From: Muribaculaceae bacterium Isolate-104 (HZI)
GTDB taxonomy: Bacteria > Bacteroidota > Bacteroidia > Bacteroidales > Muribaculaceae
Assembly: GCA_003762715.1 (NCBI GenBank)
Contig: RIBJ01000034.1
Span: 1-64,000 of the forward strand
DNA length: 64,000 nucleotides
Reading direction: 5' to 3'
In this document: one piece after another, positions 1 through 64,000 of the stretch
Layout: each line of letters begins with the position of its first letter
Numbering within the stretch: position 1 is the stretch's first letter
Translations under genes and position numbers: made by a program
Notes under the pieces: model-generated
Seen by the model: the letters and a program-made list of their open reading frames with translations, nothing else
Told to the model about the DNA's origin: nothing
The model's database searches: none

Positions 1-170
1 ATGCATTGGAAATGCTTAAAAAGCAGAACGATAAACTCAGCCTTAAACGAAGACGCAAAAAATGTATGTGGAGCACTGAATATCTGTACAAAGTCTTTAA
101 GGATAGTTAAATCTCATGCGTCAGCCCTGAAATCTTTTGCTGAAAAATGCAATAACTCCGGATATTTCAG

Positions 171-178
171 TACATTTG
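171..178 (+). promoter_or_regulatory. Candidate -7 promoter element for the M16 peptidase gene
   Basis: TACATTTG matches the Bacteroidetes -7 consensus TAnnTTTG and lies 41 bases before the chosen start codon. No clear TTG box is seen 19-21 bases upstream, so support is a single motif plus position. The rest of 1-170 shows no convincing gene; the open frame through it is an upstream extension without a signal peptide. Confidence 0.4.
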
Positions 179-219
179 CGAATTATATCCTTCTTTTACT
201 TACATACAGTATTTTTAGT

Positions 220-3039
220 ATGAAAAAATCATTCTTCACAACAGTGCTGCTTCTGGCAGCGCTATTCCTGCCAATGGCTGTGAGCGCGCAGATGTTGCCG
301 CAACTGCCTGTTGACAAGGATGTCCGCATAGGCAGGCTGCCCAACGGACTCACCTATTACATCCGCCACAACGAATACCCCAAGGGTCAGGCCGATTTCT
401 ACATAGCGCAGAAGGTCGGTTCGATTCTCGAAGAGGACAACCAGCGCGGTCTCGCCCATTTCCTTGAACACATGAGCTTCAACGGCACCACCAATTTCCC
501 CGGAAAGAATCTGATTAACTGGCTTGAAAGTGTCGGCGTGAAATTCGGTGCCAACCTCAACGCATATACAGCAGTCGACATGACTGTATACAATATCAAC
601 AATGTGCCGGTTGCCCGCGAAGGGGTGCAGGATTCATGCCTTCTTATTCTTCACGACTGGGCAAACGACCTTCTTCTTCTACCCGAAGAGATTGACGCCG
701 AGCGCGCGGTTATTCACGAAGAGTGGCGCCGTTCCAATGTGGGTCAGATGCGCATTCTGGAGAAGCTACTGCCTGTCATGTATCCCGGAGACCGCTACGG
801 CTACCGCTTGCCGATAGGCACAATGGAGGTTGTTGACAACTTTCCACACCAGGCATTGCGCGACTATTACGAGAGGTGGTATCGTCCTGACCAGCAAGGC
901 ATAATTGTGGTCGGCGACATAGACACAGACCGTATTGAGAATAAAATCAAAGAGATGTTTTCGGACATCGAGATGCCCGAAAATCCGGCAGAGCGTGTGT
1001 ACTTCCCTGTCAGCGACAACAAGGGCACCATCTACGCCATCGGTCATGACCCTGAACAGAAAAACTCCATTGTGAGCTTAATGTTCAAGGATGACGCCTT
1101 TCCCGACAGCCTCAAAAACACACAGGCATATTATATCACCGACTACATTCAGGATATGATAGCTCTGATGCTCAACACACGCCTGAATGACATAGCATCC
1201 AAGCCTGATGCGCCATTCGGCAGTGCAAGCGTGAGCTTCGGCGACTTTTTCCTCGCCAAGACCAAGGAGGCTATGTCGGTAGATGTTCTTGCCAAGGACG
1301 CCAACCTGCCTTCGGCGATAGCTGCCGCATACCGTGAGCTTCTCAGAGCCGTGCGCGGCGGATTTACCCAAAGCGAATACGAGCGCGCCAAGAGCGAGCT
1401 GCTGAGCCGCTGGGAAAAGACTTACAATAACCGCCGTCAGCGTGAAAACAACGCTTATGTGCAGGAATATGTACAGAATTTCCTCAACGCCGAGCCGATA
1501 CCGGGCATAGAGGTTGAATGGCCTATGATGCAGCAGCTTGCCGCCATGATTCCCCTTCAGACAATCAATCAGATATCAACCCAGCTGGCACGCGGCGACA
1601 ACCGTGTACTTCTTGCCCTTCTGCCGGAAAAGGAGGGTATGACCTACCCCACCGACAATGATTTTGCCGAAGCTCTCGCAGCCGTAGACGGCGAGACTCT
1701 CGAACTGTTTGTTGACGAAGTAAAAAGCGAACCGCTGATTGAGAAACAGCCCGTTTCAGGAAAGATTGTAAGCGAAAAGACCGACAGCCAGTGGGGCGCG
1801 ACAGTGTGGACACTTAGCAACGGAGCTACCGTGATTGTAAAGAAAACAGACTTCAAGGACGACGAGATTGTGTTTTCGGCAGCCGCCAACGGAGGATACT
1901 TCCCGAAATTCGGAGACTCTTATGCGAACTCTATAATTTTCATGCCTTACGCGCTCGGTCAGTACGGACTCGGCTCATACACCAACTCCGACCTGCAGAA
2001 GTACCTGAGCGGCAAGCAGTGCGGCATACGCCTGAACTGGAGCAGCAATTCGCGCATGGTATCGGGCAACTCGACACCGAAGGACATGCCCACATTCATG
2101 GAACTGATATACATGGCTTTCACCAATATCAACTTCTCGAAAGAAGAGTTTGAGGCTTTGCAGAAGACATATGCCGGAGCATTCCACAACCAGGAGAGCG
2201 ACCCGTCGTATATTTTCAACTGCAAGGTGCTTGAATCGCTATTCACAAGCCCTTGCATGCGCGCTGTCAGCGTATCTGCAATTGAAAATTCAAGCAGAGA
2301 GGAAATTATTGAAATCAGCCGCGCCATGACATCCAATGCCGCCGACTTCACCTTTGTTTTCGTAGGCGCGGTTGACACCGAAGCCCTCAAGCCTCTTGTA
2401 GAGCAGTACATAGCGTCTCTGCCTGCCGACGCGGCCACCGCCAGCCGCGCGCTTGCGGCTCCGCAGCCGGCATTCTCTATCAAAAAAGGCACCGGCACCG
2501 ACACCTACAGCACTCCGATGCAGACTCCTCAGACCCAGATGCTTGTAATAAGCACCGGAACCGAGGAATACACCATGCGCAACCAGCAGCTCAGCTCTGT
2601 AGCCGGTCAGATTCTGTCAAAGCGTCTGAACGATATTGTGCGCGAGGAGATGGGCGCTGTCTACTCAATCGGTGCAAGCGGCTCCATGGATCGCATAGAC
2701 TCTGAAATTTCTATTCAGACCGGTGCTCCGATGAAGCCTGAAATGAAAGAAGAGGTCATCAAAGCCATCCGCGGACAGTTTGAGGACATGAAAACCAATA
2801 TCTCCCAGGAAGAGCTCGCCAAGGTAATAGAATACATGGTCAAGAGCTACACTGAGGGCAAGGAAAAGAACGGTTCATGGCTCAGCGCTATCTCCGGCTG
2901 GAGCCTCAACGGAGTAGACACATTCAACGGCGCCGCCGAAAGTGTCAGCTCCATAACCACAGCCGATGTGTGCGATTTCATGAAGAAGCTCCTTGACCAG
3001 AATAACTACCGAGTTGTTCTGCTCGACCCTGAAAACTGA
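220..3039 (+). CDS. Secreted M16 family zinc metallopeptidase (PqqL/insulinase-like)
   Basis: 939-residue protein. The ATG at 220 is preferred over the open frame running from base 1 because it starts a clean signal peptide (MKKSFFTTVL... ending near VSAQ, residues 1-24). The inverted zinc motif H80-x-x-E83-H84 (HFLEH) is present, with the expected third ligand about 77 residues on (E161 in DAERAVI), so the N-terminal half is catalytically intact. The length fits the two-repeat M16 architecture: active N-terminal half, inactive C-terminal half forming a clam-shell. The family degrades peptides in the periplasm or at the outer membrane; the substrate cannot be told from sequence. It stands alone: a promoter-like site precedes it and a strong terminator follows. 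The last codon and stop overlap a 24-base sequence found again inside a mobile element at 27852. Confidence 0.93.
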   Translation: MKKSFFTTVLLLAALFLPMAVSAQMLPQLPVDKDVRIGRLPNGLTYYIRHNEYPKGQADFYIAQKVGSILEEDNQRGLAHFLEHMSFNGTTNFPGKNLINWLESVGVKFGANLNAYTAVDMTVYNINNVPVAREGVQDSCLLILHDWANDLLLLPEEIDAERAVIHEEWRRSNVGQMRILEKLLPVMYPGDRYGYRLPIGTMEVVDNFPHQALRDYYERWYRPDQQGIIVVGDIDTDRIENKIKEMFSDIEMPENPAERVYFPVSDNKGTIYAIGHDPEQKNSIVSLMFKDDAFPDSLKNTQAYYITDYIQDMIALMLNTRLNDIASKPDAPFGSASVSFGDFFLAKTKEAMSVDVLAKDANLPSAIAAAYRELLRAVRGGFTQSEYERAKSELLSRWEKTYNNRRQRENNAYVQEYVQNFLNAEPIPGIEVEWPMMQQLAAMIPLQTINQISTQLARGDNRVLLALLPEKEGMTYPTDNDFAEALAAVDGETLELFVDEVKSEPLIEKQPVSGKIVSEKTDSQWGATVWTLSNGATVIVKKTDFKDDEIVFSAAANGGYFPKFGDSYANSIIFMPYALGQYGLGSYTNSDLQKYLSGKQCGIRLNWSSNSRMVSGNSTPKDMPTFMELIYMAFTNINFSKEEFEALQKTYAGAFHNQESDPSYIFNCKVLESLFTSPCMRAVSVSAIENSSREEIIEISRAMTSNAADFTFVFVGAVDTEALKPLVEQYIASLPADAATASRALAAPQPAFSIKKGTGTDTYSTPMQTPQTQMLVISTGTEEYTMRNQQLSSVAGQILSKRLNDIVREEMGAVYSIGASGSMDRIDSEISIQTGAPMKPEMKEEVIKAIRGQFEDMKTNISQEELAKVIEYMVKSYTEGKEKNGSWLSAISGWSLNGVDTFNGAAESVSSITTADVCDFMKKLLDQNNYRVVLLDPEN

Positions 3040-3060
3040 ATTTAACACGAAGATATAATT
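3037..3060 (+). repeat. 24-base sequence shared with the arm of the miniature element at 27843
   Basis: The stop codon of the M16 gene and the next 21 bases are identical to 27852-27875, just inside the left terminal repeat of the third miniature element. No matching outer end (GAGTGTGTTT) precedes it here, so this is either a remnant of such an element or a shared sequence of unknown role. Confidence 0.6.
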
Positions 3061-3069
3061 AACCTGCCG

Positions 3070-3107
3070 GAGAGGCATCGCTTTATTGCGGTGCCTCTCT
3101 GTTTTTT
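3070..3107 (+). terminator. Rho-independent terminator after the M16 peptidase gene
   Basis: Twelve-base stem 3070-3081 with 3088-3099 (GAGAGGCATCGC / GCGGTGCCTCTC, one G-T pair), 6-base loop, followed by a run of six T. Confidence 0.85.
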
Positions 3108-3150
3108 GAAGAATTATGAGAATTATGTACAAATAAATGATTTTATGAGT

Positions 3151-3158
3151 TAACTTTG
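3151..3158 (+). promoter_or_regulatory. -7 promoter element for the GH2 gene
   Basis: TAACTTTG matches TAnnTTTG and lies 37 bases before the start codon at 3196. The upstream box is weak. Confidence 0.5.
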
Positions 3159-3186
3159 TAATCAGAACAATAATAACCATCAATAA

Positions 3187-6747
<3,561 letters not shown>

Positions 6748-6770
6748 CAATCTTGCGATTATACACTCAG

Positions 6771-6800
6771 GGAGCCGGCTGAACAGCCGGCTCCTTTTTA
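6771..6800 (+). terminator. Rho-independent terminator after the GH2 gene
   Basis: Stem GGAGCCGGCT / AGCCGGCTCC (6771-6780 with 6785-6794) closing a GAAC loop, followed by TTTTTA. Confidence 0.88.
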
Positions 6801-6818
6801 TTGTCCGCACCCCGGCAA

Positions 6819-6851
6819 TTTGGCATCGCTCCGTACAAATTGCTATATTTG
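6819..6851 (+). promoter_or_regulatory. Promoter of the split LysO genes, close to the start codon
   Basis: TTTG (6819-6822), 21-base spacer, TATATTTG (6844-6851): a full match to the Bacteroidetes consensus. The start codon follows only 4 bases later, so the expected transcription start falls on or next to the ATG and the mRNA would be leaderless. Confidence 0.7.
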
Positions 6852-6855
6852 CACC

Positions 6856-7125
6856 ATGATTGAAATTATTGCCATTCTGCTTGTCGGCATAGCCTTCGGG
6901 CGGCTGTTCAGGCGCACCTCCGCCGCAACCGGCATTGCAAACCGAATGAACATAACGGTTTGGATTCTGATTTTTGCCCTCGGTCTCAGCATCGGTTGCG
7001 ATACCGCACTCGTGAAACAGATACCTCACATCGGCGCCGAAGCCGGCGTACTTGCCGCACTCGCTACCGCCGGCAGCATTATTACAGTCATGGCAGTAGT
7101 AAAAGTAACACACCGCAAATCATGA
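6856..7125 (+). CDS. LysO-type exporter, N-terminal half (small membrane protein)
   Basis: 89-residue membrane protein with three hydrophobic stretches (IIAILLVGIAFG, ITVWILIFALGLSIG, VLAALATAGSIITVMAVV). It corresponds to the N-terminal part of LysO/YbjE (DUF340), the lysine/thialysine exporter that is a single chain of about 300 residues in E. coli. Here the family is split: this gene overlaps the next by four bases (ATGA at 7122), so the two products are translated together and presumably form one transporter. The ATG at 6856 is chosen because it directly follows the promoter and begins the first membrane helix; the open frame starts further upstream inside the promoter. Export of lysine is known for the E. 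coli protein and inferred here. Confidence 0.82.
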   Translation: MIEIIAILLVGIAFGRLFRRTSAATGIANRMNITVWILIFALGLSIGCDTALVKQIPHIGAEAGVLAALATAGSIITVMAVVKVTHRKS

Positions 7126-7748
7126 AAGGCAGCATTGTAACAGTGATTTGTTTTATCGGCGGCTGCATTGCCGGACAGACAATGACCATTGACAGCGAAA
7201 TTGTCCACACAGCGTCATTATGGCTTCTGTATCTGCTTATGCTGCAGGCAGGTCTTAGCATCGGCACAAATCCTCAGCTCGGAGCTATGATTCGCAACTT
7301 TTCTGCAAAGATGCTTCTGCTGCCGGCAGCGACAATAGTCGGTTCAATAGCTTTTTCTGCCATAGGCGGAGCGCTGCTGAGCCGCTGGGACGCAATGCAG
7401 TGCATGGCTGTAGGCAGTGCCTGCGGCTACTACTCACTGTCGTCCATTCTCATTCGCCAGCTTACAGAGCCGAGCCTCGGGGTTGCACTCGCAGCGGAGC
7501 TTGCCACCGTGGCTCTTCTTGCAAATATTTTCAGAGAGCTGTTTGCGCTGGTCGCCGCCCCTATTATTACACGGTTCTTAGGACCCGAAGCAGAGATTGC
7601 CGCAGCGGGTGTAACCTCGGTGGATGTATGCTTTCCTGCAATAAAGCACTGGTGCGGCGACAGTTATATAGCAGCCGCGATTATCAACGGAATCATAATC
7701 GACATCTGCACACCGTTTTTCATCACATTCTTCTGCTCGTGGCAATAG
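7122..7748 (+). CDS. LysO-type exporter, C-terminal half
   Basis: 208-residue polytopic membrane protein matching the C-terminal part of LysO/DUF340 (LLMLQAGLSIG, GSACGYYSLSSILI, AELATVALLANIFRELFALV, AAIINGIIIDICTPFF). Start at 7122 overlaps the stop of the upstream half (ATGA), a classic translational coupling. The open frame extends upstream to 6960 but that part is the other gene read in the wrong frame. Conserved small-residue and acidic positions of the family (YYSLSS, RELF) are kept, so the protein looks functional. It faces the HAD gene end to end (stop codons 19 bases apart) without an obvious terminator. Confidence 0.86.
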   Translation: MKGSIVTVICFIGGCIAGQTMTIDSEIVHTASLWLLYLLMLQAGLSIGTNPQLGAMIRNFSAKMLLLPAATIVGSIAFSAIGGALLSRWDAMQCMAVGSACGYYSLSSILIRQLTEPSLGVALAAELATVALLANIFRELFALVAAPIITRFLGPEAEIAAAGVTSVDVCFPAIKHWCGDSYIAAAIINGIIIDICTPFFITFFCSWQ

Positions 7749-7767
7749 GGAAACCGCCCCAGAAACG

Positions 7768-8385
7768 TCAGAACTCAATATCCAACTGAGCCCATGATTC
7801 AATAACCTTATCGGCAAGCGGAGCCAAAGTTTCGGCAGGATATGTGGTAGCCAACGCTACAACTCCGGCCCCCGAAGCACGCCCCGCCTTGAGACCGTTT
7901 ATGGAATCCTCAAACACAACGCAGTCCTCCGGCTTAACACCCAACGCCTCCGCAGCAATAAGATAGCCCTGCGGATCAGGTTTTGAACGGGTCACTTTCG
8001 AGGCATCTATAACAACGTCAAACAGCTCAAGGAGTTCCGGCAACTGAGATTTAAGGCACCTCATCTTCCGCGCATCGCTGCTCGTCACCAAAGCACGCGG
8101 AATACCGTTTGCCCGCAGTTTTTCCAGAAACGCCACTGCTCCGTCTATAAGCGGAAAACGCATATTGTCCTGAAACTCGTAGAGCCTACGGGTAATATCC
8201 TGTTTTATATCCTCTGTAGGGTAATGACTAAGAATCTCCGGCAGAGTGGTGCCTTTTATGGCTACCGCATAGTCCGGTATTCCGGTGGGATACATCTGTT
8301 CGATGTCGTTCCAGAACACAGTATACAGCTTTTCGCTGTCAATAATCACACCGTCAAGATCAAAAAGGGCTGCTTTAAGTCGCAT
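7768..8385 (-). CDS. HAD-superfamily phosphatase / beta-phosphoglucomutase-like
   Basis: 205-residue haloacid dehalogenase subclass IA protein. All four HAD motifs are present: motif I DLDGVIID near the N terminus, motif II serine in VTSSDARK, motif III lysine in KPDPQGY, motif IV in VVFEDSINGL. A helical cap domain lies between motifs I and II (about residues 15-85). Such proteins act as small-molecule phosphatases or sugar phosphomutases in the cytoplasm; family-level features (DLDGV, TSS, KPDP) fit the beta-phosphoglucomutase/YqaB group, but the substrate cannot be decided. It is transcribed alone from its own TAATTTTG promoter. Confidence 0.9.
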   Translation of the reverse strand: MRLKAALFDLDGVIIDSEKLYTVFWNDIEQMYPTGIPDYAVAIKGTTLPEILSHYPTEDIKQDITRRLYEFQDNMRFPLIDGAVAFLEKLRANGIPRALVTSSDARKMRCLKSQLPELLELFDVVIDASKVTRSKPDPQGYLIAAEALGVKPEDCVVFEDSINGLKAGRASGAGVVALATTYPAETLAPLADKVIESWAQLDIEF

Positions 8386-8410
8386 TTTTATAACATAATG
8401 GTTTCCGTTG

Positions 8411-8418
8411 CAAAATTA
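8411..8418 (-). promoter_or_regulatory. -7 promoter element for the HAD phosphatase gene
   Basis: Read on the minus strand this is TAATTTTG, 26 bases before the start codon. Confidence 0.5.
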
Positions 8419-8497
8419 TAAAAAATGGCAGAACTGGATAAACATATGTCTTCAGAAGCGGAGCGGTTGCATCGCACGCCATGTTGTTCACAAAAAA

Positions 8498-8528
8498 TTG
8501 CACACACTGAACTATTTGAGTAATTTTG
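8498..8528 (+). promoter_or_regulatory. Promoter of the MATE-mgsA-oxidoreductase-DUF4924 operon
   Basis: TTG (8498-8500), 20-base spacer, TAATTTTG (8521-8528). The predicted transcript has a leader of about 105 bases before the MATE start codon; no known riboswitch is recognised in it. Confidence 0.65.
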
Positions 8529-8641
8529 CAATTCTAAAGTTAGTGCCGGGGTGGTTTTGACTACCGCAACCGTTCATCACACTCCGCTATATCTCTCTGC
8601 TGGCAAGCAGATTAAAAACAATAAGAAATCAGACCGACGGC

Positions 8642-10030
8642 ATGCAAGACTCAAGTTCGACATCACCGATGACCCTCGGCTCCAAGCCCATAGGCAAGCT
8701 GCTTGTACAATATTCAGTACCGGCAATCATCGCGAGCGTCGCAACCTCCTTATATAATATTGTAGACAGCATATTCATTGGAAGAGGTGTCGGAGCCATG
8801 GCAATAGCAGGACTCGCAATTTCATTTCCGCTGATGAACCTCGTTATCGCATTCTGTACACTGATTGCGGTCGGTGGAGCCACAATATCATCCATCTTTC
8901 TGGGGCAGAAAAACATTGCGCGAGCTACCGATGTTGTCAACAACGTGCTGTTGCTGTGCCTGATACATTCTGTTGTGTTTGGCGGACTGACCCTGATTTT
9001 CTTAGACGAGATACTTTATTTTTTCGGAGCCACCGACGAGACAATAAGCTATGCTAGAGAATTCATGACTGTTATTCTTTACGGCACTCCCATAAGCTAT
9101 GTGTTCATAGGGCTCAACAACCTGATGCGAGCCACCGGCTACCCTAAAAAAGCCATGATAAGCGCCCTTATCTCCGTAGGCGCCAATGTCATCTTCGCTC
9201 CGGTATTCATTTTCCACTTCGGATGGGGCATAAAAGGCGCCGCGCTTGCCACAATATGCGCCCAGAGCATTGCTTGCGTATGGGTTGTGGCGCATTTTGT
9301 GTCAAAAAACAGTTTCGTGCATTTCAAACTCGACTGCAAATGGTTTACCCCCGCTATAATGAAACGCATCTACGCGATAGGACTATCGCCGTTTCTTATG
9401 AATATATGCGCCTGCGTCGTTGTGGTGTTCATAAACAAAGCTCTGCTTGACTACGGCGGAGCTGACGGCAATCTGTCTGTAGGAGCCTATGGCATTCTGA
9501 ACCGTACGACAATGTTCTTTGTAATGATTGTTTTCGGAGTAACCCAGGGTATGCAGCCGATATTAGGGTTCAACTACGGTGCCGGACAGTGGGACAGAGT
9601 CATGCGCACTCTGCGCATAGGAATATACCTCGGTGTCGGAATCACCACAGTCGGCTGGTTCGTGACAGAGCTTATGCCGAATACTGTCAGCCGCCTGTTT
9701 ACCATAGACCAGACATTGATAGACATTGCCCGGCGCGGATTCCGGATATACTTCATTTTTTATCCGGTTGTCGGCTGTCAGATTGTAATTCAGAATTTTT
9801 TTCAGAGCGTCGGCAAGCCGAAGCTCTCCATATTCCTTTCCCTGACCCGACAGTTGCTTTTCCTCATACCGTTCCTTATTATATTGCCTAAACACTTTGG
9901 AGTTGACGGCGTGTGGGCAAGCATGTGCGCGAGCGACATGATTGCGTTTCTTTTTGCCATTGCAACGCTGTGGTATCAGACAAACAAACATCGCAAACTG
10001 TCTAACAAAACACTGACAAACTATGAATAA
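8642..10030 (+). CDS. MATE family efflux transporter
   Basis: 462-residue integral membrane protein with about twelve transmembrane segments in two pseudo-repeats. MATE hallmarks include the N-terminal helix region (LLVQYSVPAIIASVATSLYN, then SIFIGRGVGAMAIAGLAISF) and the mirrored second half (GVTQGMQPILGFNYGAG). MATE proteins use sodium or proton gradients to expel cationic drugs or metabolites across the inner membrane; the substrate here is unknown. It is the first gene of a tight operon: the next start codon overlaps its 3' end by eight bases. The ATG at 8642 follows a leader of about 105 bases. Confidence 0.93.
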   Translation: MQDSSSTSPMTLGSKPIGKLLVQYSVPAIIASVATSLYNIVDSIFIGRGVGAMAIAGLAISFPLMNLVIAFCTLIAVGGATISSIFLGQKNIARATDVVNNVLLLCLIHSVVFGGLTLIFLDEILYFFGATDETISYAREFMTVILYGTPISYVFIGLNNLMRATGYPKKAMISALISVGANVIFAPVFIFHFGWGIKGAALATICAQSIACVWVVAHFVSKNSFVHFKLDCKWFTPAIMKRIYAIGLSPFLMNICACVVVVFINKALLDYGGADGNLSVGAYGILNRTTMFFVMIVFGVTQGMQPILGFNYGAGQWDRVMRTLRIGIYLGVGITTVGWFVTELMPNTVSRLFTIDQTLIDIARRGFRIYFIFYPVVGCQIVIQNFFQSVGKPKLSIFLSLTRQLLFLIPFLIILPKHFGVDGVWASMCASDMIAFLFAIATLWYQTNKHRKLSNKTLTNYE

Positions 10031-10469
10031 ACAACTTACTATCGCACTGGTGGCTCACGACCACCGCAAGGCCGACATGGTGGACTGGGCAAAGTTCAAT
10101 GCCGAATTTCTGTCGCACCACCATCTGGTGTGCACCGGCACCACCGGCGGACTTATAAAAAAAGCATTTGAGGAAGCCGGTATAAACGCCGACATACAGT
10201 GCATGAACAGCGGACCGATGGGCGGCGATGCCGAGATTGCCGCAATGGTGGTGCGCAATGAAATTGACCTTGCAGTATTTCTGATCGACGACCTGAACGC
10301 ACAGCCTCACGAAGCAGACATACAGATGTTGCTCAGGCAATGCAGACTGCACAATGTGCCTATTGCATGTAACCGCATAAGTGCCGACCTAATGATTTCA
10401 AGCTCTCTGTGGGACGATGAATCATATTGCCCCGCGCCACAGACATATCAGAATTTTGAAAGAAAATAA
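10023..10469 (+). CDS. mgsA: Methylglyoxal synthase
   Basis: 148-residue cytoplasmic enzyme that converts dihydroxyacetone phosphate to methylglyoxal and phosphate, a bypass used when sugar phosphates accumulate. Recognised by the N-terminal IALVAHDHRK, the phosphate-binding CTGTTGGLI, the active-site loop GPMGGDAEIA and the C-terminal DLNAQPHEADIQ and PIACNRISADLMI segments; length is typical. It overlaps the end of the MATE gene by eight bases and the oxidoreductase begins eight bases after it, so it is co-expressed. Being next to an efflux pump may be coincidental, although methylglyoxal is toxic. Confidence 0.93.
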   Translation: MNKQLTIALVAHDHRKADMVDWAKFNAEFLSHHHLVCTGTTGGLIKKAFEEAGINADIQCMNSGPMGGDAEIAAMVVRNEIDLAVFLIDDLNAQPHEADIQMLLRQCRLHNVPIACNRISADLMISSSLWDDESYCPAPQTYQNFERK

Positions 10470-10477
10470 CCATACTG

Positions 10478-12067
10478 ATGATTCAATCTCTTCAGCTACG
10501 CACCGACCCAGCCACAGCGGCATCCGAATTACGGCTCATCGGACTGGCAAGCACAAAATTAAATGTTGATGCCAACCGTATTGCAGGCATTGTAATCACA
10601 CGCCGCTCCATAGACGCCCGGCAACGCAATGTGGCTGTCGAGCTGACGCTCAACGTGTTTCTTGACGAAAAGCCTGAATCATTGTCACTGTGCAAGCCAG
10701 AAAAATTTGAAAGGCTTCCCGACAATGCCCCGCAGGCAATTGTTGTTGGTACCGGGCCTGCCGGACTGTTTGCCGCGCTGAGGCTTATACAGCTCGGCAT
10801 AAAACCGGTGGTGATAGAGCGGGGAAAAGATGTTGACAGCAGGAGAAAAGACATGGCGCAGATTGCAAGGGAAGGCATAGTCGACCCCGACTCAAACTAC
10901 TGTTTCGGCGAGGGTGGCGCCGGTGCCTACTCTGACGGCAAGCTGTACACCCGCAGCAAAAAACGAGGCAACATAGACACTGTGCTGAACATATTTTGCC
11001 AGCACGGAGCCGACGAGTCTATACTGGTTGACGCTCATCCGCACATCGGCACAGACCGACTGCCGGAAGTAATCAAAGCCATGCGCAAGACAATTGAACG
11101 CTGCGGCGGCGAAGTGAGATTCTCAACCAGAATGACTGCCATACTGTCCAATGGAAACCATGTCACCGGAATAGACACAACCGGTGGCACTGTAGCCGGG
11201 CCCGTGATACTTGCTACCGGACACAGCGCCAGAGACGTATACGAACACATAGTAGACGCCGGAATAGAAGCAGAGCCCAAAGGCATAGCTGTTGGCGTGC
11301 GCCTCGAACATCCCCAACGGCTTATTGACTCGATACGCTACCACAACCCCGCCGGCAGAGGCAAGTACCTGCCCCCTGCGGAATACACCATGCTCACTCG
11401 GGTAGACAACCGTGCGGTGTACTCCTTTTGCATGTGTCCCGGAGGATTTATAATTCCCGCAGCAAGCGAACCGGGGCAAATGGTTGTAAACGGCATGTCA
11501 CCCTCCAGCCGTGGCACGAAGTGGGCAAACTCCGGCATGGTTGTGGAGGTGTTGCCGGAGGATGTGGAGAACACGCCCGACAACCCTGTCTTGAAGGTCA
11601 TGCGCTTTCAGGAAAAGATTGAGACCCGCTTTTTCTCTGAGGGAGACGGCTCACAGAACGCACCGGCGCAAAGAATGACCGATTTTGTCAAGGGCGGCCC
11701 TTCCACATCACTCGCCGACTCCTCCTACGCCCCGGGCATACACCCCGGAAGAGTGGATGAACTTCTGCCGCCTCATATTTCATCGCGCCTGCGCAAAGGT
11801 TTCGAGGAATTCGGACGTAAATACCGCGGCTTCCTGTCTCCCGACGCCACTGTAATAGGTCCCGAGACCCGCACCTCCGCCCCCGTCAGAATTGTACGCA
11901 ATCCGGAAACCCTTGAGTCTGTCACTCACTGCCACCTGTATCCCTGCGGAGAAGGAGCCGGATACGCCGGAGGCATAGTATCTGCTGCTGTCGACGGCAT
12001 ACGTTGCGCCGAAGCTCTCGCAGCAAAAATCGCTATAAGCCCGGATTCAGAACATAACAAACAGTAA
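10478..12067 (+). CDS. FAD/NAD(P)-dependent oxidoreductase (COG2509-type)
   Basis: 529-residue predicted flavoprotein. A short N-terminal domain of about 85 residues precedes the dinucleotide-binding motif AIVVGTGPAGLFAALRL (GxGxxG) and the FAD-binding segment; the YCFGEGGAGAYSDGKLYTR stretch and the C-terminal EGAGYAGGIVSAAVDG are typical of this uncharacterised family, whose members are annotated only as FAD-dependent proteins. The reaction and substrate are unknown. Third gene of the operon, three bases from the following DUF4924 gene. Confidence 0.88.
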   Translation: MIQSLQLRTDPATAASELRLIGLASTKLNVDANRIAGIVITRRSIDARQRNVAVELTLNVFLDEKPESLSLCKPEKFERLPDNAPQAIVVGTGPAGLFAALRLIQLGIKPVVIERGKDVDSRRKDMAQIAREGIVDPDSNYCFGEGGAGAYSDGKLYTRSKKRGNIDTVLNIFCQHGADESILVDAHPHIGTDRLPEVIKAMRKTIERCGGEVRFSTRMTAILSNGNHVTGIDTTGGTVAGPVILATGHSARDVYEHIVDAGIEAEPKGIAVGVRLEHPQRLIDSIRYHNPAGRGKYLPPAEYTMLTRVDNRAVYSFCMCPGGFIIPAASEPGQMVVNGMSPSSRGTKWANSGMVVEVLPEDVENTPDNPVLKVMRFQEKIETRFFSEGDGSQNAPAQRMTDFVKGGPSTSLADSSYAPGIHPGRVDELLPPHISSRLRKGFEEFGRKYRGFLSPDATVIGPETRTSAPVRIVRNPETLESVTHCHLYPCGEGAGYAGGIVSAAVDGIRCAEALAAKIAISPDSEHNKQ

Positions 12068-12070
12068 CCC

Positions 12071-12640
12071 ATGATTACCGCTTCACAGAAAAGAAAAGAA
12101 AACATAGCCGAATATCTGCTGTACATGTGGCAGATAGAAGATATAATACGTGCTAACGGGCTTGACCTTGCAAAAATAGAAAGTACCGTAATCGACAAAT
12201 ATCCCGGGCTGTCACCGCAACAGCGCAAGGAAATGACCGAATGGTACGAATCTCTTATAGACATGATGAGGAGGGAAGGCGTTGAGAAAACCGGACACCT
12301 CCAACTCAACAAAAATGTCATAATACAGCTTGTGGAGCTGCACCAGACGCTGCTCAAAGACCCGAGATTTCCTGACTACACCGCAGAATTCTACAAAGCG
12401 CTCCCTTATATAGTGGAACTGCGAAGCAAAGCCGGTGAAAACAAATCCGGAGAGATTGAGACATGCTTCAACGCACTCTACGGAATGCTTATGATGAGAC
12501 TCAGCGGCAAAGAAATCACTCCTGCCACCCGCGATGCAATTGCAGCCATTTCAAGATTCATAGCAACTCTTGCCAAAAATTTCCACCTTGACGAAGCTGA
12601 CAAACTGTTTCCTCAGGAGAGTCAGAATGCACAAATTTAG
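12071..12640 (+). CDS. DUF4924 family protein
   Basis: 189-residue soluble, mainly helical protein of unknown function. The N-terminal stretch KENIAEYLLYMWQIEDIIRA and the LNALYGMLM-like C-terminal segment (CFNALYGMLMMRLSG) are characteristic of DUF4924, a family found in Bacteroidales. No catalytic motif, signal peptide or membrane segment is visible. Last gene of the operon beginning with the MATE transporter, three bases after the oxidoreductase stop. No function is proposed. Confidence 0.85.
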   Translation: MITASQKRKENIAEYLLYMWQIEDIIRANGLDLAKIESTVIDKYPGLSPQQRKEMTEWYESLIDMMRREGVEKTGHLQLNKNVIIQLVELHQTLLKDPRFPDYTAEFYKALPYIVELRSKAGENKSGEIETCFNALYGMLMMRLSGKEITPATRDAIAAISRFIATLAKNFHLDEADKLFPQESQNAQI

Positions 12641-12757
12641 TTATCAAAGGTTAATGACGGAATTTTTTTTCACCATACATGTAACGGAACGTATATAAAT
12701 CATGTCTTATATAAAAGACCGTATTGTGCTTAACTCCGTTTCAACTAACTTATATTT

Positions 12758-15229
12758 ATGACTAATTTCAGAATCTGGACACTGGCGGCAGCCCTTGTTT
12801 TCAGTTCATTTGTGGCAATCGCCGACGTTTTCAGAGTAAAAGGATGTGTGACAGACTCTCTTGGCGAGGCTGAAATGTACGCCACCGTCAAGGTTTTCAG
12901 CAGCACCGACTCCGTAAAACCGGTGTCGACAGGAGTCACAGACGACAAAGGCCTGTTTGACAGACCGTTAAACAAACCTGGCAGATACCGCTTAAACATA
13001 TACTCGATTGGCAAAACCCCTATAAACCGTTACTTTGACCTGTCGGCGGCAAAACCGGTGGCTGATATGGGTACTCTTATCTCATCCGTTTCCGACAACG
13101 AGCTTGCTACCGTTGAGATTGTCGCCGCAAAACCTCTTGTATCGCTTGAGGTTGACCGTATCGGCTACGATGTACAGGCAGATGAGGAATCAAAAACCTC
13201 TATGCTTGACGAGCTGCTGCGCAAAGTGCCTATGGTAAGCGTTGACGCCGACGGCACAATCAAGATTAACGGCTCTACCGACTTCAAGATATATAAAAAC
13301 GGCAGACCCAACAACTCATATTCTCGAAACGCGAAGGAGATATTCAAATCACTCCCCGCAAACATGATTGAGAAAATAGAGGTCATCACCGAACCCGGAG
13401 CTCGCGAGGACGCTGAGGGAGTCAGCGCCATTCTGAATATAGTTACTCTAAAAAACACAGTCACCAAAGGCGCTATGGGCAATGTGTCTCTGCGCTACTC
13501 CACACCTCAGTACATCCCCACTCCGAATATATGGCTTCAGGCGCAGTACGACAAATTTGCCATCTCCTTCTACGGAGGCATGAACTACAGCAACCGCAAG
13601 GCTTCCAAATCAAACTCCACAACAGAAACCGTATACGAACAGACCGGCGACACACTCCGGAGCGAATCCGAAAACAGAAGCCGCAACATCTTCGCCTACT
13701 ACGGGCTTGAAGGCAGCTGGGAGCCGGATACTGTCAACCTGCTCACTTTTGAGGTTGGCGGCTTTTTCTCTAACGCCAAAGGCACCGGCTCAAGCAGTAC
13801 CGAAATGTTCAACAGCGCCGGAAACCGGCTGTACCATTACTCTACCAGGCTCAAAAGCGGGCCATCCGGCTGGAACGACATCAACGGAAGCGTTAACTAC
13901 CAGCGAACAACCGGCATTAAAGGCGAGTCCATCATTTTGTCATACCGCCTCAACAGCGAGTCCAACAAATCTGAATCAGAAAACGAATATACCGACTATG
14001 ACATGCTCCCGGTTCCATACACCGGAATAAACTCAAACGTAAGGTCTACCGGAATGGAACACACTTTCCAGATTGACTGGACCCGTCCGTTTGCAAAATA
14101 CCACACTTTTGACATAGGAGGAAAATACATCTACCGCGACAACCACAGCAAAAGCACCTATGAGTACATCGGCTACAAAGATGACTTCAGCAACTTCAAG
14201 CACATCACAAACATAGGCGCTCTGTTTGCCGACTACAGGCTTAACCTGGGCAAATTCGGAGCGAGAGCCGGCATCAGATACGAATTTTCAAGACTCTCTG
14301 CCAGATTCCTTGACGGAAAAGAAGAACCTTTCGCATCAAATCTCAACGACTGGGTGCCTAATGCAGGGCTTATCTACAACCCCAACAGAATGAATTCTTT
14401 CAAACTCTCTTTCGGTTCGCGCATCCAGCGTCCGGGAATCTATTACCTCAACCCGGCAGTTAACACATCGCCAAACAGCACATCCTACGGCAACCCCGAC
14501 CTTGAAAGTGTCAGAAAAAATTCGCTTTCATTGCAGTACAATCTTATGAAAAGCAGATTCAACCTCGGGCTCTCGACTTCTTATGGATTCTCTACCAACG
14601 ACATTATCGGCATACAGACAGTAGAAGGCAACCACACCACATCGACCTACGCAAACGCCGGCAAAATGAAAAATTTCAACGCCAACATGTATATGAACTG
14701 GCGCCCGACTACAAAAACAAGCCTGATGGTAAACTTAGGCGCCAACTACAACTATGTCTTCAACCCGCACACACTTGAAAAAGCCTTTGGGTGGGGACAT
14801 CGGATTTTCGGTCGAGTGGCTCAGACCTTACCCTACGACATAAACCTGTCTCTATGGATCAACTCATACCTTTCGCCCAAAGGTCTGAACTCTAAATTCA
14901 GAGCCAGCTGGTGGGGTAACGGTGCCTATATGGGCATCTCTGCAACCAAAAATTTCCTGAAAGAAAAACGGCTTAGCGTTCAGCTTAACCTGCAAAATCC
15001 CTTCATTGGCAAACACCCGGCTTACATAACCACCTCATGGGCTTACGGCTACCATTCCCGGAATGTCAACTATCTGAGCAACATGACCCAGTTCTCGGTA
15101 TCTGTAGGCTATCGCTTCGGCAAAATGACCACAAGTGTCAAAAAAGTCAATAAAACTATTCAGAACGACGACATTATCGGCGGAGGCAATAACGGCGGTT
15201 CAGGAGGCGCCTCCGGTCAGACAAATTGA
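12758..15229 (+). CDS. Outer-membrane beta-barrel protein, TonB-receptor-like (OMP_b-brl_3 type)
   Basis: 823-residue outer-membrane protein. Signal peptide at residues 1-22, then a carboxypeptidase-regulatory/CNA-B-like domain (about 25-110), a plug-like region (about 120-230; RKVPMVSVDADGTIKING, EKIEVITEPGAR) and a large C-terminal barrel ending in YRFGKMTT plus a Gly-rich tail. FGSRIQRPGIYYLNPAVN is a marker of PF14905. These proteins look like TonB-dependent receptors but usually have no partner SusD lipoprotein, and none is adjacent here. Ligand unknown. It overlaps the next gene by four bases and is head of the methyltransferase/sigma-factor cluster. Confidence 0.9.
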   Translation: MTNFRIWTLAAALVFSSFVAIADVFRVKGCVTDSLGEAEMYATVKVFSSTDSVKPVSTGVTDDKGLFDRPLNKPGRYRLNIYSIGKTPINRYFDLSAAKPVADMGTLISSVSDNELATVEIVAAKPLVSLEVDRIGYDVQADEESKTSMLDELLRKVPMVSVDADGTIKINGSTDFKIYKNGRPNNSYSRNAKEIFKSLPANMIEKIEVITEPGAREDAEGVSAILNIVTLKNTVTKGAMGNVSLRYSTPQYIPTPNIWLQAQYDKFAISFYGGMNYSNRKASKSNSTTETVYEQTGDTLRSESENRSRNIFAYYGLEGSWEPDTVNLLTFEVGGFFSNAKGTGSSSTEMFNSAGNRLYHYSTRLKSGPSGWNDINGSVNYQRTTGIKGESIILSYRLNSESNKSESENEYTDYDMLPVPYTGINSNVRSTGMEHTFQIDWTRPFAKYHTFDIGGKYIYRDNHSKSTYEYIGYKDDFSNFKHITNIGALFADYRLNLGKFGARAGIRYEFSRLSARFLDGKEEPFASNLNDWVPNAGLIYNPNRMNSFKLSFGSRIQRPGIYYLNPAVNTSPNSTSYGNPDLESVRKNSLSLQYNLMKSRFNLGLSTSYGFSTNDIIGIQTVEGNHTTSTYANAGKMKNFNANMYMNWRPTTKTSLMVNLGANYNYVFNPHTLEKAFGWGHRIFGRVAQTLPYDINLSLWINSYLSPKGLNSKFRASWWGNGAYMGISATKNFLKEKRLSVQLNLQNPFIGKHPAYITTSWAYGYHSRNVNYLSNMTQFSVSVGYRFGKMTTSVKKVNKTIQNDDIIGGGNNGGSGGASGQTN

Positions 15230-16422
15230 TTGAACTGGCTCAGGATATTATCGAATGGATTGAGCTCAACGCCAAGGCTGACACCTCGGCGCTGAGGCTC
15301 AGACATGCCGGTGACAGACAAAAAAACGAAGCCATATTACAGATTGAATGCCGGAGAAAGGCTGCGTCAAAACTCAGCGACACCCTTAAGTGCCGAAACT
15401 TCATCTTTCCCACAGCCCTTTCTGCCGAACAATGCACCTCCGACATTCTTGCAGAATTCCATTCAACGCTTGTAAAAGGACACAAAGTTCTGGACATGAC
15501 ATGCGGGCTGTGCATCGACGCATTTCACATTGCATCAAAAGGCATAAAAGTCACTGCAACAGACATAAATCCGGAAATTGCCGAAGCCGCCGTTATCAAT
15601 GCCAAAGCTCTCGGGCTGGCTAATGTCAATGCTCTGTGTGCGGACAGCACACAATGGCTTGCCCGGCATGACTGTGTATTTGACACAATATTCATTGACC
15701 CGGCAAGGCGAGGCGAAGGTGGCAAGCGGATTTTCGCCCTCAGCGACTGCGAGCCTGATGTCATAGCGCTGCTGCCACTGCTGAAACAAAGATGCCGGCG
15801 ACTGATTGTCAAGGCATCTCCCATGCTTGACATATCCAGCGTAAGGCACTCGTTCGGAAACCACTCCCCACACATATATATATTAGGCACCCCCACCGAA
15901 TGCAAAGAGCTTGTTGCCGTAATAGATTTTGATTCGGAAAAGGTCTGCGCCAATGAAATAACCGCTGTCACACTCAGCCACAACACTCAAAACTCTTTCT
16001 CATTCACACCGGACGAGGAGGCTTCGTACGACGCCCGATACATGAACGCCGCTCCGGGGATGATACTCTATGAGCCATACCCTGCCGCTATGAAATCGGG
16101 TGCATTCAACACAATGTGCCACAGATTCGACACAGGCAAACTGCACTCGAACACCCATTTCTATGTGAGCAATTCCATACAGCCCGGATTTCCTGGCTCC
16201 GCTATGAAAATTATTGAGGTAATGCCTTTCGGCAAAGCAGCGTGTCGGCTTGTAAAAGACAAATACCCTGTAATCAATGTCACTGCAAGAAACTTTATTC
16301 TTTCATCTGCCGACCTCGCCAAACGCCTAAAAATCAAAGAAGGAGGCATTCTCCGCCTCTTTGCGGTAAACACTGTTGCCGGACCGGAAATAATAATTGC
16401 CGCTCCCTGCAACGGATTATGA
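15226..16422 (+). CDS. Class I SAM-dependent methyltransferase with THUMP-like C-terminal domain
   Basis: 398-residue protein. The Rossmann methyltransferase core shows motif I VLDMTCGLCIDAFHI (about residues 90-104), the acidic motif ATDINPEIAEAA and a catalytic-loop-like FIDPARRGEGGKR (DPAR). The C-terminal half matches the THUMP-like domain found in Bacteroidetes proteins of this type, suggesting an RNA substrate; the exact base or protein modified is not known. The start is a TTG at 15226 overlapping the preceding stop (TTGA); the next in-frame ATG lies within motif I and would destroy the fold, so the TTG is preferred. An AG-rich stretch precedes it. It leads into the sigma-factor gene. 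Confidence 0.85.
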   Translation: MIELAQDIIEWIELNAKADTSALRLRHAGDRQKNEAILQIECRRKAASKLSDTLKCRNFIFPTALSAEQCTSDILAEFHSTLVKGHKVLDMTCGLCIDAFHIASKGIKVTATDINPEIAEAAVINAKALGLANVNALCADSTQWLARHDCVFDTIFIDPARRGEGGKRIFALSDCEPDVIALLPLLKQRCRRLIVKASPMLDISSVRHSFGNHSPHIYILGTPTECKELVAVIDFDSEKVCANEITAVTLSHNTQNSFSFTPDEEASYDARYMNAAPGMILYEPYPAAMKSGAFNTMCHRFDTGKLHSNTHFYVSNSIQPGFPGSAMKIIEVMPFGKAACRLVKDKYPVINVTARNFILSSADLAKRLKIKEGGILRLFAVNTVAGPEIIIAAPCNGL

Positions 16423-16460
16423 AAAAAAATTGTAACTTTACTCCCACAATAAAGCTACAA

Positions 16461-17024
16461 ATGGCGGCAGATGACAAAATAAAAGAGGATTTCGAACTCA
16501 CCGAACGGCTCAGAGACCCAGATCAGAGCCGGGCGGCATTTACCGAAGTCATAGCCCGGTACTCGCGTCCGCTGTACTGGCAGATTCGCCGCATGGTGCA
16601 GCGCCATGAGGATGCCGATGATTTACTTCAGAACACATTTATGAAAGCCTGGAGTTCTTTGGACGCGTTCCGTGGCGATGCCCGGCTTGGCACATGGCTT
16701 TATAAAATAGCCATAAACGAAAGCCTCACCTTCCTTGAAAAAGAGCGTAAAAGGCTTAACCTATCCATTGACGACCAGGAACGCAACCTTATAGAAGCCA
16801 TTGAAGCCGACCCGTTTACCGACGGTGATGAAATAAAGCGAAAACTACGTGCTGCAATTGCTTCTCTCCCTGAAAAACAACGCATTGTGTTCAACATGCG
16901 CTACTATGACGAAATGAAGTATGAGGAAATGAGCAGAGTACTCGGCACATCGGTCGGGGCTTTGAAAGCATCGTATCATCTCGCAATAAAAAAAATAGAG
17001 CATTTTTTTGAGGAAACCGATTAA
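16461..17024 (+). CDS. RNA polymerase sigma-70 factor, ECF subfamily
   Basis: 187-residue ECF sigma factor. Region 2 (about residues 20-90) contains the -10 recognition and core-binding helix with DADDLLQNTFMKAW and GTWLYKIAINESL; region 4 (about 125-180) holds LPEKQRIVFNMRYYDEMKYEEMS split by the helix-turn-helix LGTSVGALKASYHLA. The ATG at 16461 starts a typical N terminus; an alternative ATG at 16419, overlapping the methyltransferase stop (ATGA), would add 14 residues (MKKNCNFTPTIKLQ) and cannot be excluded. The two following genes encode a membrane protein and a periplasmic Spy-like protein, the layout of an envelope-responsive sigma factor with its regulator. Confidence 0.9.
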   Translation: MAADDKIKEDFELTERLRDPDQSRAAFTEVIARYSRPLYWQIRRMVQRHEDADDLLQNTFMKAWSSLDAFRGDARLGTWLYKIAINESLTFLEKERKRLNLSIDDQERNLIEAIEADPFTDGDEIKRKLRAAIASLPEKQRIVFNMRYYDEMKYEEMSRVLGTSVGALKASYHLAIKKIEHFFEETD

Positions 17025-17067
17025 ACCTCCGGCTTTTTCAGTTGTCTAATCCTCACAAAGACTATAT

Positions 17068-17463
17068 ATGAAACACAATAACGAACATAGCCAGATTCTT
17101 GAGCGGGTATCCCGACACGACGGCATGACTGTGCCGGAAGGTTATTTCGCCGATTTTGCCGCACGGATGGAAGCTGCGATTCCTGAACGGCGCGTAGCAG
17201 AGCCTCCGGTTGTGAGGTCTACATGGCAAAAAATACGCCCTTATGTGTACATGGCGGCAATGTTTGCAGGAATATGGTGCATGATGAAAACATTTGACCT
17301 TATGCGCCCTTCGTCTCCAATGCAGAGCGGAGCGCTGACTGAGGCTCTGAGCGACGAAAACTTCATCAGCGACTATTATATCAACAACGCATACGAAGAG
17401 GAACTCCTTGAAAACCTGTACGAAGACGGTTTTTCTCCTTATGAATTATGCGCGTCTAACTGA
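17068..17463 (+). CDS. Membrane protein, probable anti-sigma factor of the adjacent ECF sigma
   Basis: 131-residue protein of no recognised family. Residues 1-50 are charged and cytoplasm-like (QILERVSRHDGMTVPEGYF), one transmembrane helix follows at about 56-72 (VYMAAMFAGIWCMMKTF) and the acidic C-terminal part (about 90-131) would be periplasmic. This single-pass topology, the location 43 bases after an ECF sigma gene and the following Spy/CpxP-like gene suggest an anti-sigma factor. There is no zinc-binding HxxxCxxC motif. The assignment is inference from context. Confidence 0.75.
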   Translation: MKHNNEHSQILERVSRHDGMTVPEGYFADFAARMEAAIPERRVAEPPVVRSTWQKIRPYVYMAAMFAGIWCMMKTFDLMRPSSPMQSGALTEALSDENFISDYYINNAYEEELLENLYEDGFSPYELCASN

Positions 17464-17474
17464 CACATACCTGT

Positions 17475-17948
17475 ATGATAACCAGAATTCTTCTTATCCT
17501 TACTGTTATCTTTGGGTCGATCAACATTTCCGCCCAGACCAACAAACCTGCCAAAAGCAAGTCTCGCTCCGAATGGTTCAACGAAATGAGCCGTTACAAA
17601 GCTCAGTTCATAGCCTCGGAACTTAAGCTCTCCGAAGAGCAGAAACAAAAATTTGTGGCAGCTTACGAAAAAATGGAAAACGAATCGGCAAAAACGGCAC
17701 GCGAAGCCCGCAAAATGGAAAAAGAAGTGCGCGAAAAGGGCGACAATGCCACCGACCTGGAGCTTGAAAAAGCTGCCGAGGCGTTGACCGAGCTAAAGCT
17801 GAAACAAGCTCGTACCGAACAGGTTTACTTCCAGCAGTTCAAATCCATCCTTACTCCGCGACAGCTGTTCAACCTCAGTAGCGCGGAAAGAAAATTCACT
17901 CGCAAAATAATGGAATCGCACCGAAAATCTCGACACGACCGGGATTGA
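17475..17948 (+). CDS. Spy/CpxP-like periplasmic protein
   Basis: 157-residue secreted protein. Signal peptide at residues 1-21 (ITRILLILTVIFGSINISAQ), then a highly charged, almost entirely helical body. Two LTxxQ-like segments, LKLSEEQKQKF (about 52-62) and LTPRQLFNL (about 129-137), are the signature of the CpxP/Spy family of periplasmic chaperones and metal/stress sensors. It ends the cluster starting with the ECF sigma factor, 11 bases after the putative anti-sigma gene, and a terminator follows. A role as a periplasmic sensor feeding back on the sigma factor is plausible but not shown. Confidence 0.85.
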   Translation: MITRILLILTVIFGSINISAQTNKPAKSKSRSEWFNEMSRYKAQFIASELKLSEEQKQKFVAAYEKMENESAKTAREARKMEKEVREKGDNATDLELEKAAEALTELKLKQARTEQVYFQQFKSILTPRQLFNLSSAERKFTRKIMESHRKSRHDRD

Positions 17949-17970
17949 AATGCCTCATACAAGCATCACA

Positions 17971-18016
17971 ACGGACTCCCGGACAAACCATGACCACGGA
18001 GTCCGTGTTTGTTTTA
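17971..18016 (+). terminator. Terminator after the ECF sigma cluster
   Basis: Nine-base perfect stem ACGGACTCC / GGAGTCCGT (17971-17979 with 17998-18006) with an 18-base loop, followed by a T-rich stretch. Confidence 0.7.
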
Positions 18017-18034
18017 TAGAAACTGCCTCATGTC

Positions 18035-21000
18035 ATGAAACTATTTTTTAAATCAATACTCACAGTAATACTTCTGTTTTCAGCATCAAATATGGCTGAC
18101 GCACAAAATATACCCGATTTCGCTTTCCCTGCCAAAGTCCGGAATAATGCCCGTTATGCTTACATCAAAGCTATGGACAACGCCGATTATCCGGCTGCAT
18201 TGAGAGCTTTGATTGACTCTTCTCTTGCGTCTGTTTCCGTATCTCCCGACTCTGCCGCAACCGCAGCCGCCAATATGGAAAAATTTGCCGCAGAGGTTCC
18301 CGACCCCTTGTGCGCTTCCGTGGCATACCTGTCTGCGGCAAAAATATACGCCGACTGCTACTCGTTCAGGAGGTGGGTATATGACTCCCGTACAGCACCG
18401 CTGCTGCCGCTTGACAGCGATATGTCTGAATGGACAGGCAAGCAGTTCCGTTACAAAATATCTGCCCTGTGCGACTCCGCCGTCAGCATCGCTTCGCCCG
18501 CAAAAAAATCACCGATAAGCAATTGGAAAGAGCTCGTCACCATACCGACAGACGCTGTACCATTCAGCCCCACTCTATACGATTTCATCGCCGGGAAAGC
18601 GATAGAATTGCTGTCGGTCTGCTGCGGCAAAGGAGAGCGACTGCCTCTTACCGCACTCGTGCCGGATTCCGGACTGGACAAAGTCATATCAGAACTGAAA
18701 GCAACAAAACCGGAGGCTGCAAAAATTCTCAGTCTATACTCTTCATTGATTTCACTGCACCGCAACACACCGTTGCCACGCACGTTCTGGGATATCAGGC
18801 GTATTAACTACACTTATCGGAATATCTATTCATCCGACTTCAACACCGCGAGAACACGGAAGGCTGAACTGCTTGAAAATATGTATAACTCATTACAGTC
18901 CACCGAAGCCGGGTGCCTGCCTCTTCTGGAAATTGCCCAAAACGTGTCTGTGGCAGATGACAATGCGGGCAAGATATACGCCGCGCTTAAACATGCCGAG
19001 AAAACCTATCCGCACTTTTTAAAAATCGCCTGCATAAAAAACGAAATAGCTTCTCTTAAATCCAAAAGCGTGGAAATAGAGTGTCCTACTCTGCTGCTGC
19101 CCGGTGACTCTCTGTCTATAGGCGTAAACTCTTGCAATGTACCGGCTGCGACTCTGGTGCTATACCGACTGCCGGTCAGTGTTTCAGGCACCGACAGCTA
19201 TGCGCGCGTCGAATCGGGGGCTGTGGCTATTGCAAGAAAACAGATTGTATTTGATGGCGCAATCCCCTTCAAGGCTGCCGGACAGACAAGTTTCACAATA
19301 TCATCACCGGGTAGATACATAATAGTGCCGACTTTCGCCGGAGCGTCTTTGCGCAACAACTCCTATCCGGTAATACATGTAACGTCTCTGTGTGCCGGAG
19401 CCCTCATCCTTGACAAAACATGCGTGGTTGTAACAGAGCCGGTGAGCGGCGCTCCTGTTGCCGGAGCCGACATAATGCACCTGAACAACAGGCGCGCATC
19501 CTCACCCCGCAGTCTTGGCACAACCGACAGAAACGGATTCCTTGCCTTAAGCAACGACTTTTCAGGAAATATACTTCCGGTAAAAGGAACAGACAAGTAT
19601 GCCTACACTACGTACATATATTCCGAACGTCCGGAATCCGGACCGGTGCAGGCTATCAGCCTGTTCACCGACCTCGGGATTTATCATCCCGGCGACACAA
19701 TACAATGGGCTTGCATCGCATACACCTCTGACGCAGCCAAAAGAGCGGTCGTTGAAAACAAACAGCTGGAAGTGGTGTTTCGCAACACCGACGGCACTCC
19801 GATAGACACAGTCCGCGCTTCGACCGATAGCTTCGGACGTATCTCCGGCAACTTCAAGGTGCCCCAAGACATGCTCACCGGCTATTACAGCATAACCGCA
19901 ACCGCCTCTGCCGCCGGCAAAAAGCAAACCGCCACAGGGCGACTAAACGTACTTGTGAGCGACTACAAACTGCCAACATACTCTGTTGAAATCTCATCCA
20001 TAAAAAATGACGTTCCTTCGAAAGGCGATGTCACAATATGCGGCTCTATCCGTTCTTATTCAGGCATTCCGATGGCAGGAGCCGATGTAAAACTCACTTT
20101 GTCATCCATACCCAACTGGTGGTTCGGCGATTTTTCTTCGGAAGAATTCCTCAGCGCCGCCACGTCTTCATCTGCCGACGGCAGTTTTGAATTCACAATA
20201 ACCGACCCTGAATTTACACTTGCTCCGAACCCGAAAGGCTCCTTCTCAGCCAATGTCTCCGCTACCTCTGTCTCCGGAGAATCGCAATCGGCGGCAAAGG
20301 TATTCTGCCGCGGCTACACCTGCCGCATTGTCGCAGACATTGAATCCGACATCGACATATCCCGTCCTATAGCGCTGAACGTCAAAGCTCTTGACGCAGA
20401 CAACAATCCTGCAAAAGTAAAATTGACCTACCGGCTCATAAACGAGTCGTCCGACACTGTTCTCCGCGGAACATTTTTCCAGAATGAAAAAATAGACCTC
20501 TCAGGTATTGCGAGCGGCATATATTCGATATGCTTCAGAACCGCCGGATCAGAGTCAGAAGCGGTTACCGTAGAAAACATAGCCTTATACCGTCCCTCCG
20601 ACTCCCTGCCCCCGCGAAAGAATCCGGTATGGGTTCCCCGCAGACGCATTACAGCCGGCGACAGCATTATGTTCGGCACCTCCGCACCCGAAACACACCT
20701 GCTGTACACTCTATGGTCGCCGGGAATCACTCACTCACGCGAATGGCTCGTACTGAAACCGGGCATACACTTCATAAAGCCGCATGTGCCGTCCGGTACT
20801 TCCGAGCTTAACGCATCATTTTTCGCAGTCAAAAACTACGAGACATCCACAGCCAATGTGGCGGTAAGCATTCCCGACCCGACCAACGAGCTGAAAATCA
20901 TTGTGGAGTCATGGCGCGATAAAATTGTGCCGGGAGCTATGGAAACACTGAGCATAAGAACTGTTAACGGAGACAGCACCGGCACTTCTGCCGCCGTAAT

Positions 21001-23638
21001 GCTTGACATGTACAACGCCGCATTGTCAACACTCGCCGAACCGGACTTCACACTGCACCCACGCAGACCGTACATTCCGTCGATGCGCATGATACCGCCG
21101 ACCGGCTACATCAAAAAACGCGGCTATGATGTATCTGCCGCCTCAAACTATCTCAACTGCAAAGAAATAGCATCGCCGGAGCTGAACACCTACGGCAGAA
21201 ACTTTGCCGGAGGCTATCGCAACGGTGCCATGATGTTCGGGGCGCGCTCTGCCGCCGGCGCGGTTGTTCTTAAAAGCGAGAATGTCGTTGACGAAGTTAT
21301 GGAACACAAGGCTATGGTATCTGTCAGCACCAAAGACGCTGTTGCCGAAGATTTCGCAGACGAAATGCCAGACGGAGGGGGCGCCCCGGCTTCAGAACCG
21401 CAATTCAGTTACCGCGACAGCGAGGTACCCCTCGCATTCTTCGCTCCCATGCTGCTGACAGACGCGCAGGGACACCTGCAATTCTCGTACACCGTCCCCG
21501 ATGCCAACACCACCTGGGCTTTCCGGGCATTGGCATTCACCGAATCGCTGTCTGTTGCCACACACTCTGCCTCTACACTCGCGTCAAAACCTTTGATGGT
21601 GCAGCCTAATCTGCCGCGTTTCCTGAGGTCAGGCGACAGCATAGACATCAGCTCACAGGTTTTCAACAACAGTCAGGCAATCACAGGCACCACAACCGAA
21701 ATAGAATTTTTCAATCCTGCCGACAACACAACGTTGTGTACACACACCGTTAAGTCGACAATTGCCGCCGACTCGTCTGCGGTAATATCGGTGCCGTTCA
21801 CTGCGCCTCGCGACATCTCTTTAATCGGATTCCGCATAAAATGCTCAGACAGTAATTTTGCCGACGGCGAGCAAAGCCTCATACCGGTTCTGCCCTCCGG
21901 CTCTGCCACATACGAATCTACCGACTTCTACATGCCCGCCGATAGCTCCTCGCTGACAATTGCCCTTCCCGATTATGGCAAAAACGACAAAGTAACACTT
22001 ACATACTGCGACAACCCGTTATGGTATGTGGTAACTGCCCTGCCCGGCTTACAAAAGAACGATTTTGAATCGGCAAACTCCGCAGCTGCCTCTATATTTT
22101 CCGCCGCTGTGGCAAAAGGGCTTGTAAAAAAATACCCGGAAATCGAAAAAGCACTGAAAGCATGGAGCATGTCAGACAAAACAGACAGCACTCTTGTGTC
22201 CATGCTTGAACGCAACGCGGATTTAAAAACATTTTTGCTTCAGGCAACACCCTGGGTGTCTGCCGCACAAACCGACACGGAACGTATGCAAAGATTGTCA
22301 CTCTTATATAATAATAAGGAGTACGACAACACCCTGAAATCTGCAATCAGCCAACTGTCCCGCCTACAGAACAGTGACGGAGGTTTTGTCTGGACACCCC
22401 GCTATCCCGAATCTTCGCTATGGGTCACAACCTCTGTTTTGTCTGAAATAGGACGCCTGAACACCCTCGGCATGATGCCTGCCAACGGCACACTTAAAGA
22501 CATCTGCAACAAAGCGCTGAAATACATGGAGAAACAGTACACAAAAATATATTCCGAAAACCGCAACAGCGACTTCAGCTCCTATGCGGAGATAGTCGGA
22601 CTCTGGCGCTCGTTCACTCCATCGGCTATCGGACGCAGCATGATTGCCAGCGAGACACAGCGCATACTCTCATCCTGGAAAAAAATGAACGTCGGAGGCA
22701 AAGCTAAAGCCGCCTTGTTGCTTTACAATTCCGGCAATGTGGCTTCTGCCAGAACCATTCTCTCCTCTCTGGATGAATTTGCCACAACATCCGCAAACAA
22801 AGGCATGTGGTGGCAGTCTCTCGACAACCGCTCCGCATCCTTCTCTTCGGTGAGCAACACCGCGCTTGCCCTTCAGGCTTATGCAACTATAACCCCACAT
22901 GCGCCTCAGATAGAAAAAATACGGCAATGGCTCATACTACAGAAATCCACTATGGACTGGGGCAAATCTGCCGCCGCATCCGGCGTAATCGCCGCCATAC
23001 TCACTTCATCGACAAAATGGATTGACAGTGCGGGGGCTATTACTGTAATTGTCAATTCACAGCCTATTGAAACCAACCAGACACACTACACCGGAGAAAT
23101 TCGCAGCACTATGCCTGCACTTGCCGCTTCAGGCTCCACCCTCACCATAAACCGTACTTCATCTGCACCCGGCTGGGGCGCGGTTATTGCAACCGGATTT
23201 TCGGCGATGGACAGTATCAAGGCTGCGGCCTGCGGGCAACTTGCAGTTTCCAAGTCTATCTTTGTAAAAGACGGTGACAGTTGGGATCCGGCAAAACATC
23301 TGTCTGTAGGAGACAAAATCAAGATTCGGCTTATCCTCAAAAGCGAATCGGCAATAGATTACTTAGCCGTATCCGACGAGCGGGCTGCCTGTCTTGAACC
23401 GGTAGAACAGACTCCTGCTCCGATTTGGGCTGACGGTATATGCTTTTACCGCGAAAACAAAGACTCCCGGACAAACATTTTTATAAACCGTCTGCCAAAA
23501 GGCACATTCGTGCTTGAATACGAAATGTGGGTCAACAACTCCGGCAACTTCGCCTCAGGCATCGCAACCGCGCAAAGCCAGTATGCTCCGCAGATTACCG
23601 CCCACTCTGCCGGAGAAAGGCTGATGGTTGAAAATTAG
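18035..23638 (+). CDS. Bacterial alpha-2-macroglobulin family protein (no thioester)
   Basis: 1867-residue exported protein; signal peptide residues 1-23 (ending ADA-Q). After an alpha-helical N-terminal third (about 30-330), macroglobulin/MG2 domains are seen at about 440-750 (GALILDKTCVVVTEPVSG, FTDLGIYHPGDTIQW), the A2M segment at about 1125-1180 (PLAFFAPMLLTDAQGHLQFS, TTWAFRALAF) and a terpenoid-cyclase-like alpha/alpha barrel plus receptor-binding-like domain after about 1290. The expected thioester motif (GCGEQ/CLEQ) is absent; the equivalent place near residue 1341 reads FESANSAAASI, so covalent trapping of proteases is unlikely. Such proteins are thought to inhibit proteases or guard the envelope. 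Located immediately downstream of the ECF sigma cluster but separated from it by a terminator. Confidence 0.9.
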   Translation: MKLFFKSILTVILLFSASNMADAQNIPDFAFPAKVRNNARYAYIKAMDNADYPAALRALIDSSLASVSVSPDSAATAAANMEKFAAEVPDPLCASVAYLSAAKIYADCYSFRRWVYDSRTAPLLPLDSDMSEWTGKQFRYKISALCDSAVSIASPAKKSPISNWKELVTIPTDAVPFSPTLYDFIAGKAIELLSVCCGKGERLPLTALVPDSGLDKVISELKATKPEAAKILSLYSSLISLHRNTPLPRTFWDIRRINYTYRNIYSSDFNTARTRKAELLENMYNSLQSTEAGCLPLLEIAQNVSVADDNAGKIYAALKHAEKTYPHFLKIACIKNEIASLKSKSVEIECPTLLLPGDSLSIGVNSCNVPAATLVLYRLPVSVSGTDSYARVESGAVAIARKQIVFDGAIPFKAAGQTSFTISSPGRYIIVPTFAGASLRNNSYPVIHVTSLCAGALILDKTCVVVTEPVSGAPVAGADIMHLNNRRASSPRSLGTTDRNGFLALSNDFSGNILPVKGTDKYAYTTYIYSERPESGPVQAISLFTDLGIYHPGDTIQWACIAYTSDAAKRAVVENKQLEVVFRNTDGTPIDTVRASTDSFGRISGNFKVPQDMLTGYYSITATASAAGKKQTATGRLNVLVSDYKLPTYSVEISSIKNDVPSKGDVTICGSIRSYSGIPMAGADVKLTLSSIPNWWFGDFSSEEFLSAATSSSADGSFEFTITDPEFTLAPNPKGSFSANVSATSVSGESQSAAKVFCRGYTCRIVADIESDIDISRPIALNVKALDADNNPAKVKLTYRLINESSDTVLRGTFFQNEKIDLSGIASGIYSICFRTAGSESEAVTVENIALYRPSDSLPPRKNPVWVPRRRITAGDSIMFGTSAPETHLLYTLWSPGITHSREWLVLKPGIHFIKPHVPSGTSELNASFFAVKNYETSTANVAVSIPDPTNELKIIVESWRDKIVPGAMETLSIRTVNGDSTGTSAAVMLDMYNAALSTLAEPDFTLHPRRPYIPSMRMIPPTGYIKKRGYDVSAASNYLNCKEIASPELNTYGRNFAGGYRNGAMMFGARSAAGAVVLKSENVVDEVMEHKAMVSVSTKDAVAEDFADEMPDGGGAPASEPQFSYRDSEVPLAFFAPMLLTDAQGHLQFSYTVPDANTTWAFRALAFTESLSVATHSASTLASKPLMVQPNLPRFLRSGDSIDISSQVFNNSQAITGTTTEIEFFNPADNTTLCTHTVKSTIAADSSAVISVPFTAPRDISLIGFRIKCSDSNFADGEQSLIPVLPSGSATYESTDFYMPADSSSLTIALPDYGKNDKVTLTYCDNPLWYVVTALPGLQKNDFESANSAAASIFSAAVAKGLVKKYPEIEKALKAWSMSDKTDSTLVSMLERNADLKTFLLQATPWVSAAQTDTERMQRLSLLYNNKEYDNTLKSAISQLSRLQNSDGGFVWTPRYPESSLWVTTSVLSEIGRLNTLGMMPANGTLKDICNKALKYMEKQYTKIYSENRNSDFSSYAEIVGLWRSFTPSAIGRSMIASETQRILSSWKKMNVGGKAKAALLLYNSGNVASARTILSSLDEFATTSANKGMWWQSLDNRSASFSSVSNTALALQAYATITPHAPQIEKIRQWLILQKSTMDWGKSAAASGVIAAILTSSTKWIDSAGAITVIVNSQPIETNQTHYTGEIRSTMPALAASGSTLTINRTSSAPGWGAVIATGFSAMDSIKAAACGQLAVSKSIFVKDGDSWDPAKHLSVGDKIKIRLILKSESAIDYLAVSDERAACLEPVEQTPAPIWADGICFYRENKDSRTNIFINRLPKGTFVLEYEMWVNNSGNFASGIATAQSQYAPQITAHSAGERLMVEN

Positions 23639-23689
23639 CCCGACAATAGTTTAAAATAGGTTAATTTTATAACATATACAGCAGCTTTA

Positions 23690-23710
23690 AGTTAAATCAT
23701 AGTTAAATCA
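23690..23710 (+). repeat. Tandem 10-base repeat upstream of the small RNA promoter
   Basis: AGTTAAATCA occurs twice with one T between (23690-23699 and 23701-23710), one helical turn apart and ending 10 bases before the promoter of the small RNA. This spacing suits an activator or repressor site but no protein is known to bind it. Confidence 0.45.
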
Positions 23711-23720
23711 CCCCTCATCA

Positions 23721-23752
23721 TTTGGCAGAAAAGTACAAAACCCATATCTTTG
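23721..23752 (+). promoter_or_regulatory. Promoter of small RNA copy 1
   Basis: TTTG (23721-23724), 20-base spacer, TATCTTTG (23745-23752): full consensus. Confidence 0.75.
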
Positions 23753-23756
23753 CACC

Positions 23757-23820
23757 AGTTTTTCATGGTATTAGATTTAAGGTAAAAAGATTATTCGTCG
23801 TGATGACGAGTAATTTTTTT
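23757..23820 (+). ncRNA. Small RNA, copy 1 of a two-copy family
   Basis: Starts just after a full-consensus promoter and ends in a rho-independent terminator. The 5' part contains the 26 bases 23758-23783 (beginning GTTTTTCATGG), identical to copy 2 at 56694-56719. The 3' hairpin pairs 23790-23799 with 23805-23814 around GTGAT and runs into seven T. No reading frame of useful length starts inside it. It lies 240 bases upstream of gdhA, which has its own promoter at 23915, so it looks like an independent transcript of about 64 nucleotides rather than a leader. Function unknown; the shared single-stranded segment could be the target-pairing region. Confidence 0.72.
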
Positions 23821-23914
23821 GTTTTATACCCATCCCTCATACCAGCACCTCCACCGCAATGCCAGTCGACAAGTGTCATTTTGCAACAGATTTCAATAAA
23901 ATACTTACATTTAG

Positions 23915-23945
23915 TTGCAATTTCAAAAATTAGTATCTACTTTTG
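23915..23945 (+). promoter_or_regulatory. Promoter of gdhA
   Basis: TTG (23915-23917), 20-base spacer, TACTTTTG (23938-23945); leader of about 45 bases to the start codon. The palindrome TTGCAA occurs three times around it (23881, 23915, 23944). Confidence 0.7.
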
Positions 23946-23995
23946 CAACATCACGCTACGTCAGCGTATACTAACACTTACACATAGCTACTAAA

Positions 23996-25333
23996 ATGAA
24001 AGCATCAGAAATCATTGCAGACCTGAAAAGACGATTTCCCAACGAGCCGGAATACATACAGGCGGTAGAGGAAGTCGTGACATCTATTGAAGACACATAC
24101 AACGAGTACCCGGAATTTGAACGGTACAATCTTATAGAGCGCCTGTGCATTCCCGACAGAATATACTCGTTCAGAGTGTCTTGGGTAGACGACAGCGGAA
24201 AAGTGCAGAACAACATGGGCTACCGTATCCAGCACAACAACGCCATCGGTCCTTACAAAGGCGGCATCCGTTTCCACTCGTCTGTCAATCAGTCCATCCT
24301 AAAGTTCCTCGCCTTCGAGCAGACATTCAAGAACTCCCTGACCACCCTTGCCATGGGAGGTGCCAAAGGAGGCAGCGACTTCTCGCCAAGAGGCAAAAGC
24401 GACATGGAAGTAATGCGTTTTTGCCAGGCATTCATCAACGAGCTGTGGCGTGAAATCGGAGCCGACACGGATGTACCCGCCGGCGACATAGGTGTCGGAG
24501 GTCGCGAAGTCGGCTACATGTACGGACAATACAAAAAAATGGCGCGCGAAAACACCGGCACATTCACCGGCAAAGGCAGAGAATTCGGAGGCTCGCTAAT
24601 TCGCCCCGAAGCAACCGGCTACGGCAACGTCTATTTCCTGCTCAACATGCTTGCCACCAAAGGCATAGACATCAAAGGGAAACGTGTGGCGATTTCCGGC
24701 TCCGGCAACGTAGCCACATACACTGCCGAAAAGCTCCTTGAACTCGGAGCCGTTGTGGTGTCAATGAGCGACAGCGACGGCACAATCTATGTTCCGGACG
24801 GCATTTCACGCGAACAGCTCGACTATATTTTCAAACTCAAAAACATATACCGCGGCCGCATCAGGGAATTTGCCGAAGAATACGGCTGCGAGTACTACCC
24901 CGGCGAACGTCCGTGGATGAAAGTGAAATGCGACATCGCAATGCCCTCGGCAACACAGAACGAGATTGACGGTGACGACGCACGCGCCCTACTCGCACAA
25001 GGCTGCATAGCCGTAAGCGAAGGCGCAAACATGCCCTCTACCCCGGAAGCCATCAAAGAATTCCTCGCAGCAAGAATCCTTTACGCCCCCGGCAAGGCCG
25101 CCAATGCCGGCGGCGTGTCGGTGTCCGGACTCGAAATGGCACAAAATTCACAGAAACTCTCTTGGAGCGCCGCTGAAGTCGACGCAAAACTAAAAGACAT
25201 AATGTCTGAAATACACCACCAGTGCGAACTGTTCGGAAAAGAACAGGACGGATTTATAAACTATGTAAAAGGTGCCAATGTAGCCGGATTCATGAAAGTG
25301 GCGCGAGCTATGATGGCACAAGGCATCCTGTAA
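23996..25333 (+). CDS. gdhA: NADP-specific glutamate dehydrogenase
   Basis: 445-residue cytoplasmic enzyme of normal length for hexameric bacterial GDH; it interconverts 2-oxoglutarate plus ammonium and glutamate. The substrate-binding region shows GPYKGGIRFHSSV and the catalytic-lysine motif AMGGAKGGSDF; the Rossmann dinucleotide domain begins near residue 235 (VAISGSGNVATYTAEKL). In the nucleotide site the residues after beta-2 (SMSDSDG) fit the biosynthetic NADP type, which is inference. The gene is transcribed alone from a full-consensus promoter and followed by a strong terminator. Confidence 0.96.
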   Translation: MKASEIIADLKRRFPNEPEYIQAVEEVVTSIEDTYNEYPEFERYNLIERLCIPDRIYSFRVSWVDDSGKVQNNMGYRIQHNNAIGPYKGGIRFHSSVNQSILKFLAFEQTFKNSLTTLAMGGAKGGSDFSPRGKSDMEVMRFCQAFINELWREIGADTDVPAGDIGVGGREVGYMYGQYKKMARENTGTFTGKGREFGGSLIRPEATGYGNVYFLLNMLATKGIDIKGKRVAISGSGNVATYTAEKLLELGAVVVSMSDSDGTIYVPDGISREQLDYIFKLKNIYRGRIREFAEEYGCEYYPGERPWMKVKCDIAMPSATQNEIDGDDARALLAQGCIAVSEGANMPSTPEAIKEFLAARILYAPGKAANAGGVSVSGLEMAQNSQKLSWSAAEVDAKLKDIMSEIHHQCELFGKEQDGFINYVKGANVAGFMKVARAMMAQGIL

Positions 25334-25377
25334 AAAAGTGTGACTGCATAATACACAAATCTACATAAAACACGCTG

Positions 25378-25405
25378 ACCGCCGGTTTTTTTACCGGCGG
25401 TTTTT
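25378..25405 (+). terminator. Rho-independent terminator after gdhA
   Basis: Stem ACCGCCGGT / ACCGGCGGT with a T-rich loop, then TTTT. Confidence 0.9.
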
Positions 25406-25406
25406 G

Positions 25407-25414
25407 TATATTTG
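25407..25414 (+). promoter_or_regulatory. -7 promoter element for the GH20 gene
   Basis: TATATTTG, directly after the gdhA terminator and 25 bases before the ATG at 25440; it shows that the longer open frame from 25404 cannot be the gene start. Confidence 0.55.
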
Positions 25415-25439
25415 CGATATAATTCCCAACACCCTCCTA

Positions 25440-27449
25440 ATGAAAAAAATAATCAGTTCTTTTGTCCTTGTCGCCATGGCAATATACGCCAGTGCGTTAT
25501 CTGCCAGCGACTATCCGCTATTACCCAAACCTCAGACCATAGAATTCGGCAAATCCACATTCCGCATCAAAAACGCGTCCGTAGATATGCCCGCATGGCA
25601 GAAAACATGGGAATCCGAACTACAGTCTGCCGGAATAACACCCTCGCCAAAAGCAAGATTCTCCATAAAAGGCGAGATTGTCACATCCATTCCGGATGCG
25701 CCGGACAATAACGACGAAGCCTACTCCATGTCGGTGTCAGACAAAGGAATAAAAGTAAAAGCCGTTTCAGAAAAAGGCTTATACTGGGCTCTTCAGACCC
25801 TGATGCAACTTGCCAAAGACTCAGGCAAACTGCCGACATGCGAAATCATAGACTGGCCTGCGTTTCCCTGGAGAGGATTCATGATGGACACCGGGCGCTC
25901 GTACATCTCCCCCGAGGAGTTGAAACGCGAAATAAGCATTATGTCCCGTTTCAAGCTCAATGTCTTTCACTGGCATCTGACCGAAAACCAGGCATGGCGC
26001 CTTGAAAGCAAAATATTCCCCATGTTAAACGACAGCGTGAACATGGAGCGCCAGCCCGGTCTATACTACACCGTAGAGCAGGCAAAAGAAATCATGAAGT
26101 TTGCAAAAGACCATAATGTGCTTTTGATTCCGGAAATAGACATGCCCGGACACAGCGCCGCGTTCGTACGCACCTTTCGCCATGACATGCAGAGCCCGGA
26201 AGGCACCAAAATTCTCAAACTGCTTGTTGAAGAGGCTTGCGAAACCTTTGATTCCGTACCGTATCTGCACATCGGCACAGACGAAGTTCGCTTTACCAAC
26301 CCGGACTTTGTGCCCGACATGGTGTCATTCGTGAAATCCTTGGGTAAAAAAATAATATCCTGGAATCCCGGCTGGAACTACAACAAAGGCGATATAGACC
26401 TGACAACGATGTGGAGCTACAGAGGCAAACCGACTCCCGGCATTCCGGCAATCGACCTGCGCTACCACTACATAAACCACTTTGACATCTACGCCGACCT
26501 GATTGCACTGTACCGCAGCAACATATACGGGCAGAAAAAAGCCGGAGAGGGTATTGCCGGTGTGGAAATAGCACTTTGGAACGACCGCTACATAGACAAC
26601 GAGCAGTCGCTCATAGCCCAAAACTCGGTTTATACCGCAATGCTCGCCATAGCCGACCGCTCATGGAGAGGAGGCGGCGAAGAATATTTCGACAGACTCG
26701 GCACAAGGCTTAAGGAAAGCGAAACCGAGGATTTCGCCGATTTCACAGACTTTGAAAACCGCCTGCTATGGCATAAGGACCACACGCTCGATTCCATATT
26801 CATTCCATATGTACGGCAGACAAATGTAAAGTGGAGAATCACCGACCAGTTTCCCAACAATGGCAACCTGAGCGCAGTTTTCCCTCCGGAGACAGAGGGC
26901 CCGAAAGAATCATATACATACAACGGCACTGTCTACAATACCACCCCCGCCAACGGCGCAGGCATTTACCTCAGACATGTGTGGGGAGAATCGGTACCCG
27001 CTTTTTACGAAAAGCCCCTTCCGAACCACACGGCTTACGCTTACACATGGGTATATGCACCTCAAAAAATGGAAGTCGGACTTCAGGCAGAAACACAGAA
27101 TTACAGTCGTAGCGAAAGCGATTTGCCCCCGAAGCGCGGCAAATGGGACTACCGCGAAAGCAAATTCTGGATAAACGGCAAAGAGTTACCCGCTCCGGAA
27201 TGGACATCCGTTCACACAGAGCGCACCAATGAAATTACACTCGGAAACGAGAATTTTGCTGCACGTCCGGTGATTCCGGTAACCCTTGACAAAGGGTGGA
27301 ACCAGGTAATGATAAAATTGCCCGTCGGAAAATTCCAGGCACCTGAAACCAGACTTGTAAAATGGATGTTCTCATTTGTATTCACTACTCCTGACGGCAG
27401 ACATGCCGCTCCGGGGCTTATATACTCTCCAGACAAGCAACTGCAATAG
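25440..27449 (+). CDS. Secreted GH20 beta-N-acetylhexosaminidase
   Basis: 669-residue protein. The start at 25440 gives a signal peptide (KKIISSFVLVAMAIYASALS). GH20 N-terminal alpha/beta domain (about 20-130, PLLPKPQTIEFG) and TIM-barrel catalytic domain (about 135-460, WRGFMMDTGRSY, FHWHLTENQAWRLE). The catalytic Asp-Glu pair of the substrate-assisted mechanism is D281-E282 in HIGTDEVRF. The C-terminal 200 residues form an extra beta-rich domain (QFPNNGNLSAVFPPE, WNQVMIKLP) suggestive of carbohydrate binding. It would remove terminal GlcNAc/GalNAc from host mucin or other glycans. Monocistronic, with its own promoter and terminator; no SusCD nearby. Confidence 0.93.
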   Translation: MKKIISSFVLVAMAIYASALSASDYPLLPKPQTIEFGKSTFRIKNASVDMPAWQKTWESELQSAGITPSPKARFSIKGEIVTSIPDAPDNNDEAYSMSVSDKGIKVKAVSEKGLYWALQTLMQLAKDSGKLPTCEIIDWPAFPWRGFMMDTGRSYISPEELKREISIMSRFKLNVFHWHLTENQAWRLESKIFPMLNDSVNMERQPGLYYTVEQAKEIMKFAKDHNVLLIPEIDMPGHSAAFVRTFRHDMQSPEGTKILKLLVEEACETFDSVPYLHIGTDEVRFTNPDFVPDMVSFVKSLGKKIISWNPGWNYNKGDIDLTTMWSYRGKPTPGIPAIDLRYHYINHFDIYADLIALYRSNIYGQKKAGEGIAGVEIALWNDRYIDNEQSLIAQNSVYTAMLAIADRSWRGGGEEYFDRLGTRLKESETEDFADFTDFENRLLWHKDHTLDSIFIPYVRQTNVKWRITDQFPNNGNLSAVFPPETEGPKESYTYNGTVYNTTPANGAGIYLRHVWGESVPAFYEKPLPNHTAYAYTWVYAPQKMEVGLQAETQNYSRSESDLPPKRGKWDYRESKFWINGKELPAPEWTSVHTERTNEITLGNENFAARPVIPVTLDKGWNQVMIKLPVGKFQAPETRLVKWMFSFVFTTPDGRHAAPGLIYSPDKQLQ

Positions 27450-27470
27450 CTACAATTCCACCTCACACAC

Positions 27471-27504
27471 AATAGCCGGTTTGTTTACCAAGCCGGCTAT
27501 TTTT
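27471..27504 (+). terminator. Rho-independent terminator after the GH20 gene
   Basis: Stem AATAGCCGG / CCGGCTATT (27471-27479 with 27493-27501), then TTT. Confidence 0.82.
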
Positions 27505-27561
27505 GCATGGTGTTTTTATCTTTTAACTTATCTGTGTCACACTCTCGCCCATGCACAGATA

Positions 27562-27569
27562 TACCTTTG
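27562..27569 (+). promoter_or_regulatory. -7 promoter element for the 81-residue protein gene
   Basis: TACCTTTG, 27 bases before the ATG at 27597. Confidence 0.5.
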
Positions 27570-27596
27570 CCATACAAACAGCAAACACTTGTTATC

Positions 27597-27842
27597 ATGG
27601 CAACAATTCACTCTACCGACATTGTTTACGCAACAGTTTCACAACGCGGCAAAACCCTTACGTCAATAACTCTCAGCGGCATGACATCCATCGCCCAGAT
27701 TATAACCCACATAAGGAGTATTGTAAAAGACTCTATAGGAATATTCACACTTTCGCTGCGCAACAGCACACAAGGCTGGCTACAGGAGCGCAACATCATA
27801 CTCAAGCCGCGACCTGCCGCGACCCAACTAACACTATTCTAA
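27597..27842 (+). CDS. Small protein of unknown function (81 residues)
   Basis: I do not recognise this protein. The ATG at 27597 is chosen because a TAnnTTTG promoter lies just upstream; longer frames begin inside the preceding region. The sequence has no signal peptide or membrane helix. It starts with three predicted beta strands (IVYATVSQRGK, LTSITLSGM) and an amphipathic helix (IAQIITHIRSIVKD), followed by IFTLSLRNSTQGWLQER and a basic, proline-containing tail. Base composition and codon use resemble its neighbours. Its TAA stop is also the left target-site copy of the miniature element that begins at 27843. Confidence 0.65.
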   Translation: MATIHSTDIVYATVSQRGKTLTSITLSGMTSIAQIITHIRSIVKDSIGIFTLSLRNSTQGWLQERNIILKPRPAATQLTLF

Positions 27843-28026
27843 GAGTGTGTTTGAATTTAACACGAAGATATAATTCTGGATTTCTTTCTATCCCCTCAAA
27901 GGTCTTTTCGGGCGATCTTCGTCAAGTTTCATCGGTCACGATGCCCGCATCGCTCCCTCCTCAACTCACACAGATCTCTCCAAAAAATTCTCTTTGAGTG
28001 AACAGAAGTGAAATTAAAACACACTC
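27843..28026 (+). mobile_element. MITE-like element, copy C (184 bases)
   Basis: Inverted ends GAGTGTGTTT (27843) and AAACACACTC (28017-28026), extended inwards by AATTT/AAATT. TAA stands on both sides (27840-27842 and 28027-28029), as expected for a 3-base target duplication. Read on the minus strand, its interior matches the copies at 41892 and 42746: GAGGGAGC, a 5-base stem closing CGGG (CGATG/CATCG), GTGACCGATGA, and later AAAAGACCT. It contains no transposase, so it would depend on one supplied elsewhere. It sits between the stop of the 81-residue protein and the 3' end of the NlpC/P60 gene. Confidence 0.72.
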
Positions 28027-28039
28027 TAAAAAAAGGGAA

Positions 28040-28639
28040 TTACAGCTCCTCGCCAAGTACACGGCGCACTGAAATGAACCGTTTTGCGTAGTAAGCCGTA
28101 CCGGGATAGCTGTCAATCTGCACTCCGCGCGATGTCGATGCGTGTATGAACTTCACACTGCCATTCTCGGGATTGGACTCTATTACTATGCCCACATGAC
28201 CGATGCTCTTTCCAGCACGTCTTCCGGAAAAGAATATGAGATCGCCGGGCTGCGCCTCTTCTACCGATATCTGTGTACCCTGCGTACCCTGTGAACGGGA
28301 ATCTCTCCGCAGAGTCAGACCAAACTGACGAAACACATAGCTTGTGAAACCGGAACAGTCAAAAGCCTTTGGTCCGCTCGCTCCGAGACGGTAACGGGTA
28401 CCGATAAAATTCTGCGAGTAGCTGACCATATCATCTCTCAATGTCTCAAAATCGTCAAAATCATCGATTTTTTCTCCGAGAAGCTCCTCAAGAGTAGGCA
28501 TAATGTAGTCACCCGAACTTATGAAAGCCAGTTCATCGCCCTCCTTTTCGTTATTGTCAACAGACACAGCCGATGCCGGCACCGTTAACGACGCGGCAAA
28601 TGCAAGGGCAAGCGGTATGAAATATTTTGCAGATGACAT
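28040..28639 (-). CDS. Secreted NlpC/P60 (C40) cell-wall hydrolase
   Basis: 199-residue protein; the ATG at 28639 starts a signal peptide (SAKYFIPLALAFAASLTVPASA). An acidic linker (about 25-65) is followed by the NlpC/P60 domain with catalytic C95 in FDCSGF, H148 in IGHVGIV and third polar residue H166 in FIHAST. Such enzymes cleave the D-gamma-glutamyl-diaminopimelate bond in peptidoglycan peptides. An alternative start 30 bases upstream adds ten residues before the signal peptide and is disfavoured. It has its own promoter on the minus strand. Confidence 0.92.
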   Translation of the reverse strand: MSSAKYFIPLALAFAASLTVPASAVSVDNNEKEGDELAFISSGDYIMPTLEELLGEKIDDFDDFETLRDDMVSYSQNFIGTRYRLGASGPKAFDCSGFTSYVFRQFGLTLRRDSRSQGTQGTQISVEEAQPGDLIFFSGRRAGKSIGHVGIVIESNPENGSVKFIHASTSRGVQIDSYPGTAYYAKRFISVRRVLGEEL

Positions 28640-28656
28640 AATTACTATTTGCACTG

Positions 28657-28664
28657 CAAAATTA
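28657..28664 (-). promoter_or_regulatory. -7 promoter element for the NlpC/P60 gene
   Basis: TAATTTTG on the minus strand, 17 bases before the start codon. Confidence 0.5.
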
Positions 28665-29012
28665 ATCATTTACATCCTTTTATTCACATACTTGAATGCA
28701 ATGTATTAAGCAATAAATCCTTACATAATGTAATTGTTTGTTAACAGCAGCAATCAGCCGCGCCAAGACTATCACCTAACACTCTGAAATGCAAATAAAT
28801 AAGAGGCACAGCCTATGGTTGCCGCCTCTTATTTGTTAATATATGCAATAAATAGTATAAACATGTGCTAAAATTTAACAACTTAAGCTCCGCAAAACTA
28901 TGCTTACGCTATTGTCCTAATAATCAGAGCATACATCAAGACTCATGCACACCGCCATTGCCGAGTGTGCAAAAGTCCTTAACATTATTTTAGACACACG
29001 TCTGTAACACCG
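28665..29012. other. Intergenic region between the NlpC/P60 promoter and dxs-like gene
   Basis: AT-rich stretch without a supportable reading frame. It contains one strong hairpin (28797-28834). Nothing else recognisable was seen. Confidence 0.6.
28797..28834 (-). terminator. Hairpin, probable terminator of the dxs-like gene
   Basis: Perfect 11-base stem AAATAAGAGGC / GCCTCTTATTT with a 16-base loop; on the minus strand the stem ends in TTATTT. It is 180 bases past the stop codon of the dxs-like gene. Confidence 0.55.
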
Positions 29013-30773
29013 TCATAGCTTGCATAGCGATTTGAGCACATCGGAAGCTATCAACTCCGGACGCAGCCTCATGGCTTCAGCAAGCTCGGACGCATTATAA
29101 CGGTCGGCAAATTCTTTCTTCAGACCGTAGCACTTTATTTCCATGGGTTTGTCTCCATAAAATCGCGCTATTTTTTCACCAAAACCGCCGTCAAGCACAC
29201 CATCCTCCAGAGTAACCACCAGCCTGTGATTAGATTCAAGACTCTCAAGCAGCTCCATGTCAAGCCCGCTGAGGAATCTCGGATTTATGACTGTGACACC
29301 GACACCGTCTGCCGACAGCGCATCGGCGGTTTCCTGCGCAAGTCCGAAAAAGGCTCCCGCGCCTATTATAGCCACATCCTTGCCGCTGCGAACCACTTCG
29401 TATTTATTTAGGTCGGAATAGTCCGAGGGAAACTCCATGCCTGAGCAGACAACATTGCCGCCCGGCACCCTAACAGCTACGGGATATTCGTTTTGCTTCA
29501 CCGACCATCTCAGCATGGCGACATACTCTTCCTTGCAAGTTGGCGCAAGGTACACAAAACCGGGGATGTTGCTCACAAGGGCGATATCAAACCAACCTAG
29601 GTGGGTTACGTCATTCATACCGAACATCGTACCGTAAAATATCGGAATGCTTACAGGCGATCTGTTTATAGACACATCCTGCGACAGCTGGTCGTATGCC
29701 CTCTGCAAAAACGAGCTTACAACACAGAAACAGGGTTTCGCACCACCCTTTGCCATGCCTGACGCAAGCGCCACAGCCTCCTGCTCCGCGATTCCGACAT
29801 CTATAAACTGATGTCCGGCAGCCTTTCGTTTTTCGGAGGTAAAACCTATAGCTCCCGGAGTACCTGCGGTTATGGCAGCGACAGTCGGGTCATTTGCCAT
29901 CATATCGAGAAGCAAATCCGCAGTTATGTCGGTGTAGCTTTCATTCTCGTCAATATTGCGCGGATTGCCTGTCGCGATATCAAACGGCGCGGTATAGTGG
30001 AAGCGCTCCCTCTCAGCTTCGGCAGGAGCATAGCCCTTGCCTTTTTGTGTGCAAATGTGCAGAACAACAGGATGGTCAATGTCTTTGACGCTCTCAAACA
30101 CCTCTATAAGGGTAGCGATGTCGTTGCCATAACTGACATAACGGTAGTCAAAGCCCATGGTTTTGAAAAAATTGAGTTCGGCGCTGCCATCGCTTTTTCT
30201 CAACAGTCTCAGATTGGCGTATATACCACCCTCATTTGGCGCGATACTCATATCGTTGTCATTGACTATGACAATCATATTGCTGCGGAGAGTGGCAGCG
30301 AAATCAAGCCCTTCGAATGCCTCTCCGCCGCTGAGCGACCCGTCTCCAACCACTGCTATGATATTCTCTTTGTCACCCCTGAGGTCGCGGGCAACGGCAA
30401 GTCCGCCTGCAAGGCTCACAGCCGTGGAGGTATGACCGATAGTGAAAAAATCATGCGCGCTCTCCGCAGGATTGGTGTATCCGCTGACATCTCCGTAATG
30501 CGATGGCTGTGTGAAAGCATCCATTCTGCCTGTCAGCATTTTGTGAGCATAGCACTGATGCGATACATCAAACACTATTTTGTCTGTCGGACTATCGAAA
30601 ACATAGTGCATTGCTATAGTCATTTCGACCATACCGAGATTGGGACCGACATGACCGCCCCTGATACTGAGCTTGCCCAGCAGAGCCTCGCGCATCATGG
30701 CGGCGAGCTTTTTCAACTCGTCTATTGACAAACCCTTTATATCTGCCGGTGAATGAATATCGTTCAGATTCAT
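29013..30773 (-). CDS. 1-deoxy-D-xylulose-5-phosphate synthase-like enzyme (divergent)
   Basis: 586-residue thiamine-diphosphate enzyme of the DXS/transketolase family, somewhat shorter than canonical DXS (about 620-640). Conserved: H41 in RGGHVGPNLG, the TPP motif GDGSLSGG (143-150) with NDNDMSI, SFLQRAYDQ, and H391 in NDVTHLG. Divergent: canonical DXS has AEQH and RAGxxGxDGxTHxG, whereas here residues 329-332 are AEQE and the loop reads YGTMFGMNDVTHLG. It may make DXP for isoprenoids and thiamine/pyridoxal, or act on a related acceptor as a paralog. It is monocistronic; the start ATG at 30773 is followed at once by a normal N-terminal helix. Confidence 0.8.
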   Translation of the reverse strand: MNLNDIHSPADIKGLSIDELKKLAAMMREALLGKLSIRGGHVGPNLGMVEMTIAMHYVFDSPTDKIVFDVSHQCYAHKMLTGRMDAFTQPSHYGDVSGYTNPAESAHDFFTIGHTSTAVSLAGGLAVARDLRGDKENIIAVVGDGSLSGGEAFEGLDFAATLRSNMIVIVNDNDMSIAPNEGGIYANLRLLRKSDGSAELNFFKTMGFDYRYVSYGNDIATLIEVFESVKDIDHPVVLHICTQKGKGYAPAEAERERFHYTAPFDIATGNPRNIDENESYTDITADLLLDMMANDPTVAAITAGTPGAIGFTSEKRKAAGHQFIDVGIAEQEAVALASGMAKGGAKPCFCVVSSFLQRAYDQLSQDVSINRSPVSIPIFYGTMFGMNDVTHLGWFDIALVSNIPGFVYLAPTCKEEYVAMLRWSVKQNEYPVAVRVPGGNVVCSGMEFPSDYSDLNKYEVVRSGKDVAIIGAGAFFGLAQETADALSADGVGVTVINPRFLSGLDMELLESLESNHRLVVTLEDGVLDGGFGEKIARFYGDKPMEIKCYGLKKEFADRYNASELAEAMRLRPELIASDVLKSLCKL

Positions 30774-31013
30774 AATTCAAAAATTGGAATAAATATTTTC
30801 ATTTGAGAGGTGTCCGCCGGCATAACAACGGCATTGCCCACAACATACTGACGTTAAACAAAAACCGGCACAACGGGGTTCACCCGGCGCAAAATTAATT
30901 AAAAATCATGAACGATAAGACAAAACAACTATACACCCGCATATACGGCGAACATTTCAATGCTCCCCGGCGTTTTACAGTCAAACAGACATACGAATTA
31001 AATAACTGGTATT

Positions 31014-31175
31014 ATGGACAAATATGTATGCGAAGTATGCGGCTGGGTGTATGACCCTGCAGTAGGAGACCCTGAAAACGGGATAGCTCCCGGAACATCT
31101 TTCGAAGATTTGCCAGCCGACTGGGTATGCCCATTATGCGGTGTTGGCAAAGACGAGTTCGTCCCTGAAAAGTGA
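31014..31175 (+). CDS. Rubredoxin
   Basis: 53-residue protein too short for many gene callers. It has both iron-binding knuckles: C6-x-x-C9-G ([12 protein letters not shown]) and C39-x-x-C42-G ([13 protein letters not shown]), plus the conserved [11 protein letters not shown] and DLPADW segments. A single Fe(Cys)4 site transfers one electron in the cytoplasm, often to peroxide- or superoxide-reducing enzymes in anaerobes. It is monocistronic and followed by a strong terminator. A 47-residue frame starting at 30908 overlaps its start and was not accepted. Confidence 0.95.
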
Positions 31176-31200
31176 CAATGACTTACACCGTATTTGCACA

Positions 31201-31239
31201 AAGTCTCTGCGCCGGAGCGGCGCAGAGACTTTGTTTTTT
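31201..31239 (+). terminator. Rho-independent terminator after rubredoxin
   Basis: Thirteen-base stem AAGTCTCTGCGCC / GGCGCAGAGACTT, followed by TTGTTTTTT. Confidence 0.92.
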
Positions 31240-31264
31240 AAGTGCAGTACAACAAACTCTACCG

Positions 31265-31296
31265 CAAAAAAGTACCGCCGGGAATTTCCCGGCGGT
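31265..31296 (-). terminator. Rho-independent terminator after rpsP
   Basis: Stem ACCGCCGGGAA / TTCCCGGCGGT (31274-31296); on the minus strand it is followed by ACTTTTTT. Confidence 0.88.
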
Positions 31297-31322
31297 GCTA
31301 TGTTTCTGTCGCATCGAAATGA

Positions 31323-31880
31323 TTACTCTGCGCCTGCAGGAGCTTCTTCGGCTGCGGGAGCCTCGGCTGCTTCTGCCTCAGCCCTTGCAGCTGCTTCCGC
31401 TTCGGCTTTAGCAGCGGCTATTTCAGCTTTCTTTTTAGCTACGATTTCAGCTTTAGCTTTGTTTTTTGCCTCTTCGTCAGCCAAACGCTGTTTTGCTTCG
31501 AGTTCTTTACGGTCTGCCATAGATGAGCGCAATGCGTCTACAGCTGCCTGTTTTTTGTTTTTCCAAGCCTCGAAACGACGCTGAGCCTCAGCTTCGTCAA
31601 ATGCGCCTTTCTTTACGCCACCCTGAAGGTGCTTCATCAGGAGGACGCCCTCTTTGGAGAGGATGCTGCGCACTGTATCTGTGGGCTGAGCGCCTACATT
31701 AATCCAATACAAAGCCCGTTCGAAGTTCAATGTTATTGTAGCAGGATTAGTGTTCGGATTATAAGAACCTATCCTTTCAATAAATTTACCATCTCGTGGT
31801 GCCCTGCTATCGGCGATAACAATAGGATAGAACGCGTAGTTTTTACGACCATGACGCTGCAGTCTGATTTTTGTTGCCAT
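31323..31880 (-). CDS. rpsP: 30S ribosomal protein S16 with long C-terminal extension
   Basis: 185-residue protein. The first about 85 residues are S16 ([59 protein letters not shown]). The remaining about 100 residues form a charged, Ala/Glu/Lys-rich helix ([19 protein letters not shown]) ending in an Ala/Glu/Pro-rich low-complexity tail. Such an extension is seen in S16 of many Bacteroidetes; E. coli S16 has about 82 residues. S16 binds 16S rRNA in the body of the small subunit. It is transcribed alone here, not with rimM/trmD as in E. coli, with a TACCTTTG promoter upstream and a strong terminator downstream. Confidence 0.97.
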
Positions 31881-31927
31881 TATAAAAAATGTCGGTTAAA
31901 ATTTGGTTTTGTATGGTTTTGCGGCTG

Positions 31928-31935
31928 CAAAGGTA
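31928..31935 (-). promoter_or_regulatory. -7 promoter element for rpsP
   Basis: TACCTTTG on the minus strand, 47 bases before the start codon. Confidence 0.6.
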
Positions 31936-32010
31936 GTATTTATTTTTCTAATTTGCCACAACTCAGCTGATTTTTATCTTTTTTTCTCAGCAATCGGCAA
32001 TAGAACTTGT

Positions 32011-32604
32011 TTAGAAAAGATATGCCGCGGTCACTGTCCAGTAACGGTTCTTACCTTCAATGGATTTGTCTGAGGTTCCCACAGCCTTGTTAAGACCGAT
32101 ACCATATGAGGCGCCTATCTGCAAGTGCTTTACCAGCTCGGCTCCGAAACCGAAGTTCCACGCCACATCACACTTTCTGTTGCGGAAATCTTTGAAATCG
32201 CGTTTGCTGGTAAGGAAAGCGAATGCGGGACCGGTTGCAAGATACGGGGCTATTATGCTGCTTATCACCGGTATGTTGAGCTTATATTTGAGGTTGATGG
32301 GTATGTCGATATAGTCACGGTTGTCTCTAACATCGGTTCCATCTCCTTTTATTATAGTGCTGTTACGGCGCACATACATAACGGAAGCGTCCATTCCTAT
32401 ACCTATAACAGGTACTGTAAATTCTGTCATGACACCAGCGTTGAAACCTACCCGATTGTCGCTGTCAAAGGTCTTGTCGTTGAAATGAAGAGAGTTGACA
32501 TTGATGCCAACTTTGGGACCGATACGGAACTGAGCGTTGGCAGGAACAGCTGTCAACCCGCAAACCACTACAATAGCGGCGATAATTGTCTTAATTGTTT
32601 TCAT
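32011..32604 (-). CDS. Small outer-membrane beta-barrel protein (porin family/PorT-like)
   Basis: 197-residue protein; the ATG at 32604 begins the signal peptide (KTIKTIIAAIVVVCGLTAVPANA) and lies just after a TAACTTTG promoter, which rules out the longer open frame. The mature part consists of alternating strands (FRIGPKVGINVNSL, VGFNAGVMTEFTVP, WNFGFGAELVKHLQIGASYG) and ends in TVTAAYLF with a C-terminal aromatic, as expected for an eight-stranded barrel of the outer_membrane_beta-brl type. The function of these small barrels is mostly unknown. The gene follows ligA on the same strand after 78 bases but has its own promoter. Confidence 0.85.
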   Translation of the reverse strand: MKTIKTIIAAIVVVCGLTAVPANAQFRIGPKVGINVNSLHFNDKTFDSDNRVGFNAGVMTEFTVPVIGIGMDASVMYVRRNSTIIKGDGTDVRDNRDYIDIPINLKYKLNIPVISSIIAPYLATGPAFAFLTSKRDFKDFRNRKCDVAWNFGFGAELVKHLQIGASYGIGLNKAVGTSDKSIEGKNRYWTVTAAYLF

Positions 32605-32624
32605 ATTCCAAAAAATTTTCGGAG

Positions 32625-32632
32625 CAAAGTTA
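32625..32632 (-). promoter_or_regulatory. -7 promoter element for the small barrel gene
   Basis: TAACTTTG on the minus strand, 20 bases before the start codon. Confidence 0.55.
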
Positions 32633-32682
32633 CACTTTTCCGCTATCTTCACAAAGTTTTTATCAAGGCACATCAGCGGGGC

Positions 32683-34695
32683 TCACGACAACATGCCAAG
32701 AAATGCATCCTCGTCAATGACCGGGATACCGAGCTTTGTCGCTTTTTCCAGTTTTGCCGGTCCCATATTTGAACCGGCGAGCACATAGTCTGTCTTTTTT
32801 GATATCGACCCTGCGTTTTTACCGCCGTTAGCCTCTATCATTGCCTTGTATTCATCACGACTGTGATGCGTAAACACACCGCTTATCACAAAGGTTTGCC
32901 CAGAAAGACGGTCGCCTGCCGGCACGTCATCCGTCTGCTCGACCTCCATGCGCACCCCTGCCTCGCGGAGGCGCGATATTATATCACGGTTTACAGGAGC
33001 TGCAAGATATTCTACAATACTGGCGGCTATTCTCGGACCTATGTCGTCTATAGCGGTCAGCTCTTCTTCCGACATTTCCATGAGACGATCCATACTTTTG
33101 CATGACCTCGCTATTTTTTTTGCGACTGTTTCGCCGACATAAGGAATTGACAACGCATATACGACCCGCTCAAACGGGACATTTTTGGATTGAGCCACGC
33201 TCTGGATTATCCTGTCGGCACTTTTTTCGCCAAAACGGTCAAGCGCCATAATGCTGTCTTTGGTAAGAGTGTACAAATCGGCGATATTGCTTACAAGACC
33301 GCTTGCAAACAGGGTTTCGGCTGTTTCCTCGCCGATACCGTCGATGTTCATCATGCGTCTTCCGACAAAATGCTCCACCCTACCTGTTATCTGAGGCGTA
33401 CAGCCGTATTTATTGGGACACATCCAGGATGCCTCCCCTTCCACTCTCACAAGAGGAGTGCCGCACGCCGGGCACTCTCTTACAAACTGCACCGGAGTAC
33501 TTCCGGGCACTCGTGCAGACAAATCCACACCGGTAATCTTGGGTATTATCTCACCCCCCTTCTCCACATAAAGAGAATCTCCTTCGTGAATATCCAAATT
33601 TTTGATTATATCCTCGTTGTGGAGAGACGCGCGCTTTACTATTGTTCCGGAAAGCAACACCGGTTCAAGGTTTGCCACCGGGGTGACTATACCCATGCGC
33701 CCTACCTCAAACGACACGAACTTCAGCGGGGTAAGCGCTCTCTCTGCCTGAAACTTATAGGCAATCGCCCAGCGCGGCGACTTAGCGGTGAAGCCCAGAT
33801 TGAGCTGCTGCACAAGAGAGTTTACCTTGAACACAAGTCCGTCCGTGGCAACCGGAAGCTCTTTCCGTGCGGTATCCCAATGGTTGATATAGGCATCTAC
33901 CTCCTCTATATTATTAAGGAGCGCCATGGCATCGCTGACCTTGAATCCCCAGGACGCGGCAGCGCGCATATTATCGAAATGATTATCAGCAGGCAGCTCC
34001 TCACCGAGCAGATAGTAAAAATATGCGTCAAGTCCTCGCCGCGCCACCTCTGCGGGATTAAGCAGCTTAAGGGTGCCGGACGCGGCATTGCGCGGATTGG
34101 CAAACAGAGCCTCTTCATTAAATCGCCGCTCGGCATTCAGTCGGTCAAACTCTTTCCAGGGCAGCACAATCTCTCCACGGATTTCAAACCGGCGCGGCCA
34201 CCCTGTTCCTTTAAGCACAAGGGGTATCGACTTTATTGTCTTTACATTTTCTGTAACCACATCGCCTTTTTCGCCGTCGCCGCGTGTCACTGCACGCACA
34301 AGCCTGCCCTCCTCATAGATGAGCGAAATAGAGGTGCCGTCAAATTTCATTTCTCCGACAATGGCAAAATCCTGCCCCATAAGGGAATCGCGCGTACGGC
34401 GCACAAAATCATCCACCTCGCCCACACTGTATGTGTTTCCGAGCGAAAGCATCGGATATATGTGGCGTGCCTGCTCAAAACCCTTTGAGATGTCACTGCC
34501 CACACGGCGTGTTGGCGAATAGGGGTCGTCAAATTCGGGGTTCTCCGACTCAAGACACTCCAACTCCTTCATCATCAGGTCAAACTCACGGTCGCTGATT
34601 TCGGGGGCGTTATTCACATAATAGTTATGATTGTGGCGCTCAAGCTCCTGCCTAAGAAAAACAATCCGGCTCTCTATTTCTTTTTTGTCTGCCAT
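32683..34695 (-). CDS. ligA: NAD-dependent DNA ligase
   Basis: 670-residue enzyme that seals nicks in DNA using NAD+. Order of domains: Ia (about 1-65, [15 protein letters not shown]), adenylation domain with the AMP-accepting K117 in [10 protein letters not shown] and [16 protein letters not shown] fold (about 320-400), Cys4 zinc finger (CPACGT, then C-x5-C), helix-hairpin-helix region ([26 protein letters not shown]) and BRCT domain at the C terminus ([20 protein letters not shown]). The start at 34695 ([10 protein letters not shown]) matches usual ligA N termini; the open frame extends 52 codons upstream, overlapping the M28 gene, and is rejected. Confidence 0.97.
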
Positions 34696-34800
34696 AAACA
34701 ATGATTGTGTTTGGGTATGCAAATATAATCTATTAACAAAGTTTAAACAACTTCTGACGATTAATTGAAAGAAAAACGTAATATTGTCGTAACAAATCCG

Positions 34801-34808
34801 TAACTTTG
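34801..34808 (+). promoter_or_regulatory. -7 promoter element for the M28 peptidase gene
   Basis: TAACTTTG, 25 bases before the ATG at 34834; no good upstream box at standard spacing. Confidence 0.5.
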
Positions 34809-34833
34809 CCGTCAATAAATTAACCTTTCGTCC

Positions 34834-35832
34834 ATGCATCCACTGATACAATCGGCAATAGCTCTTGCTGTCACTTTCGCCTCTTGCAACATTGACAACT
34901 CAAAGAGAAACGACAGCGGCGCCCAAGCCTCCGCACCGGGCAACGAAATAAAATTCAACGCCGACAGCGCATACTCCTACATAAAGGCTCAGGTCAGCTT
35001 CGGGCCGCGCGTACCCGGCACGAATTCCCATCGCAGATGCGCCGAATACATTGTAGGCGAGCTTGTCCGCCACGGAGTAGACACAATAAAGACACAGAAC
35101 GCCATTGTAACGGCATTCAATTCCGACCAGCTGCCGATAACAAACATCATGGGAAGCATAAACCCCGATGCGAAGGACAGGGTACTTATCGCCGCCCATT
35201 ATGACACCCGTCCGTGGGCAGACAACGAGGTTGACGAAAAAGACCGAAACACACCGATTGACGGTGCAAACGACGGAGCAAGCGGAGTAGGAGTGATGCT
35301 TGAACTCGCCCGACTTCTCACCGACAACAGACCGCAGATAGGGGTTGACCTGCTTTTTGTAGACGCGGAAGACTACGGTGACTACAGCGGCTGGGGCAAC
35401 AATGAAGAAACATGGTGTCTCGGCACACAATACTGGGCGGAACACAACGGCTATACTCCGGCAAACAAGCCACGCTACGGCATTGTCCTTGACATGGTAG
35501 GGGGCACAAACGCCCGCTTCCACAGAGAATTCTATTCAAACAAGGCTGCAAAAAATGTGGTTGACAAAGTGTGGAGCACAGCTGCCAACTCCGGATACGG
35601 CAACTTTTTTCCCAATGAAGTAGGCGGTGCCCTGATAGATGACCACCTGTTTATCGACCGCGCCGGAATACCCTGTATCGACATTGTAGAGTGCAACAAC
35701 ACCATAACCCGCTCCTTTCCTCCGACTTGGCACACCCTGCGCGACAATATGGCGTCCATAGACACAGCCCCACTGAAAGCCGTAGGGCAGACAGTGCTGA
35801 ATGTTGTACTGTCTGAAAAGAAATCCGAATAG
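34834..35832 (+). CDS. M28 family peptidase / glutaminyl cyclase-like lipoprotein
   Basis: 332-residue protein with a lipoprotein signal (LAVTFASC, Cys18). The M28/Zn-exopeptidase fold shows metal ligands in [34 protein letters not shown] and the C-terminal PTWHTLRDN. The segment with a DYGD pair and a single-zinc-type arrangement resembles bacterial and animal glutaminyl-peptide cyclotransferases, which form N-terminal pyroglutamate on exported proteins; an aminopeptidase activity is the alternative. N-terminal pyroglutamate formation on periplasmic lipoproteins and secreted proteins is known in Bacteroidetes, so that role is favoured but not proven. It is divergent from ligA, with its own promoter. 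Confidence 0.88.
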
Positions 35833-35862
35833 AAATACAGCCGGATATTCCGTTTTTTTGCT

Positions 35863-35870
35863 TATCTTTG
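35863..35870 (+). promoter_or_regulatory. -7 promoter element for sufE, seven bases before the start codon
   Basis: TATCTTTG followed by only seven bases to the ATG at 35878, so the mRNA is expected to be leaderless or nearly so. Confidence 0.6.
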
Positions 35871-35877
35871 CAGCATT

Positions 35878-36309
35878 ATGACCATAGACCAGCTGCAAGA
35901 CAAGATTATAGAGGATTTCGAAGGCGTGGACGACTGGATGGACAGATACTCCATGATTATCGACCTTGGAAACAGCCTTCCCCCTATTGATGAGAAATTC
36001 AAGACTCCGGCTCACCTCATAGAAGGGTGCCAGAGCAGAGTGTGGCTCAACGCCGAAATGCGTGACGGACAGGTGTTTTACACCGCCGATTCCGATGCCA
36101 TAATAGTAAAAGGCATCATAGCATTGCTCATAGAAGTGCTCAACGGGCATACCCCGTCTGAAATCCTTGACTCGCAACTCTATTTCATAGACAGAATCGG
36201 ACTCGCCGAAAACCTTTCGCCGACCCGGTCCAACGGACTGCTTGCAATGGTAAAGCAGATGAAGATGTACGCCCTTGCCTTCAAGGCTCGCGAGGACGCG
36301 AAAGAGTAA
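35878..36309 (+). CDS. sufE: SufE family sulfur-acceptor protein
   Basis: 143-residue cytoplasmic protein. The catalytic cysteine C51 in LIEGCQSRVWL and the surrounding conserved region (MDRYSMIIDLGNSLPPI at the start, RSNGLLAMVKQM at the end) are typical of SufE, which takes sulfur from the cysteine desulfurase SufS for iron-sulfur cluster assembly. The sufBCD and sufS genes are not in this window. The start codon follows immediately after the promoter. Confidence 0.92.
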   Translation: MTIDQLQDKIIEDFEGVDDWMDRYSMIIDLGNSLPPIDEKFKTPAHLIEGCQSRVWLNAEMRDGQVFYTADSDAIIVKGIIALLIEVLNGHTPSEILDSQLYFIDRIGLAENLSPTRSNGLLAMVKQMKMYALAFKAREDAKE

Positions 36310-36341
36310 AAACAATTTCAACCTAAACCAATACCGTTATC

Positions 36342-38159
36342 ATGTTTAAAAATCAACCCGCGGGGCTGTATGTGCTTGCGCTCGCCAATACCGGCGAACG
36401 CTTCGGCTACTACACGATGCTCGCAATCTTCCTCTTCTACCTGCAGGCGAAGTTCGGCTTCGACGCGACCTGGACCGGACAGATCTTCTCGATTTTTCTG
36501 GCTCTCGTGTATTTCATGCCCCTTATCGGCGGATGGCTTGCCGACAAATGGAGCTTTTCAAAATGCGTTGTAAGCGGCATTGCCGTAATGTTCATAGGCT
36601 ACGCCCTTATGTCAGCGCCGACACCGGTACGCTCCAACATGTCGATGATGATACTCTTTGCCGCGCTGCTGCTTATTTCTGTAGGCACCGGACTGTTCAA
36701 GGGCAATCTTCAGGTCATGGTGGGCGACCTGTACAACGAGCAACGCTACGCCGCCAAACGCGACACCGCATTCTCTCTGTTCTACATGGCTATCAACCTC
36801 GGCTCCATGTATGCACCCGGTGCGGCAATCGCACTCAAAAACATGGCGCTGAAAAGCGGCGGCTTCCTGACATCAGACCCCATGGCTGCCACTGTCAGCA
36901 ACTGGTGTCTTGACACAGACAATTTCACCAACATGCCGGCTGCCGGTTCAGACCAGCTCAAAGCCATGACCGACTTTGCCATTGAAAAAGGCATGGCACA
37001 GGGCGGCGACGTGGCAGCATTCCTGTCCGGCTACCTCGGCGACTTCGCTTCGGCATGCGGACAGGCAGGTGCTTCACTGACCCAGTTTGCCACCGACTAC
37101 ATCACAGCATTCTCCACCGGTTGCAGCTATGCTTTCGCGCTTGCATGCGGATCGCTGATAGTGAGCTTCCTGATATACTTCCTCGGACGCCGCACCTACG
37201 CGCACATCATCAGAGACAAAAAACAGACCGCCAAAGACCCCAAGGCGGCTCAAACTTCGACCGACAAACAGCCCGAGCTGACACCCGAGCAGACAAAGGC
37301 CCGCGTGGTGGCTCTTCTGCTGGTGTTTGCCGTGGTTATATTCTTCTGGATGGTATTCCACCAGAACGGACAGACCCTTACCGAATTTGCCAAAAGCTGC
37401 ACCGCAAACGTATCTTCAAGCTGGACCCGAATCGGATTCAACCTCGGCGCGCTTACAGCCATCTGGATTGGTGTCTACGCACTTTTCAACCTGTTCCAGA
37501 GCGCAACAGCGAAAGCCCGCGCTATCAGCGGCGCAGTGCTTGCTGTCTGCGTCGGAGTCGTGGCATACCTCGCCTTAGATGTAATTCCGTCTGAAATCAC
37601 AGACATAGACCCCGCTGCATACCAGCAGTTCAACCCGTTCTACGTGGTTGCGCTGACCCCCTTCTCTCTCGCATTCTTCGGATGGCTTGCCAAGAAAGGC
37701 AAAGAGCCGAGCGCCCCGCGTAAAATCGGCTACGGCATGGTAATGGCAGGCATAGCTTACTGCGTTATGGTCATGGGTTCGCTGACCCTGGTCGGCACCA
37801 ACGGCGCCATGTCGCCCAACTGGCTTATATCCACTTACCTGCTTCTGACATTCGCCGAGCTGCTCCTGTCGCCTATGGGCATATCGTTCGTGAGCAAGGT
37901 TGCGCCTCCGAAACTCAAAGGAGCCATGATGGGCGGATGGTTTGCCGCCACAGCTGTAGGCAATTACCTCGTATCCATACCCATGATTCTCTGGGGCAAA
38001 ATTCCGGTCTGGACTATTTGGGCAATACTCATAGCCCTGTGTCTGCTTTCGGCTCTGTTCATATTCTCAATCATGAAGAAACTTGAGGCAGCGACTTCCG
38101 ACGACACCCCCGCTCCTGCAAAAGCGGCGCTGGGAACCGTTGAGGATGACGCTATCTGA
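36342..38159 (+). CDS. POT/PTR family peptide transporter
   Basis: 605-residue inner-membrane protein of the proton-coupled oligopeptide transporter family. The family signature ExxERFxYY appears at the N terminus (NTGERFGYYTMLAIF) and a second conserved stretch is GNLQVMVGDLY. About fourteen transmembrane segments are visible; a long polar insertion (about residues 180-260) and a lysine-rich cytoplasmic loop (about 290-320) resemble Bacteroidetes DtpT-type members. It imports di- and tripeptides with protons. It lies 32 bases after sufE, so co-transcription is possible, and is followed by a terminator. Confidence 0.93.
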   Translation: MFKNQPAGLYVLALANTGERFGYYTMLAIFLFYLQAKFGFDATWTGQIFSIFLALVYFMPLIGGWLADKWSFSKCVVSGIAVMFIGYALMSAPTPVRSNMSMMILFAALLLISVGTGLFKGNLQVMVGDLYNEQRYAAKRDTAFSLFYMAINLGSMYAPGAAIALKNMALKSGGFLTSDPMAATVSNWCLDTDNFTNMPAAGSDQLKAMTDFAIEKGMAQGGDVAAFLSGYLGDFASACGQAGASLTQFATDYITAFSTGCSYAFALACGSLIVSFLIYFLGRRTYAHIIRDKKQTAKDPKAAQTSTDKQPELTPEQTKARVVALLLVFAVVIFFWMVFHQNGQTLTEFAKSCTANVSSSWTRIGFNLGALTAIWIGVYALFNLFQSATAKARAISGAVLAVCVGVVAYLALDVIPSEITDIDPAAYQQFNPFYVVALTPFSLAFFGWLAKKGKEPSAPRKIGYGMVMAGIAYCVMVMGSLTLVGTNGAMSPNWLISTYLLLTFAELLLSPMGISFVSKVAPPKLKGAMMGGWFAATAVGNYLVSIPMILWGKIPVWTIWAILIALCLLSALFIFSIMKKLEAATSDDTPAPAKAALGTVEDDAI

Positions 38160-38183
38160 CACTCTGACTCTATATCATAAACT

Positions 38184-38223
38184 CGGCTGTCGGCGACACA
38201 ACCTGCCGGCAGCCGTTTTTCTT
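38184..38223 (+). terminator. Rho-independent terminator after the peptide transporter gene
   Basis: Eleven-base stem CGGCTGTCGGC / GCCGGCAGCCG with one G-T pair, followed by TTTTTCTTTTT. Confidence 0.85.
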
Positions 38224-38284
38224 TTTCAAACATAATCTTTGCGCTCTGCGTTTAAAAATATAATGAACTGCAATTATACCGATT

Positions 38285-38440
38285 ATGATAACACATGACG
38301 AAAACGCATTTTACGCTTGGCTTATAATAATAGGTGCGGTGTGCGTAACGGTGCTGATTGGTGCGGCAATCGACCGTTTCTATCTCAAACGCCGCACCTG
38401 CCGGCTCAGATGCCAGCCAACCGCACACTCCCGGCAATAA
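38285..38440 (+). CDS. Possible small single-pass membrane protein (51 residues)
   Basis: A frame of 51 residues with one membrane segment at about 8-30 (AWLIIIGAVCVTVLIGAAI) followed by a basic cytoplasm-type tail (DRFYLKRRTCRLR). Hydrophobic-then-positive topology is unlikely to arise by chance in this composition. A TAATCTTTG sequence at 38235 resembles a promoter but does not match the eight-base consensus. No similar family is recognised, so the gene is only possible. The remaining sequence of 38441-38529 shows nothing. Confidence 0.38.
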   Translation: MITHDENAFYAWLIIIGAVCVTVLIGAAIDRFYLKRRTCRLRCQPTAHSRQ

Positions 38441-38529
38441 TACGTTCCGAATCAGAATAATAGCGCCCTACGCAAATGTACTCTCAAATATTTTTTTCAA
38501 CAATTGTGCGAAATTTCAAAAATAATACC

Positions 38530-38537
38530 TACCTTTG
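38530..38537 (+). promoter_or_regulatory. -7 promoter element for tRNA-Pro
   Basis: TACCTTTG, 27 bases before the tRNA; a TTG box lies 23 bases upstream, slightly wide. Confidence 0.5.
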
Positions 38538-38564
38538 TCCCCGCTGACTGAAAAACGGTTAGTC

Positions 38565-38637
38565 CGGGGTGTAGCACAGTTGGCAGCGCGCCACGTTCGG
38601 GACGTGGAGGTCGGAAGTTCGAGTCTTCTCACCCCGA
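38565..38637 (+). tRNA. tRNA-Pro (anticodon CGG)
   Basis: 73 nucleotides folding into a cloverleaf: acceptor CGGGGTG / CACCCCG with discriminator A, anticodon stem CCACG / CGTGG with loop TTCGGGA (anticodon CGG at 38598-38600), and T arm GGAAG-TTCGAGT-CTTCT. No CCA is encoded. It reads CCG codons. Confidence 0.95.
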
Positions 38638-38651
38638 CTCATTTTCTCACA

Positions 38652-38679
38652 GCGACCGGAGTCATACGGCTCCGGTCGC
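38652..38679 (+). other. Strong hairpin between tRNA-Pro and ilvE
   Basis: Perfect ten-base stem GCGACCGGAG / CTCCGGTCGC with an eight-base loop, 14 bases after the tRNA and 18 before ilvE. It is followed by ATATTATATT rather than a T run, so it may be a weak terminator, a processing signal or a leader structure of ilvE. Confidence 0.6.
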
Positions 38680-38697
38680 ATATTATATTAAAATCAC

Positions 38698-39726
38698 ATG
38701 AACACAGAACTGGACTGGAGCAACCTGTCGTTTGGCTACATCCCTACCGACTACAATGTTCGCTGCCGCTACTCCAACGGCAAATGGGGCGAGATAGAGG
38801 TGTCAAGCTCGGAAATCATCAACATGCACATGGCTGCAACTGCCCTGCATTACGGTCAGGAGATTTTTGAAGGTCTGAAGGCATTCCGCGGCAAGGATGG
38901 CAAAGTGCGTATATTCCGTCTGGAAGAGAACGCGAAACGCATCCAGTCATCTGCCACAGGCATAAAAATGGCACCCGTTCCGGAAGATATTTTCCGCAAA
39001 ATGGTCATAGAAGCAGTCAGGCTCAACGCCCGGTTCATACCTCCTTATGGCAGCGGAGCCTCGCTCTACATACGCCCTCTTGAAATAGGCATGAGCGCAC
39101 AGATTGGCGTGCATCCCGCATCCGAGTATCTCTTTATGGTAATGGTCACTCCCGTAGGCCCCTACTTCAAAGAAGGTTTCAGACCCACCAACATCTGCAT
39201 CATGCGCGAATTTGACCGCGTAGCCCCCAAAGGCACCGGACGCTGGAAAGTGGGCGGCAACTATGCGGCAAGCCTTGAGGCGGGCGAACGCGCCCACGAA
39301 CTCGGCTACAGCGCCGTTCTCTATCTTGACCCGAAAGAAAAGAAGTATGTGGACGAATGCGGACCTGCCAACTTCTTTGCAATAAAAGACGGAGTCTACA
39401 TCACTCCCGCAAGCGAATCGATACTCCCCTCGGTAACAAACAAAAGCCTGATGACTCTTGCCGAAGATATGGGCATAAAGGTTGAGGCACGCCACATAAC
39501 TGTTGACGAACTCGGCGAAATAGATGAGGCGGCAGCGTGCGGCACAGCTGCGGTAGCATCGCCGATTGCTGAAATCCACGACCTTGACAATGACACAAAA
39601 TACATTGTATCGCCCGACGGAGAGCCCGGTCCCATAACCACAAAGCTGTACAACAAGCTTCGCGCCGTACAGCTTGGAGAGGAGCCCGACGAACATAGCT
39701 GGAATACAATTGTAGAAGGAGTATGA
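38698..39726 (+). CDS. ilvE: Branched-chain amino-acid aminotransferase
   Basis: 342-residue class IV PLP enzyme that transfers the amino group between glutamate and leucine, isoleucine or valine. The PLP lysine is K184 in GRWKVGGNYAAS; other hallmarks are HYGQEIFEGLKAFR, ASLYIRPLEIG, YVDECGPANFF and ACGTAAVASPI. Length and motifs fit the larger IlvE subgroup. It begins 61 bases after tRNA-Pro with a hairpin but no TAnnTTTG promoter between, so read-through from the tRNA promoter may contribute to expression. The next gene overlaps its stop (ATGA). Confidence 0.95.
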   Translation: MNTELDWSNLSFGYIPTDYNVRCRYSNGKWGEIEVSSSEIINMHMAATALHYGQEIFEGLKAFRGKDGKVRIFRLEENAKRIQSSATGIKMAPVPEDIFRKMVIEAVRLNARFIPPYGSGASLYIRPLEIGMSAQIGVHPASEYLFMVMVTPVGPYFKEGFRPTNICIMREFDRVAPKGTGRWKVGGNYAASLEAGERAHELGYSAVLYLDPKEKKYVDECGPANFFAIKDGVYITPASESILPSVTNKSLMTLAEDMGIKVEARHITVDELGEIDEAAACGTAAVASPIAEIHDLDNDTKYIVSPDGEPGPITTKLYNKLRAVQLGEEPDEHSWNTIVEGV

Positions 39727-40280
39727 CCGACTACAACAGCATAATAGACAGATACTATCCCGCAGGCACACCCCTGCGGGATATTTATATCCGCCATTGC
39801 CGCGCGGTGGCGCAGAAAGCCCTCGAATTTGCAGACAGAGCAGCATTGACCATTGACAGAGACACTATCGAAGCTGCCGCCATGCTTCACGACATAGGCA
39901 TATTCGCCACAAACGCGCCATCCATTCACTGCACCGGGTCTGAGCCATATATACGCCACGGCATCATCGGAGCCGAGCTGCTGCGCAAAGAGGGTGTCGG
40001 CGAAGAGATTGCCGCCGTTGCCGAACGCCACACAGGCTCAGGGATAACCGCCAAAGAAATCACTGACAGAAACCTGCCGCTGCCTCACTGCGACTACTGC
40101 CCCCGCACACAACTTGAACGGCTGATATGCTACGCCGACAAGTTTTTCAGCAAGAGCGGCGACATGACCGAAAAAAGCCTTGAATGGGCAATGTCATCGG
40201 CAGCCTCGTTCGGCAATGAATCCTTGGAAAGGTTCATGGCAATGCACTCCGAGTTCACAGGTCAGAATACTCCTTCTTAG
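39723..40280 (+). CDS. HD domain phosphohydrolase
   Basis: 185-residue cytoplasmic protein. Metal-binding HD-superfamily residues are seen in IYIRHCRAVA, AAMLHDIGIF (the HD pair) and IYIRHGIIGAELL; the second half contains AERHTGSGIT and DYCPRTQLERLICYADKF. The family hydrolyses phosphoesters, often nucleotides; the substrate is unknown. It is translationally coupled to ilvE (4-base overlap). Its last 26 bases overlap the 3' end of the amidase gene on the other strand. Confidence 0.88.
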   Translation: MTDYNSIIDRYYPAGTPLRDIYIRHCRAVAQKALEFADRAALTIDRDTIEAAAMLHDIGIFATNAPSIHCTGSEPYIRHGIIGAELLRKEGVGEEIAAVAERHTGSGITAKEITDRNLPLPHCDYCPRTQLERLICYADKFFSKSGDMTEKSLEWAMSSAASFGNESLERFMAMHSEFTGQNTPS

Positions 40281-40662
40281 CGTCGAAACACGGGCACGCC
40301 TTTGCCGCAAAGTCGCAATGACCGTATATTCTCGCGGCGGGATAGCGGGCTTTCAGCGTCACAAGCAGCTGCCTCAGACTCCTCTTCTGAGCATCAGTCC
40401 GGGTATCGGCAGGATTGCCGTCAGCACCTATGCCACCGGCATATACAACCCCTATGCTGCATGTGTTATGTCCCAGACAATGCGCACCTGACTCACTTTC
40501 CGACCGCCCTGCGCTCACCCCGCCGTCAAGTTTCACAAGATAATGATAGCCTATGCACCTGAAGCCGCGCTCCCGGTGCCATCTGTCAATATCGTTCACT
40601 GTCACATTCCGTCCACCAGGCGTTGCCGTACAATGGACTATTATTTCCGTTATATTTCTCAT
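40255..40662 (-). CDS. N-acetylmuramoyl-L-alanine amidase (amidase_2, T7-lysozyme-like)
   Basis: 135-residue zinc amidase. Zinc ligands are consistent with H11 in IIVHCTATP, H in CIGYHYLVKLDG-type core and the late IYGHCDFAAKACPCFD, which carries the characteristic GH(x)D...KxCPxF end of the family. No signal peptide is present, unlike most cell-wall amidases, as is usual for the small T7-lysozyme-like members common in Bacteroidetes. It cleaves the lactyl-peptide bond of peptidoglycan in principle. Whether it reaches the wall is unclear. The last 26 bases overlap the convergent HD gene. Confidence 0.88.
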   Translation of the reverse strand: MRNITEIIVHCTATPGGRNVTVNDIDRWHRERGFRCIGYHYLVKLDGGVSAGRSESESGAHCLGHNTCSIGVVYAGGIGADGNPADTRTDAQKRSLRQLLVTLKARYPAARIYGHCDFAAKACPCFDAKKEYSDL

Positions 40663-40742
40663 AGCAACGGCAAAGTTACAGCCGCCGCAATACCGGTTTC
40701 ATGCGAAAATGCACCTTGCCTGCATAAAAAGCATCAGGGCAG

Positions 40743-41744
40743 TCAGCGCATCTGCGGAAAATCTTTCGAGCTGACAACACTCCAGCCGCCGTCATCTCGC
40801 CCTACTACTAGCATAATCATCACCCCGTCGCGGGCCTCTGCCATAGCCAACGCGCTGTCTGCATCCATTACCATACAGGCTGTCGCAATCGCGTCTGCCG
40901 TCATGGCATCGGGGGCTATCACGGTAGCGCTAAGCGTAGCGGTCTCAGCCGGACGGCATGTCCGCGGGTCTATAGTGTGCCACACCTTGCCGCCTGCCGT
41001 ATTCCTGTAATTCCTATAATTGCCCGATGTGGCAATTCCGCATCCTGTCACCTCCACCACCGCAAGCCGGTCATGCACAACAGCCGTGTCACATTCAAGC
41101 GGAGCATCTATCATAATATGCCACGGCTCGCCATTTCTGTTCGCGCCCGACAGTGCTATTTCGCCCCCTATTTCAACCATATAGTCAGAACAGCCGTTAC
41201 GCTCAAGCATTTTGCCAACCATGTCACAGCCGAAACCCTTTGTAATGGCACTGAAATCAAACTCCATGCCCGCACGCCCCTTTACAATGCGCCCATTGTC
41301 AATGAAGCAAGAGCCAAAACCCACAAGCGCCCTGACACTGTCGGTCTGCTCATCGGTCGGACATTCAACTCCGTTTTTATAACCGAAACCCCAGAGGTTC
41401 ACTGCCGGAGCCACCGTAGGGTCAAATGCCCCGGACGAAAGTCCATACACCTGAGCCGCCCCGCGAAACACTGCCTCTATCAGCGTGTCGGCTTCCACAT
41501 CCTCGCCCCGGTTTATACGGCTTATCAGCGACTGACCGCTGAACGGCGACAGACTATGCTCCACCGCCCTCATGACACTTATTATACTGTCATGCAAATC
41601 TGCATCTGCCTTGTATGTAATATGATATGTAGTACCCCACACCACACCTTCCGCACCCCGCCACTTGCTGCCGGAACATGATGCCGCCGACAACATCAAT
41701 GTCACAGACACAAGTAGACATACGCTCCTATCATATAATTGCAT
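40743..41744 (-). CDS. apbE: FAD:protein FMN transferase (ApbE family lipoprotein)
   Basis: 333-residue lipoprotein (lipobox LSAASC, Cys23). ApbE attaches FMN through a phosphoester bond to threonine in proteins such as the NQR and RNF complexes; it works on the outer face of the inner membrane. Motifs: VWGTTYHITYKAD, PFSGQSLISRINRG, DFSAITKGFGCDM, EIGGEIALSG, ATSGNYRNY and the magnesium-binding HTIDPRT/ DAMTADAIATAC. Targets are not encoded in the window. TAATTTTG promoter 17 bases upstream of the start codon. Confidence 0.94.
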   Translation of the reverse strand: MQLYDRSVCLLVSVTLMLSAASCSGSKWRGAEGVVWGTTYHITYKADADLHDSIISVMRAVEHSLSPFSGQSLISRINRGEDVEADTLIEAVFRGAAQVYGLSSGAFDPTVAPAVNLWGFGYKNGVECPTDEQTDSVRALVGFGSCFIDNGRIVKGRAGMEFDFSAITKGFGCDMVGKMLERNGCSDYMVEIGGEIALSGANRNGEPWHIMIDAPLECDTAVVHDRLAVVEVTGCGIATSGNYRNYRNTAGGKVWHTIDPRTCRPAETATLSATVIAPDAMTADAIATACMVMDADSALAMAEARDGVMIMLVVGRDDGGWSVVSSKDFPQMR

Positions 41745-41760
41745 AGCTGTAATTTTTTTT

Positions 41761-41768
41761 CAAAATTA
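41761..41768 (-). promoter_or_regulatory. -7 promoter element for apbE
   Basis: TAATTTTG on the minus strand, 16-17 bases before the start codon. Confidence 0.5.
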
Positions 41769-41831
41769 CATAAATTCCGCTGTTCTCATCCATTGTGTCG
41801 TCTGAAATGAACACAATGGGCTACCAATCTG

Positions 41832-41861
41832 TTTGTTTCTTGAAACTTTTTTGTAAATTTG
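41832..41861 (+). promoter_or_regulatory. Promoter of the DJ-1 gene, upstream of a miniature element
   Basis: TTTG (41832-41835), 18-base spacer, TAAATTTG (41854-41861). No promoter is seen between the element (41892-42074) and the start codon at 42091, so the transcript probably carries the whole element in a leader of about 225 bases. Confidence 0.6.
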
Positions 41862-41891
41862 AATCCGACATACATACTTTACACTTCATAA

Positions 41892-42074
41892 GAAACTGTT
41901 TAATTTTAATTGTGAGGTTCATTGAGAGGATTTTATGAGGAGTTTTTACGAGTCGAAGAGGGAGCATAGCGGGCTATGTGACCGATGAGTCTCGGTGAAA
42001 ACATCCATAAAAGACCTCAAGGAAGCCACTAGAGCCACTATATAAATAATTTCGAATTAAATTTAAACAGCTTC
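41892..42074 (+). mobile_element. MITE-like element, copy A1 (183 bases)
   Basis: Ends GAAACTGTTTAATTTT and AAATTTAAACAGCTTC are inverted repeats with a few mismatches; TAA flanks both sides (41889-41891 and 42075-42077). The core has GAGGGAGC, a five-base stem CATAG/CTATG closing CGGG, then GTGACCGATGA. About five differences from copy A2 were counted by eye over 183 bases. No coding capacity for a transposase. It lies in the 5' leader of the DJ-1 gene, ending 16 bases before the start codon. Confidence 0.78.
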
Positions 42075-42090
42075 TAAAATACGATTTAAC

Positions 42091-42675
42091 ATGAAACAAC
42101 AACGCTCCTACCTGTTTCTGGCTCCCGGCTTTGAAGAAATCGAAGCACTCGCCACTGTAGACGTGCTGCGTAGAGCCGGCATGGAAGTATGCACCGTAGC
42201 TGTAAACAACGGCTCTATCTCTGTAAAAGGCGCGCATGGTGTCAGTGTCGAGGCAGACATTCTTGACAGCGACGCCGATTTCAGCGATGCCGAATGGCTC
42301 ATATGCCCCGGAGGAATGCCGGGAGCGACAAATCTCGCCGAAAGCCCTGTAGTGACAAATGCCTTGAAAGAACAGTTTAGCCGTGGAGGAAAGATAGCTG
42401 CCATATGCGCATCACCGGCTATCGTACTTGAGCCGTTGGGCATACTCGCCGGCAAATCAGCCACATGCTATCCGGGAATGGAAGGCTACATAAAATCTGC
42501 CGACACCGTCAACACACCGGTTGTGGCTCACGACAGCCTTATAACAGGCAACGGACCGGCATCAACCATCGGGTTCGCCCTCGCTATAGTACGCAACTCA
42601 ATGGGCGAAGATGTGGCAAAAGAAACCGGCACAGCGATGCTGTTCTATCCCGACACCTCGAAATTTTATTTTTAG
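42091..42675 (+). CDS. DJ-1/PfpI family protein
   Basis: 194-residue cytoplasmic protein of the DJ-1/ThiJ family. The reactive cysteine is C106 in AAICASPAIVLEP, with the acidic partner in FLAPGFEEIEAL and conserved LICPGGMPGATNL and HDSLITGNGPAST. Family members act in glyoxalase III, deglycase or redox-repair reactions; a specific activity is not assigned. Methylglyoxal synthase is encoded at 10023, but no direct link is shown. The gene is framed by two near-identical miniature elements in the same orientation; the start codon is 16 bases after the first and a short hairpin precedes the second. Confidence 0.9.
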   Translation: MKQQRSYLFLAPGFEEIEALATVDVLRRAGMEVCTVAVNNGSISVKGAHGVSVEADILDSDADFSDAEWLICPGGMPGATNLAESPVVTNALKEQFSRGGKIAAICASPAIVLEPLGILAGKSATCYPGMEGYIKSADTVNTPVVAHDSLITGNGPASTIGFALAIVRNSMGEDVAKETGTAMLFYPDTSKFYF

Positions 42676-42715
42676 AAACAACCTATAGAAGTGCAATTTC
42701 GCACACATCCGCTTG

Positions 42716-42743
42716 GAGGGCGCATTAACTTTGTGCCCTCTTT
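42716..42743 (+). terminator. Weak terminator-like hairpin after the DJ-1 gene
   Basis: Stem GAGGGC / GCCCTC with a 13-base loop containing TAACTTTG, followed by TTT. The loop also matches the -7 promoter consensus, so either role is possible. Confidence 0.4.
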
Positions 42744-42745
42744 AA

Positions 42746-42928
42746 GAAACTGTTTAAATTTAATTGTGAGGTTCATTGAGAGGATTTTATGAGGAGTTTT
42801 TACGAGTCGAAGAGGGAGCATAGCGGGCTATGTGACCGATGAGTCTCGGTGAAAACATCCATAAAAGACCTCAAGGAAGCCACAAGATTCACTATATAAA
42901 TAATTTCGAATTAAATTTAAACAGTTTC
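42746..42928 (+). mobile_element. MITE-like element, copy A2 (183 bases)
   Basis: Perfect terminal inverted repeats GAAACTGTTTAAATTTAATT and its complement, flanked by TAA on each side (42743-42745 and 42929-42931). Same orientation and almost the same sequence as A1. Located between the DJ-1 gene and topA; ends 101 bases before the -7 element of topA. Confidence 0.8.
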
Positions 42929-43029
42929 TAAGCGCGTCATGTCAATTCGACACCTATACGGCTATATCACTTATGCCGCACACATTATTAATATATTTAT
43001 AATAATGCGCCTAAATGGATTTCTTTTTC

Positions 43030-43037
43030 TAATTTTG
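43030..43037 (+). promoter_or_regulatory. -7 promoter element for topA
   Basis: TAATTTTG, 26 bases before the ATG at 43064. The stretch 42932-43029 is AT-rich and otherwise featureless. Confidence 0.5.
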
Positions 43038-43063
43038 TCGCTTGAATCAAAAAAAACGCATCA

Positions 43064-45394
43064 ATGATAAAAAATCTTGTCATAGTGGAGTCCCCTGCCA
43101 AGGCTAAGACTATTGAGAAATTTCTCGGCAAAGACTACAAGGTCATGTCAAGCTACGGGCACATCAGGGATTTGTCAAAAAAGAATTTCAGCATAGAAAA
43201 AGGTCAGGAATTCGCACCGGTTTACGAAATACCGGATGACAAGAAAAACCTTGTCAGAGATCTCACCAAAGCCGCCGCCGAAGCCCAGACCGTATGGCTC
43301 GCTTCCGATGAAGACCGCGAGGGAGAAGCTATCGCCTGGCATCTGTATAAAGTACTGGAACTAAAACCGGAAAAGACTAAACGCATAGTATTTCATGAAA
43401 TAACCAAGGATGCCATTCTGAACGCGATTGAAAACCCGCGCGACATTGACCTCAACCTCGTCGACGCGCAGCAGGCTCGAAGAGTGCTTGACCGCATTGT
43501 GGGTTTTGAACTGTCGCCGGTGCTTTGGAAAAAAATCAAGCCCGCGTTGTCTGCCGGAAGAGTGCAGAGTGTTGCTGTCAGACTTATTGTCGAGCGCGAA
43601 AACGAAATCAGAAACTTCGAGTCTGTTCCATACTTCAGAGTAACAGCTGTATTCTCCACTCCCGCGGGTTCAGAAGTTCGCGCCGAGCTCGCCAAAAGGC
43701 TGCCTGATGAAGAAAGCTCCAGAGCATTTCTTAAGCTCTGCAACGATGCCGCATTCAAGGTTGCCGATGTCGATGTGCGCCCGGTAAAGAAATCGCCTGC
43801 GCCACCATTCACCACCTCCACTCTTCAGCAGGAAGCATCGCGCAAACTCGGATTTACTGTTAGCCAGACAATGATGGTGGCACAAAGGCTGTACGAAGCC
43901 GGTCACATAACCTATATGCGTACCGACTCGCTCAACCTGTCAACTCTCGCGCTCAACTCAATAGCCGCCGAAATAAAAAGCAACATTGGCGAAAACTACT
44001 ACAAGCGCAGACAGTATCACACCAACTCAAAAGGAGCGCAGGAAGCCCACGAGGCTATTCGACCCACATACATAAACAAGCACACAATCGAAGGCACCGC
44101 CCAGGAAAAACGGCTTTACTCGCTCATCTGGAAACGCACCGTAGCCTCACAGATGTCTGACGCCGAACTTGAAAAGACAACCGTAAGCATAGCACCGTCC
44201 AAAGGCGACCTGCAATTCTCCGCATACGGCGAAGTCATCAAATTTGACGGCTTCCTGAAAGTATACTTTGAATCCTCGGATGAATCGCAGGACATAGAAG
44301 GATCATCGCTTTTGCCTGCCATGAAACCAGGCGAAGCATTGACCGTGCGCGATATAACAGCTCAGGAACGCTCTACCCAGCACCCCCCTCGCTACACAGA
44401 GGCATCACTCGTAAAAAAAATGGAGGACCTCGGCATAGGACGTCCGTCGACATACGCCCCGACTATCTCTACAATACAGCAACGCGGTTACATTGAAAAA
44501 GGCGACCGCCCGGGCAGCAAGCGCAAATTTGTCAGCATGACACTTGCCGACGGCAAAATAACATCCTCCTCAAAAATGGAAACCACCGGTGCAGACAAAG
44601 GCAAACTGCTGCCCACCGACACAGGAACCATAGTAAACGACTTCCTCACGGAATACTTCCCCAACGTGCTGGACTTCAACTTCACCGCATCGGTAGAAGC
44701 CCGATTTGACATGATTGCGGAGGGACATGCCAACTGGAATAAAGAAATATGCGACTTCTACGATGTGTTTCACCCGGAGGTAGACAGAGCCAACGGCATG
44801 CGCCTCGAGCACAAAGTAGGAGAACGCGTGCTTGGAAACGACCCCGCCACAGGAAAGCCTGTGTCGGTTAAAATAGGAAGATTCGGTCCGGTAGTGCAGA
44901 TTGGCGACAGCGCCGACACTGAAAAGCCACAGTTTGCATCTCTGCGCAAAGACCAGTCAGTTTTTGACATCACACTTGAGCAAGCGCTGAAACTCTTCGA
45001 GCTGCCACGCCTGCTTGGCGAGTTTGAAGGCAAGGAAATATCCGTTGGCGTAGGAAGGTTCGGTCCATACATCCGCCACGACGGCAAATTCGTGTCCATA
45101 CCCAAGGAAATGTTGCCTCTTGAAATAACAGCCGAAGAAGCACAGCAGCTCATTGTCGCAAAACGCGAGGCTGACAGCAAAAAAGTGCTCAAGACATTCG
45201 ATGAAGACCCCGACATGGCTATTATGGACGGCAGGTTCGGTGTATATATATCATACAACAAAACCAACTACAAGATACCCAAAACAGTAGAAGCGCCGCA
45301 AAACCTGTCTTACGACGAATGCAAAAAAATTATTGAATCCCAGCCCGAACCCGCCAAAAAAGGAGCACGCCGCACCGCAAGAAAAAAAGCATGA
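43064..45394 (+). CDS. topA: DNA topoisomerase I
   Basis: 776-residue type IA topoisomerase that relaxes negative supercoils. The Toprim domain (NLVIVESPAKAKTIEKFLG, SDEDREGEAIAWHL with the DxDxE acidic triad) is followed by the central gate domains; the active tyrosine is Y284 in GHITYMRTDS. The C-terminal part lacks Cys4 zinc ribbons and carries instead repeated GRFGPxx modules (IGRFGPVVQIG, GVGRFGPYIRHDG, DGRFGVYISYN) and a basic tail. This ribbon-less arrangement occurs in several phyla. The following pseudouridine synthase gene overlaps by four bases. Confidence 0.96.
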   Translation: MIKNLVIVESPAKAKTIEKFLGKDYKVMSSYGHIRDLSKKNFSIEKGQEFAPVYEIPDDKKNLVRDLTKAAAEAQTVWLASDEDREGEAIAWHLYKVLELKPEKTKRIVFHEITKDAILNAIENPRDIDLNLVDAQQARRVLDRIVGFELSPVLWKKIKPALSAGRVQSVAVRLIVERENEIRNFESVPYFRVTAVFSTPAGSEVRAELAKRLPDEESSRAFLKLCNDAAFKVADVDVRPVKKSPAPPFTTSTLQQEASRKLGFTVSQTMMVAQRLYEAGHITYMRTDSLNLSTLALNSIAAEIKSNIGENYYKRRQYHTNSKGAQEAHEAIRPTYINKHTIEGTAQEKRLYSLIWKRTVASQMSDAELEKTTVSIAPSKGDLQFSAYGEVIKFDGFLKVYFESSDESQDIEGSSLLPAMKPGEALTVRDITAQERSTQHPPRYTEASLVKKMEDLGIGRPSTYAPTISTIQQRGYIEKGDRPGSKRKFVSMTLADGKITSSSKMETTGADKGKLLPTDTGTIVNDFLTEYFPNVLDFNFTASVEARFDMIAEGHANWNKEICDFYDVFHPEVDRANGMRLEHKVGERVLGNDPATGKPVSVKIGRFGPVVQIGDSADTEKPQFASLRKDQSVFDITLEQALKLFELPRLLGEFEGKEISVGVGRFGPYIRHDGKFVSIPKEMLPLEITAEEAQQLIVAKREADSKKVLKTFDEDPDMAIMDGRFGVYISYNKTNYKIPKTVEAPQNLSYDECKKIIESQPEPAKKGARRTARKKA

Positions 45395-46314
45395 ACAAGC
45401 CCCGTAAAACCAAACCCGGAGCCGAACGCAACATCGCGCGCCCCGACATTATTGAAACATATCCGGTAACCGGCGAGGACACTTTGTTGGAATTCCTTTT
45501 CAAGTCAATGCCCCAGCGCAAACGCACTTCGGTTAAAGAACTGCTTAAGCACAATCAGGTAGCTGTGAACGGCACCCCGCTCACACAATTCGACACCCCG
45601 CTCAAGCCAGGCGACGAAGTGAAAGTCAACCTCACCCGCGAATTCCGCGTATTTTACAACCGGAGGCTGAAGATTGTCTATGAGGACGATGACATCATCG
45701 TGATAAACAAAGGCTACGGACTCCTCTCGATGGGCAACGACAAAGTCACAGACGGCACGGCGTACTCCATACTCAAGGAATATGTGAAATGGGGCAATCC
45801 CGCAAACAAAATTTTCATCGTTCACCGACTCGACCGTGACACATCAGGACTTATGATGTTTGCCAAAAACGAGAACGCCAAGAACGCCATGCAGCACAAT
45901 TGGAACAATATGGTGCTGAACCGCAGATATGTAGCGGTTGTGGAAGGAGAGATAGACCCTGCGGAAGGAACAATCCGAAGCTATCTCGCAGAGAATACCC
46001 GCCACGAGGTATACTCCACCGACAACCCGGACGAAGGGAAACTCGCTGTTACTCGATACTCCACTATCGCCAAAGGCAAAGGCTATTCGCTCGTTGACGT
46101 GGAGCTTGACACCGGAAGAAAAAACCAGATTCGCGTACACCTGAGCGAAAAAGGATGCCCGATTGCCGGAGACCGCCGTTACGGAGCAGGCTCAAGCCCA
46201 ATCCACAGACTCGCCCTTCACGCCCGCACTCTGCGCTTCGTCCACCCTGTCACAAAAAAAGAAATGAACTTCTCGACACCGATTCCCGCCGGATTCCTGT
46301 CGATGGTTAAATAA
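45391..46314 (+). CDS. RluA family pseudouridine synthase
   Basis: 307-residue enzyme converting uridine to pseudouridine in RNA. N-terminal S4-like RNA-binding domain (about residues 45-90, KRTSVKELLKHNQVAVNG) followed by the catalytic domain with D148 in VHRLDRDTSGLMMF, and RKNQIRVHLSEKGCPIAGD and RLALHARTLRFVHP downstream. The exact target (23S rRNA or tRNA) cannot be read from the sequence. Translationally coupled to topA (ATGA overlap). A terminator follows. Confidence 0.92.
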   Translation: MNKPRKTKPGAERNIARPDIIETYPVTGEDTLLEFLFKSMPQRKRTSVKELLKHNQVAVNGTPLTQFDTPLKPGDEVKVNLTREFRVFYNRRLKIVYEDDDIIVINKGYGLLSMGNDKVTDGTAYSILKEYVKWGNPANKIFIVHRLDRDTSGLMMFAKNENAKNAMQHNWNNMVLNRRYVAVVEGEIDPAEGTIRSYLAENTRHEVYSTDNPDEGKLAVTRYSTIAKGKGYSLVDVELDTGRKNQIRVHLSEKGCPIAGDRRYGAGSSPIHRLALHARTLRFVHPVTKKEMNFSTPIPAGFLSMVK

Positions 46315-46338
46315 CAGCCTACACCAACATTACATACT

Positions 46339-46374
46339 ACGCCGCCCCGCTAACCCCGGAGACGGCGTTTTTTG
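46339..46374 (+). terminator. Rho-independent terminator after the pseudouridine synthase gene
   Basis: Stem ACGCCG / CGGCGT with an 18-base loop that can itself pair partly, followed by TTTTTT. Confidence 0.75.
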
Positions 46375-46405
46375 TTGCACCGCATTATTATTTTATCTAA
46401 TTTTG
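46375..46405 (+). promoter_or_regulatory. Promoter of the lptD-tamB-tamA cluster
   Basis: TTG (46375-46377), 20-base spacer, TAATTTTG (46398-46405). It overlaps the first bases of the open frame, proving that the coding start must lie downstream. Confidence 0.7.
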
Positions 46406-46429
46406 TGCCTCGAATCTACGAATACTTTT

Positions 46430-49243
46430 TTGAGGCATTCTCAACAATATATCATACCTGTAATCGCATTGCTGTGGGCTTTAACCTCAGCAGCGTCACA
46501 CACATACTCCTCAAAAAGACAGCATAGCGCAGCAGAGCCTGATTCCGCCTCGGCTCACTCGGCAATTTCCACGCTCAACGACTCAACGTATATAGCCCAC
46601 GCTGACACTTTCGCGCCTGACTCTTTTTCCACTCTGTCCGAATCGCAGCGTCAGCGAAAAAGACTCTCGCCTGACACATCTGCCTCTGCACCCAAGCCCA
46701 GAATAAACCGTGTTAAGACCGACATAAACACAAACGTCGACATATCCGCCTCCGATTCATTAGTTCTTGTTGGCAGAAACAACGCCTACCTGTACGGAAA
46801 CAGTGAAGTCAAATACGGCGCACAGCAGATTACAGCCGCCGAAATAGACCTCGACATGGCTACAAACACCGTTTATGCCGTAGGCGCGCCCGACTCTACA
46901 GGAGAAATTGCCGGAAACCCCGTTTTTGAAGACAACGGCTCCCAGTATCAGGCAAAGACAATGCGCTACAACTTTGAAACCGAAAAAGGCATAATAACCG
47001 ATGTAATAACCGAACAGGGAGAAGGCTATCTCACCGGCGGCGTGACAAAAAAGAACGCCGACGGCACATTCTTCCTCCAGAACGGACGATACACAACCTG
47101 CGACAACCACGACAACCCCCACTTTTACTTCCAGATAACAAAAGCTAAAGTAAAACCTCAGAAAGACATTGTAACCGGCCCCGGATACATGGTGCTTGCC
47201 GGACTACCCCTTCCGCTCGCTCTGCCGTTCGGCTACTTCCCTTTCTCCGAAAAATACTCTTCAGGAATAATATTTCCCTCGTTCGGCGATGACTACAACA
47301 GAGGATTCTACCTTGCCGACGGCGGCTACTACTTCGCTATCAACGACAACATCGACCTCGCTTTGACCGGAGAGCTGTACACCAAAGGCTCATGGGGGCT
47401 GAAAGCCCGCTCGGCTTATGTAAAACGCTACAAATTCTCCGGCTCGTTCGACCTCAGTTACATCAAAACCATACTCGGCGACAAAGGAGCTCCCGACTAC
47501 TCTCAGTCTACCAACTTCCAGATTCTTTGGTCTCACTCCCAGGATGCCAAAGCCAACCCCAATCTGAACTTCTCCGCTTCGGTAAACTTCACTACCGCCG
47601 GCTATACCCGCAATGACCTCAACAGCTACTACAGCAGCGCGTTTACCGAAAACACAAAAAGCAGCACAGTCAATCTCACTTACCGACCGCCCGGCTCAAA
47701 ATGGTCTTTCTCGACAACCGCAAGCGTAGCGCAGAGAACACAAGACTCCACCCTCGCGGTATCATTCCCAAACATCACAGTCAGCATGTCGCAGCTCGCC
47801 CCCTTCAAACGCAAAAGAGCAGTGGGCGCTGAAAAATGGTATGAAAAAATAAAACTCTCTTACAGCGGCGTTTTCAACAACTCCCTGACAGCCCACCAGG
47901 ACCAGTTTTTCAAAAAAAGCCTTATAAAAGACTGGAGAAACGGAATGCGCCACACTGTGCCCATATCCGCTACATTCAACGCGCTGCAGTATATAAACAT
48001 CACACCCTCTGTATCGCTTACCGACCGAATGTACACTACAAAAGTGCGGCGGCAATGGGATCCAAACGCATCTGTGGAGGTATGCGACACAAGCTACAGC
48101 CTGTACAACGTGTGGGACTTCACGGCCTCGGTTTCTCTGGACACCAAGATATACGGTTTTTACCAGCCGCTGCCGTTTCTCGGCAACAAAGTCAAGATGA
48201 TTCGCCATGTGCTCACCCCCACAGTGTCATTCAGCGGCAACCCCGACTTCGGCTCGCCATTCTTCGGCTATTACGGCAGCTACATGAAACCAGACGCCAC
48301 CGGCAACTTGCAGAAACAGACATACTCCATGTTCCCCAACAGTCTGTTCGGAGTACCGGGACAAGGGCGAAGCGGCACAGTCAGCTACCAGCTCGCAAAC
48401 AACGTTGAAATGAAAGTGCGCGACGACAACGACTCGATTGGCGAGCGCAAGGTGTCGCTCATAGAAAACTTTTCTGTGAGCCAGAGCTACAACTTTGCCG
48501 CCGACTCTCTCAACTGGAGCAACATAAACACATCGCTGCTGCTTAAACTAACCAAAAACTTCAACCTCAACCTCTCGGCAACATGGGATGTGTACACCTA
48601 CCAGCTTAATTCTGCCGGAACCCCCGTCAGAGTCAACATTCCGCGATGGAAAGCAGGCAAGGGCATCGGACGCCTTTCAAGCACAGGCACATCTTTTTCG
48701 TACTCCTTCAACAACAACACTTTCAAGAAGAAAAAAGACAAAAACTCCGACAAAGACAAAAATTCAGGCAAAAACAACTCCGATACCGAGCCCGACCCTA
48801 TGGCAAACGGTGCTTCTAAAAACGAATCTCACGAACAGCATGGCAGCGACATTGACCTGAACCCGGACGGGTACATGGCTTGGGAAGTGCCTTGGAACTT
48901 CACCGTCAACTACAGCATCGGCTACGCCTACGGCTCATTCAACAAAAAGAAAATGGAGTACGACGGCAAAATAACCCAGAACCTCAGTTTTTCCGGCAAC
49001 ATAAGACCCACAAAAAACTGGAATTTCAGCTTCAGCGCAAGCTACAACTTCGACACCCACCGTATTGCCTACATGAACTGCAACATAACCCGCGACCTCC
49101 ATTGCTTCTCCATGCGGGCAAGTTTTGTGCCGTTAGGTCCTTACAAATCCTACAACTTCCACATAAGTGTCAACTCCTCCCTGCTGTCAGATGTCAAATA
49201 CGACAAACGCTCATCTATCAGCAATGGTGTAACTTGGTATTAA
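46430..49243 (+). CDS. lptD: LPS assembly outer-membrane protein LptD
   Basis: About 937 residues. No ATG is available at the N terminus; the in-frame TTG at 46430 gives a signal peptide (RHSQQYIIPVIALLWALTSA) and lies 24 bases after the promoter, so it is preferred to the TTG at 46403, which is inside the promoter. Residues about 100-260 form the periplasmic LptA/OstA-like jellyroll (VGRNNAYLYGNSEVKYGAQQ, ERGYLTGG-type repeats), followed by the LptD barrel (LPLPLALPFGYFPFSEKYSS, SSGIIFPSFGDDYNRGFYLA). LptD places lipopolysaccharide in the outer leaflet. A charged low-complexity stretch (about 770-800, KKKKDKNSDKDKNSGK) interrupts the barrel. tamB follows on the same strand. Confidence 0.88.
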   Translation: MRHSQQYIIPVIALLWALTSAASHTYSSKRQHSAAEPDSASAHSAISTLNDSTYIAHADTFAPDSFSTLSESQRQRKRLSPDTSASAPKPRINRVKTDINTNVDISASDSLVLVGRNNAYLYGNSEVKYGAQQITAAEIDLDMATNTVYAVGAPDSTGEIAGNPVFEDNGSQYQAKTMRYNFETEKGIITDVITEQGEGYLTGGVTKKNADGTFFLQNGRYTTCDNHDNPHFYFQITKAKVKPQKDIVTGPGYMVLAGLPLPLALPFGYFPFSEKYSSGIIFPSFGDDYNRGFYLADGGYYFAINDNIDLALTGELYTKGSWGLKARSAYVKRYKFSGSFDLSYIKTILGDKGAPDYSQSTNFQILWSHSQDAKANPNLNFSASVNFTTAGYTRNDLNSYYSSAFTENTKSSTVNLTYRPPGSKWSFSTTASVAQRTQDSTLAVSFPNITVSMSQLAPFKRKRAVGAEKWYEKIKLSYSGVFNNSLTAHQDQFFKKSLIKDWRNGMRHTVPISATFNALQYINITPSVSLTDRMYTTKVRRQWDPNASVEVCDTSYSLYNVWDFTASVSLDTKIYGFYQPLPFLGNKVKMIRHVLTPTVSFSGNPDFGSPFFGYYGSYMKPDATGNLQKQTYSMFPNSLFGVPGQGRSGTVSYQLANNVEMKVRDDNDSIGERKVSLIENFSVSQSYNFAADSLNWSNINTSLLLKLTKNFNLNLSATWDVYTYQLNSAGTPVRVNIPRWKAGKGIGRLSSTGTSFSYSFNNNTFKKKKDKNSDKDKNSGKNNSDTEPDPMANGASKNESHEQHGSDIDLNPDGYMAWEVPWNFTVNYSIGYAYGSFNKKKMEYDGKITQNLSFSGNIRPTKNWNFSFSASYNFDTHRIAYMNCNITRDLHCFSMRASFVPLGPYKSYNFHISVNSSLLSDVKYDKRSSISNGVTWY

Positions 49244-49311
49244 CCTGACTGTTACACAACATTACCGCCGCCGGTTAAAACAAAATAAACATTTGTGCGG
49301 TTTTATTTACA

Positions 49312-49331
49312 GAGTCCTCGGCAGAGGACTC
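49312..49331 (+). other. Hairpin in the lptD-tamB gap
   Basis: Perfect eight-base stem GAGTCCTC / GAGGACTC with a GGCA loop, 26 bases before the tamB start chosen here. No T run follows, so it is more likely a leader or processing structure than a terminator. Confidence 0.5.
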
Positions 49332-49357
49332 ATGCAATTCATCATATTTTCTATTTT

Positions 49358-52300
49358 GTGGCACATAATCTGACATCAAAAATCTTTAGAATCATAGTCT
49401 GGGTCATCATATCCCTGGTGGCGCTTGTATTTATGGCTGTCGGTGCGCTCTACATCCCGGCGGTTCAGACTATGGTCAAGGATTTCGCTCTTGAAAAAAT
49501 AAACCAAAGCACAGGCATGAACATCTCTGCCGGAAATTTTCGCCTGCGCTTTCCTCTTGACCTGTCTCTTTCCGATGTCTCGGCTCTTGAAGCATCGGGC
49601 GACACTATGGCGACTCTCGGCTCCATGACTGTGAGCGTAAAATTGCTTCCGCTGCTCAAAGGCGACATAAGCGTCTCTGCCGCAAAAGCAACCAACGTGT
49701 TCTATGCACTCGGCAATCCCGACTCCGCCATGATGCTGAGAGCACGCATCAGAGATTTCTCACTTGACGCAGCGGGCATGAACCTGCTCACAAACAACAT
49801 AGACCTTGAAAAAGCTGAAGTAAACGGCGCCGATGTCACCATTCTGTTCAACGACTCCATCACCTCTGCCGCCGACACTTCATCCTCCAAACCGTCACCC
49901 CTGAAAATCAAAGCCTCTGAAATAAAGCTCACCGACATTACCTACCGCATGCGCATGATGCCGGTAATTGACTCGCTTTCAGCATCAGTACCGCAGGCAC
50001 TGCTGTCAGACGCATCGATAGACATGGGTACAAAACGCATCCATGCCGCCGCACTGTCGGTCGACTCGGTAAACGCCGTCTATCTCACGCCCTCTGCCGA
50101 ATACACCTCGGCACACCCCGCGTCTGTCGACACCGTCACGACCTCTGAGCCGGACACCGCCGCCGCTGCATGGACAGTAACGGCAGGCTCACTGCACCTG
50201 TCCGGGAAAAAAGCCGTCTATGCGATGCGTGGAGCTGCCCCGCTGCCCGGGCTTGACATGAACTACCTTCAGGCATCAGCCATCGAAATAGATGTGGATT
50301 CATTCTACAACCGGGGAGCTTCAATAACCGTGCCGCTGAAAAAACTTTCCGCGCGCGAACGGTGCGGCATAATCCTGTCCGCTTACGGAACCTTTTCCAT
50401 GGACTCTGTGCTGATGAAAGCCTCTGACTTCAGATTGTCCACTCTCTTTTCAGACATACACCTTGATGCGGCTATGGGCATCGGAAACCTGACCTCCGAC
50501 CGCACCCTGCCGCTGCACCTGTCCGCTTCCGGCTCCGTAGCGCTTGCCGACGCAGCCCTCGCTTTCCCAGCCATGGCACCTGTGCTGCGACAGCTGCCAA
50601 GCACTGACATGGCTATAAATGCCGACATCAGCGGCACTTCCGGCACCCTGTCTGTAAACGATTTATCCGCCAGACTGCCTCGGTTTGCGACCATCTCCGC
50701 AAAAGGCTCTGTAAACAACCCCTTCGACTTCGACAACATGTCAGGGCGCATAGGCATTGACTGCTCTATGACCGGCTTGAACGTCCAGAAACCCACTCTG
50801 CTTGAAGCAAAAATAGCCAAAGAAATAAACATTCCTGCAATGACATTAAAGGGAGCGGTAAACTACAACCCCGGAACCGTCAGCGGAAACCTCGCAATGA
50901 CTGCTGCCGGCGGCAGACTGGCTCTGAAAGCCCTGTGGAAAGAAAAAAGGCAAGGCTATGACGCCGAACTTACTCTCGACAGCTTCCCTGTTAACGCCTT
51001 CATGCCCTCTCTCGGCGTAGGTGAAATATCCGCCTCACTGTCAGCCCGAGGCTCTGGGCTTGACATACTGTCGCCGAACACAGCCGCCAATATTTCGCTT
51101 GACATTGAAAACGCGGAATATCTTCAGAAACACTACTCCGGAATAACGGCAGACATTTCTCTTGAAAACTCTCACGCATCCGGCTCCGTTGTAAGCAATA
51201 ACGAAGCTGCAGACTTCGACATAGACCTTGCCGCCGAACTTTCGCGCCAAGGCTACTCATGGGACATTGACGGACATGTCAACCACCTGGACCTGCATGC
51301 CTTGCAGCTCACTCCCGAAGCAAACTCCGGGAGCGTATCCCTGAAAAGCACCGGCTTCATGAGCGCCGATGCAAAAAACATAAACGCAGTAGCCACACTC
51401 ACTTCAATCGACTGGGAATTGGGCGAGAGACAAATATACTCAAAAGAAGCATCCGTCGAGTTCGCTACTTCCGACTCCGCTACATCAGCCACTCTTACCA
51501 CAGGCGACCTGCTCGCCAGGGCTGCCTCACCGGTGTCGCTTGACTCGCTCCTGGCGCGCATACCTCTGGCAACAGCCGCTATCGACACTGCTATCGCCAC
51601 AAAAAACATAGACATTGTGGCTCTCCAGCGCTCATTGCCGCAAATAAACGTCGAACTCAACTCCGGTCCTTCAAACTTCATTGCCGAATACCTCGCCCAG
51701 ACAGGCACCTCGTTCAAATCAGCAAAAGCCTCATTCTCAAACGACTCCCTCATTAGCATATCTGCCGGGGTGTTGTCTCTCCAAGCAGGTGACACCCGCT
51801 TGGACACCATATCCTTCGGAGCTGTGCAGCACGGCAAATACCTCGCATACAAAGGCGCGGTAAACAACCGTCCCGGAACACTGGACCAGTTCGCCCATGT
51901 CAACCTCACCGGATTTGTCGCCGACGACAAAGTCGCTATGCTCCTTTCTCAGAAAAACATCAGCGGCGAACGCGGATTTCTCCTCGGGCTAAACGCCGCC
52001 ATGACCGATTCCGTCGCCACAGTACGTTTTGTGCCTTACACCCCTACTATCGGCTACAAAAAATGGGAACTGAACAAAGACAACTTCATATCCTACAACT
52101 TCACGACACGGCACATTGACGCGAATCTTGCAATGAACAGCGGCAATAGCATCATTCGGATATTCACCGAGCATGTCGACGGTCGCCCCGAAGAGCAGGA
52201 GGACCTTGTTGTGAGTCTATCCGACATACGGATTCAGGACTGGCTCTCCATATCGCCGTACGCACCGCCGGTAAAAGGCAACCTCGGAGCCGACATGCGC

Positions 52301-54187
52301 ATCCACTGGAACCGAGAACAGCTCACCGGCAACGGCACCGTCGCCCTCTCCGACCTCTACTACGGCAGAGACCGCGTAGGCTCTTTTGACATAGGAGTGG
52401 ATGTGTCTGCCGAAAGCAACGGCAGGCTCCGTGCCGAAGCATCGCTGCTGGTCGACAGCATCAAGGTCATAACCGCAAACGGGGTGCTGAACGACACAGC
52501 ATCCGCCACTCCATTCATGCTCGACTTCTCGATGATTCACTTCCCGCTTAGAATCGCTAACCCGTTCCTGCCCAAGGAATACGCAAGCCTTTCGGGTATG
52601 CTTAACGGACAAATGGACATAACCGGCAGCCTGACAGCACCGATATTCAACGGCTACCTTGACTTCGACAGCACACAAGTGACAGTAGGTATGCTCGGCT
52701 CGTCATTCAGATTCTCCGAAACAAAAATTCCGGTCGACAGCAGTGTGGTGCGTTTCAACGACTTCTCTATCTCAGCCCTGAACGAAAACCCGCTGAGAGT
52801 AAACGGCACTGTAGACCTGAGAGAACTCTCAGCAATGAAACTGGACCTGAGCCTCAAGGCGTCAGACATGCAGATTGTCAACTCAACCCGCCCCAAAAAA
52901 GCCGACGTTTACGGAAAAGCGTTCATAGATGTCGACACAAAAGTGCGAGGAGGCATGTCGCTGCTTGACGTAGACGCAAAACTCAGACTGCGCGCGCCCT
53001 CCAACATAACATACATAATGACCGACGCCCAAAGCGCATTGACATCCCAGTCAACCGGCGACATGGTTCGGTTCGTACAGTTTGCCGACACGACCGCAGT
53101 CGCTGCCGCCGACACAGTAAAGAACAACGACATGGCGCTGAACCTCAACGCCGAGCTTACAATAGCCCAGGGAACAACTATAAATGTCGACCTGTCCACC
53201 GACGGCAAAAACAAAGTGTCAGTGCTCGGTCAAGGCACACTCGACTTCAGTATGACCCCGTTCAATGACTCCCGCCTGACAGGACGTTTCAACATAAACG
53301 GAGGCTTCGTGCGCTACACCCCGCCGCTGATGTCGGAAAAACTGTTCAACTTCAAAGAAGGCAGCTTCATATCCTTCACCGGCGACATGCTCAACCCCAT
53401 ACTGAACATACAGGCGGTAGACCGGCTCAAGGCAAATGTTACACAGCAGGGACAAAACTCAAGGCTGATAGACTTCGACGTGACCCTGTCCGTTACCAAC
53501 ACACTGCAAAACCTCAACGTGGCTTTTGACCTGTCAACCTCCGATGACATAACCGTTGAAAACGAACTCGCCTCCATGAGTCCGGACCAGAGAGCTAACC
53601 AGGCCATGAACCTGCTGCTCTACAACGTCTACTCCGGACCCGGCACTAAGGCAAACACCAACCTCAGCGGCAACCCCCTCTACTCTTTCCTTGAGTCGCA
53701 GATAAACTCTTGGGCGGCAAACAACATAAAAGGTGTCGACATTTCATTCGGCATTGACCAGTACGACAAGACCACCGACGGGGTGTCGCAGCAGACCACA
53801 AGCTACAGCTACCGTGTGTCAAAGACCCTGTTCAACGACCGCTTCAAGATTATTGTAGGCGGCAACTACTCCACCGATGCAAACTCCGACGAGAATTTCT
53901 CAGAAAATCTCATTAACGACATCGCGTTCGAATACATGCTCAACAAAAGCGGCTCCATGTATGTGAGACTGTTCCGCCACACCGGCTACGAAAGCATTCT
54001 CGAAGGCGAGATAACACAGACAGGCGTCGGATTCGTGCTCAGACGCAAAGTCAACTCCCTGCGTGACCTCTTCCGCTGGGTAGGACGCCTCAGAAACTCT
54101 ATTGCCGGCAACAACAGAAAAAAAGATGCCGAAACTGTTGAAAACACACAAAAAACTTCTGAAAATGAAACTACGACTGCCCGGTAA
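49358..54187 (+). CDS. tamB: TamB-like translocation and assembly protein (DUF490/AsmA-like)
   Basis: About 1609 residues. One N-terminal membrane anchor (about 10-32, IVWVIISLVALVFMAVGALY) is followed by a very long periplasmic beta-rich body with AsmA-like N terminus and the TamB/DUF490 C-terminal domain (about 1350-1560, NGGFVRYTPPLMSEKLF, TSDDITVENELASM, NLLLYNVYSG). TamB bridges the periplasm and works in outer-membrane protein insertion or phospholipid transport. The start is uncertain: GTG at 49358 avoids the hairpin at 49312-49331; an earlier GTG at 49295 would add 21 residues. Its 3' end overlaps the TamA gene by 23 bases, the conserved TamA-TamB pairing. Confidence 0.88.
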   Translation: MAHNLTSKIFRIIVWVIISLVALVFMAVGALYIPAVQTMVKDFALEKINQSTGMNISAGNFRLRFPLDLSLSDVSALEASGDTMATLGSMTVSVKLLPLLKGDISVSAAKATNVFYALGNPDSAMMLRARIRDFSLDAAGMNLLTNNIDLEKAEVNGADVTILFNDSITSAADTSSSKPSPLKIKASEIKLTDITYRMRMMPVIDSLSASVPQALLSDASIDMGTKRIHAAALSVDSVNAVYLTPSAEYTSAHPASVDTVTTSEPDTAAAAWTVTAGSLHLSGKKAVYAMRGAAPLPGLDMNYLQASAIEIDVDSFYNRGASITVPLKKLSARERCGIILSAYGTFSMDSVLMKASDFRLSTLFSDIHLDAAMGIGNLTSDRTLPLHLSASGSVALADAALAFPAMAPVLRQLPSTDMAINADISGTSGTLSVNDLSARLPRFATISAKGSVNNPFDFDNMSGRIGIDCSMTGLNVQKPTLLEAKIAKEINIPAMTLKGAVNYNPGTVSGNLAMTAAGGRLALKALWKEKRQGYDAELTLDSFPVNAFMPSLGVGEISASLSARGSGLDILSPNTAANISLDIENAEYLQKHYSGITADISLENSHASGSVVSNNEAADFDIDLAAELSRQGYSWDIDGHVNHLDLHALQLTPEANSGSVSLKSTGFMSADAKNINAVATLTSIDWELGERQIYSKEASVEFATSDSATSATLTTGDLLARAASPVSLDSLLARIPLATAAIDTAIATKNIDIVALQRSLPQINVELNSGPSNFIAEYLAQTGTSFKSAKASFSNDSLISISAGVLSLQAGDTRLDTISFGAVQHGKYLAYKGAVNNRPGTLDQFAHVNLTGFVADDKVAMLLSQKNISGERGFLLGLNAAMTDSVATVRFVPYTPTIGYKKWELNKDNFISYNFTTRHIDANLAMNSGNSIIRIFTEHVDGRPEEQEDLVVSLSDIRIQDWLSISPYAPPVKGNLGADMRIHWNREQLTGNGTVALSDLYYGRDRVGSFDIGVDVSAESNGRLRAEASLLVDSIKVITANGVLNDTASATPFMLDFSMIHFPLRIANPFLPKEYASLSGMLNGQMDITGSLTAPIFNGYLDFDSTQVTVGMLGSSFRFSETKIPVDSSVVRFNDFSISALNENPLRVNGTVDLRELSAMKLDLSLKASDMQIVNSTRPKKADVYGKAFIDVDTKVRGGMSLLDVDAKLRLRAPSNITYIMTDAQSALTSQSTGDMVRFVQFADTTAVAAADTVKNNDMALNLNAELTIAQGTTINVDLSTDGKNKVSVLGQGTLDFSMTPFNDSRLTGRFNINGGFVRYTPPLMSEKLFNFKEGSFISFTGDMLNPILNIQAVDRLKANVTQQGQNSRLIDFDVTLSVTNTLQNLNVAFDLSTSDDITVENELASMSPDQRANQAMNLLLYNVYSGPGTKANTNLSGNPLYSFLESQINSWAANNIKGVDISFGIDQYDKTTDGVSQQTTSYSYRVSKTLFNDRFKIIVGGNYSTDANSDENFSENLINDIAFEYMLNKSGSMYVRLFRHTGYESILEGEITQTGVGFVLRRKVNSLRDLFRWVGRLRNSIAGNNRKKDAETVENTQKTSENETTTAR

Positions 54188-56468
54188 CCCGATACCTGCC
54201 GTACTGTGCATGACTATAGCACTGCTGCTCTCTGCCTCCTGCTCCACGACAAGACGCATTGCCGACGACGAGATGCTGTACACCGGTGTCAAAAAAATCG
54301 ACATACGCACACCTCATGGCACTTCCCAGGCTCCCGGGCTCGCCGCCGATGTCAAAAACGCGGTCAATGTGGCGCCTAACAACTGCCTGATTTCGCCGTA
54401 TCTGCGTTACCCCTTCCCTCTCGGGCTGTGGGTGTACAACAACTGGAGCAACCCGCCCAAAGGCTTCAGGCACTGGCTATACGAAAAGCTCGTGAGCGAG
54501 CCGGTGCTCATCAGCGACGTGCGCCCGGAAGTGCGCACAAAAATGATTGACGAAATACTTGACAACCACGGCTATTTCAGCGGTTCTGCCTCCTACGAGC
54601 TTCTCAAAGGCAAGAACCCCAAAAAAGCCCGAATACTCTACACGGTAAACACCGGACCCGCCTATACCATTGACTCCGTGCAGCTGCTGCCCGACACCTG
54701 CCGGCTGTTTCACCTCGTCGACTCCATAGCTAAAAAAGGCACCTATCTGCGACAGGGAGCAAGATACGACACCGACTCGCTTTCAGCCGAAAGAGTGCGC
54801 ATAGCCAACGCCGTGCGCAACCGGGGCTACTACTTTTTCAAGCCCGACTACATAGAGTACCTTGCCGACAGCACAATAACGCCAGGCAAAATAGCCCTGA
54901 GAATGACCGTTGCGGCAAACACTCCCAAGGGAGCGCTGACTCCGTGGCGCACAGGCTCAATAACCACGCTGATAAACCGCAACAGAGGCGGAGGAGTGCC
55001 TGACACCACCGAAACACGAAGGGGCGACCTTATTGTAATGGAGCCCACACGCCTGCGCAAAAAACTCATTACAGAGTGTATCACATTTCGCAAAGGCAAG
55101 ACATTCTCTGTCCGCGACATGAACAGCACCCAGACCTACCTGTCGCGAACCGGAATTTTCAGCGGCATAGAAATCAACGCATTCCCTGACACCACAGACG
55201 GCAAACGCAACCTTGACGTATTCATAAGCTGCACGGTTGACGCTCCTATCGAAGCATCTCTTGAGGTGAATGTCACATCCAAGTCCAACAGCTACCTCGG
55301 TCCCGGACTGATGTTCGGAGTTACCAACCGCAACATTTTCGGCGGCGGAGAGCAGCTCAGCGTCAACCTCACCGGCAGCTACGAATGGCAAACCGGCAGA
55401 GACAAAGACAAATCACTGTTCAACTCTTACGAAGTGGGGCTCACCACCACACTCGCTTTTCCGCGCCTGCTTTTTCCCGGCTTTGTCGCCCGCTCGCGGC
55501 GCAACCTCAACTGGACACGCATCGCTTTAAACGCCGACCTGCTCAACCGTCCACACTACTTCCGCATGGCACAGTTCAACGGCTCGCTGAACTACGACTG
55601 GCGCATAAACCGCCACGCGAGCAACACACTGACCCTGTTCAAGCTCACGTACACGAAACTGATGAACTCCACCACCGAGTTCGACTCCATAATGCACGAA
55701 AACCCGGCGATAGCCGAGAGCTTCCGCAGCCAGTTCATTCCGCAGATTGCCTACAACTTTCTGTATGACAAAGCGTTTGACAGAGACAACTCCATAAACT
55801 GGCAGTTTACCGTTCAGGAAGCCGGCAACATCTTCTGGGGCATTTATGAGCTTTGCGGCAAAAAAGATGAGAAAAAACTATTCGGCACACCTTTCTCACA
55901 GTTCGTCAAGGGCAGCACACAGCTTGTGTACAACCGGCGTCTGTGGGGCGACAACTGGCTTGTGACCAGAGCCGCCGTCGGAGCCGCCCACGCCTACGGC
56001 AACGCCTCACAGGTGCCATACAGCGAACAGTTCTATGTCGGCGGCGCCAACTCCATAAGGGCATTCACCGTAAGGAGCATCGGACCGGGCAGCTACAGAG
56101 TGCCGCAAAACCTCATAAACGGCTACTTTGACCAGACAGGCACATTCAAGTTTGAATTCAACGTAGAGTACCGTTTTCCAATATACGGCCCGCTGCACGG
56201 CGCTCTGTTTTTCGACTCAGGCAATGTGTGGCTGCTGAAAGATGACCCTCTGCGTCCGGGCGGCAAGCTCAAAGGCAAATCATTTCTCCGCGACCTCGCA
56301 ACAGGCACCGGCTGCGGACTGCGTCTCGACATTGGCATGCTTGTTATTCGCGGCGACCTCGGAGTGGGCATACATCTGCCTTACAACACCGGCAAACGAG
56401 GCTACTACAACATGACATCGTTTAAGAACTCACTCGCGTTTCATCTCGCAATAGGCTACCCCTTCTGA
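54165..56468 (+). CDS. tamA: TamA-like BamA/Omp85 outer-membrane protein (lipoprotein)
   Basis: 767-residue protein. The ATG at 54165 gives a lipoprotein signal (IALLLSASC, Cys26); the open frame from 54102 lies inside tamB and is rejected. POTRA-like domains occupy about 30-370 (YTGVKKIDIRTP, NTGPAYTIDSVQLL, RTGIFSGIEINAFP), then the Omp85 barrel (FGVTNRNIFGGGEQLSVNL, FYVGGANSIRAFTVRSIGPG with the conserved RG-like turn, ending FHLAIGYPF with terminal Phe). Together with TamB it should form the TAM complex. A lipidated Omp85 protein is unusual outside Bacteroidetes. It closes the outer-membrane assembly block. Confidence 0.87.
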   Translation: MKLRLPGNPIPAVLCMTIALLLSASCSTTRRIADDEMLYTGVKKIDIRTPHGTSQAPGLAADVKNAVNVAPNNCLISPYLRYPFPLGLWVYNNWSNPPKGFRHWLYEKLVSEPVLISDVRPEVRTKMIDEILDNHGYFSGSASYELLKGKNPKKARILYTVNTGPAYTIDSVQLLPDTCRLFHLVDSIAKKGTYLRQGARYDTDSLSAERVRIANAVRNRGYYFFKPDYIEYLADSTITPGKIALRMTVAANTPKGALTPWRTGSITTLINRNRGGGVPDTTETRRGDLIVMEPTRLRKKLITECITFRKGKTFSVRDMNSTQTYLSRTGIFSGIEINAFPDTTDGKRNLDVFISCTVDAPIEASLEVNVTSKSNSYLGPGLMFGVTNRNIFGGGEQLSVNLTGSYEWQTGRDKDKSLFNSYEVGLTTTLAFPRLLFPGFVARSRRNLNWTRIALNADLLNRPHYFRMAQFNGSLNYDWRINRHASNTLTLFKLTYTKLMNSTTEFDSIMHENPAIAESFRSQFIPQIAYNFLYDKAFDRDNSINWQFTVQEAGNIFWGIYELCGKKDEKKLFGTPFSQFVKGSTQLVYNRRLWGDNWLVTRAAVGAAHAYGNASQVPYSEQFYVGGANSIRAFTVRSIGPGSYRVPQNLINGYFDQTGTFKFEFNVEYRFPIYGPLHGALFFDSGNVWLLKDDPLRPGGKLKGKSFLRDLATGTGCGLRLDIGMLVIRGDLGVGIHLPYNTGKRGYYNMTSFKNSLAFHLAIGYPF

Positions 56469-56656
56469 CCCGGCGCGAGGGATATGTTAACCTATGCAAA
56501 CGAAGCCACCGCGCGCAATGTCCCTCCGGTGCAGCCAGCAGATAGCAAATTTCTGCAATTCGCCCGTAATTCAGGCAATTTGCCACCAATTTCGCCGATA
56601 AAAGACACCTTCTCTGCAAAATAACGTTAACCGCATGCAATTTTCTTTACATGTTC

Positions 56657-56687
56657 TTGCATGAAATTTGCTTAATCCCTAATTTTG
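56657..56687 (+). promoter_or_regulatory. Promoter of small RNA copy 2
   Basis: TTG (56657-56659), 20-base spacer, TAATTTTG (56680-56687): full consensus. Confidence 0.72.
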
Positions 56688-56691
56688 CATC

Positions 56692-56759
56692 GTGTTTTTC
56701 ATGGTATTAGATTTAAGGTTAATGAAGATTGATTGTCGCGATGACAGTCAATTTTTTTT
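56692..56759 (+). ncRNA. Small RNA, copy 2 of a two-copy family
   Basis: Same design as 23757-23820: after a full promoter comes the identical 26-base segment (56694-56719), then a hairpin pairing 56728-56737 (ATTGATTGTC) with 56743-56752 (GACAGTCAAT) around GCGAT, then eight T. Four of the ten stem pairs differ from copy 1, each preserving pairing (for example G-C for A-T and T-A for C-G). It stands in a gap between convergent genes and cannot be the leader of any gene, which argues for an independent transcript of about 68 nucleotides. Confidence 0.75.
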
Positions 56760-56826
56760 ATAATCATACGGCTCTGACAGCCGGCTCCAAATCAGACAAA
56801 ATCAAACCGGCTCCTAAGCAGACACA

Positions 56827-56862
56827 AGGCGGGCGGAACCCTTAACAGGAATCCGCCCGCCT
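56827..56862. terminator. Hairpin between convergent genes
   Basis: Perfect 11-base stem AGGCGGGCGGA / TCCGCCCGCCT, 14-base loop; only a short ATATTTT follows on the plus strand. It lies 37 bases past the stop of the large minus-strand gene. The rest of 56469-56656 shows nothing recognisable. Confidence 0.5.
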
Positions 56863-56898
56863 CATATTTTCAGTCTGTTCCCCGGCAGGGGGCGAGCC

Positions 56899-59800
56899 TT
56901 ACGGTACAGCCACCTTGACCGAAGTTCCGCCGGGAAGCACTACTATGTACACCCCGCGTCCAAGAGTCTGACGCATGTCAAGTCTGCGGCCCGACAGGTC
57001 GTACAGCGCCGCGCCTTCAGGAGCCACAACCCTGCCGCCTTCCACTCTCACCTTTTCGGAGTCAGAGCCGGAGTACACGCCGTCTATTTCGGTTGTCACC
57101 CACACATGCGCGTAGCATTCAGCGCCGGGAGTCTTGCCGGTCTCGACAAGCATTGCGCGCACAACAGAGCTTTCGCTCACCTCTATGGGCGCGTTGTTGT
57201 AGAGCATTTCTTCATCCTCCTCCAGAGGCAGAGTCGATGACAGGGTATAGTATATGGCGTACGATCCGGCAACCATCTCATCTTCGGGAACAATAGTCAC
57301 CTCGGGATTGCCGTTTGCGCTCTTGCCCATGATAAACTTCACTCTGCCGCTCGCCTGAGGAGTCTCGGGTCGCTGCGGTATTGTCACAGCCAGAACAGCC
57401 TCAAGCCCCGGAGCCTTGCCGCTCTCCACAAGAATGGCGCGCACAACGGCGTCGGATGTTATCTCCACCGGCTCTTTGTAGAGCGTGCCGCTCTCCTGTG
57501 TCAGCTCGGTATCGGCATCAAGAGTATAATATATGTCATACTCGCCCTCTGGTTTCCGCACCGGCACCACAGTCACTGTCATGCCGTTTCCGGAGTGAAC
57601 CGCGCTGAGAGCCACTGTACCGCTGCACTCCATGCATGTGAGCACAATGCTCGCCGTAGCGCCGGGCACTCTGTTCTCTTCCACTATATAGGCGCTGACT
57701 GTACATGTGCGGTCTATGACAATTTTTTCACCGGCGGCGCAGGTCTGCCAGTCGCCCATGCCGAGCGAGTACCATATTTCGGTTGTCTGCGCATCAACAC
57801 CTTCGGGCAGCTCAATTGCCACCGTTGTTTCGGGATAGAACACCCCTTTGGGCGCATCGCACACAATCACCGGCACACGGCTTGCAAGAGGTGTCACATC
57901 CTCGCCGTCGCGTATCCACAGCACAGGCACCGCATCAGGAGTGTCATCCGAAGGCATTACAATGCCGGTAACATCAAACAGGCGCCCTTCTGTGTCGCCG
58001 TGCAGATGAGGCAGCTCGCCAAACTCAGAATGCGAAATCTTGAACATGTCTCCGGCGGCGGTGTAGCCGGTGCAATAGCCGGCAACACGGCTGCTGACTT
58101 CGGGTTGCGCCTCAGGTTCTATAGACACTCCGCGGAGCACCACCAGCTGACCGTACTGCGACTTGTCGGGCGAGTCAACCTCGACAGGCTCTGCCTGAGC
58201 GCCCACCGACACCGGAGTGTAGTAGCTGTCATAGCCGGTTGCATCGGCAAAACGGAAATTCTCGACATTGGCGTTCTTAAGCACAAAGCCTTTCAGACGG
58301 CTTCCGGGAACCGGCCTGCTATTCTCCTCGCCCCAGCCTGCGGAGTTATAAACCGGCAGAGTGTTGCCGAGCGGACCCTGCACGAACAGGTAATTGCGGC
58401 TGCATGCAAGCACAGTCACTTCGGCGTCCAGATAATACACCACATCGGGGTCGGCTTCGTCGAATATAAAGTTGGCGAGGAAATTCACCGGACGGGTCAC
58501 ACGGGTAAACACCCTTTGCGTTTCGGCGCTGACACCTGCGCCTCTCCTTGCCGAGTAAGCGCGCACAGTTACCGTAGAGTTTATCTTTTCGGGGGCTGCC
58601 GGGTTGTAGCGGCGGCGTGTATGGTTGGCGTTGTCAAACGGATTGGAGCCGTCGAGTGTGTAGTATATCTCTGTGCCGGAGGGTATTTCGTCAAGCCCCT
58701 CTATGCCGAATCCGAGATATGCGTCAGTGAGAAACTCTGTTTCATCCGCATCCTCACCTATGTATATATAGGGGCGCTCCGCGTTATCGACGCGGTTTGG
58801 CAGCTCAAGCGGACAGAAAGCGAAGCTGTCGGTGCCTTTGCGCACCACAACACCGGTCATTTCGTAAGGTGTGTTCTCATCGGCGTAGCGGGTGTTCCAA
58901 CCTCCGGTAAACCCGAACAGGTCGAAGTACATCTCCATGGGCGGGTCGGTGCGCAGGGTGTAGACAAAACCGGATGTTTCGTCGCCGTCGCGCAGCACAG
59001 TGACATTTGTCATGCGGAAGTAATGGGCAAGGTCGTTGTCGTCAAACTGCTTTGAGTCAACGGCAATGTCAAGCTGATGCGGGGTTATGGCAGCGGGGTC
59101 GAAGTGGTCCACAACCTTGAATGTGCGTGAAAAGCCTGTTGCGTCTCCAACCCAGTTGCCGAGTTCGGTGCGCTTCGGCTTCATGGCGAAATCGGTCACC
59201 ACATCGCCCGGAGTCAGCCCTGCCGCGCTCCAGCCGTTGGCGTTGTATATCAGCAGATAGTCATGCCCGCCATGGTCCAGAGGCTGCGCCACATAAAGCC
59301 ATTTGTCCTCGATGCGCACCACAGTGAGCCGTGCGTCGGACAACGCGCCTGCAGTCATGCGACACACCGGCACCGCCGCCTCATTCTCGCGCTCGTAGCA
59401 TTCGGTGCGGAACAGAGCTATGGTCTGCACATCGCGGATATTCGCTACATGCCTGAATCTCAGCTCTATGACCTGACTAAGCGATTTTATTCCGGTCGCA
59501 GGGTCGGTGCGCTCGGCAACAAACCATGCGCGGCTGCGGTCGTTCTTTTCCAAATCATCATACACGCAGTTTATGGTTGTACCCTCCTCGTAAAGGGTAC
59601 CCCGGGCAGAAATATCATCATAGGGGTAGAGCGGCGATGTGATGCGCGAGCCTGTCTGATAGTACACCTTCACGTCGGGGTCGTCAGGCAGAGCCACTGT
59701 CATGTCAACACCGGAGGGCAGCACATAGTCCACACTTACAATCTTCAGACCGGGACTCGTGTAGTAAGGGTCTGAAGACTGGTTGCGCCCGTCCTCCTCG

Positions 59801-61440
59801 GCTCCCTCCACAAACTCGCCAATAAGCAGATTGGGAGCCTTTACAACCGGGTTGAGCGGGCAGCGGTAAACAGCTACCGGATAGAGCACCAGCCCTACTC
59901 CGACCTCGTAACCCACAAAGCCCTCCACATCATAACGCTCGCCGAAGCGGAACCCGTCGGGCAGCAGGTCAGCCAGAGTGTGCCCCTCGAACTTGTTGTA
60001 GAGCTGCACTGTGGCTCCGCTGCCGTCGTTGAGAACAATGCGATTTGACTCCACTTTGGTGTAGGGATACACCACATGGCGCGAATAGTCTTCCTTTGTC
60101 AGAGCGCGGTCAAGACGCTGCACATGCGGACGAGGCTCTTCAAGCAGCAGTCCCTGCGCATAGTACTTCACAGTGCCCTGCGTCGCCTCGGCGAGATAGC
60201 GTCTGTAGCCGGTGACTCTGCATTCTGGCAATCCGTTGTTGTAGGAAAATGTGCCTAAAAGGTCTACGGTGCCGTACTGACTGTCCAGATAACGGAAATT
60301 ATCGTCTTTCTCGTATGAATGGCGACCGGTGAAACCGTTGTCGTAGTATGATTCGGGAAAGTCCTCGCCATTGAGGGTGTAGAGCATGTTGCCGACGCGG
60401 AAATCCTTTGTACTTCCAGATCGCTCTGCCCATTCGTAGTCGGATGCATACATGTAGCGCATCTCAGAGCCGAGTACCTTGTAGCACCCCTCGATTATCA
60501 CTCCGTAATCACCGTTAGAGAGACTATTTCGCTTCGAAGCCATTACGAGCTTGCCGTCGAGTGCAGCACCTTCGGCAACCATCTCGGTAAACGCCTTCTG
60601 TTCGGTTTCGAGTACCGAAAGCTCGCGTCGCACAACCGAGCTTGGCGATTTACCGCTCTCCACCGCTATTGCCTGAATGGCAAACGGAGGCTTGACATCT
60701 GAGCTGAAAATGTCCAGCTCCTTTTCGTACAGCTTGCTGTTTATGGTAGGCGCAGTGCCGTCGAGCGTGTAGTAAATCTTTGCGTCAGGGTTTAACGAAC
60801 TGTTTGAAATGCTGACCTTTGTGGTGTATAGAAACGGGTCGGTATAGCCTTCGGCAATGGAAATGGAGGGCGGGTAGGTAAACGCAACCTCGCCACTCTC
60901 GCCGCCGTCCGGCACCTCATACTCAACCTCTATGTTGGCGATATATGCAACGGCACTATTTGTAAATTCGACACTCTCTAAATCTTGCCCTTCTTCAGCC
61001 CGCCACTCTTTTGCCAAACTTATATTTACAGCAGAACTTGGGCTGGTCAACAGATTTCCATTGTATTTTATATTGTTAACTCCTGTATTTTTTTTAGTAG
61101 GGGCAAAAAACGTGACCCTCCTTATGTATGCATTCTCAACATTCTGAATAGAGACCGTAAATGTATTGTTTACAGGAGATGTAATATAACTATCCAGACG
61201 CCCGTATGAAGCTTTTTTAGTTACATCTAATGCAACGGTGGCATTGCCAAACACAAGCTTGTAAAGAGGAGTAAACGAACCTGAGGTATAATAATTTCCA
61301 CTACCGACAGAGGTACCATTCGTACCATAATATACCCTTGTATATTTCGAGCCGAAGTAGGTGTTTTCTACATACCTTGCCGCACTGCACAGCTGCGTGA
61401 CGGCAAGTATTGTGTAGATTAGTGTTATTAGTCTTTTCAT
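56899..61440 (-). CDS. Large secreted multi-domain protein with chitobiase C-terminal-like repeats and possible T9SS tail
   Basis: 1513-residue protein; the ATG at 61440 begins a signal peptide (KRLITLIYTILAVTQLCSA). At least five modules resemble CHB_HEX_C_1: IYYTLDGTAPTINSKLYEKE, IYYTLDGSNPFDNANHTRRR, IWYSLGMGDWQTC, IYYTLDADTELTQESGTLY and IYYTLSSTLPLEEDEEMLY, each followed by a VRAxxVESGKxPG-like strand. Between them lie OB-fold-like units (for example LDGKLVMASKRNSLSNG, DARLTVVRIEDKWLYVAQP). The C terminus (ALYDLSGRRLDMR, GRGVYIVVLPGG) resembles sorting domains of the type IX secretion system. No catalytic site is recognised; a surface glycan-binding or adhesin role is a guess. A tandem palindromic repeat lies 51-105 bases upstream. 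Confidence 0.82.
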   Translation of the reverse strand: MKRLITLIYTILAVTQLCSAARYVENTYFGSKYTRVYYGTNGTSVGSGNYYTSGSFTPLYKLVFGNATVALDVTKKASYGRLDSYITSPVNNTFTVSIQNVENAYIRRVTFFAPTKKNTGVNNIKYNGNLLTSPSSAVNISLAKEWRAEEGQDLESVEFTNSAVAYIANIEVEYEVPDGGESGEVAFTYPPSISIAEGYTDPFLYTTKVSISNSSLNPDAKIYYTLDGTAPTINSKLYEKELDIFSSDVKPPFAIQAIAVESGKSPSSVVRRELSVLETEQKAFTEMVAEGAALDGKLVMASKRNSLSNGDYGVIIEGCYKVLGSEMRYMYASDYEWAERSGSTKDFRVGNMLYTLNGEDFPESYYDNGFTGRHSYEKDDNFRYLDSQYGTVDLLGTFSYNNGLPECRVTGYRRYLAEATQGTVKYYAQGLLLEEPRPHVQRLDRALTKEDYSRHVVYPYTKVESNRIVLNDGSGATVQLYNKFEGHTLADLLPDGFRFGERYDVEGFVGYEVGVGLVLYPVAVYRCPLNPVVKAPNLLIGEFVEGAEEDGRNQSSDPYYTSPGLKIVSVDYVLPSGVDMTVALPDDPDVKVYYQTGSRITSPLYPYDDISARGTLYEEGTTINCVYDDLEKNDRSRAWFVAERTDPATGIKSLSQVIELRFRHVANIRDVQTIALFRTECYERENEAAVPVCRMTAGALSDARLTVVRIEDKWLYVAQPLDHGGHDYLLIYNANGWSAAGLTPGDVVTDFAMKPKRTELGNWVGDATGFSRTFKVVDHFDPAAITPHQLDIAVDSKQFDDNDLAHYFRMTNVTVLRDGDETSGFVYTLRTDPPMEMYFDLFGFTGGWNTRYADENTPYEMTGVVVRKGTDSFAFCPLELPNRVDNAERPYIYIGEDADETEFLTDAYLGFGIEGLDEIPSGTEIYYTLDGSNPFDNANHTRRRYNPAAPEKINSTVTVRAYSARRGAGVSAETQRVFTRVTRPVNFLANFIFDEADPDVVYYLDAEVTVLACSRNYLFVQGPLGNTLPVYNSAGWGEENSRPVPGSRLKGFVLKNANVENFRFADATGYDSYYTPVSVGAQAEPVEVDSPDKSQYGQLVVLRGVSIEPEAQPEVSSRVAGYCTGYTAAGDMFKISHSEFGELPHLHGDTEGRLFDVTGIVMPSDDTPDAVPVLWIRDGEDVTPLASRVPVIVCDAPKGVFYPETTVAIELPEGVDAQTTEIWYSLGMGDWQTCAAGEKIVIDRTCTVSAYIVEENRVPGATASIVLTCMECSGTVALSAVHSGNGMTVTVVPVRKPEGEYDIYYTLDADTELTQESGTLYKEPVEITSDAVVRAILVESGKAPGLEAVLAVTIPQRPETPQASGRVKFIMGKSANGNPEVTIVPEDEMVAGSYAIYYTLSSTLPLEEDEEMLYNNAPIEVSESSVVRAMLVETGKTPGAECYAHVWVTTEIDGVYSGSDSEKVRVEGGRVVAPEGAALYDLSGRRLDMRQTLGRGVYIVVLPGGTSVKVAVP

Positions 61441-61490
61441 TGTATAGTTTCTGATTATGTATAATAATTGGATATTTATTCTAAAAAAAT

Positions 61491-61544
61491 AACGGCAATT
61501 TATCCTGATAAGCAACGGCAATTTATCCTGATAAGCAACGGCAA
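61491..61544 (-). repeat. Tandem 23-base repeat containing the palindrome TTATC-CT-GATAA
   Basis: A 23-base unit occurs at 61491-61513 and 61514-61536, followed by eight bases of a third. Each unit carries TTATCCTGATAA, whose halves TTATC and GATAA are inverted repeats. The site lies 51 bases upstream of the large minus-strand gene, two helical turns per unit, as expected for a pair of operator sites. No regulator is identified. Confidence 0.6.
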
Positions 61545-62013
61545 GCCGGATTGTCTCTCGACAAATGGCACATAGAAAATCGCGGATTTCCGGAAGAAAC
61601 CTCGCGCAACGTACTGAATATCAAATAGCTATCAATACATAGGGGGGGGGTAGAAATACCCCTCCACCCAAGCATGGATGATGTTTTGTACATGTATTCA
61701 AAATTCCTGTATAAAGCCTCCAATATGTCTTTATTGACTCACGGCTCGATTATTTCGCAAATTTATATATTTTTCTCTACCTACAAGAAATGTTTGCATT
61801 GATTAACATAAAATTATTTCTCAAACACAACAATTCTTTAAAATCCGCCGCACCGCCCTACACTTCCGCACAACTCTGTAAACACCGGGCATTATAGCTT
61901 TTTTGAGATTTTTAAGGCGGATTTGACATTAAAACGCCCCTCTCAGATGTTGTTATACCAAGCCGCCGCAGAGATAATTTGGTAATTTAACATAAAAATT
62001 GCCCGAAATTCAT
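61545..62013. other. Intergenic region upstream of rpoD with a G9 tract
   Basis: No supportable gene. A homopolymer of nine G (61642-61650) runs into a small hairpin GGGGTA-GAAA-TACCCC (61647-61662). The rest (61663-62013) is AT-rich and shows only the rpoD promoter at its end. Confidence 0.5.
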
Positions 62014-62021
62014 TATCTTTG
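62014..62021 (+). promoter_or_regulatory. -7 promoter element for rpoD
   Basis: TATCTTTG, 25 bases before the ATG at 62047; the -33 box is not clear. Confidence 0.55.
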
Positions 62022-62046
62022 CACGCTAAAATCTCAGATAAAGCAA

Positions 62047-62907
62047 ATGAGACAATTAAAAATCACAAAATCTATCACCAATCGCGAAAGCGCTTCTCTT
62101 GACAAGTACCTGCAAGAGATTGGACGCGAGGAGCTTATCTCTGTAGAGGAGGAAGTGGAGCTTGCGCAGCGCATTCGTCAGGGCGACCAGCGGGCACTTG
62201 AAAAGCTCACCCGTGCAAACCTACGCTTCGTGGTGTCGGTGGCAAAGCAGTACCAGAATCAGGGGCTGAGCCTTCCCGACCTTATCAACGAAGGCAATCT
62301 CGGGCTGATAAAAGCCGCACAGAAGTTTGACGAGACCCGCGGATTCAAATTCATCTCCTACGCCGTGTGGTGGATTCGTCAGTCAATTCTTCAGGCACTT
62401 GCCGAGCAGAGCCGCATTGTGCGCCTGCCGCTCAACCAGGTGGGGTCGCTGAACAAAATCAGCAAGGCTCTGTCTAAATTCGAGCAGGAGCATGAGCGCC
62501 GCCCGTCGCCCGAAGAGCTTGCCGAGCGTCTTGATGTGCCGGTAGACAAAATCGCCGACACCCTCAAGGTTTCAGGACGCCACATTTCGGTAGACGCTCC
62601 TTTTGTTGAAGGCGAGGACAACAGTCTGCTTGACGTGCTGACCAACGACGACTCCCCGATGGCCGACTCCACCCTTACCCAGGAGAGTCTCAGCAAGGAG
62701 GTTGACAGAGCGCTCCGCCAGCTGCACGAACGCGAAAGAGAGATTCTTAAAATGTTTTTCGGCATAGGCTGCCAGGAAATGACCCTTGAAGAAATAGGCG
62801 CGAAATTCGACCTCACGCGTGAGCGCGTGCGTCAGATTAAAGAAAAAGCGATACGCCGCCTGAAGGGACAGAAGAGCAAGCTGCTGAAAACCTATCTCGG
62901 ACAATAA
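62047..62907 (+). CDS. rpoD: Primary sigma factor RpoD (Bacteroidetes short form)
   Basis: 286-residue sigma-70 factor. It has region 1.2 ([16 protein letters not shown]), region 2 ([52 protein letters not shown]), region 3 and region 4 with the helix-turn-helix [20 protein letters not shown]. The long region 1.1 and the non-conserved region of proteobacterial RpoD are missing, as is normal for this phylum's housekeeping factor, which reads the TAnnTTTG promoters seen in this window. The ATG at 62047 follows the promoter; the longer frame from 61999 includes it and is rejected. A strong terminator follows. Confidence 0.96.
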
Positions 62908-62929
62908 CATCGCCGTCAAACAAAAGCTA

Positions 62930-62973
62930 CACTGCGTCGCCCGCTTCATTGCCGGCGACGCAGTGCTTTTTTT
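62930..62973 (+). terminator. Rho-independent terminator after rpoD
   Basis: Twelve-base stem CACTGCGTCGCC / GGCGACGCAGTG with a 12-base loop, then CTTTTTTT. A second small hairpin (AGCCCG/CGGGCT, 62976-62993) follows before the end of the convergent gene. Confidence 0.92.
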
Positions 62974-62998
62974 AGAGCCCGGTTAAACGGGCTTTATT

Positions 62999-64000
62999 TC
63001 ACTGCCGGGCGCGGCGCTCTACCCACTCCACCTCCATGCGGTAGAAATCGGGCTTGGGAGCGCCCCTTAGCTCGCTGTCAAAAAACGCTTTCCAGCGAGG
63101 ATAGTACAACTCCCTCAGCAGCCCCGCCCACTCGCGGTGGGAATAGTCGTGCAGCCCGCCGGAGTTTGCGGCTATGCTGTCGCCCCACACAGTCACCAGC
63201 ATCGCGGCGTTGCGGCGGTATAGCTCACGCGCGGCGGGGTCGCTGCCGGCAAGCGCCGAAGCCGCGTCCAGCCAGGTGTCCACACACATGTCGGGCTGTT
63301 GGCTCAACAGAGAGTCCTGCACCAGAATCAGGTTGAGAAACTCATCGCTGAGCGCCAGCAACGCAGCGGTGTCGCCGAGTTCGCGCGCCTGCGCCATGCG
63401 GCTGAGCAAAACATTGCCCCTGTCGGCATTTGCCTGACGCTGTATGTCAGCCGAATCGTACCTGTAGTTTGTGTTTCCGCAGCGGGCTGCCATGGCGGCG
63501 GCAGCCACTGCTGTGCTGTCGGCATCGTAAAACAGCTTTGACGAACCCCAAGTGCTTGCGCTTGACACACCCCAGCGCGGGCGGGCGCAAAACAGCGACT
63601 CCACCGTGCCCTCGCCGCGATAGTCGGTCGGAGCGTTGTAGACCGTTGCCCTCAATGCCTCCCAGCCGCGCCTTGTGTCAGAGGGAAGAGTGTCGGTGCC
63701 GTAACGCGCCTTGAGATAGCCTGCGAGCCACTCTCCGGTATCGAACGCCTCGTCGCGCCAAGGCAGCTCGTAGAGCAGCTCATACATCACCGGATTGTTT
63801 TCGATGCCCTCCGGGGTGGCGCCCACTCCCGTCAGATGATTGCCGGCAACGCCGCCTTTAGCCTCGTAAAAACCGTTGACAAGCGATTCCATTCTACCGT
63901 GCATCCCCACATTGCCGCCGAAGTTGAGCAACATGCAGTAAGCCCAGTCATGCTTGCCGTAGCCTGAGTTGCGGCGCCATTTCGGCACCTTTTCGCTATA
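62999..64000 (-). CDS. GH89 alpha-N-acetylglucosaminidase, C-terminal part (gene runs out of the window)
   Basis: The last 333 residues of a protein whose 5' part lies beyond 64000; the frame stays open to the edge (YSEKVPKWRR). The catalytic-domain end WAYCMLLNFGGNVGMHG and the second catalytic glutamate in TGVGATPEGIENNP (codon at 63809-63811) match NAGLU-type enzymes, and the all-helical C-terminal domain with VDTWLDAASAL and LHDYSHREWAGLLRELYYPRW follows. The enzyme removes terminal alpha-linked GlcNAc, found in gastric mucin and heparan sulfate. It ends convergently with rpoD. Signal peptide and first catalytic residue cannot be seen here. Confidence 0.93.
   Translation of the reverse strand, partial: YSEKVPKWRRNSGYGKHDWAYCMLLNFGGNVGMHGRMESLVNGFYEAKGGVAGNHLTGVGATPEGIENNPVMYELLYELPWRDEAFDTGEWLAGYLKARYGTDTLPSDTRRGWEALRATVYNAPTDYRGEGTVESLFCARPRWGVSSASTWGSSKLFYDADSTAVAAAAMAARCGNTNYRYDSADIQRQANADRGNVLLSRMAQARELGDTAALLALSDEFLNLILVQDSLLSQQPDMCVDTWLDAASALAGSDPAARELYRRNAAMLVTVWGDSIAANSGGLHDYSHREWAGLLRELYYPRWKAFFDSELRGAPKPDFYRMEVEWVERRARQ

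Follow-up and report, generated by a model that had tools for sequence, protein, structure and literature searches.

What are the two similar short units that recur in a 64,000-nucleotide stretch of a Muribaculaceae genome (positions 1 to 64,000 of contig RIBJ01000034.1; hereafter the window), and what might they control? The original prediction, made from the letters of the window, was a family of regulatory small RNAs (sRNAs) whose members share an unpaired 5′ segment and end in a covarying terminator hairpin.

Two free-standing units in the window

The features of the two loci are as follows, all on the + strand, with the promoter boxes read from the sequence.

23721..23752, +: promoter of copy 1; −33 box TTTG (23721-23724), 20-base spacer, −7 box TATCTTTG (23745-23752); without a Cur-type palindrome (7 mismatches at best)
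23756..23823, +: FopS copy 1; Rfam RF04319, 61.4 bits (cut-off 56)
23758..23783, +: unpaired seed block of copy 1, containing the FopS seed; identical to the block of copy 2
23790..23820, +: terminator hairpin and T run of copy 1; ten pairs (23790-23799 with 23805-23814)
23915..23945, +: −33/−7 promoter-like site between the copy 1 terminator and gdhA; TTG (23915-23917) and TACTTTTG (23938-23945)
23996..25333, +: open reading frame (ORF) 3′ of copy 1, which we take to be the glutamate dehydrogenase gene gdhA
56657..56687, +: promoter of copy 2; −33 box TTG (56657-56659), 20-base spacer, −7 box TAATTTTG (56680-56687); without a Cur-type palindrome (6 mismatches at best)
56692..56761, +: FopS copy 2; Rfam RF04319, 77.2 bits (cut-off 56)
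56694..56719, +: unpaired seed block of copy 2, containing the FopS seed; identical to the block of copy 1
56728..56759, +: terminator hairpin and T run of copy 2; ten pairs (56728-56737 with 56743-56752)

Direct reading bore out the structural claims of the original prediction: the loci share one promoter type (TTG or TTTG, a 20-base spacer, and TAnnTTTG), the 26 bases at 23758-23783 are the same as those at 56694-56719, and the ten-pair hairpins differ at 4 pairs and always keep their pairing. All ten pairs in each stem are standard, with one G-U wobble each. The −7 box is separated from the 26-base block by 5 bases in copy 1 and 6 bases in copy 2, and the block from the hairpin by 6 and 8 bases, respectively. 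A 23-base core occurs 2 times in the window with 0 mismatches; 0 occurrences were found in 100 dinucleotide shuffles, with ≤3 mismatches allowed. The two transcripts fold better than their shuffled counterparts (z of −4.34, 0/200 as good, and z of −2.53, 3/200 as good), and the best fold of both leaves the 5′ 27-28 bases unpaired. Copy 2 is flanked by convergent ORFs, one on the + strand ending at 56468 and one on the − strand ending at 56899, in keeping with the original statement that it is not a leader. As judged from these features, each locus is a free-standing unit of ∼65 to 70 nt with its own promoter-like site, a 5′ seed, and a terminator hairpin.

Both copies match the FopS family, which is widespread in Muribaculaceae

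FopS, a “family of paralogous sRNAs,” has been described in Bacteroides thetaiotaomicron (Ruttiger et al. 2025, PMC11697453). According to that description, the unpaired 5′ seed pairs near susC start codons so that translation initiation is blocked, the RRM protein RbpB counteracts FopS, and bile salts induce it. The Rfam RF04319 covariance model for FopS has a curated cut-off of 56 bits. Copy 2 (77.2 bits) and copy 1 (61.4 bits) both score above it, which answers the question, raised with the original prediction, of membership in a published Bacteroides sRNA family, and supports the view of the units as putative regulatory sRNAs with an unpaired 5′ segment. By this measure, the window copies are ordinary members of the known FopS family. 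Their own genome, which the relatives of its gdhA place in the Muribaculaceae, contains four FopS-like matches, 3 of them over the cut-off and the fourth, at 51 bits, below it. Matches at E ≤ 0.01 were found in 149/149 genomes of the family Muribaculaceae, the present one included, and matches over the cut-off in 141/149.

Sixty-three distinct FopS sequences, picked by likeness to the seed, were aligned. The 20 bases CATGGTATTAGATTTAAGGT are identical in 60/63 sequences, and the remaining 3 are one-base variants. In the same set, 94.0% of the stem cells are paired, compared to a shuffled mean of 87.5% (0/500 shuffles reach the observed value), and 39 stem cells are changed on both sides versus 5.0 in the shuffles. 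These both-sided changes affect 7/10 stem pairs, so the further copies with pairing-preserving changes that the original prediction called for do exist. The −7 motif TAnnTTTG is present in 68/69 of the FopS promoters fetched.

Taken as a whole, the best explanation is that both units are FopS sRNA genes, that their products would block the translation of some outer-membrane uptake mRNAs, and that they would most likely do so without RbpB; we regard this account as highly probable.

Seed pairing at susC starts

The seed of the window copies contains UUUUUCAU, the complement of AUGAAAAA. Pairing was evaluated at gene starts taken as first ATGs, some of which are wrong, and the family set comprised 30 susC loci from 30 family genomes (16/30 matches on the − strand). 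The mean seed pairing at these start regions was −9.65, better than that of 499/500 dinucleotide shuffles of the seed and of 489/500 seed shuffles that keep UUUUUCAU. The family susC starts also surpassed 328 non-susC control starts from the window's own genome (p = 0.008 by energy, p = 0.001 by z, and p = 0.07 with UUUUUCAU kept), a comparison in which the 30 loci are mutually related and all but one come from genomes other than that of the controls. Seed pairing at family susC starts is moderately better than at other gene starts, and part of it is plain complementarity to AUGAAAAA.

Within the own genome, the 9 susC starts, one of which (L191) is apparently intragenic, showed no clear class-wide gain in seed pairing over the control set of 328 (p = 0.46 by energy, p = 0.047 by dinucleotide z, and p = 0.14 with UUUUUCAU kept). 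Strong seed pairing was observed in 1/9 of these genes (C22, −15.2 kcal/mol). The C22 site is weak (−8.5) in a 75% identical relative in genome G105, and the called start of a 67% identical relative in genome G143 lies inside the gene and is hence uninformative. A search of the own genome for 19 bases of the seed complement with ≤3 mismatches returned the four FopS loci and, besides these, just two places with 3 mismatches. By analogy with the action of B. thetaiotaomicron FopS on susC mRNAs (PMC11697453), the seed of the window copies would pair with some outer-membrane uptake mRNAs near the start and block their translation.

Alternative explanations for the two units

Copy 1 lies on the gdhA strand ∼170 bases before that gene and could in principle act on it in cis, as a 5′ leader or an attenuator, instead of in trans as an sRNA. 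A FopS of the copy 1 subtype, with the 5′ end CAGTTTTTC instead of GTGTTTTTC and a changed stem, lies ∼300 to 770 bases upstream of gdhA in 4/80 fetched gdhA loci (L060, L061, L062, and L085); at another locus (L063), however, it follows gdhA and has the opposite orientation. The arrangement does not require copy 1 to act as a leader, because a separate −33/−7-like site stands between the sRNA and gdhA, and a strong terminator ends copy 1 before that site. Copy 2, moreover, has the same structure with no downstream gene in its reading direction. We therefore consider a leader function very improbable.

Another reading is that the units are relics, or no more than terminators preceded by promoter-like sequence, that were kept by spreading as repeats and have no regulatory role here. 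The multi-copy spread, a FopS copy reported in a phage (PMC11697453), the weak target enrichment in the own genome, and one seed copy of a relative, at position 1665 of L144, that lacks both TAnnTTTG and a terminator-like T run are all in line with such an origin. It is difficult to reconcile with the strongly conserved seed and covarying stems of the 63 sequences, the nearly constant −7 motif, and the matches throughout the family genomes, and we consider it unlikely, if slightly less so than a leader. The units could also encode a short peptide (MVLDLR...) from the ATG within the seed; in both copies, five more sense codons come after this ATG. This small-ORF reading was rejected since conservation of the frame does not extend past the seed: among the 63 sequences, 41 frames run through the whole stretch without a stop codon, and the other 22 terminate after 6, 10, 13, 14, 15, or 19 residues. 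In addition, the letters of the seed are conserved without synonymous drift (60/63 identical over 20 bases), and the FopS authors report that sORFs were excluded in B. thetaiotaomicron (PMC11697453). A coding role is the least probable of these alternatives.

FopS without a detectable RbpB partner

The FopS circuit of B. thetaiotaomicron includes RbpB, which is not in the Rfam definition, whereas a PF00076 (RRM_1) search of the own genome gave no match; the same search matched in Bacteroides ihuae, the positive control. An RRM_1 protein was not found in 147/149 family genomes, the own genome included. Because such a protein was not found in nearly all family genomes, FopS in Muribaculaceae most likely acts with no RbpB to counter it. 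The presence of FopS in 149/149 genomes, 147 of them without detectable RRM_1, suggests that the RNA can function when RbpB is lacking and that Muribaculaceae may constitute a natural RbpB-free test system for FopS.

Cur-type sites in FopS promoters

The FopS circuit was published with a possible unknown transcriptional regulator (PMC11697453). Cur (BT4338) is the master sugar regulator, with the published site wwwTATGTTnTAnAACATAwww, and the core of this site, TATGTTnTAnAACATA, was searched with ≤2 mismatches in 69 FopS promoters and 500 shuffles. The core is present in 30/69 promoters, over the −33 box (shuffle mean, 0.22; largest, 2), which names a candidate for that regulator. None of the four own-genome FopS copies has a Cur-type site (best 6-7 mismatches); the own genome has Cur-type sites before three susC genes and encodes a candidate Cur (C76). 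The FopS site lies ∼25 bases nearer the −7 box than the other Cur-type sites do in their main group, and a −33 TTG is present in 3/29 palindrome promoters versus 36/39 other FopS promoters. PM2, which according to its description (PMC7366714) is nearly palindromic and has elements centring on −10 and −30, was not favoured as the palindrome's identity. The palindrome agrees with the Cur consensus in every letter; as judged from the description of PM2, the two may overlap.

Under the proposed mechanism, the Cur-type site would replace the −33 box in about four in ten FopS genes fetched, and Cur would directly control these copies, most likely repressing them, while activating uptake operons. Once glucose silences Cur, transcription of the PULs would stop, and FopS, then released, would keep the susC mRNA still present from being translated. 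Repression is the most likely direction, favoured by the site's position over −33 and by the published drop of FopS on high-mannose glycan compared to glucose. Activation of FopS by Cur is the less likely direction but has points in its favour: the scarcity of the −33 TTG among palindrome promoters would suit promoters that depend on an activator, and the Cur-regulated sRNA MasB is reported to be activated (PMC10994844). The bile-salt induction of FopS is explained by neither direction. The whole loop, in which Cur controls and most likely represses FopS in a coherent feed-forward arrangement for sugar preference that is RbpB-free in Muribaculaceae, is a tentative proposal, to which we give somewhat less than an even chance. 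If true, the Cur link would connect the glucose response with the sRNA-mediated control of susC translation. We found no earlier report in print of either the RRM_1 absence pattern or the Cur-type sites in FopS promoters.

Comparison with known systems

For the Cur link, a precedent is MasB of B. thetaiotaomicron, reported as a Cur-activated sRNA that represses an mRNA (PMC10994844). MasB is a different RNA, and the Cur-type sites described here lie in the promoters of FopS relatives and not in those of the window copies. GibS of B. thetaiotaomicron has the R1 part of its seed in common with FopS, according to PMC11697453, and is described as carrying R2, an additional seed, and being transcribed from the promoter PM2 (Ryan et al. 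2020, PMC7366714; PMC11697453). The window copies, in contrast, have ordinary −33/−7 promoters and match FopS over the cut-off. As far as their letters tell, both match the canonical σABfr promoter of FopS (TTTG or TTG, 20-base spacer, TAnnTTTG). The host is a member of the Muribaculaceae, whereas FopS was described in Bacteroidaceae, and 4 copies are present here compared to the 12-15 reported; in the 5′ seed, the type of terminator, the −33/−7 promoter, and the multi-copy arrangement, the units resemble the FopS of Bacteroides as described (PMC11697453).

Two members of the FopS family

Two units in the window were analyzed:

23756..23823, + strand: FopS unit upstream of gdhA (copy 1)
56692..56761, + strand: second FopS unit (copy 2)

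The original prediction described a small RNA family of two copies with an identical 5′ segment and a covarying hairpin. The positions and the parts (promoter, 26 identical bases, variable link, and T run) were confirmed in both units, as was, by reading of the sequence, a ten-pair stem in which four positions differ between the copies yet still pair. A 23-base core occurs at two places in the window and at none in 100 shuffles (up to three mismatches allowed), and folding leaves the 5′ segment of each unit free and its 3′ hairpin stable. Whether the units belong to the published sRNAs of Bacteroides had been left as a question; they do, as both match RF04319, BTncRNA_FopS, above the cut-off in Rfam release 15. 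Both units belong to an sRNA family that has already been described, and the finding is correct and ordinary in kind. Its added value lies in a setting without detectable RbpB, the RRM_1 protein that counteracts FopS in B. thetaiotaomicron, and in a class of promoters in relatives that carry a site of the type bound by Cur (BT4338), the master sugar regulator.

Distribution of FopS and of RRM_1 proteins

Of the four FopS matches in the source genome, three exceed the cut-off and one falls short of it. The latter (L004:1470-1580; contig C79:45980-46052, − strand; 51 bits) is a diverged unit with an altered seed and a different terminator. In the family draw, which includes the source genome, FopS was matched at E ≤ 0.01 in 149/149 genomes and over the cut-off in 141/149; the counts for the order draw, where four genomes belong to the same family, were 63/237 and 43/237. 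The window and the family draw are presumably Muribaculaceae: many of 80 gdhA relatives are titled Muribaculaceae, Duncaniella, or Muribaculum, and those nearest the window, at 97% identity, are titled Barnesiella sp. and uncultured Porphyromonadaceae, followed by Paramuribaculum sp. at 95%, although a few titles, e.g., Lachnoclostridium, are evidently wrong.

The gdhA-side subtype begins CAGTTTTTC... and has the stem ATTATTCGTC. It was found, slightly altered, upstream of gdhA in 4/80 fetched gdhA loci (L060, L061, L062, and L085) and past gdhA on the opposite strand in L063; the other 75 loci, some of them short, held no FopS within the fetched extent at ≤4 mismatches to the seed. Elsewhere, L144:942-1740 (G290:C124) carries three seed copies in tandem, the third of which (1665) has the seed without a terminator-like T run or TAnnTTTG.

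No PF00076 (RRM_1) match was obtained in the source genome at E ≤ 0.001, and in the family draw the domain was matched in just 2/149 genomes and in 0/110 of the better ones; the control, Bacteroides ihuae, gave a match. The two matching genomes (L140 in G027 and L141 in G004) are both less than 90% complete, and contamination or a deep branch is a possible source of their RRM_1. In the order draw, RRM_1 was present in 163/237 genomes. When the lists were combined by hand for the 43 genomes with FopS at E < 1e-6 (the same number as over the cut-off), 25 had RRM_1 and 18 had none. Therefore, FopS is kept where an RRM_1 protein was not found.

Conservation and covariation

We aligned 63 distinct sequences from 61 loci, mostly the best-scoring ones, with ≤4 mismatches to the seed; identical rows and rows lacking a T run within 71 bases were removed, and the alignment leaves out the diverged L004 unit. 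The segment CATGGTATTAGATTTAAGGT was identical in 60/63 sequences, a conservation flattered by the choice of rows for seed likeness. In the ten-pair stem, pairing was kept in 94.0% of cells, with both-sided changes at 7/10 pairs. All five measures were above slid controls and were reached by 0, 1, 0, 15, and 0 of 500 shuffles. RNAalifold alone predicted eight of the ten pairs; the weakest were the three outermost, unpaired in 8, 21, and 9 of the 63 sequences.

Pairing with susC starts

For B. thetaiotaomicron, PMC11697453 reports 14 FopS copies, pairing of the seed R1′ with susC start regions, a block of translation in vitro, relief by RbpB, and an ∼3-fold lower FopS level on high-mannose glycan than on glucose; a second publication also concerns this sRNA (PMC12119571). 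Our best guess is that FopS would act in the same way here.

For the source genome, 337 gene starts (first ATG) were taken from the window and from stretches totalling 400 kb; nine belong to susC genes, identified by TIGR04056 scores above cut-off. The susC start on contig C22 had a seed pairing energy of −15.2 kcal/mol (dinucleotide seed shuffles, P = 0.007; UUUUUCAU kept, P = 0.017), and the nine as a class were not convincingly better paired than the other 328. Across 30 family susC loci, one per genome and obtained by taking the top matches to the C22 protein, the mean pairing energy was −9.65, equalled by 1/500 dinucleotide shuffles and 11/500 with UUUUUCAU kept; the 328 non-susC starts likewise beat most shuffles (3/150 and 10/150 as good). 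The family susC starts were better than these 328 (energy, P = 0.008; z, P = 0.001; UUUUUCAU kept, P = 0.07), also with the genome's own gene left out (z, P = 0.003; UUUUUCAU kept, P = 0.11). These results moderately support the idea that FopS targets susC in the family, with the caveats that the loci are related, the starts are crude, and the genomes are unmatched.

A Cur-type palindrome in FopS promoters of relatives

Alignment of FopS promoters revealed a palindrome, TATGTTnTAnAACATA, at a fixed position, which equals the consensus given for BT4338 (wwwTATGTTnTAnAACATAwww; part of PMC3878776); such a site was confirmed at fusA2 via deletion and ChIP (part of PMC6989115). Among 69 distinct promoters fetched irrespective of the palindrome, three of them from the source genome, 30 carried it with ≤2 mismatches, while 500 shuffles gave 0.22 on average and 2 at most. 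The −7 box lay 23 to 27 bases from the palindrome start in 29/30, and a −33 TTG was present in 3/29 of these compared to 36/39 of the remaining promoters that have a −7 box (P = 2.5e-12 by Fisher's test, too small a value given that the sequences are related). The 30 promoters in which the palindrome replaces the −33 box come from among L005-L034 and L142-L169, e.g., L016, L031, L153, and L157. A near-identical pair of FopS-like units with altered seeds, ∼4.3 kb apart (L284:1721 and L284:6016; G018:C27), also stands downstream of such a palindrome. The four FopS copies of the source genome have none (best, 6 to 7 mismatches).

No published link between FopS and Cur was found for Bacteroides in main texts; a supplement may hold one. 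The main text of PMC11697453 has no occurrence of BT4338, Crp, or palindromes and names Cur for a colonization comparison; those of PMC12596196 and PMC10861873 have none of FopS. Some sRNAs, BTnc140, BTnc195, and BTnc364, lie close to BT4338 binding sites (part of PMC10294740).

Possible direction of the proposed Cur control

Spacing was surveyed on both strands at 99 palindrome places (≤1 mismatch), giving 180 non-FopS sides. On these, a −7 box lay at 46 to 52 bases in 9 (0.78 expected), at 23 to 27 in 5 (0.56 expected), and at 53 to 65 in 9 (1.45 expected), with 2 to 4 in the remaining bins (0.78 to 1.01 expected); all six bins exceed expectation because the background counts whole loci, including genes, and the highest per base are 46 to 52 and 23 to 27. 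A GntR gene has the longer of these two spacings, as do genes resembling, by reading alone, sugar-uptake, glycosidase, or LacI genes; an acyl-transferase gene has the shorter. Short fragments scanned against Pfam gave no match in 4/6. On FopS sides, 17/18 −7 boxes lay at 23 to 27 bases; this set was partly fetched via the palindrome, hence the separate count on 69 promoters.

A site overlying the −33 region usually represses. Cur is silenced by glucose (part of PMC10294740), and this silencing and the FopS drop on high-mannose glycan are both consistent with repression. The lack of a −33 TTG would agree with activation as well. On balance, we lean slightly toward Cur repressing the palindrome-type FopS copies rather than activating them.

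A candidate Cur protein and further sites

One CRP-family group was common to 7/7 genomes examined (54 to 89% identity) and, at E ≤ 1e-30, occurred in 135/149 family genomes and 108/110 of the better ones. It is the putative orthologue of BT4338. The closest match among solved structures is 2gau (E = 4.5e-62), and no NCBIfam match was above cut-off. A one-mismatch site lies 34 bases ahead of the start of the source genome's member, like the site reported for BT4338 (part of PMC3878776); the best upstream site had ≥3 mismatches in 5/7 genomes, a result that argues against autoregulation as a general feature.

The source genome contains three exact matches to the palindrome form used in the search (C22:45557, C33:44116, and C6:16974), starting 116, 161, and 178 bases, respectively, before called susC starts; the C22 site also precedes a divergent ORF. 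In one relative (L270:2030; G033:C4), a palindrome begins 82 bases before a gene reading like glutamate dehydrogenase, with a −7 spacing of 38. Other palindromes in relatives lie upstream of genes that, by their domains, encode EF-G, aldose epimerase, and GntR proteins. These are the same kinds of genes as the Cur-related fusA2, araM, and fuc operon of B. thetaiotaomicron (parts of PMC6989115, PMC3878776, and PMC10994844).
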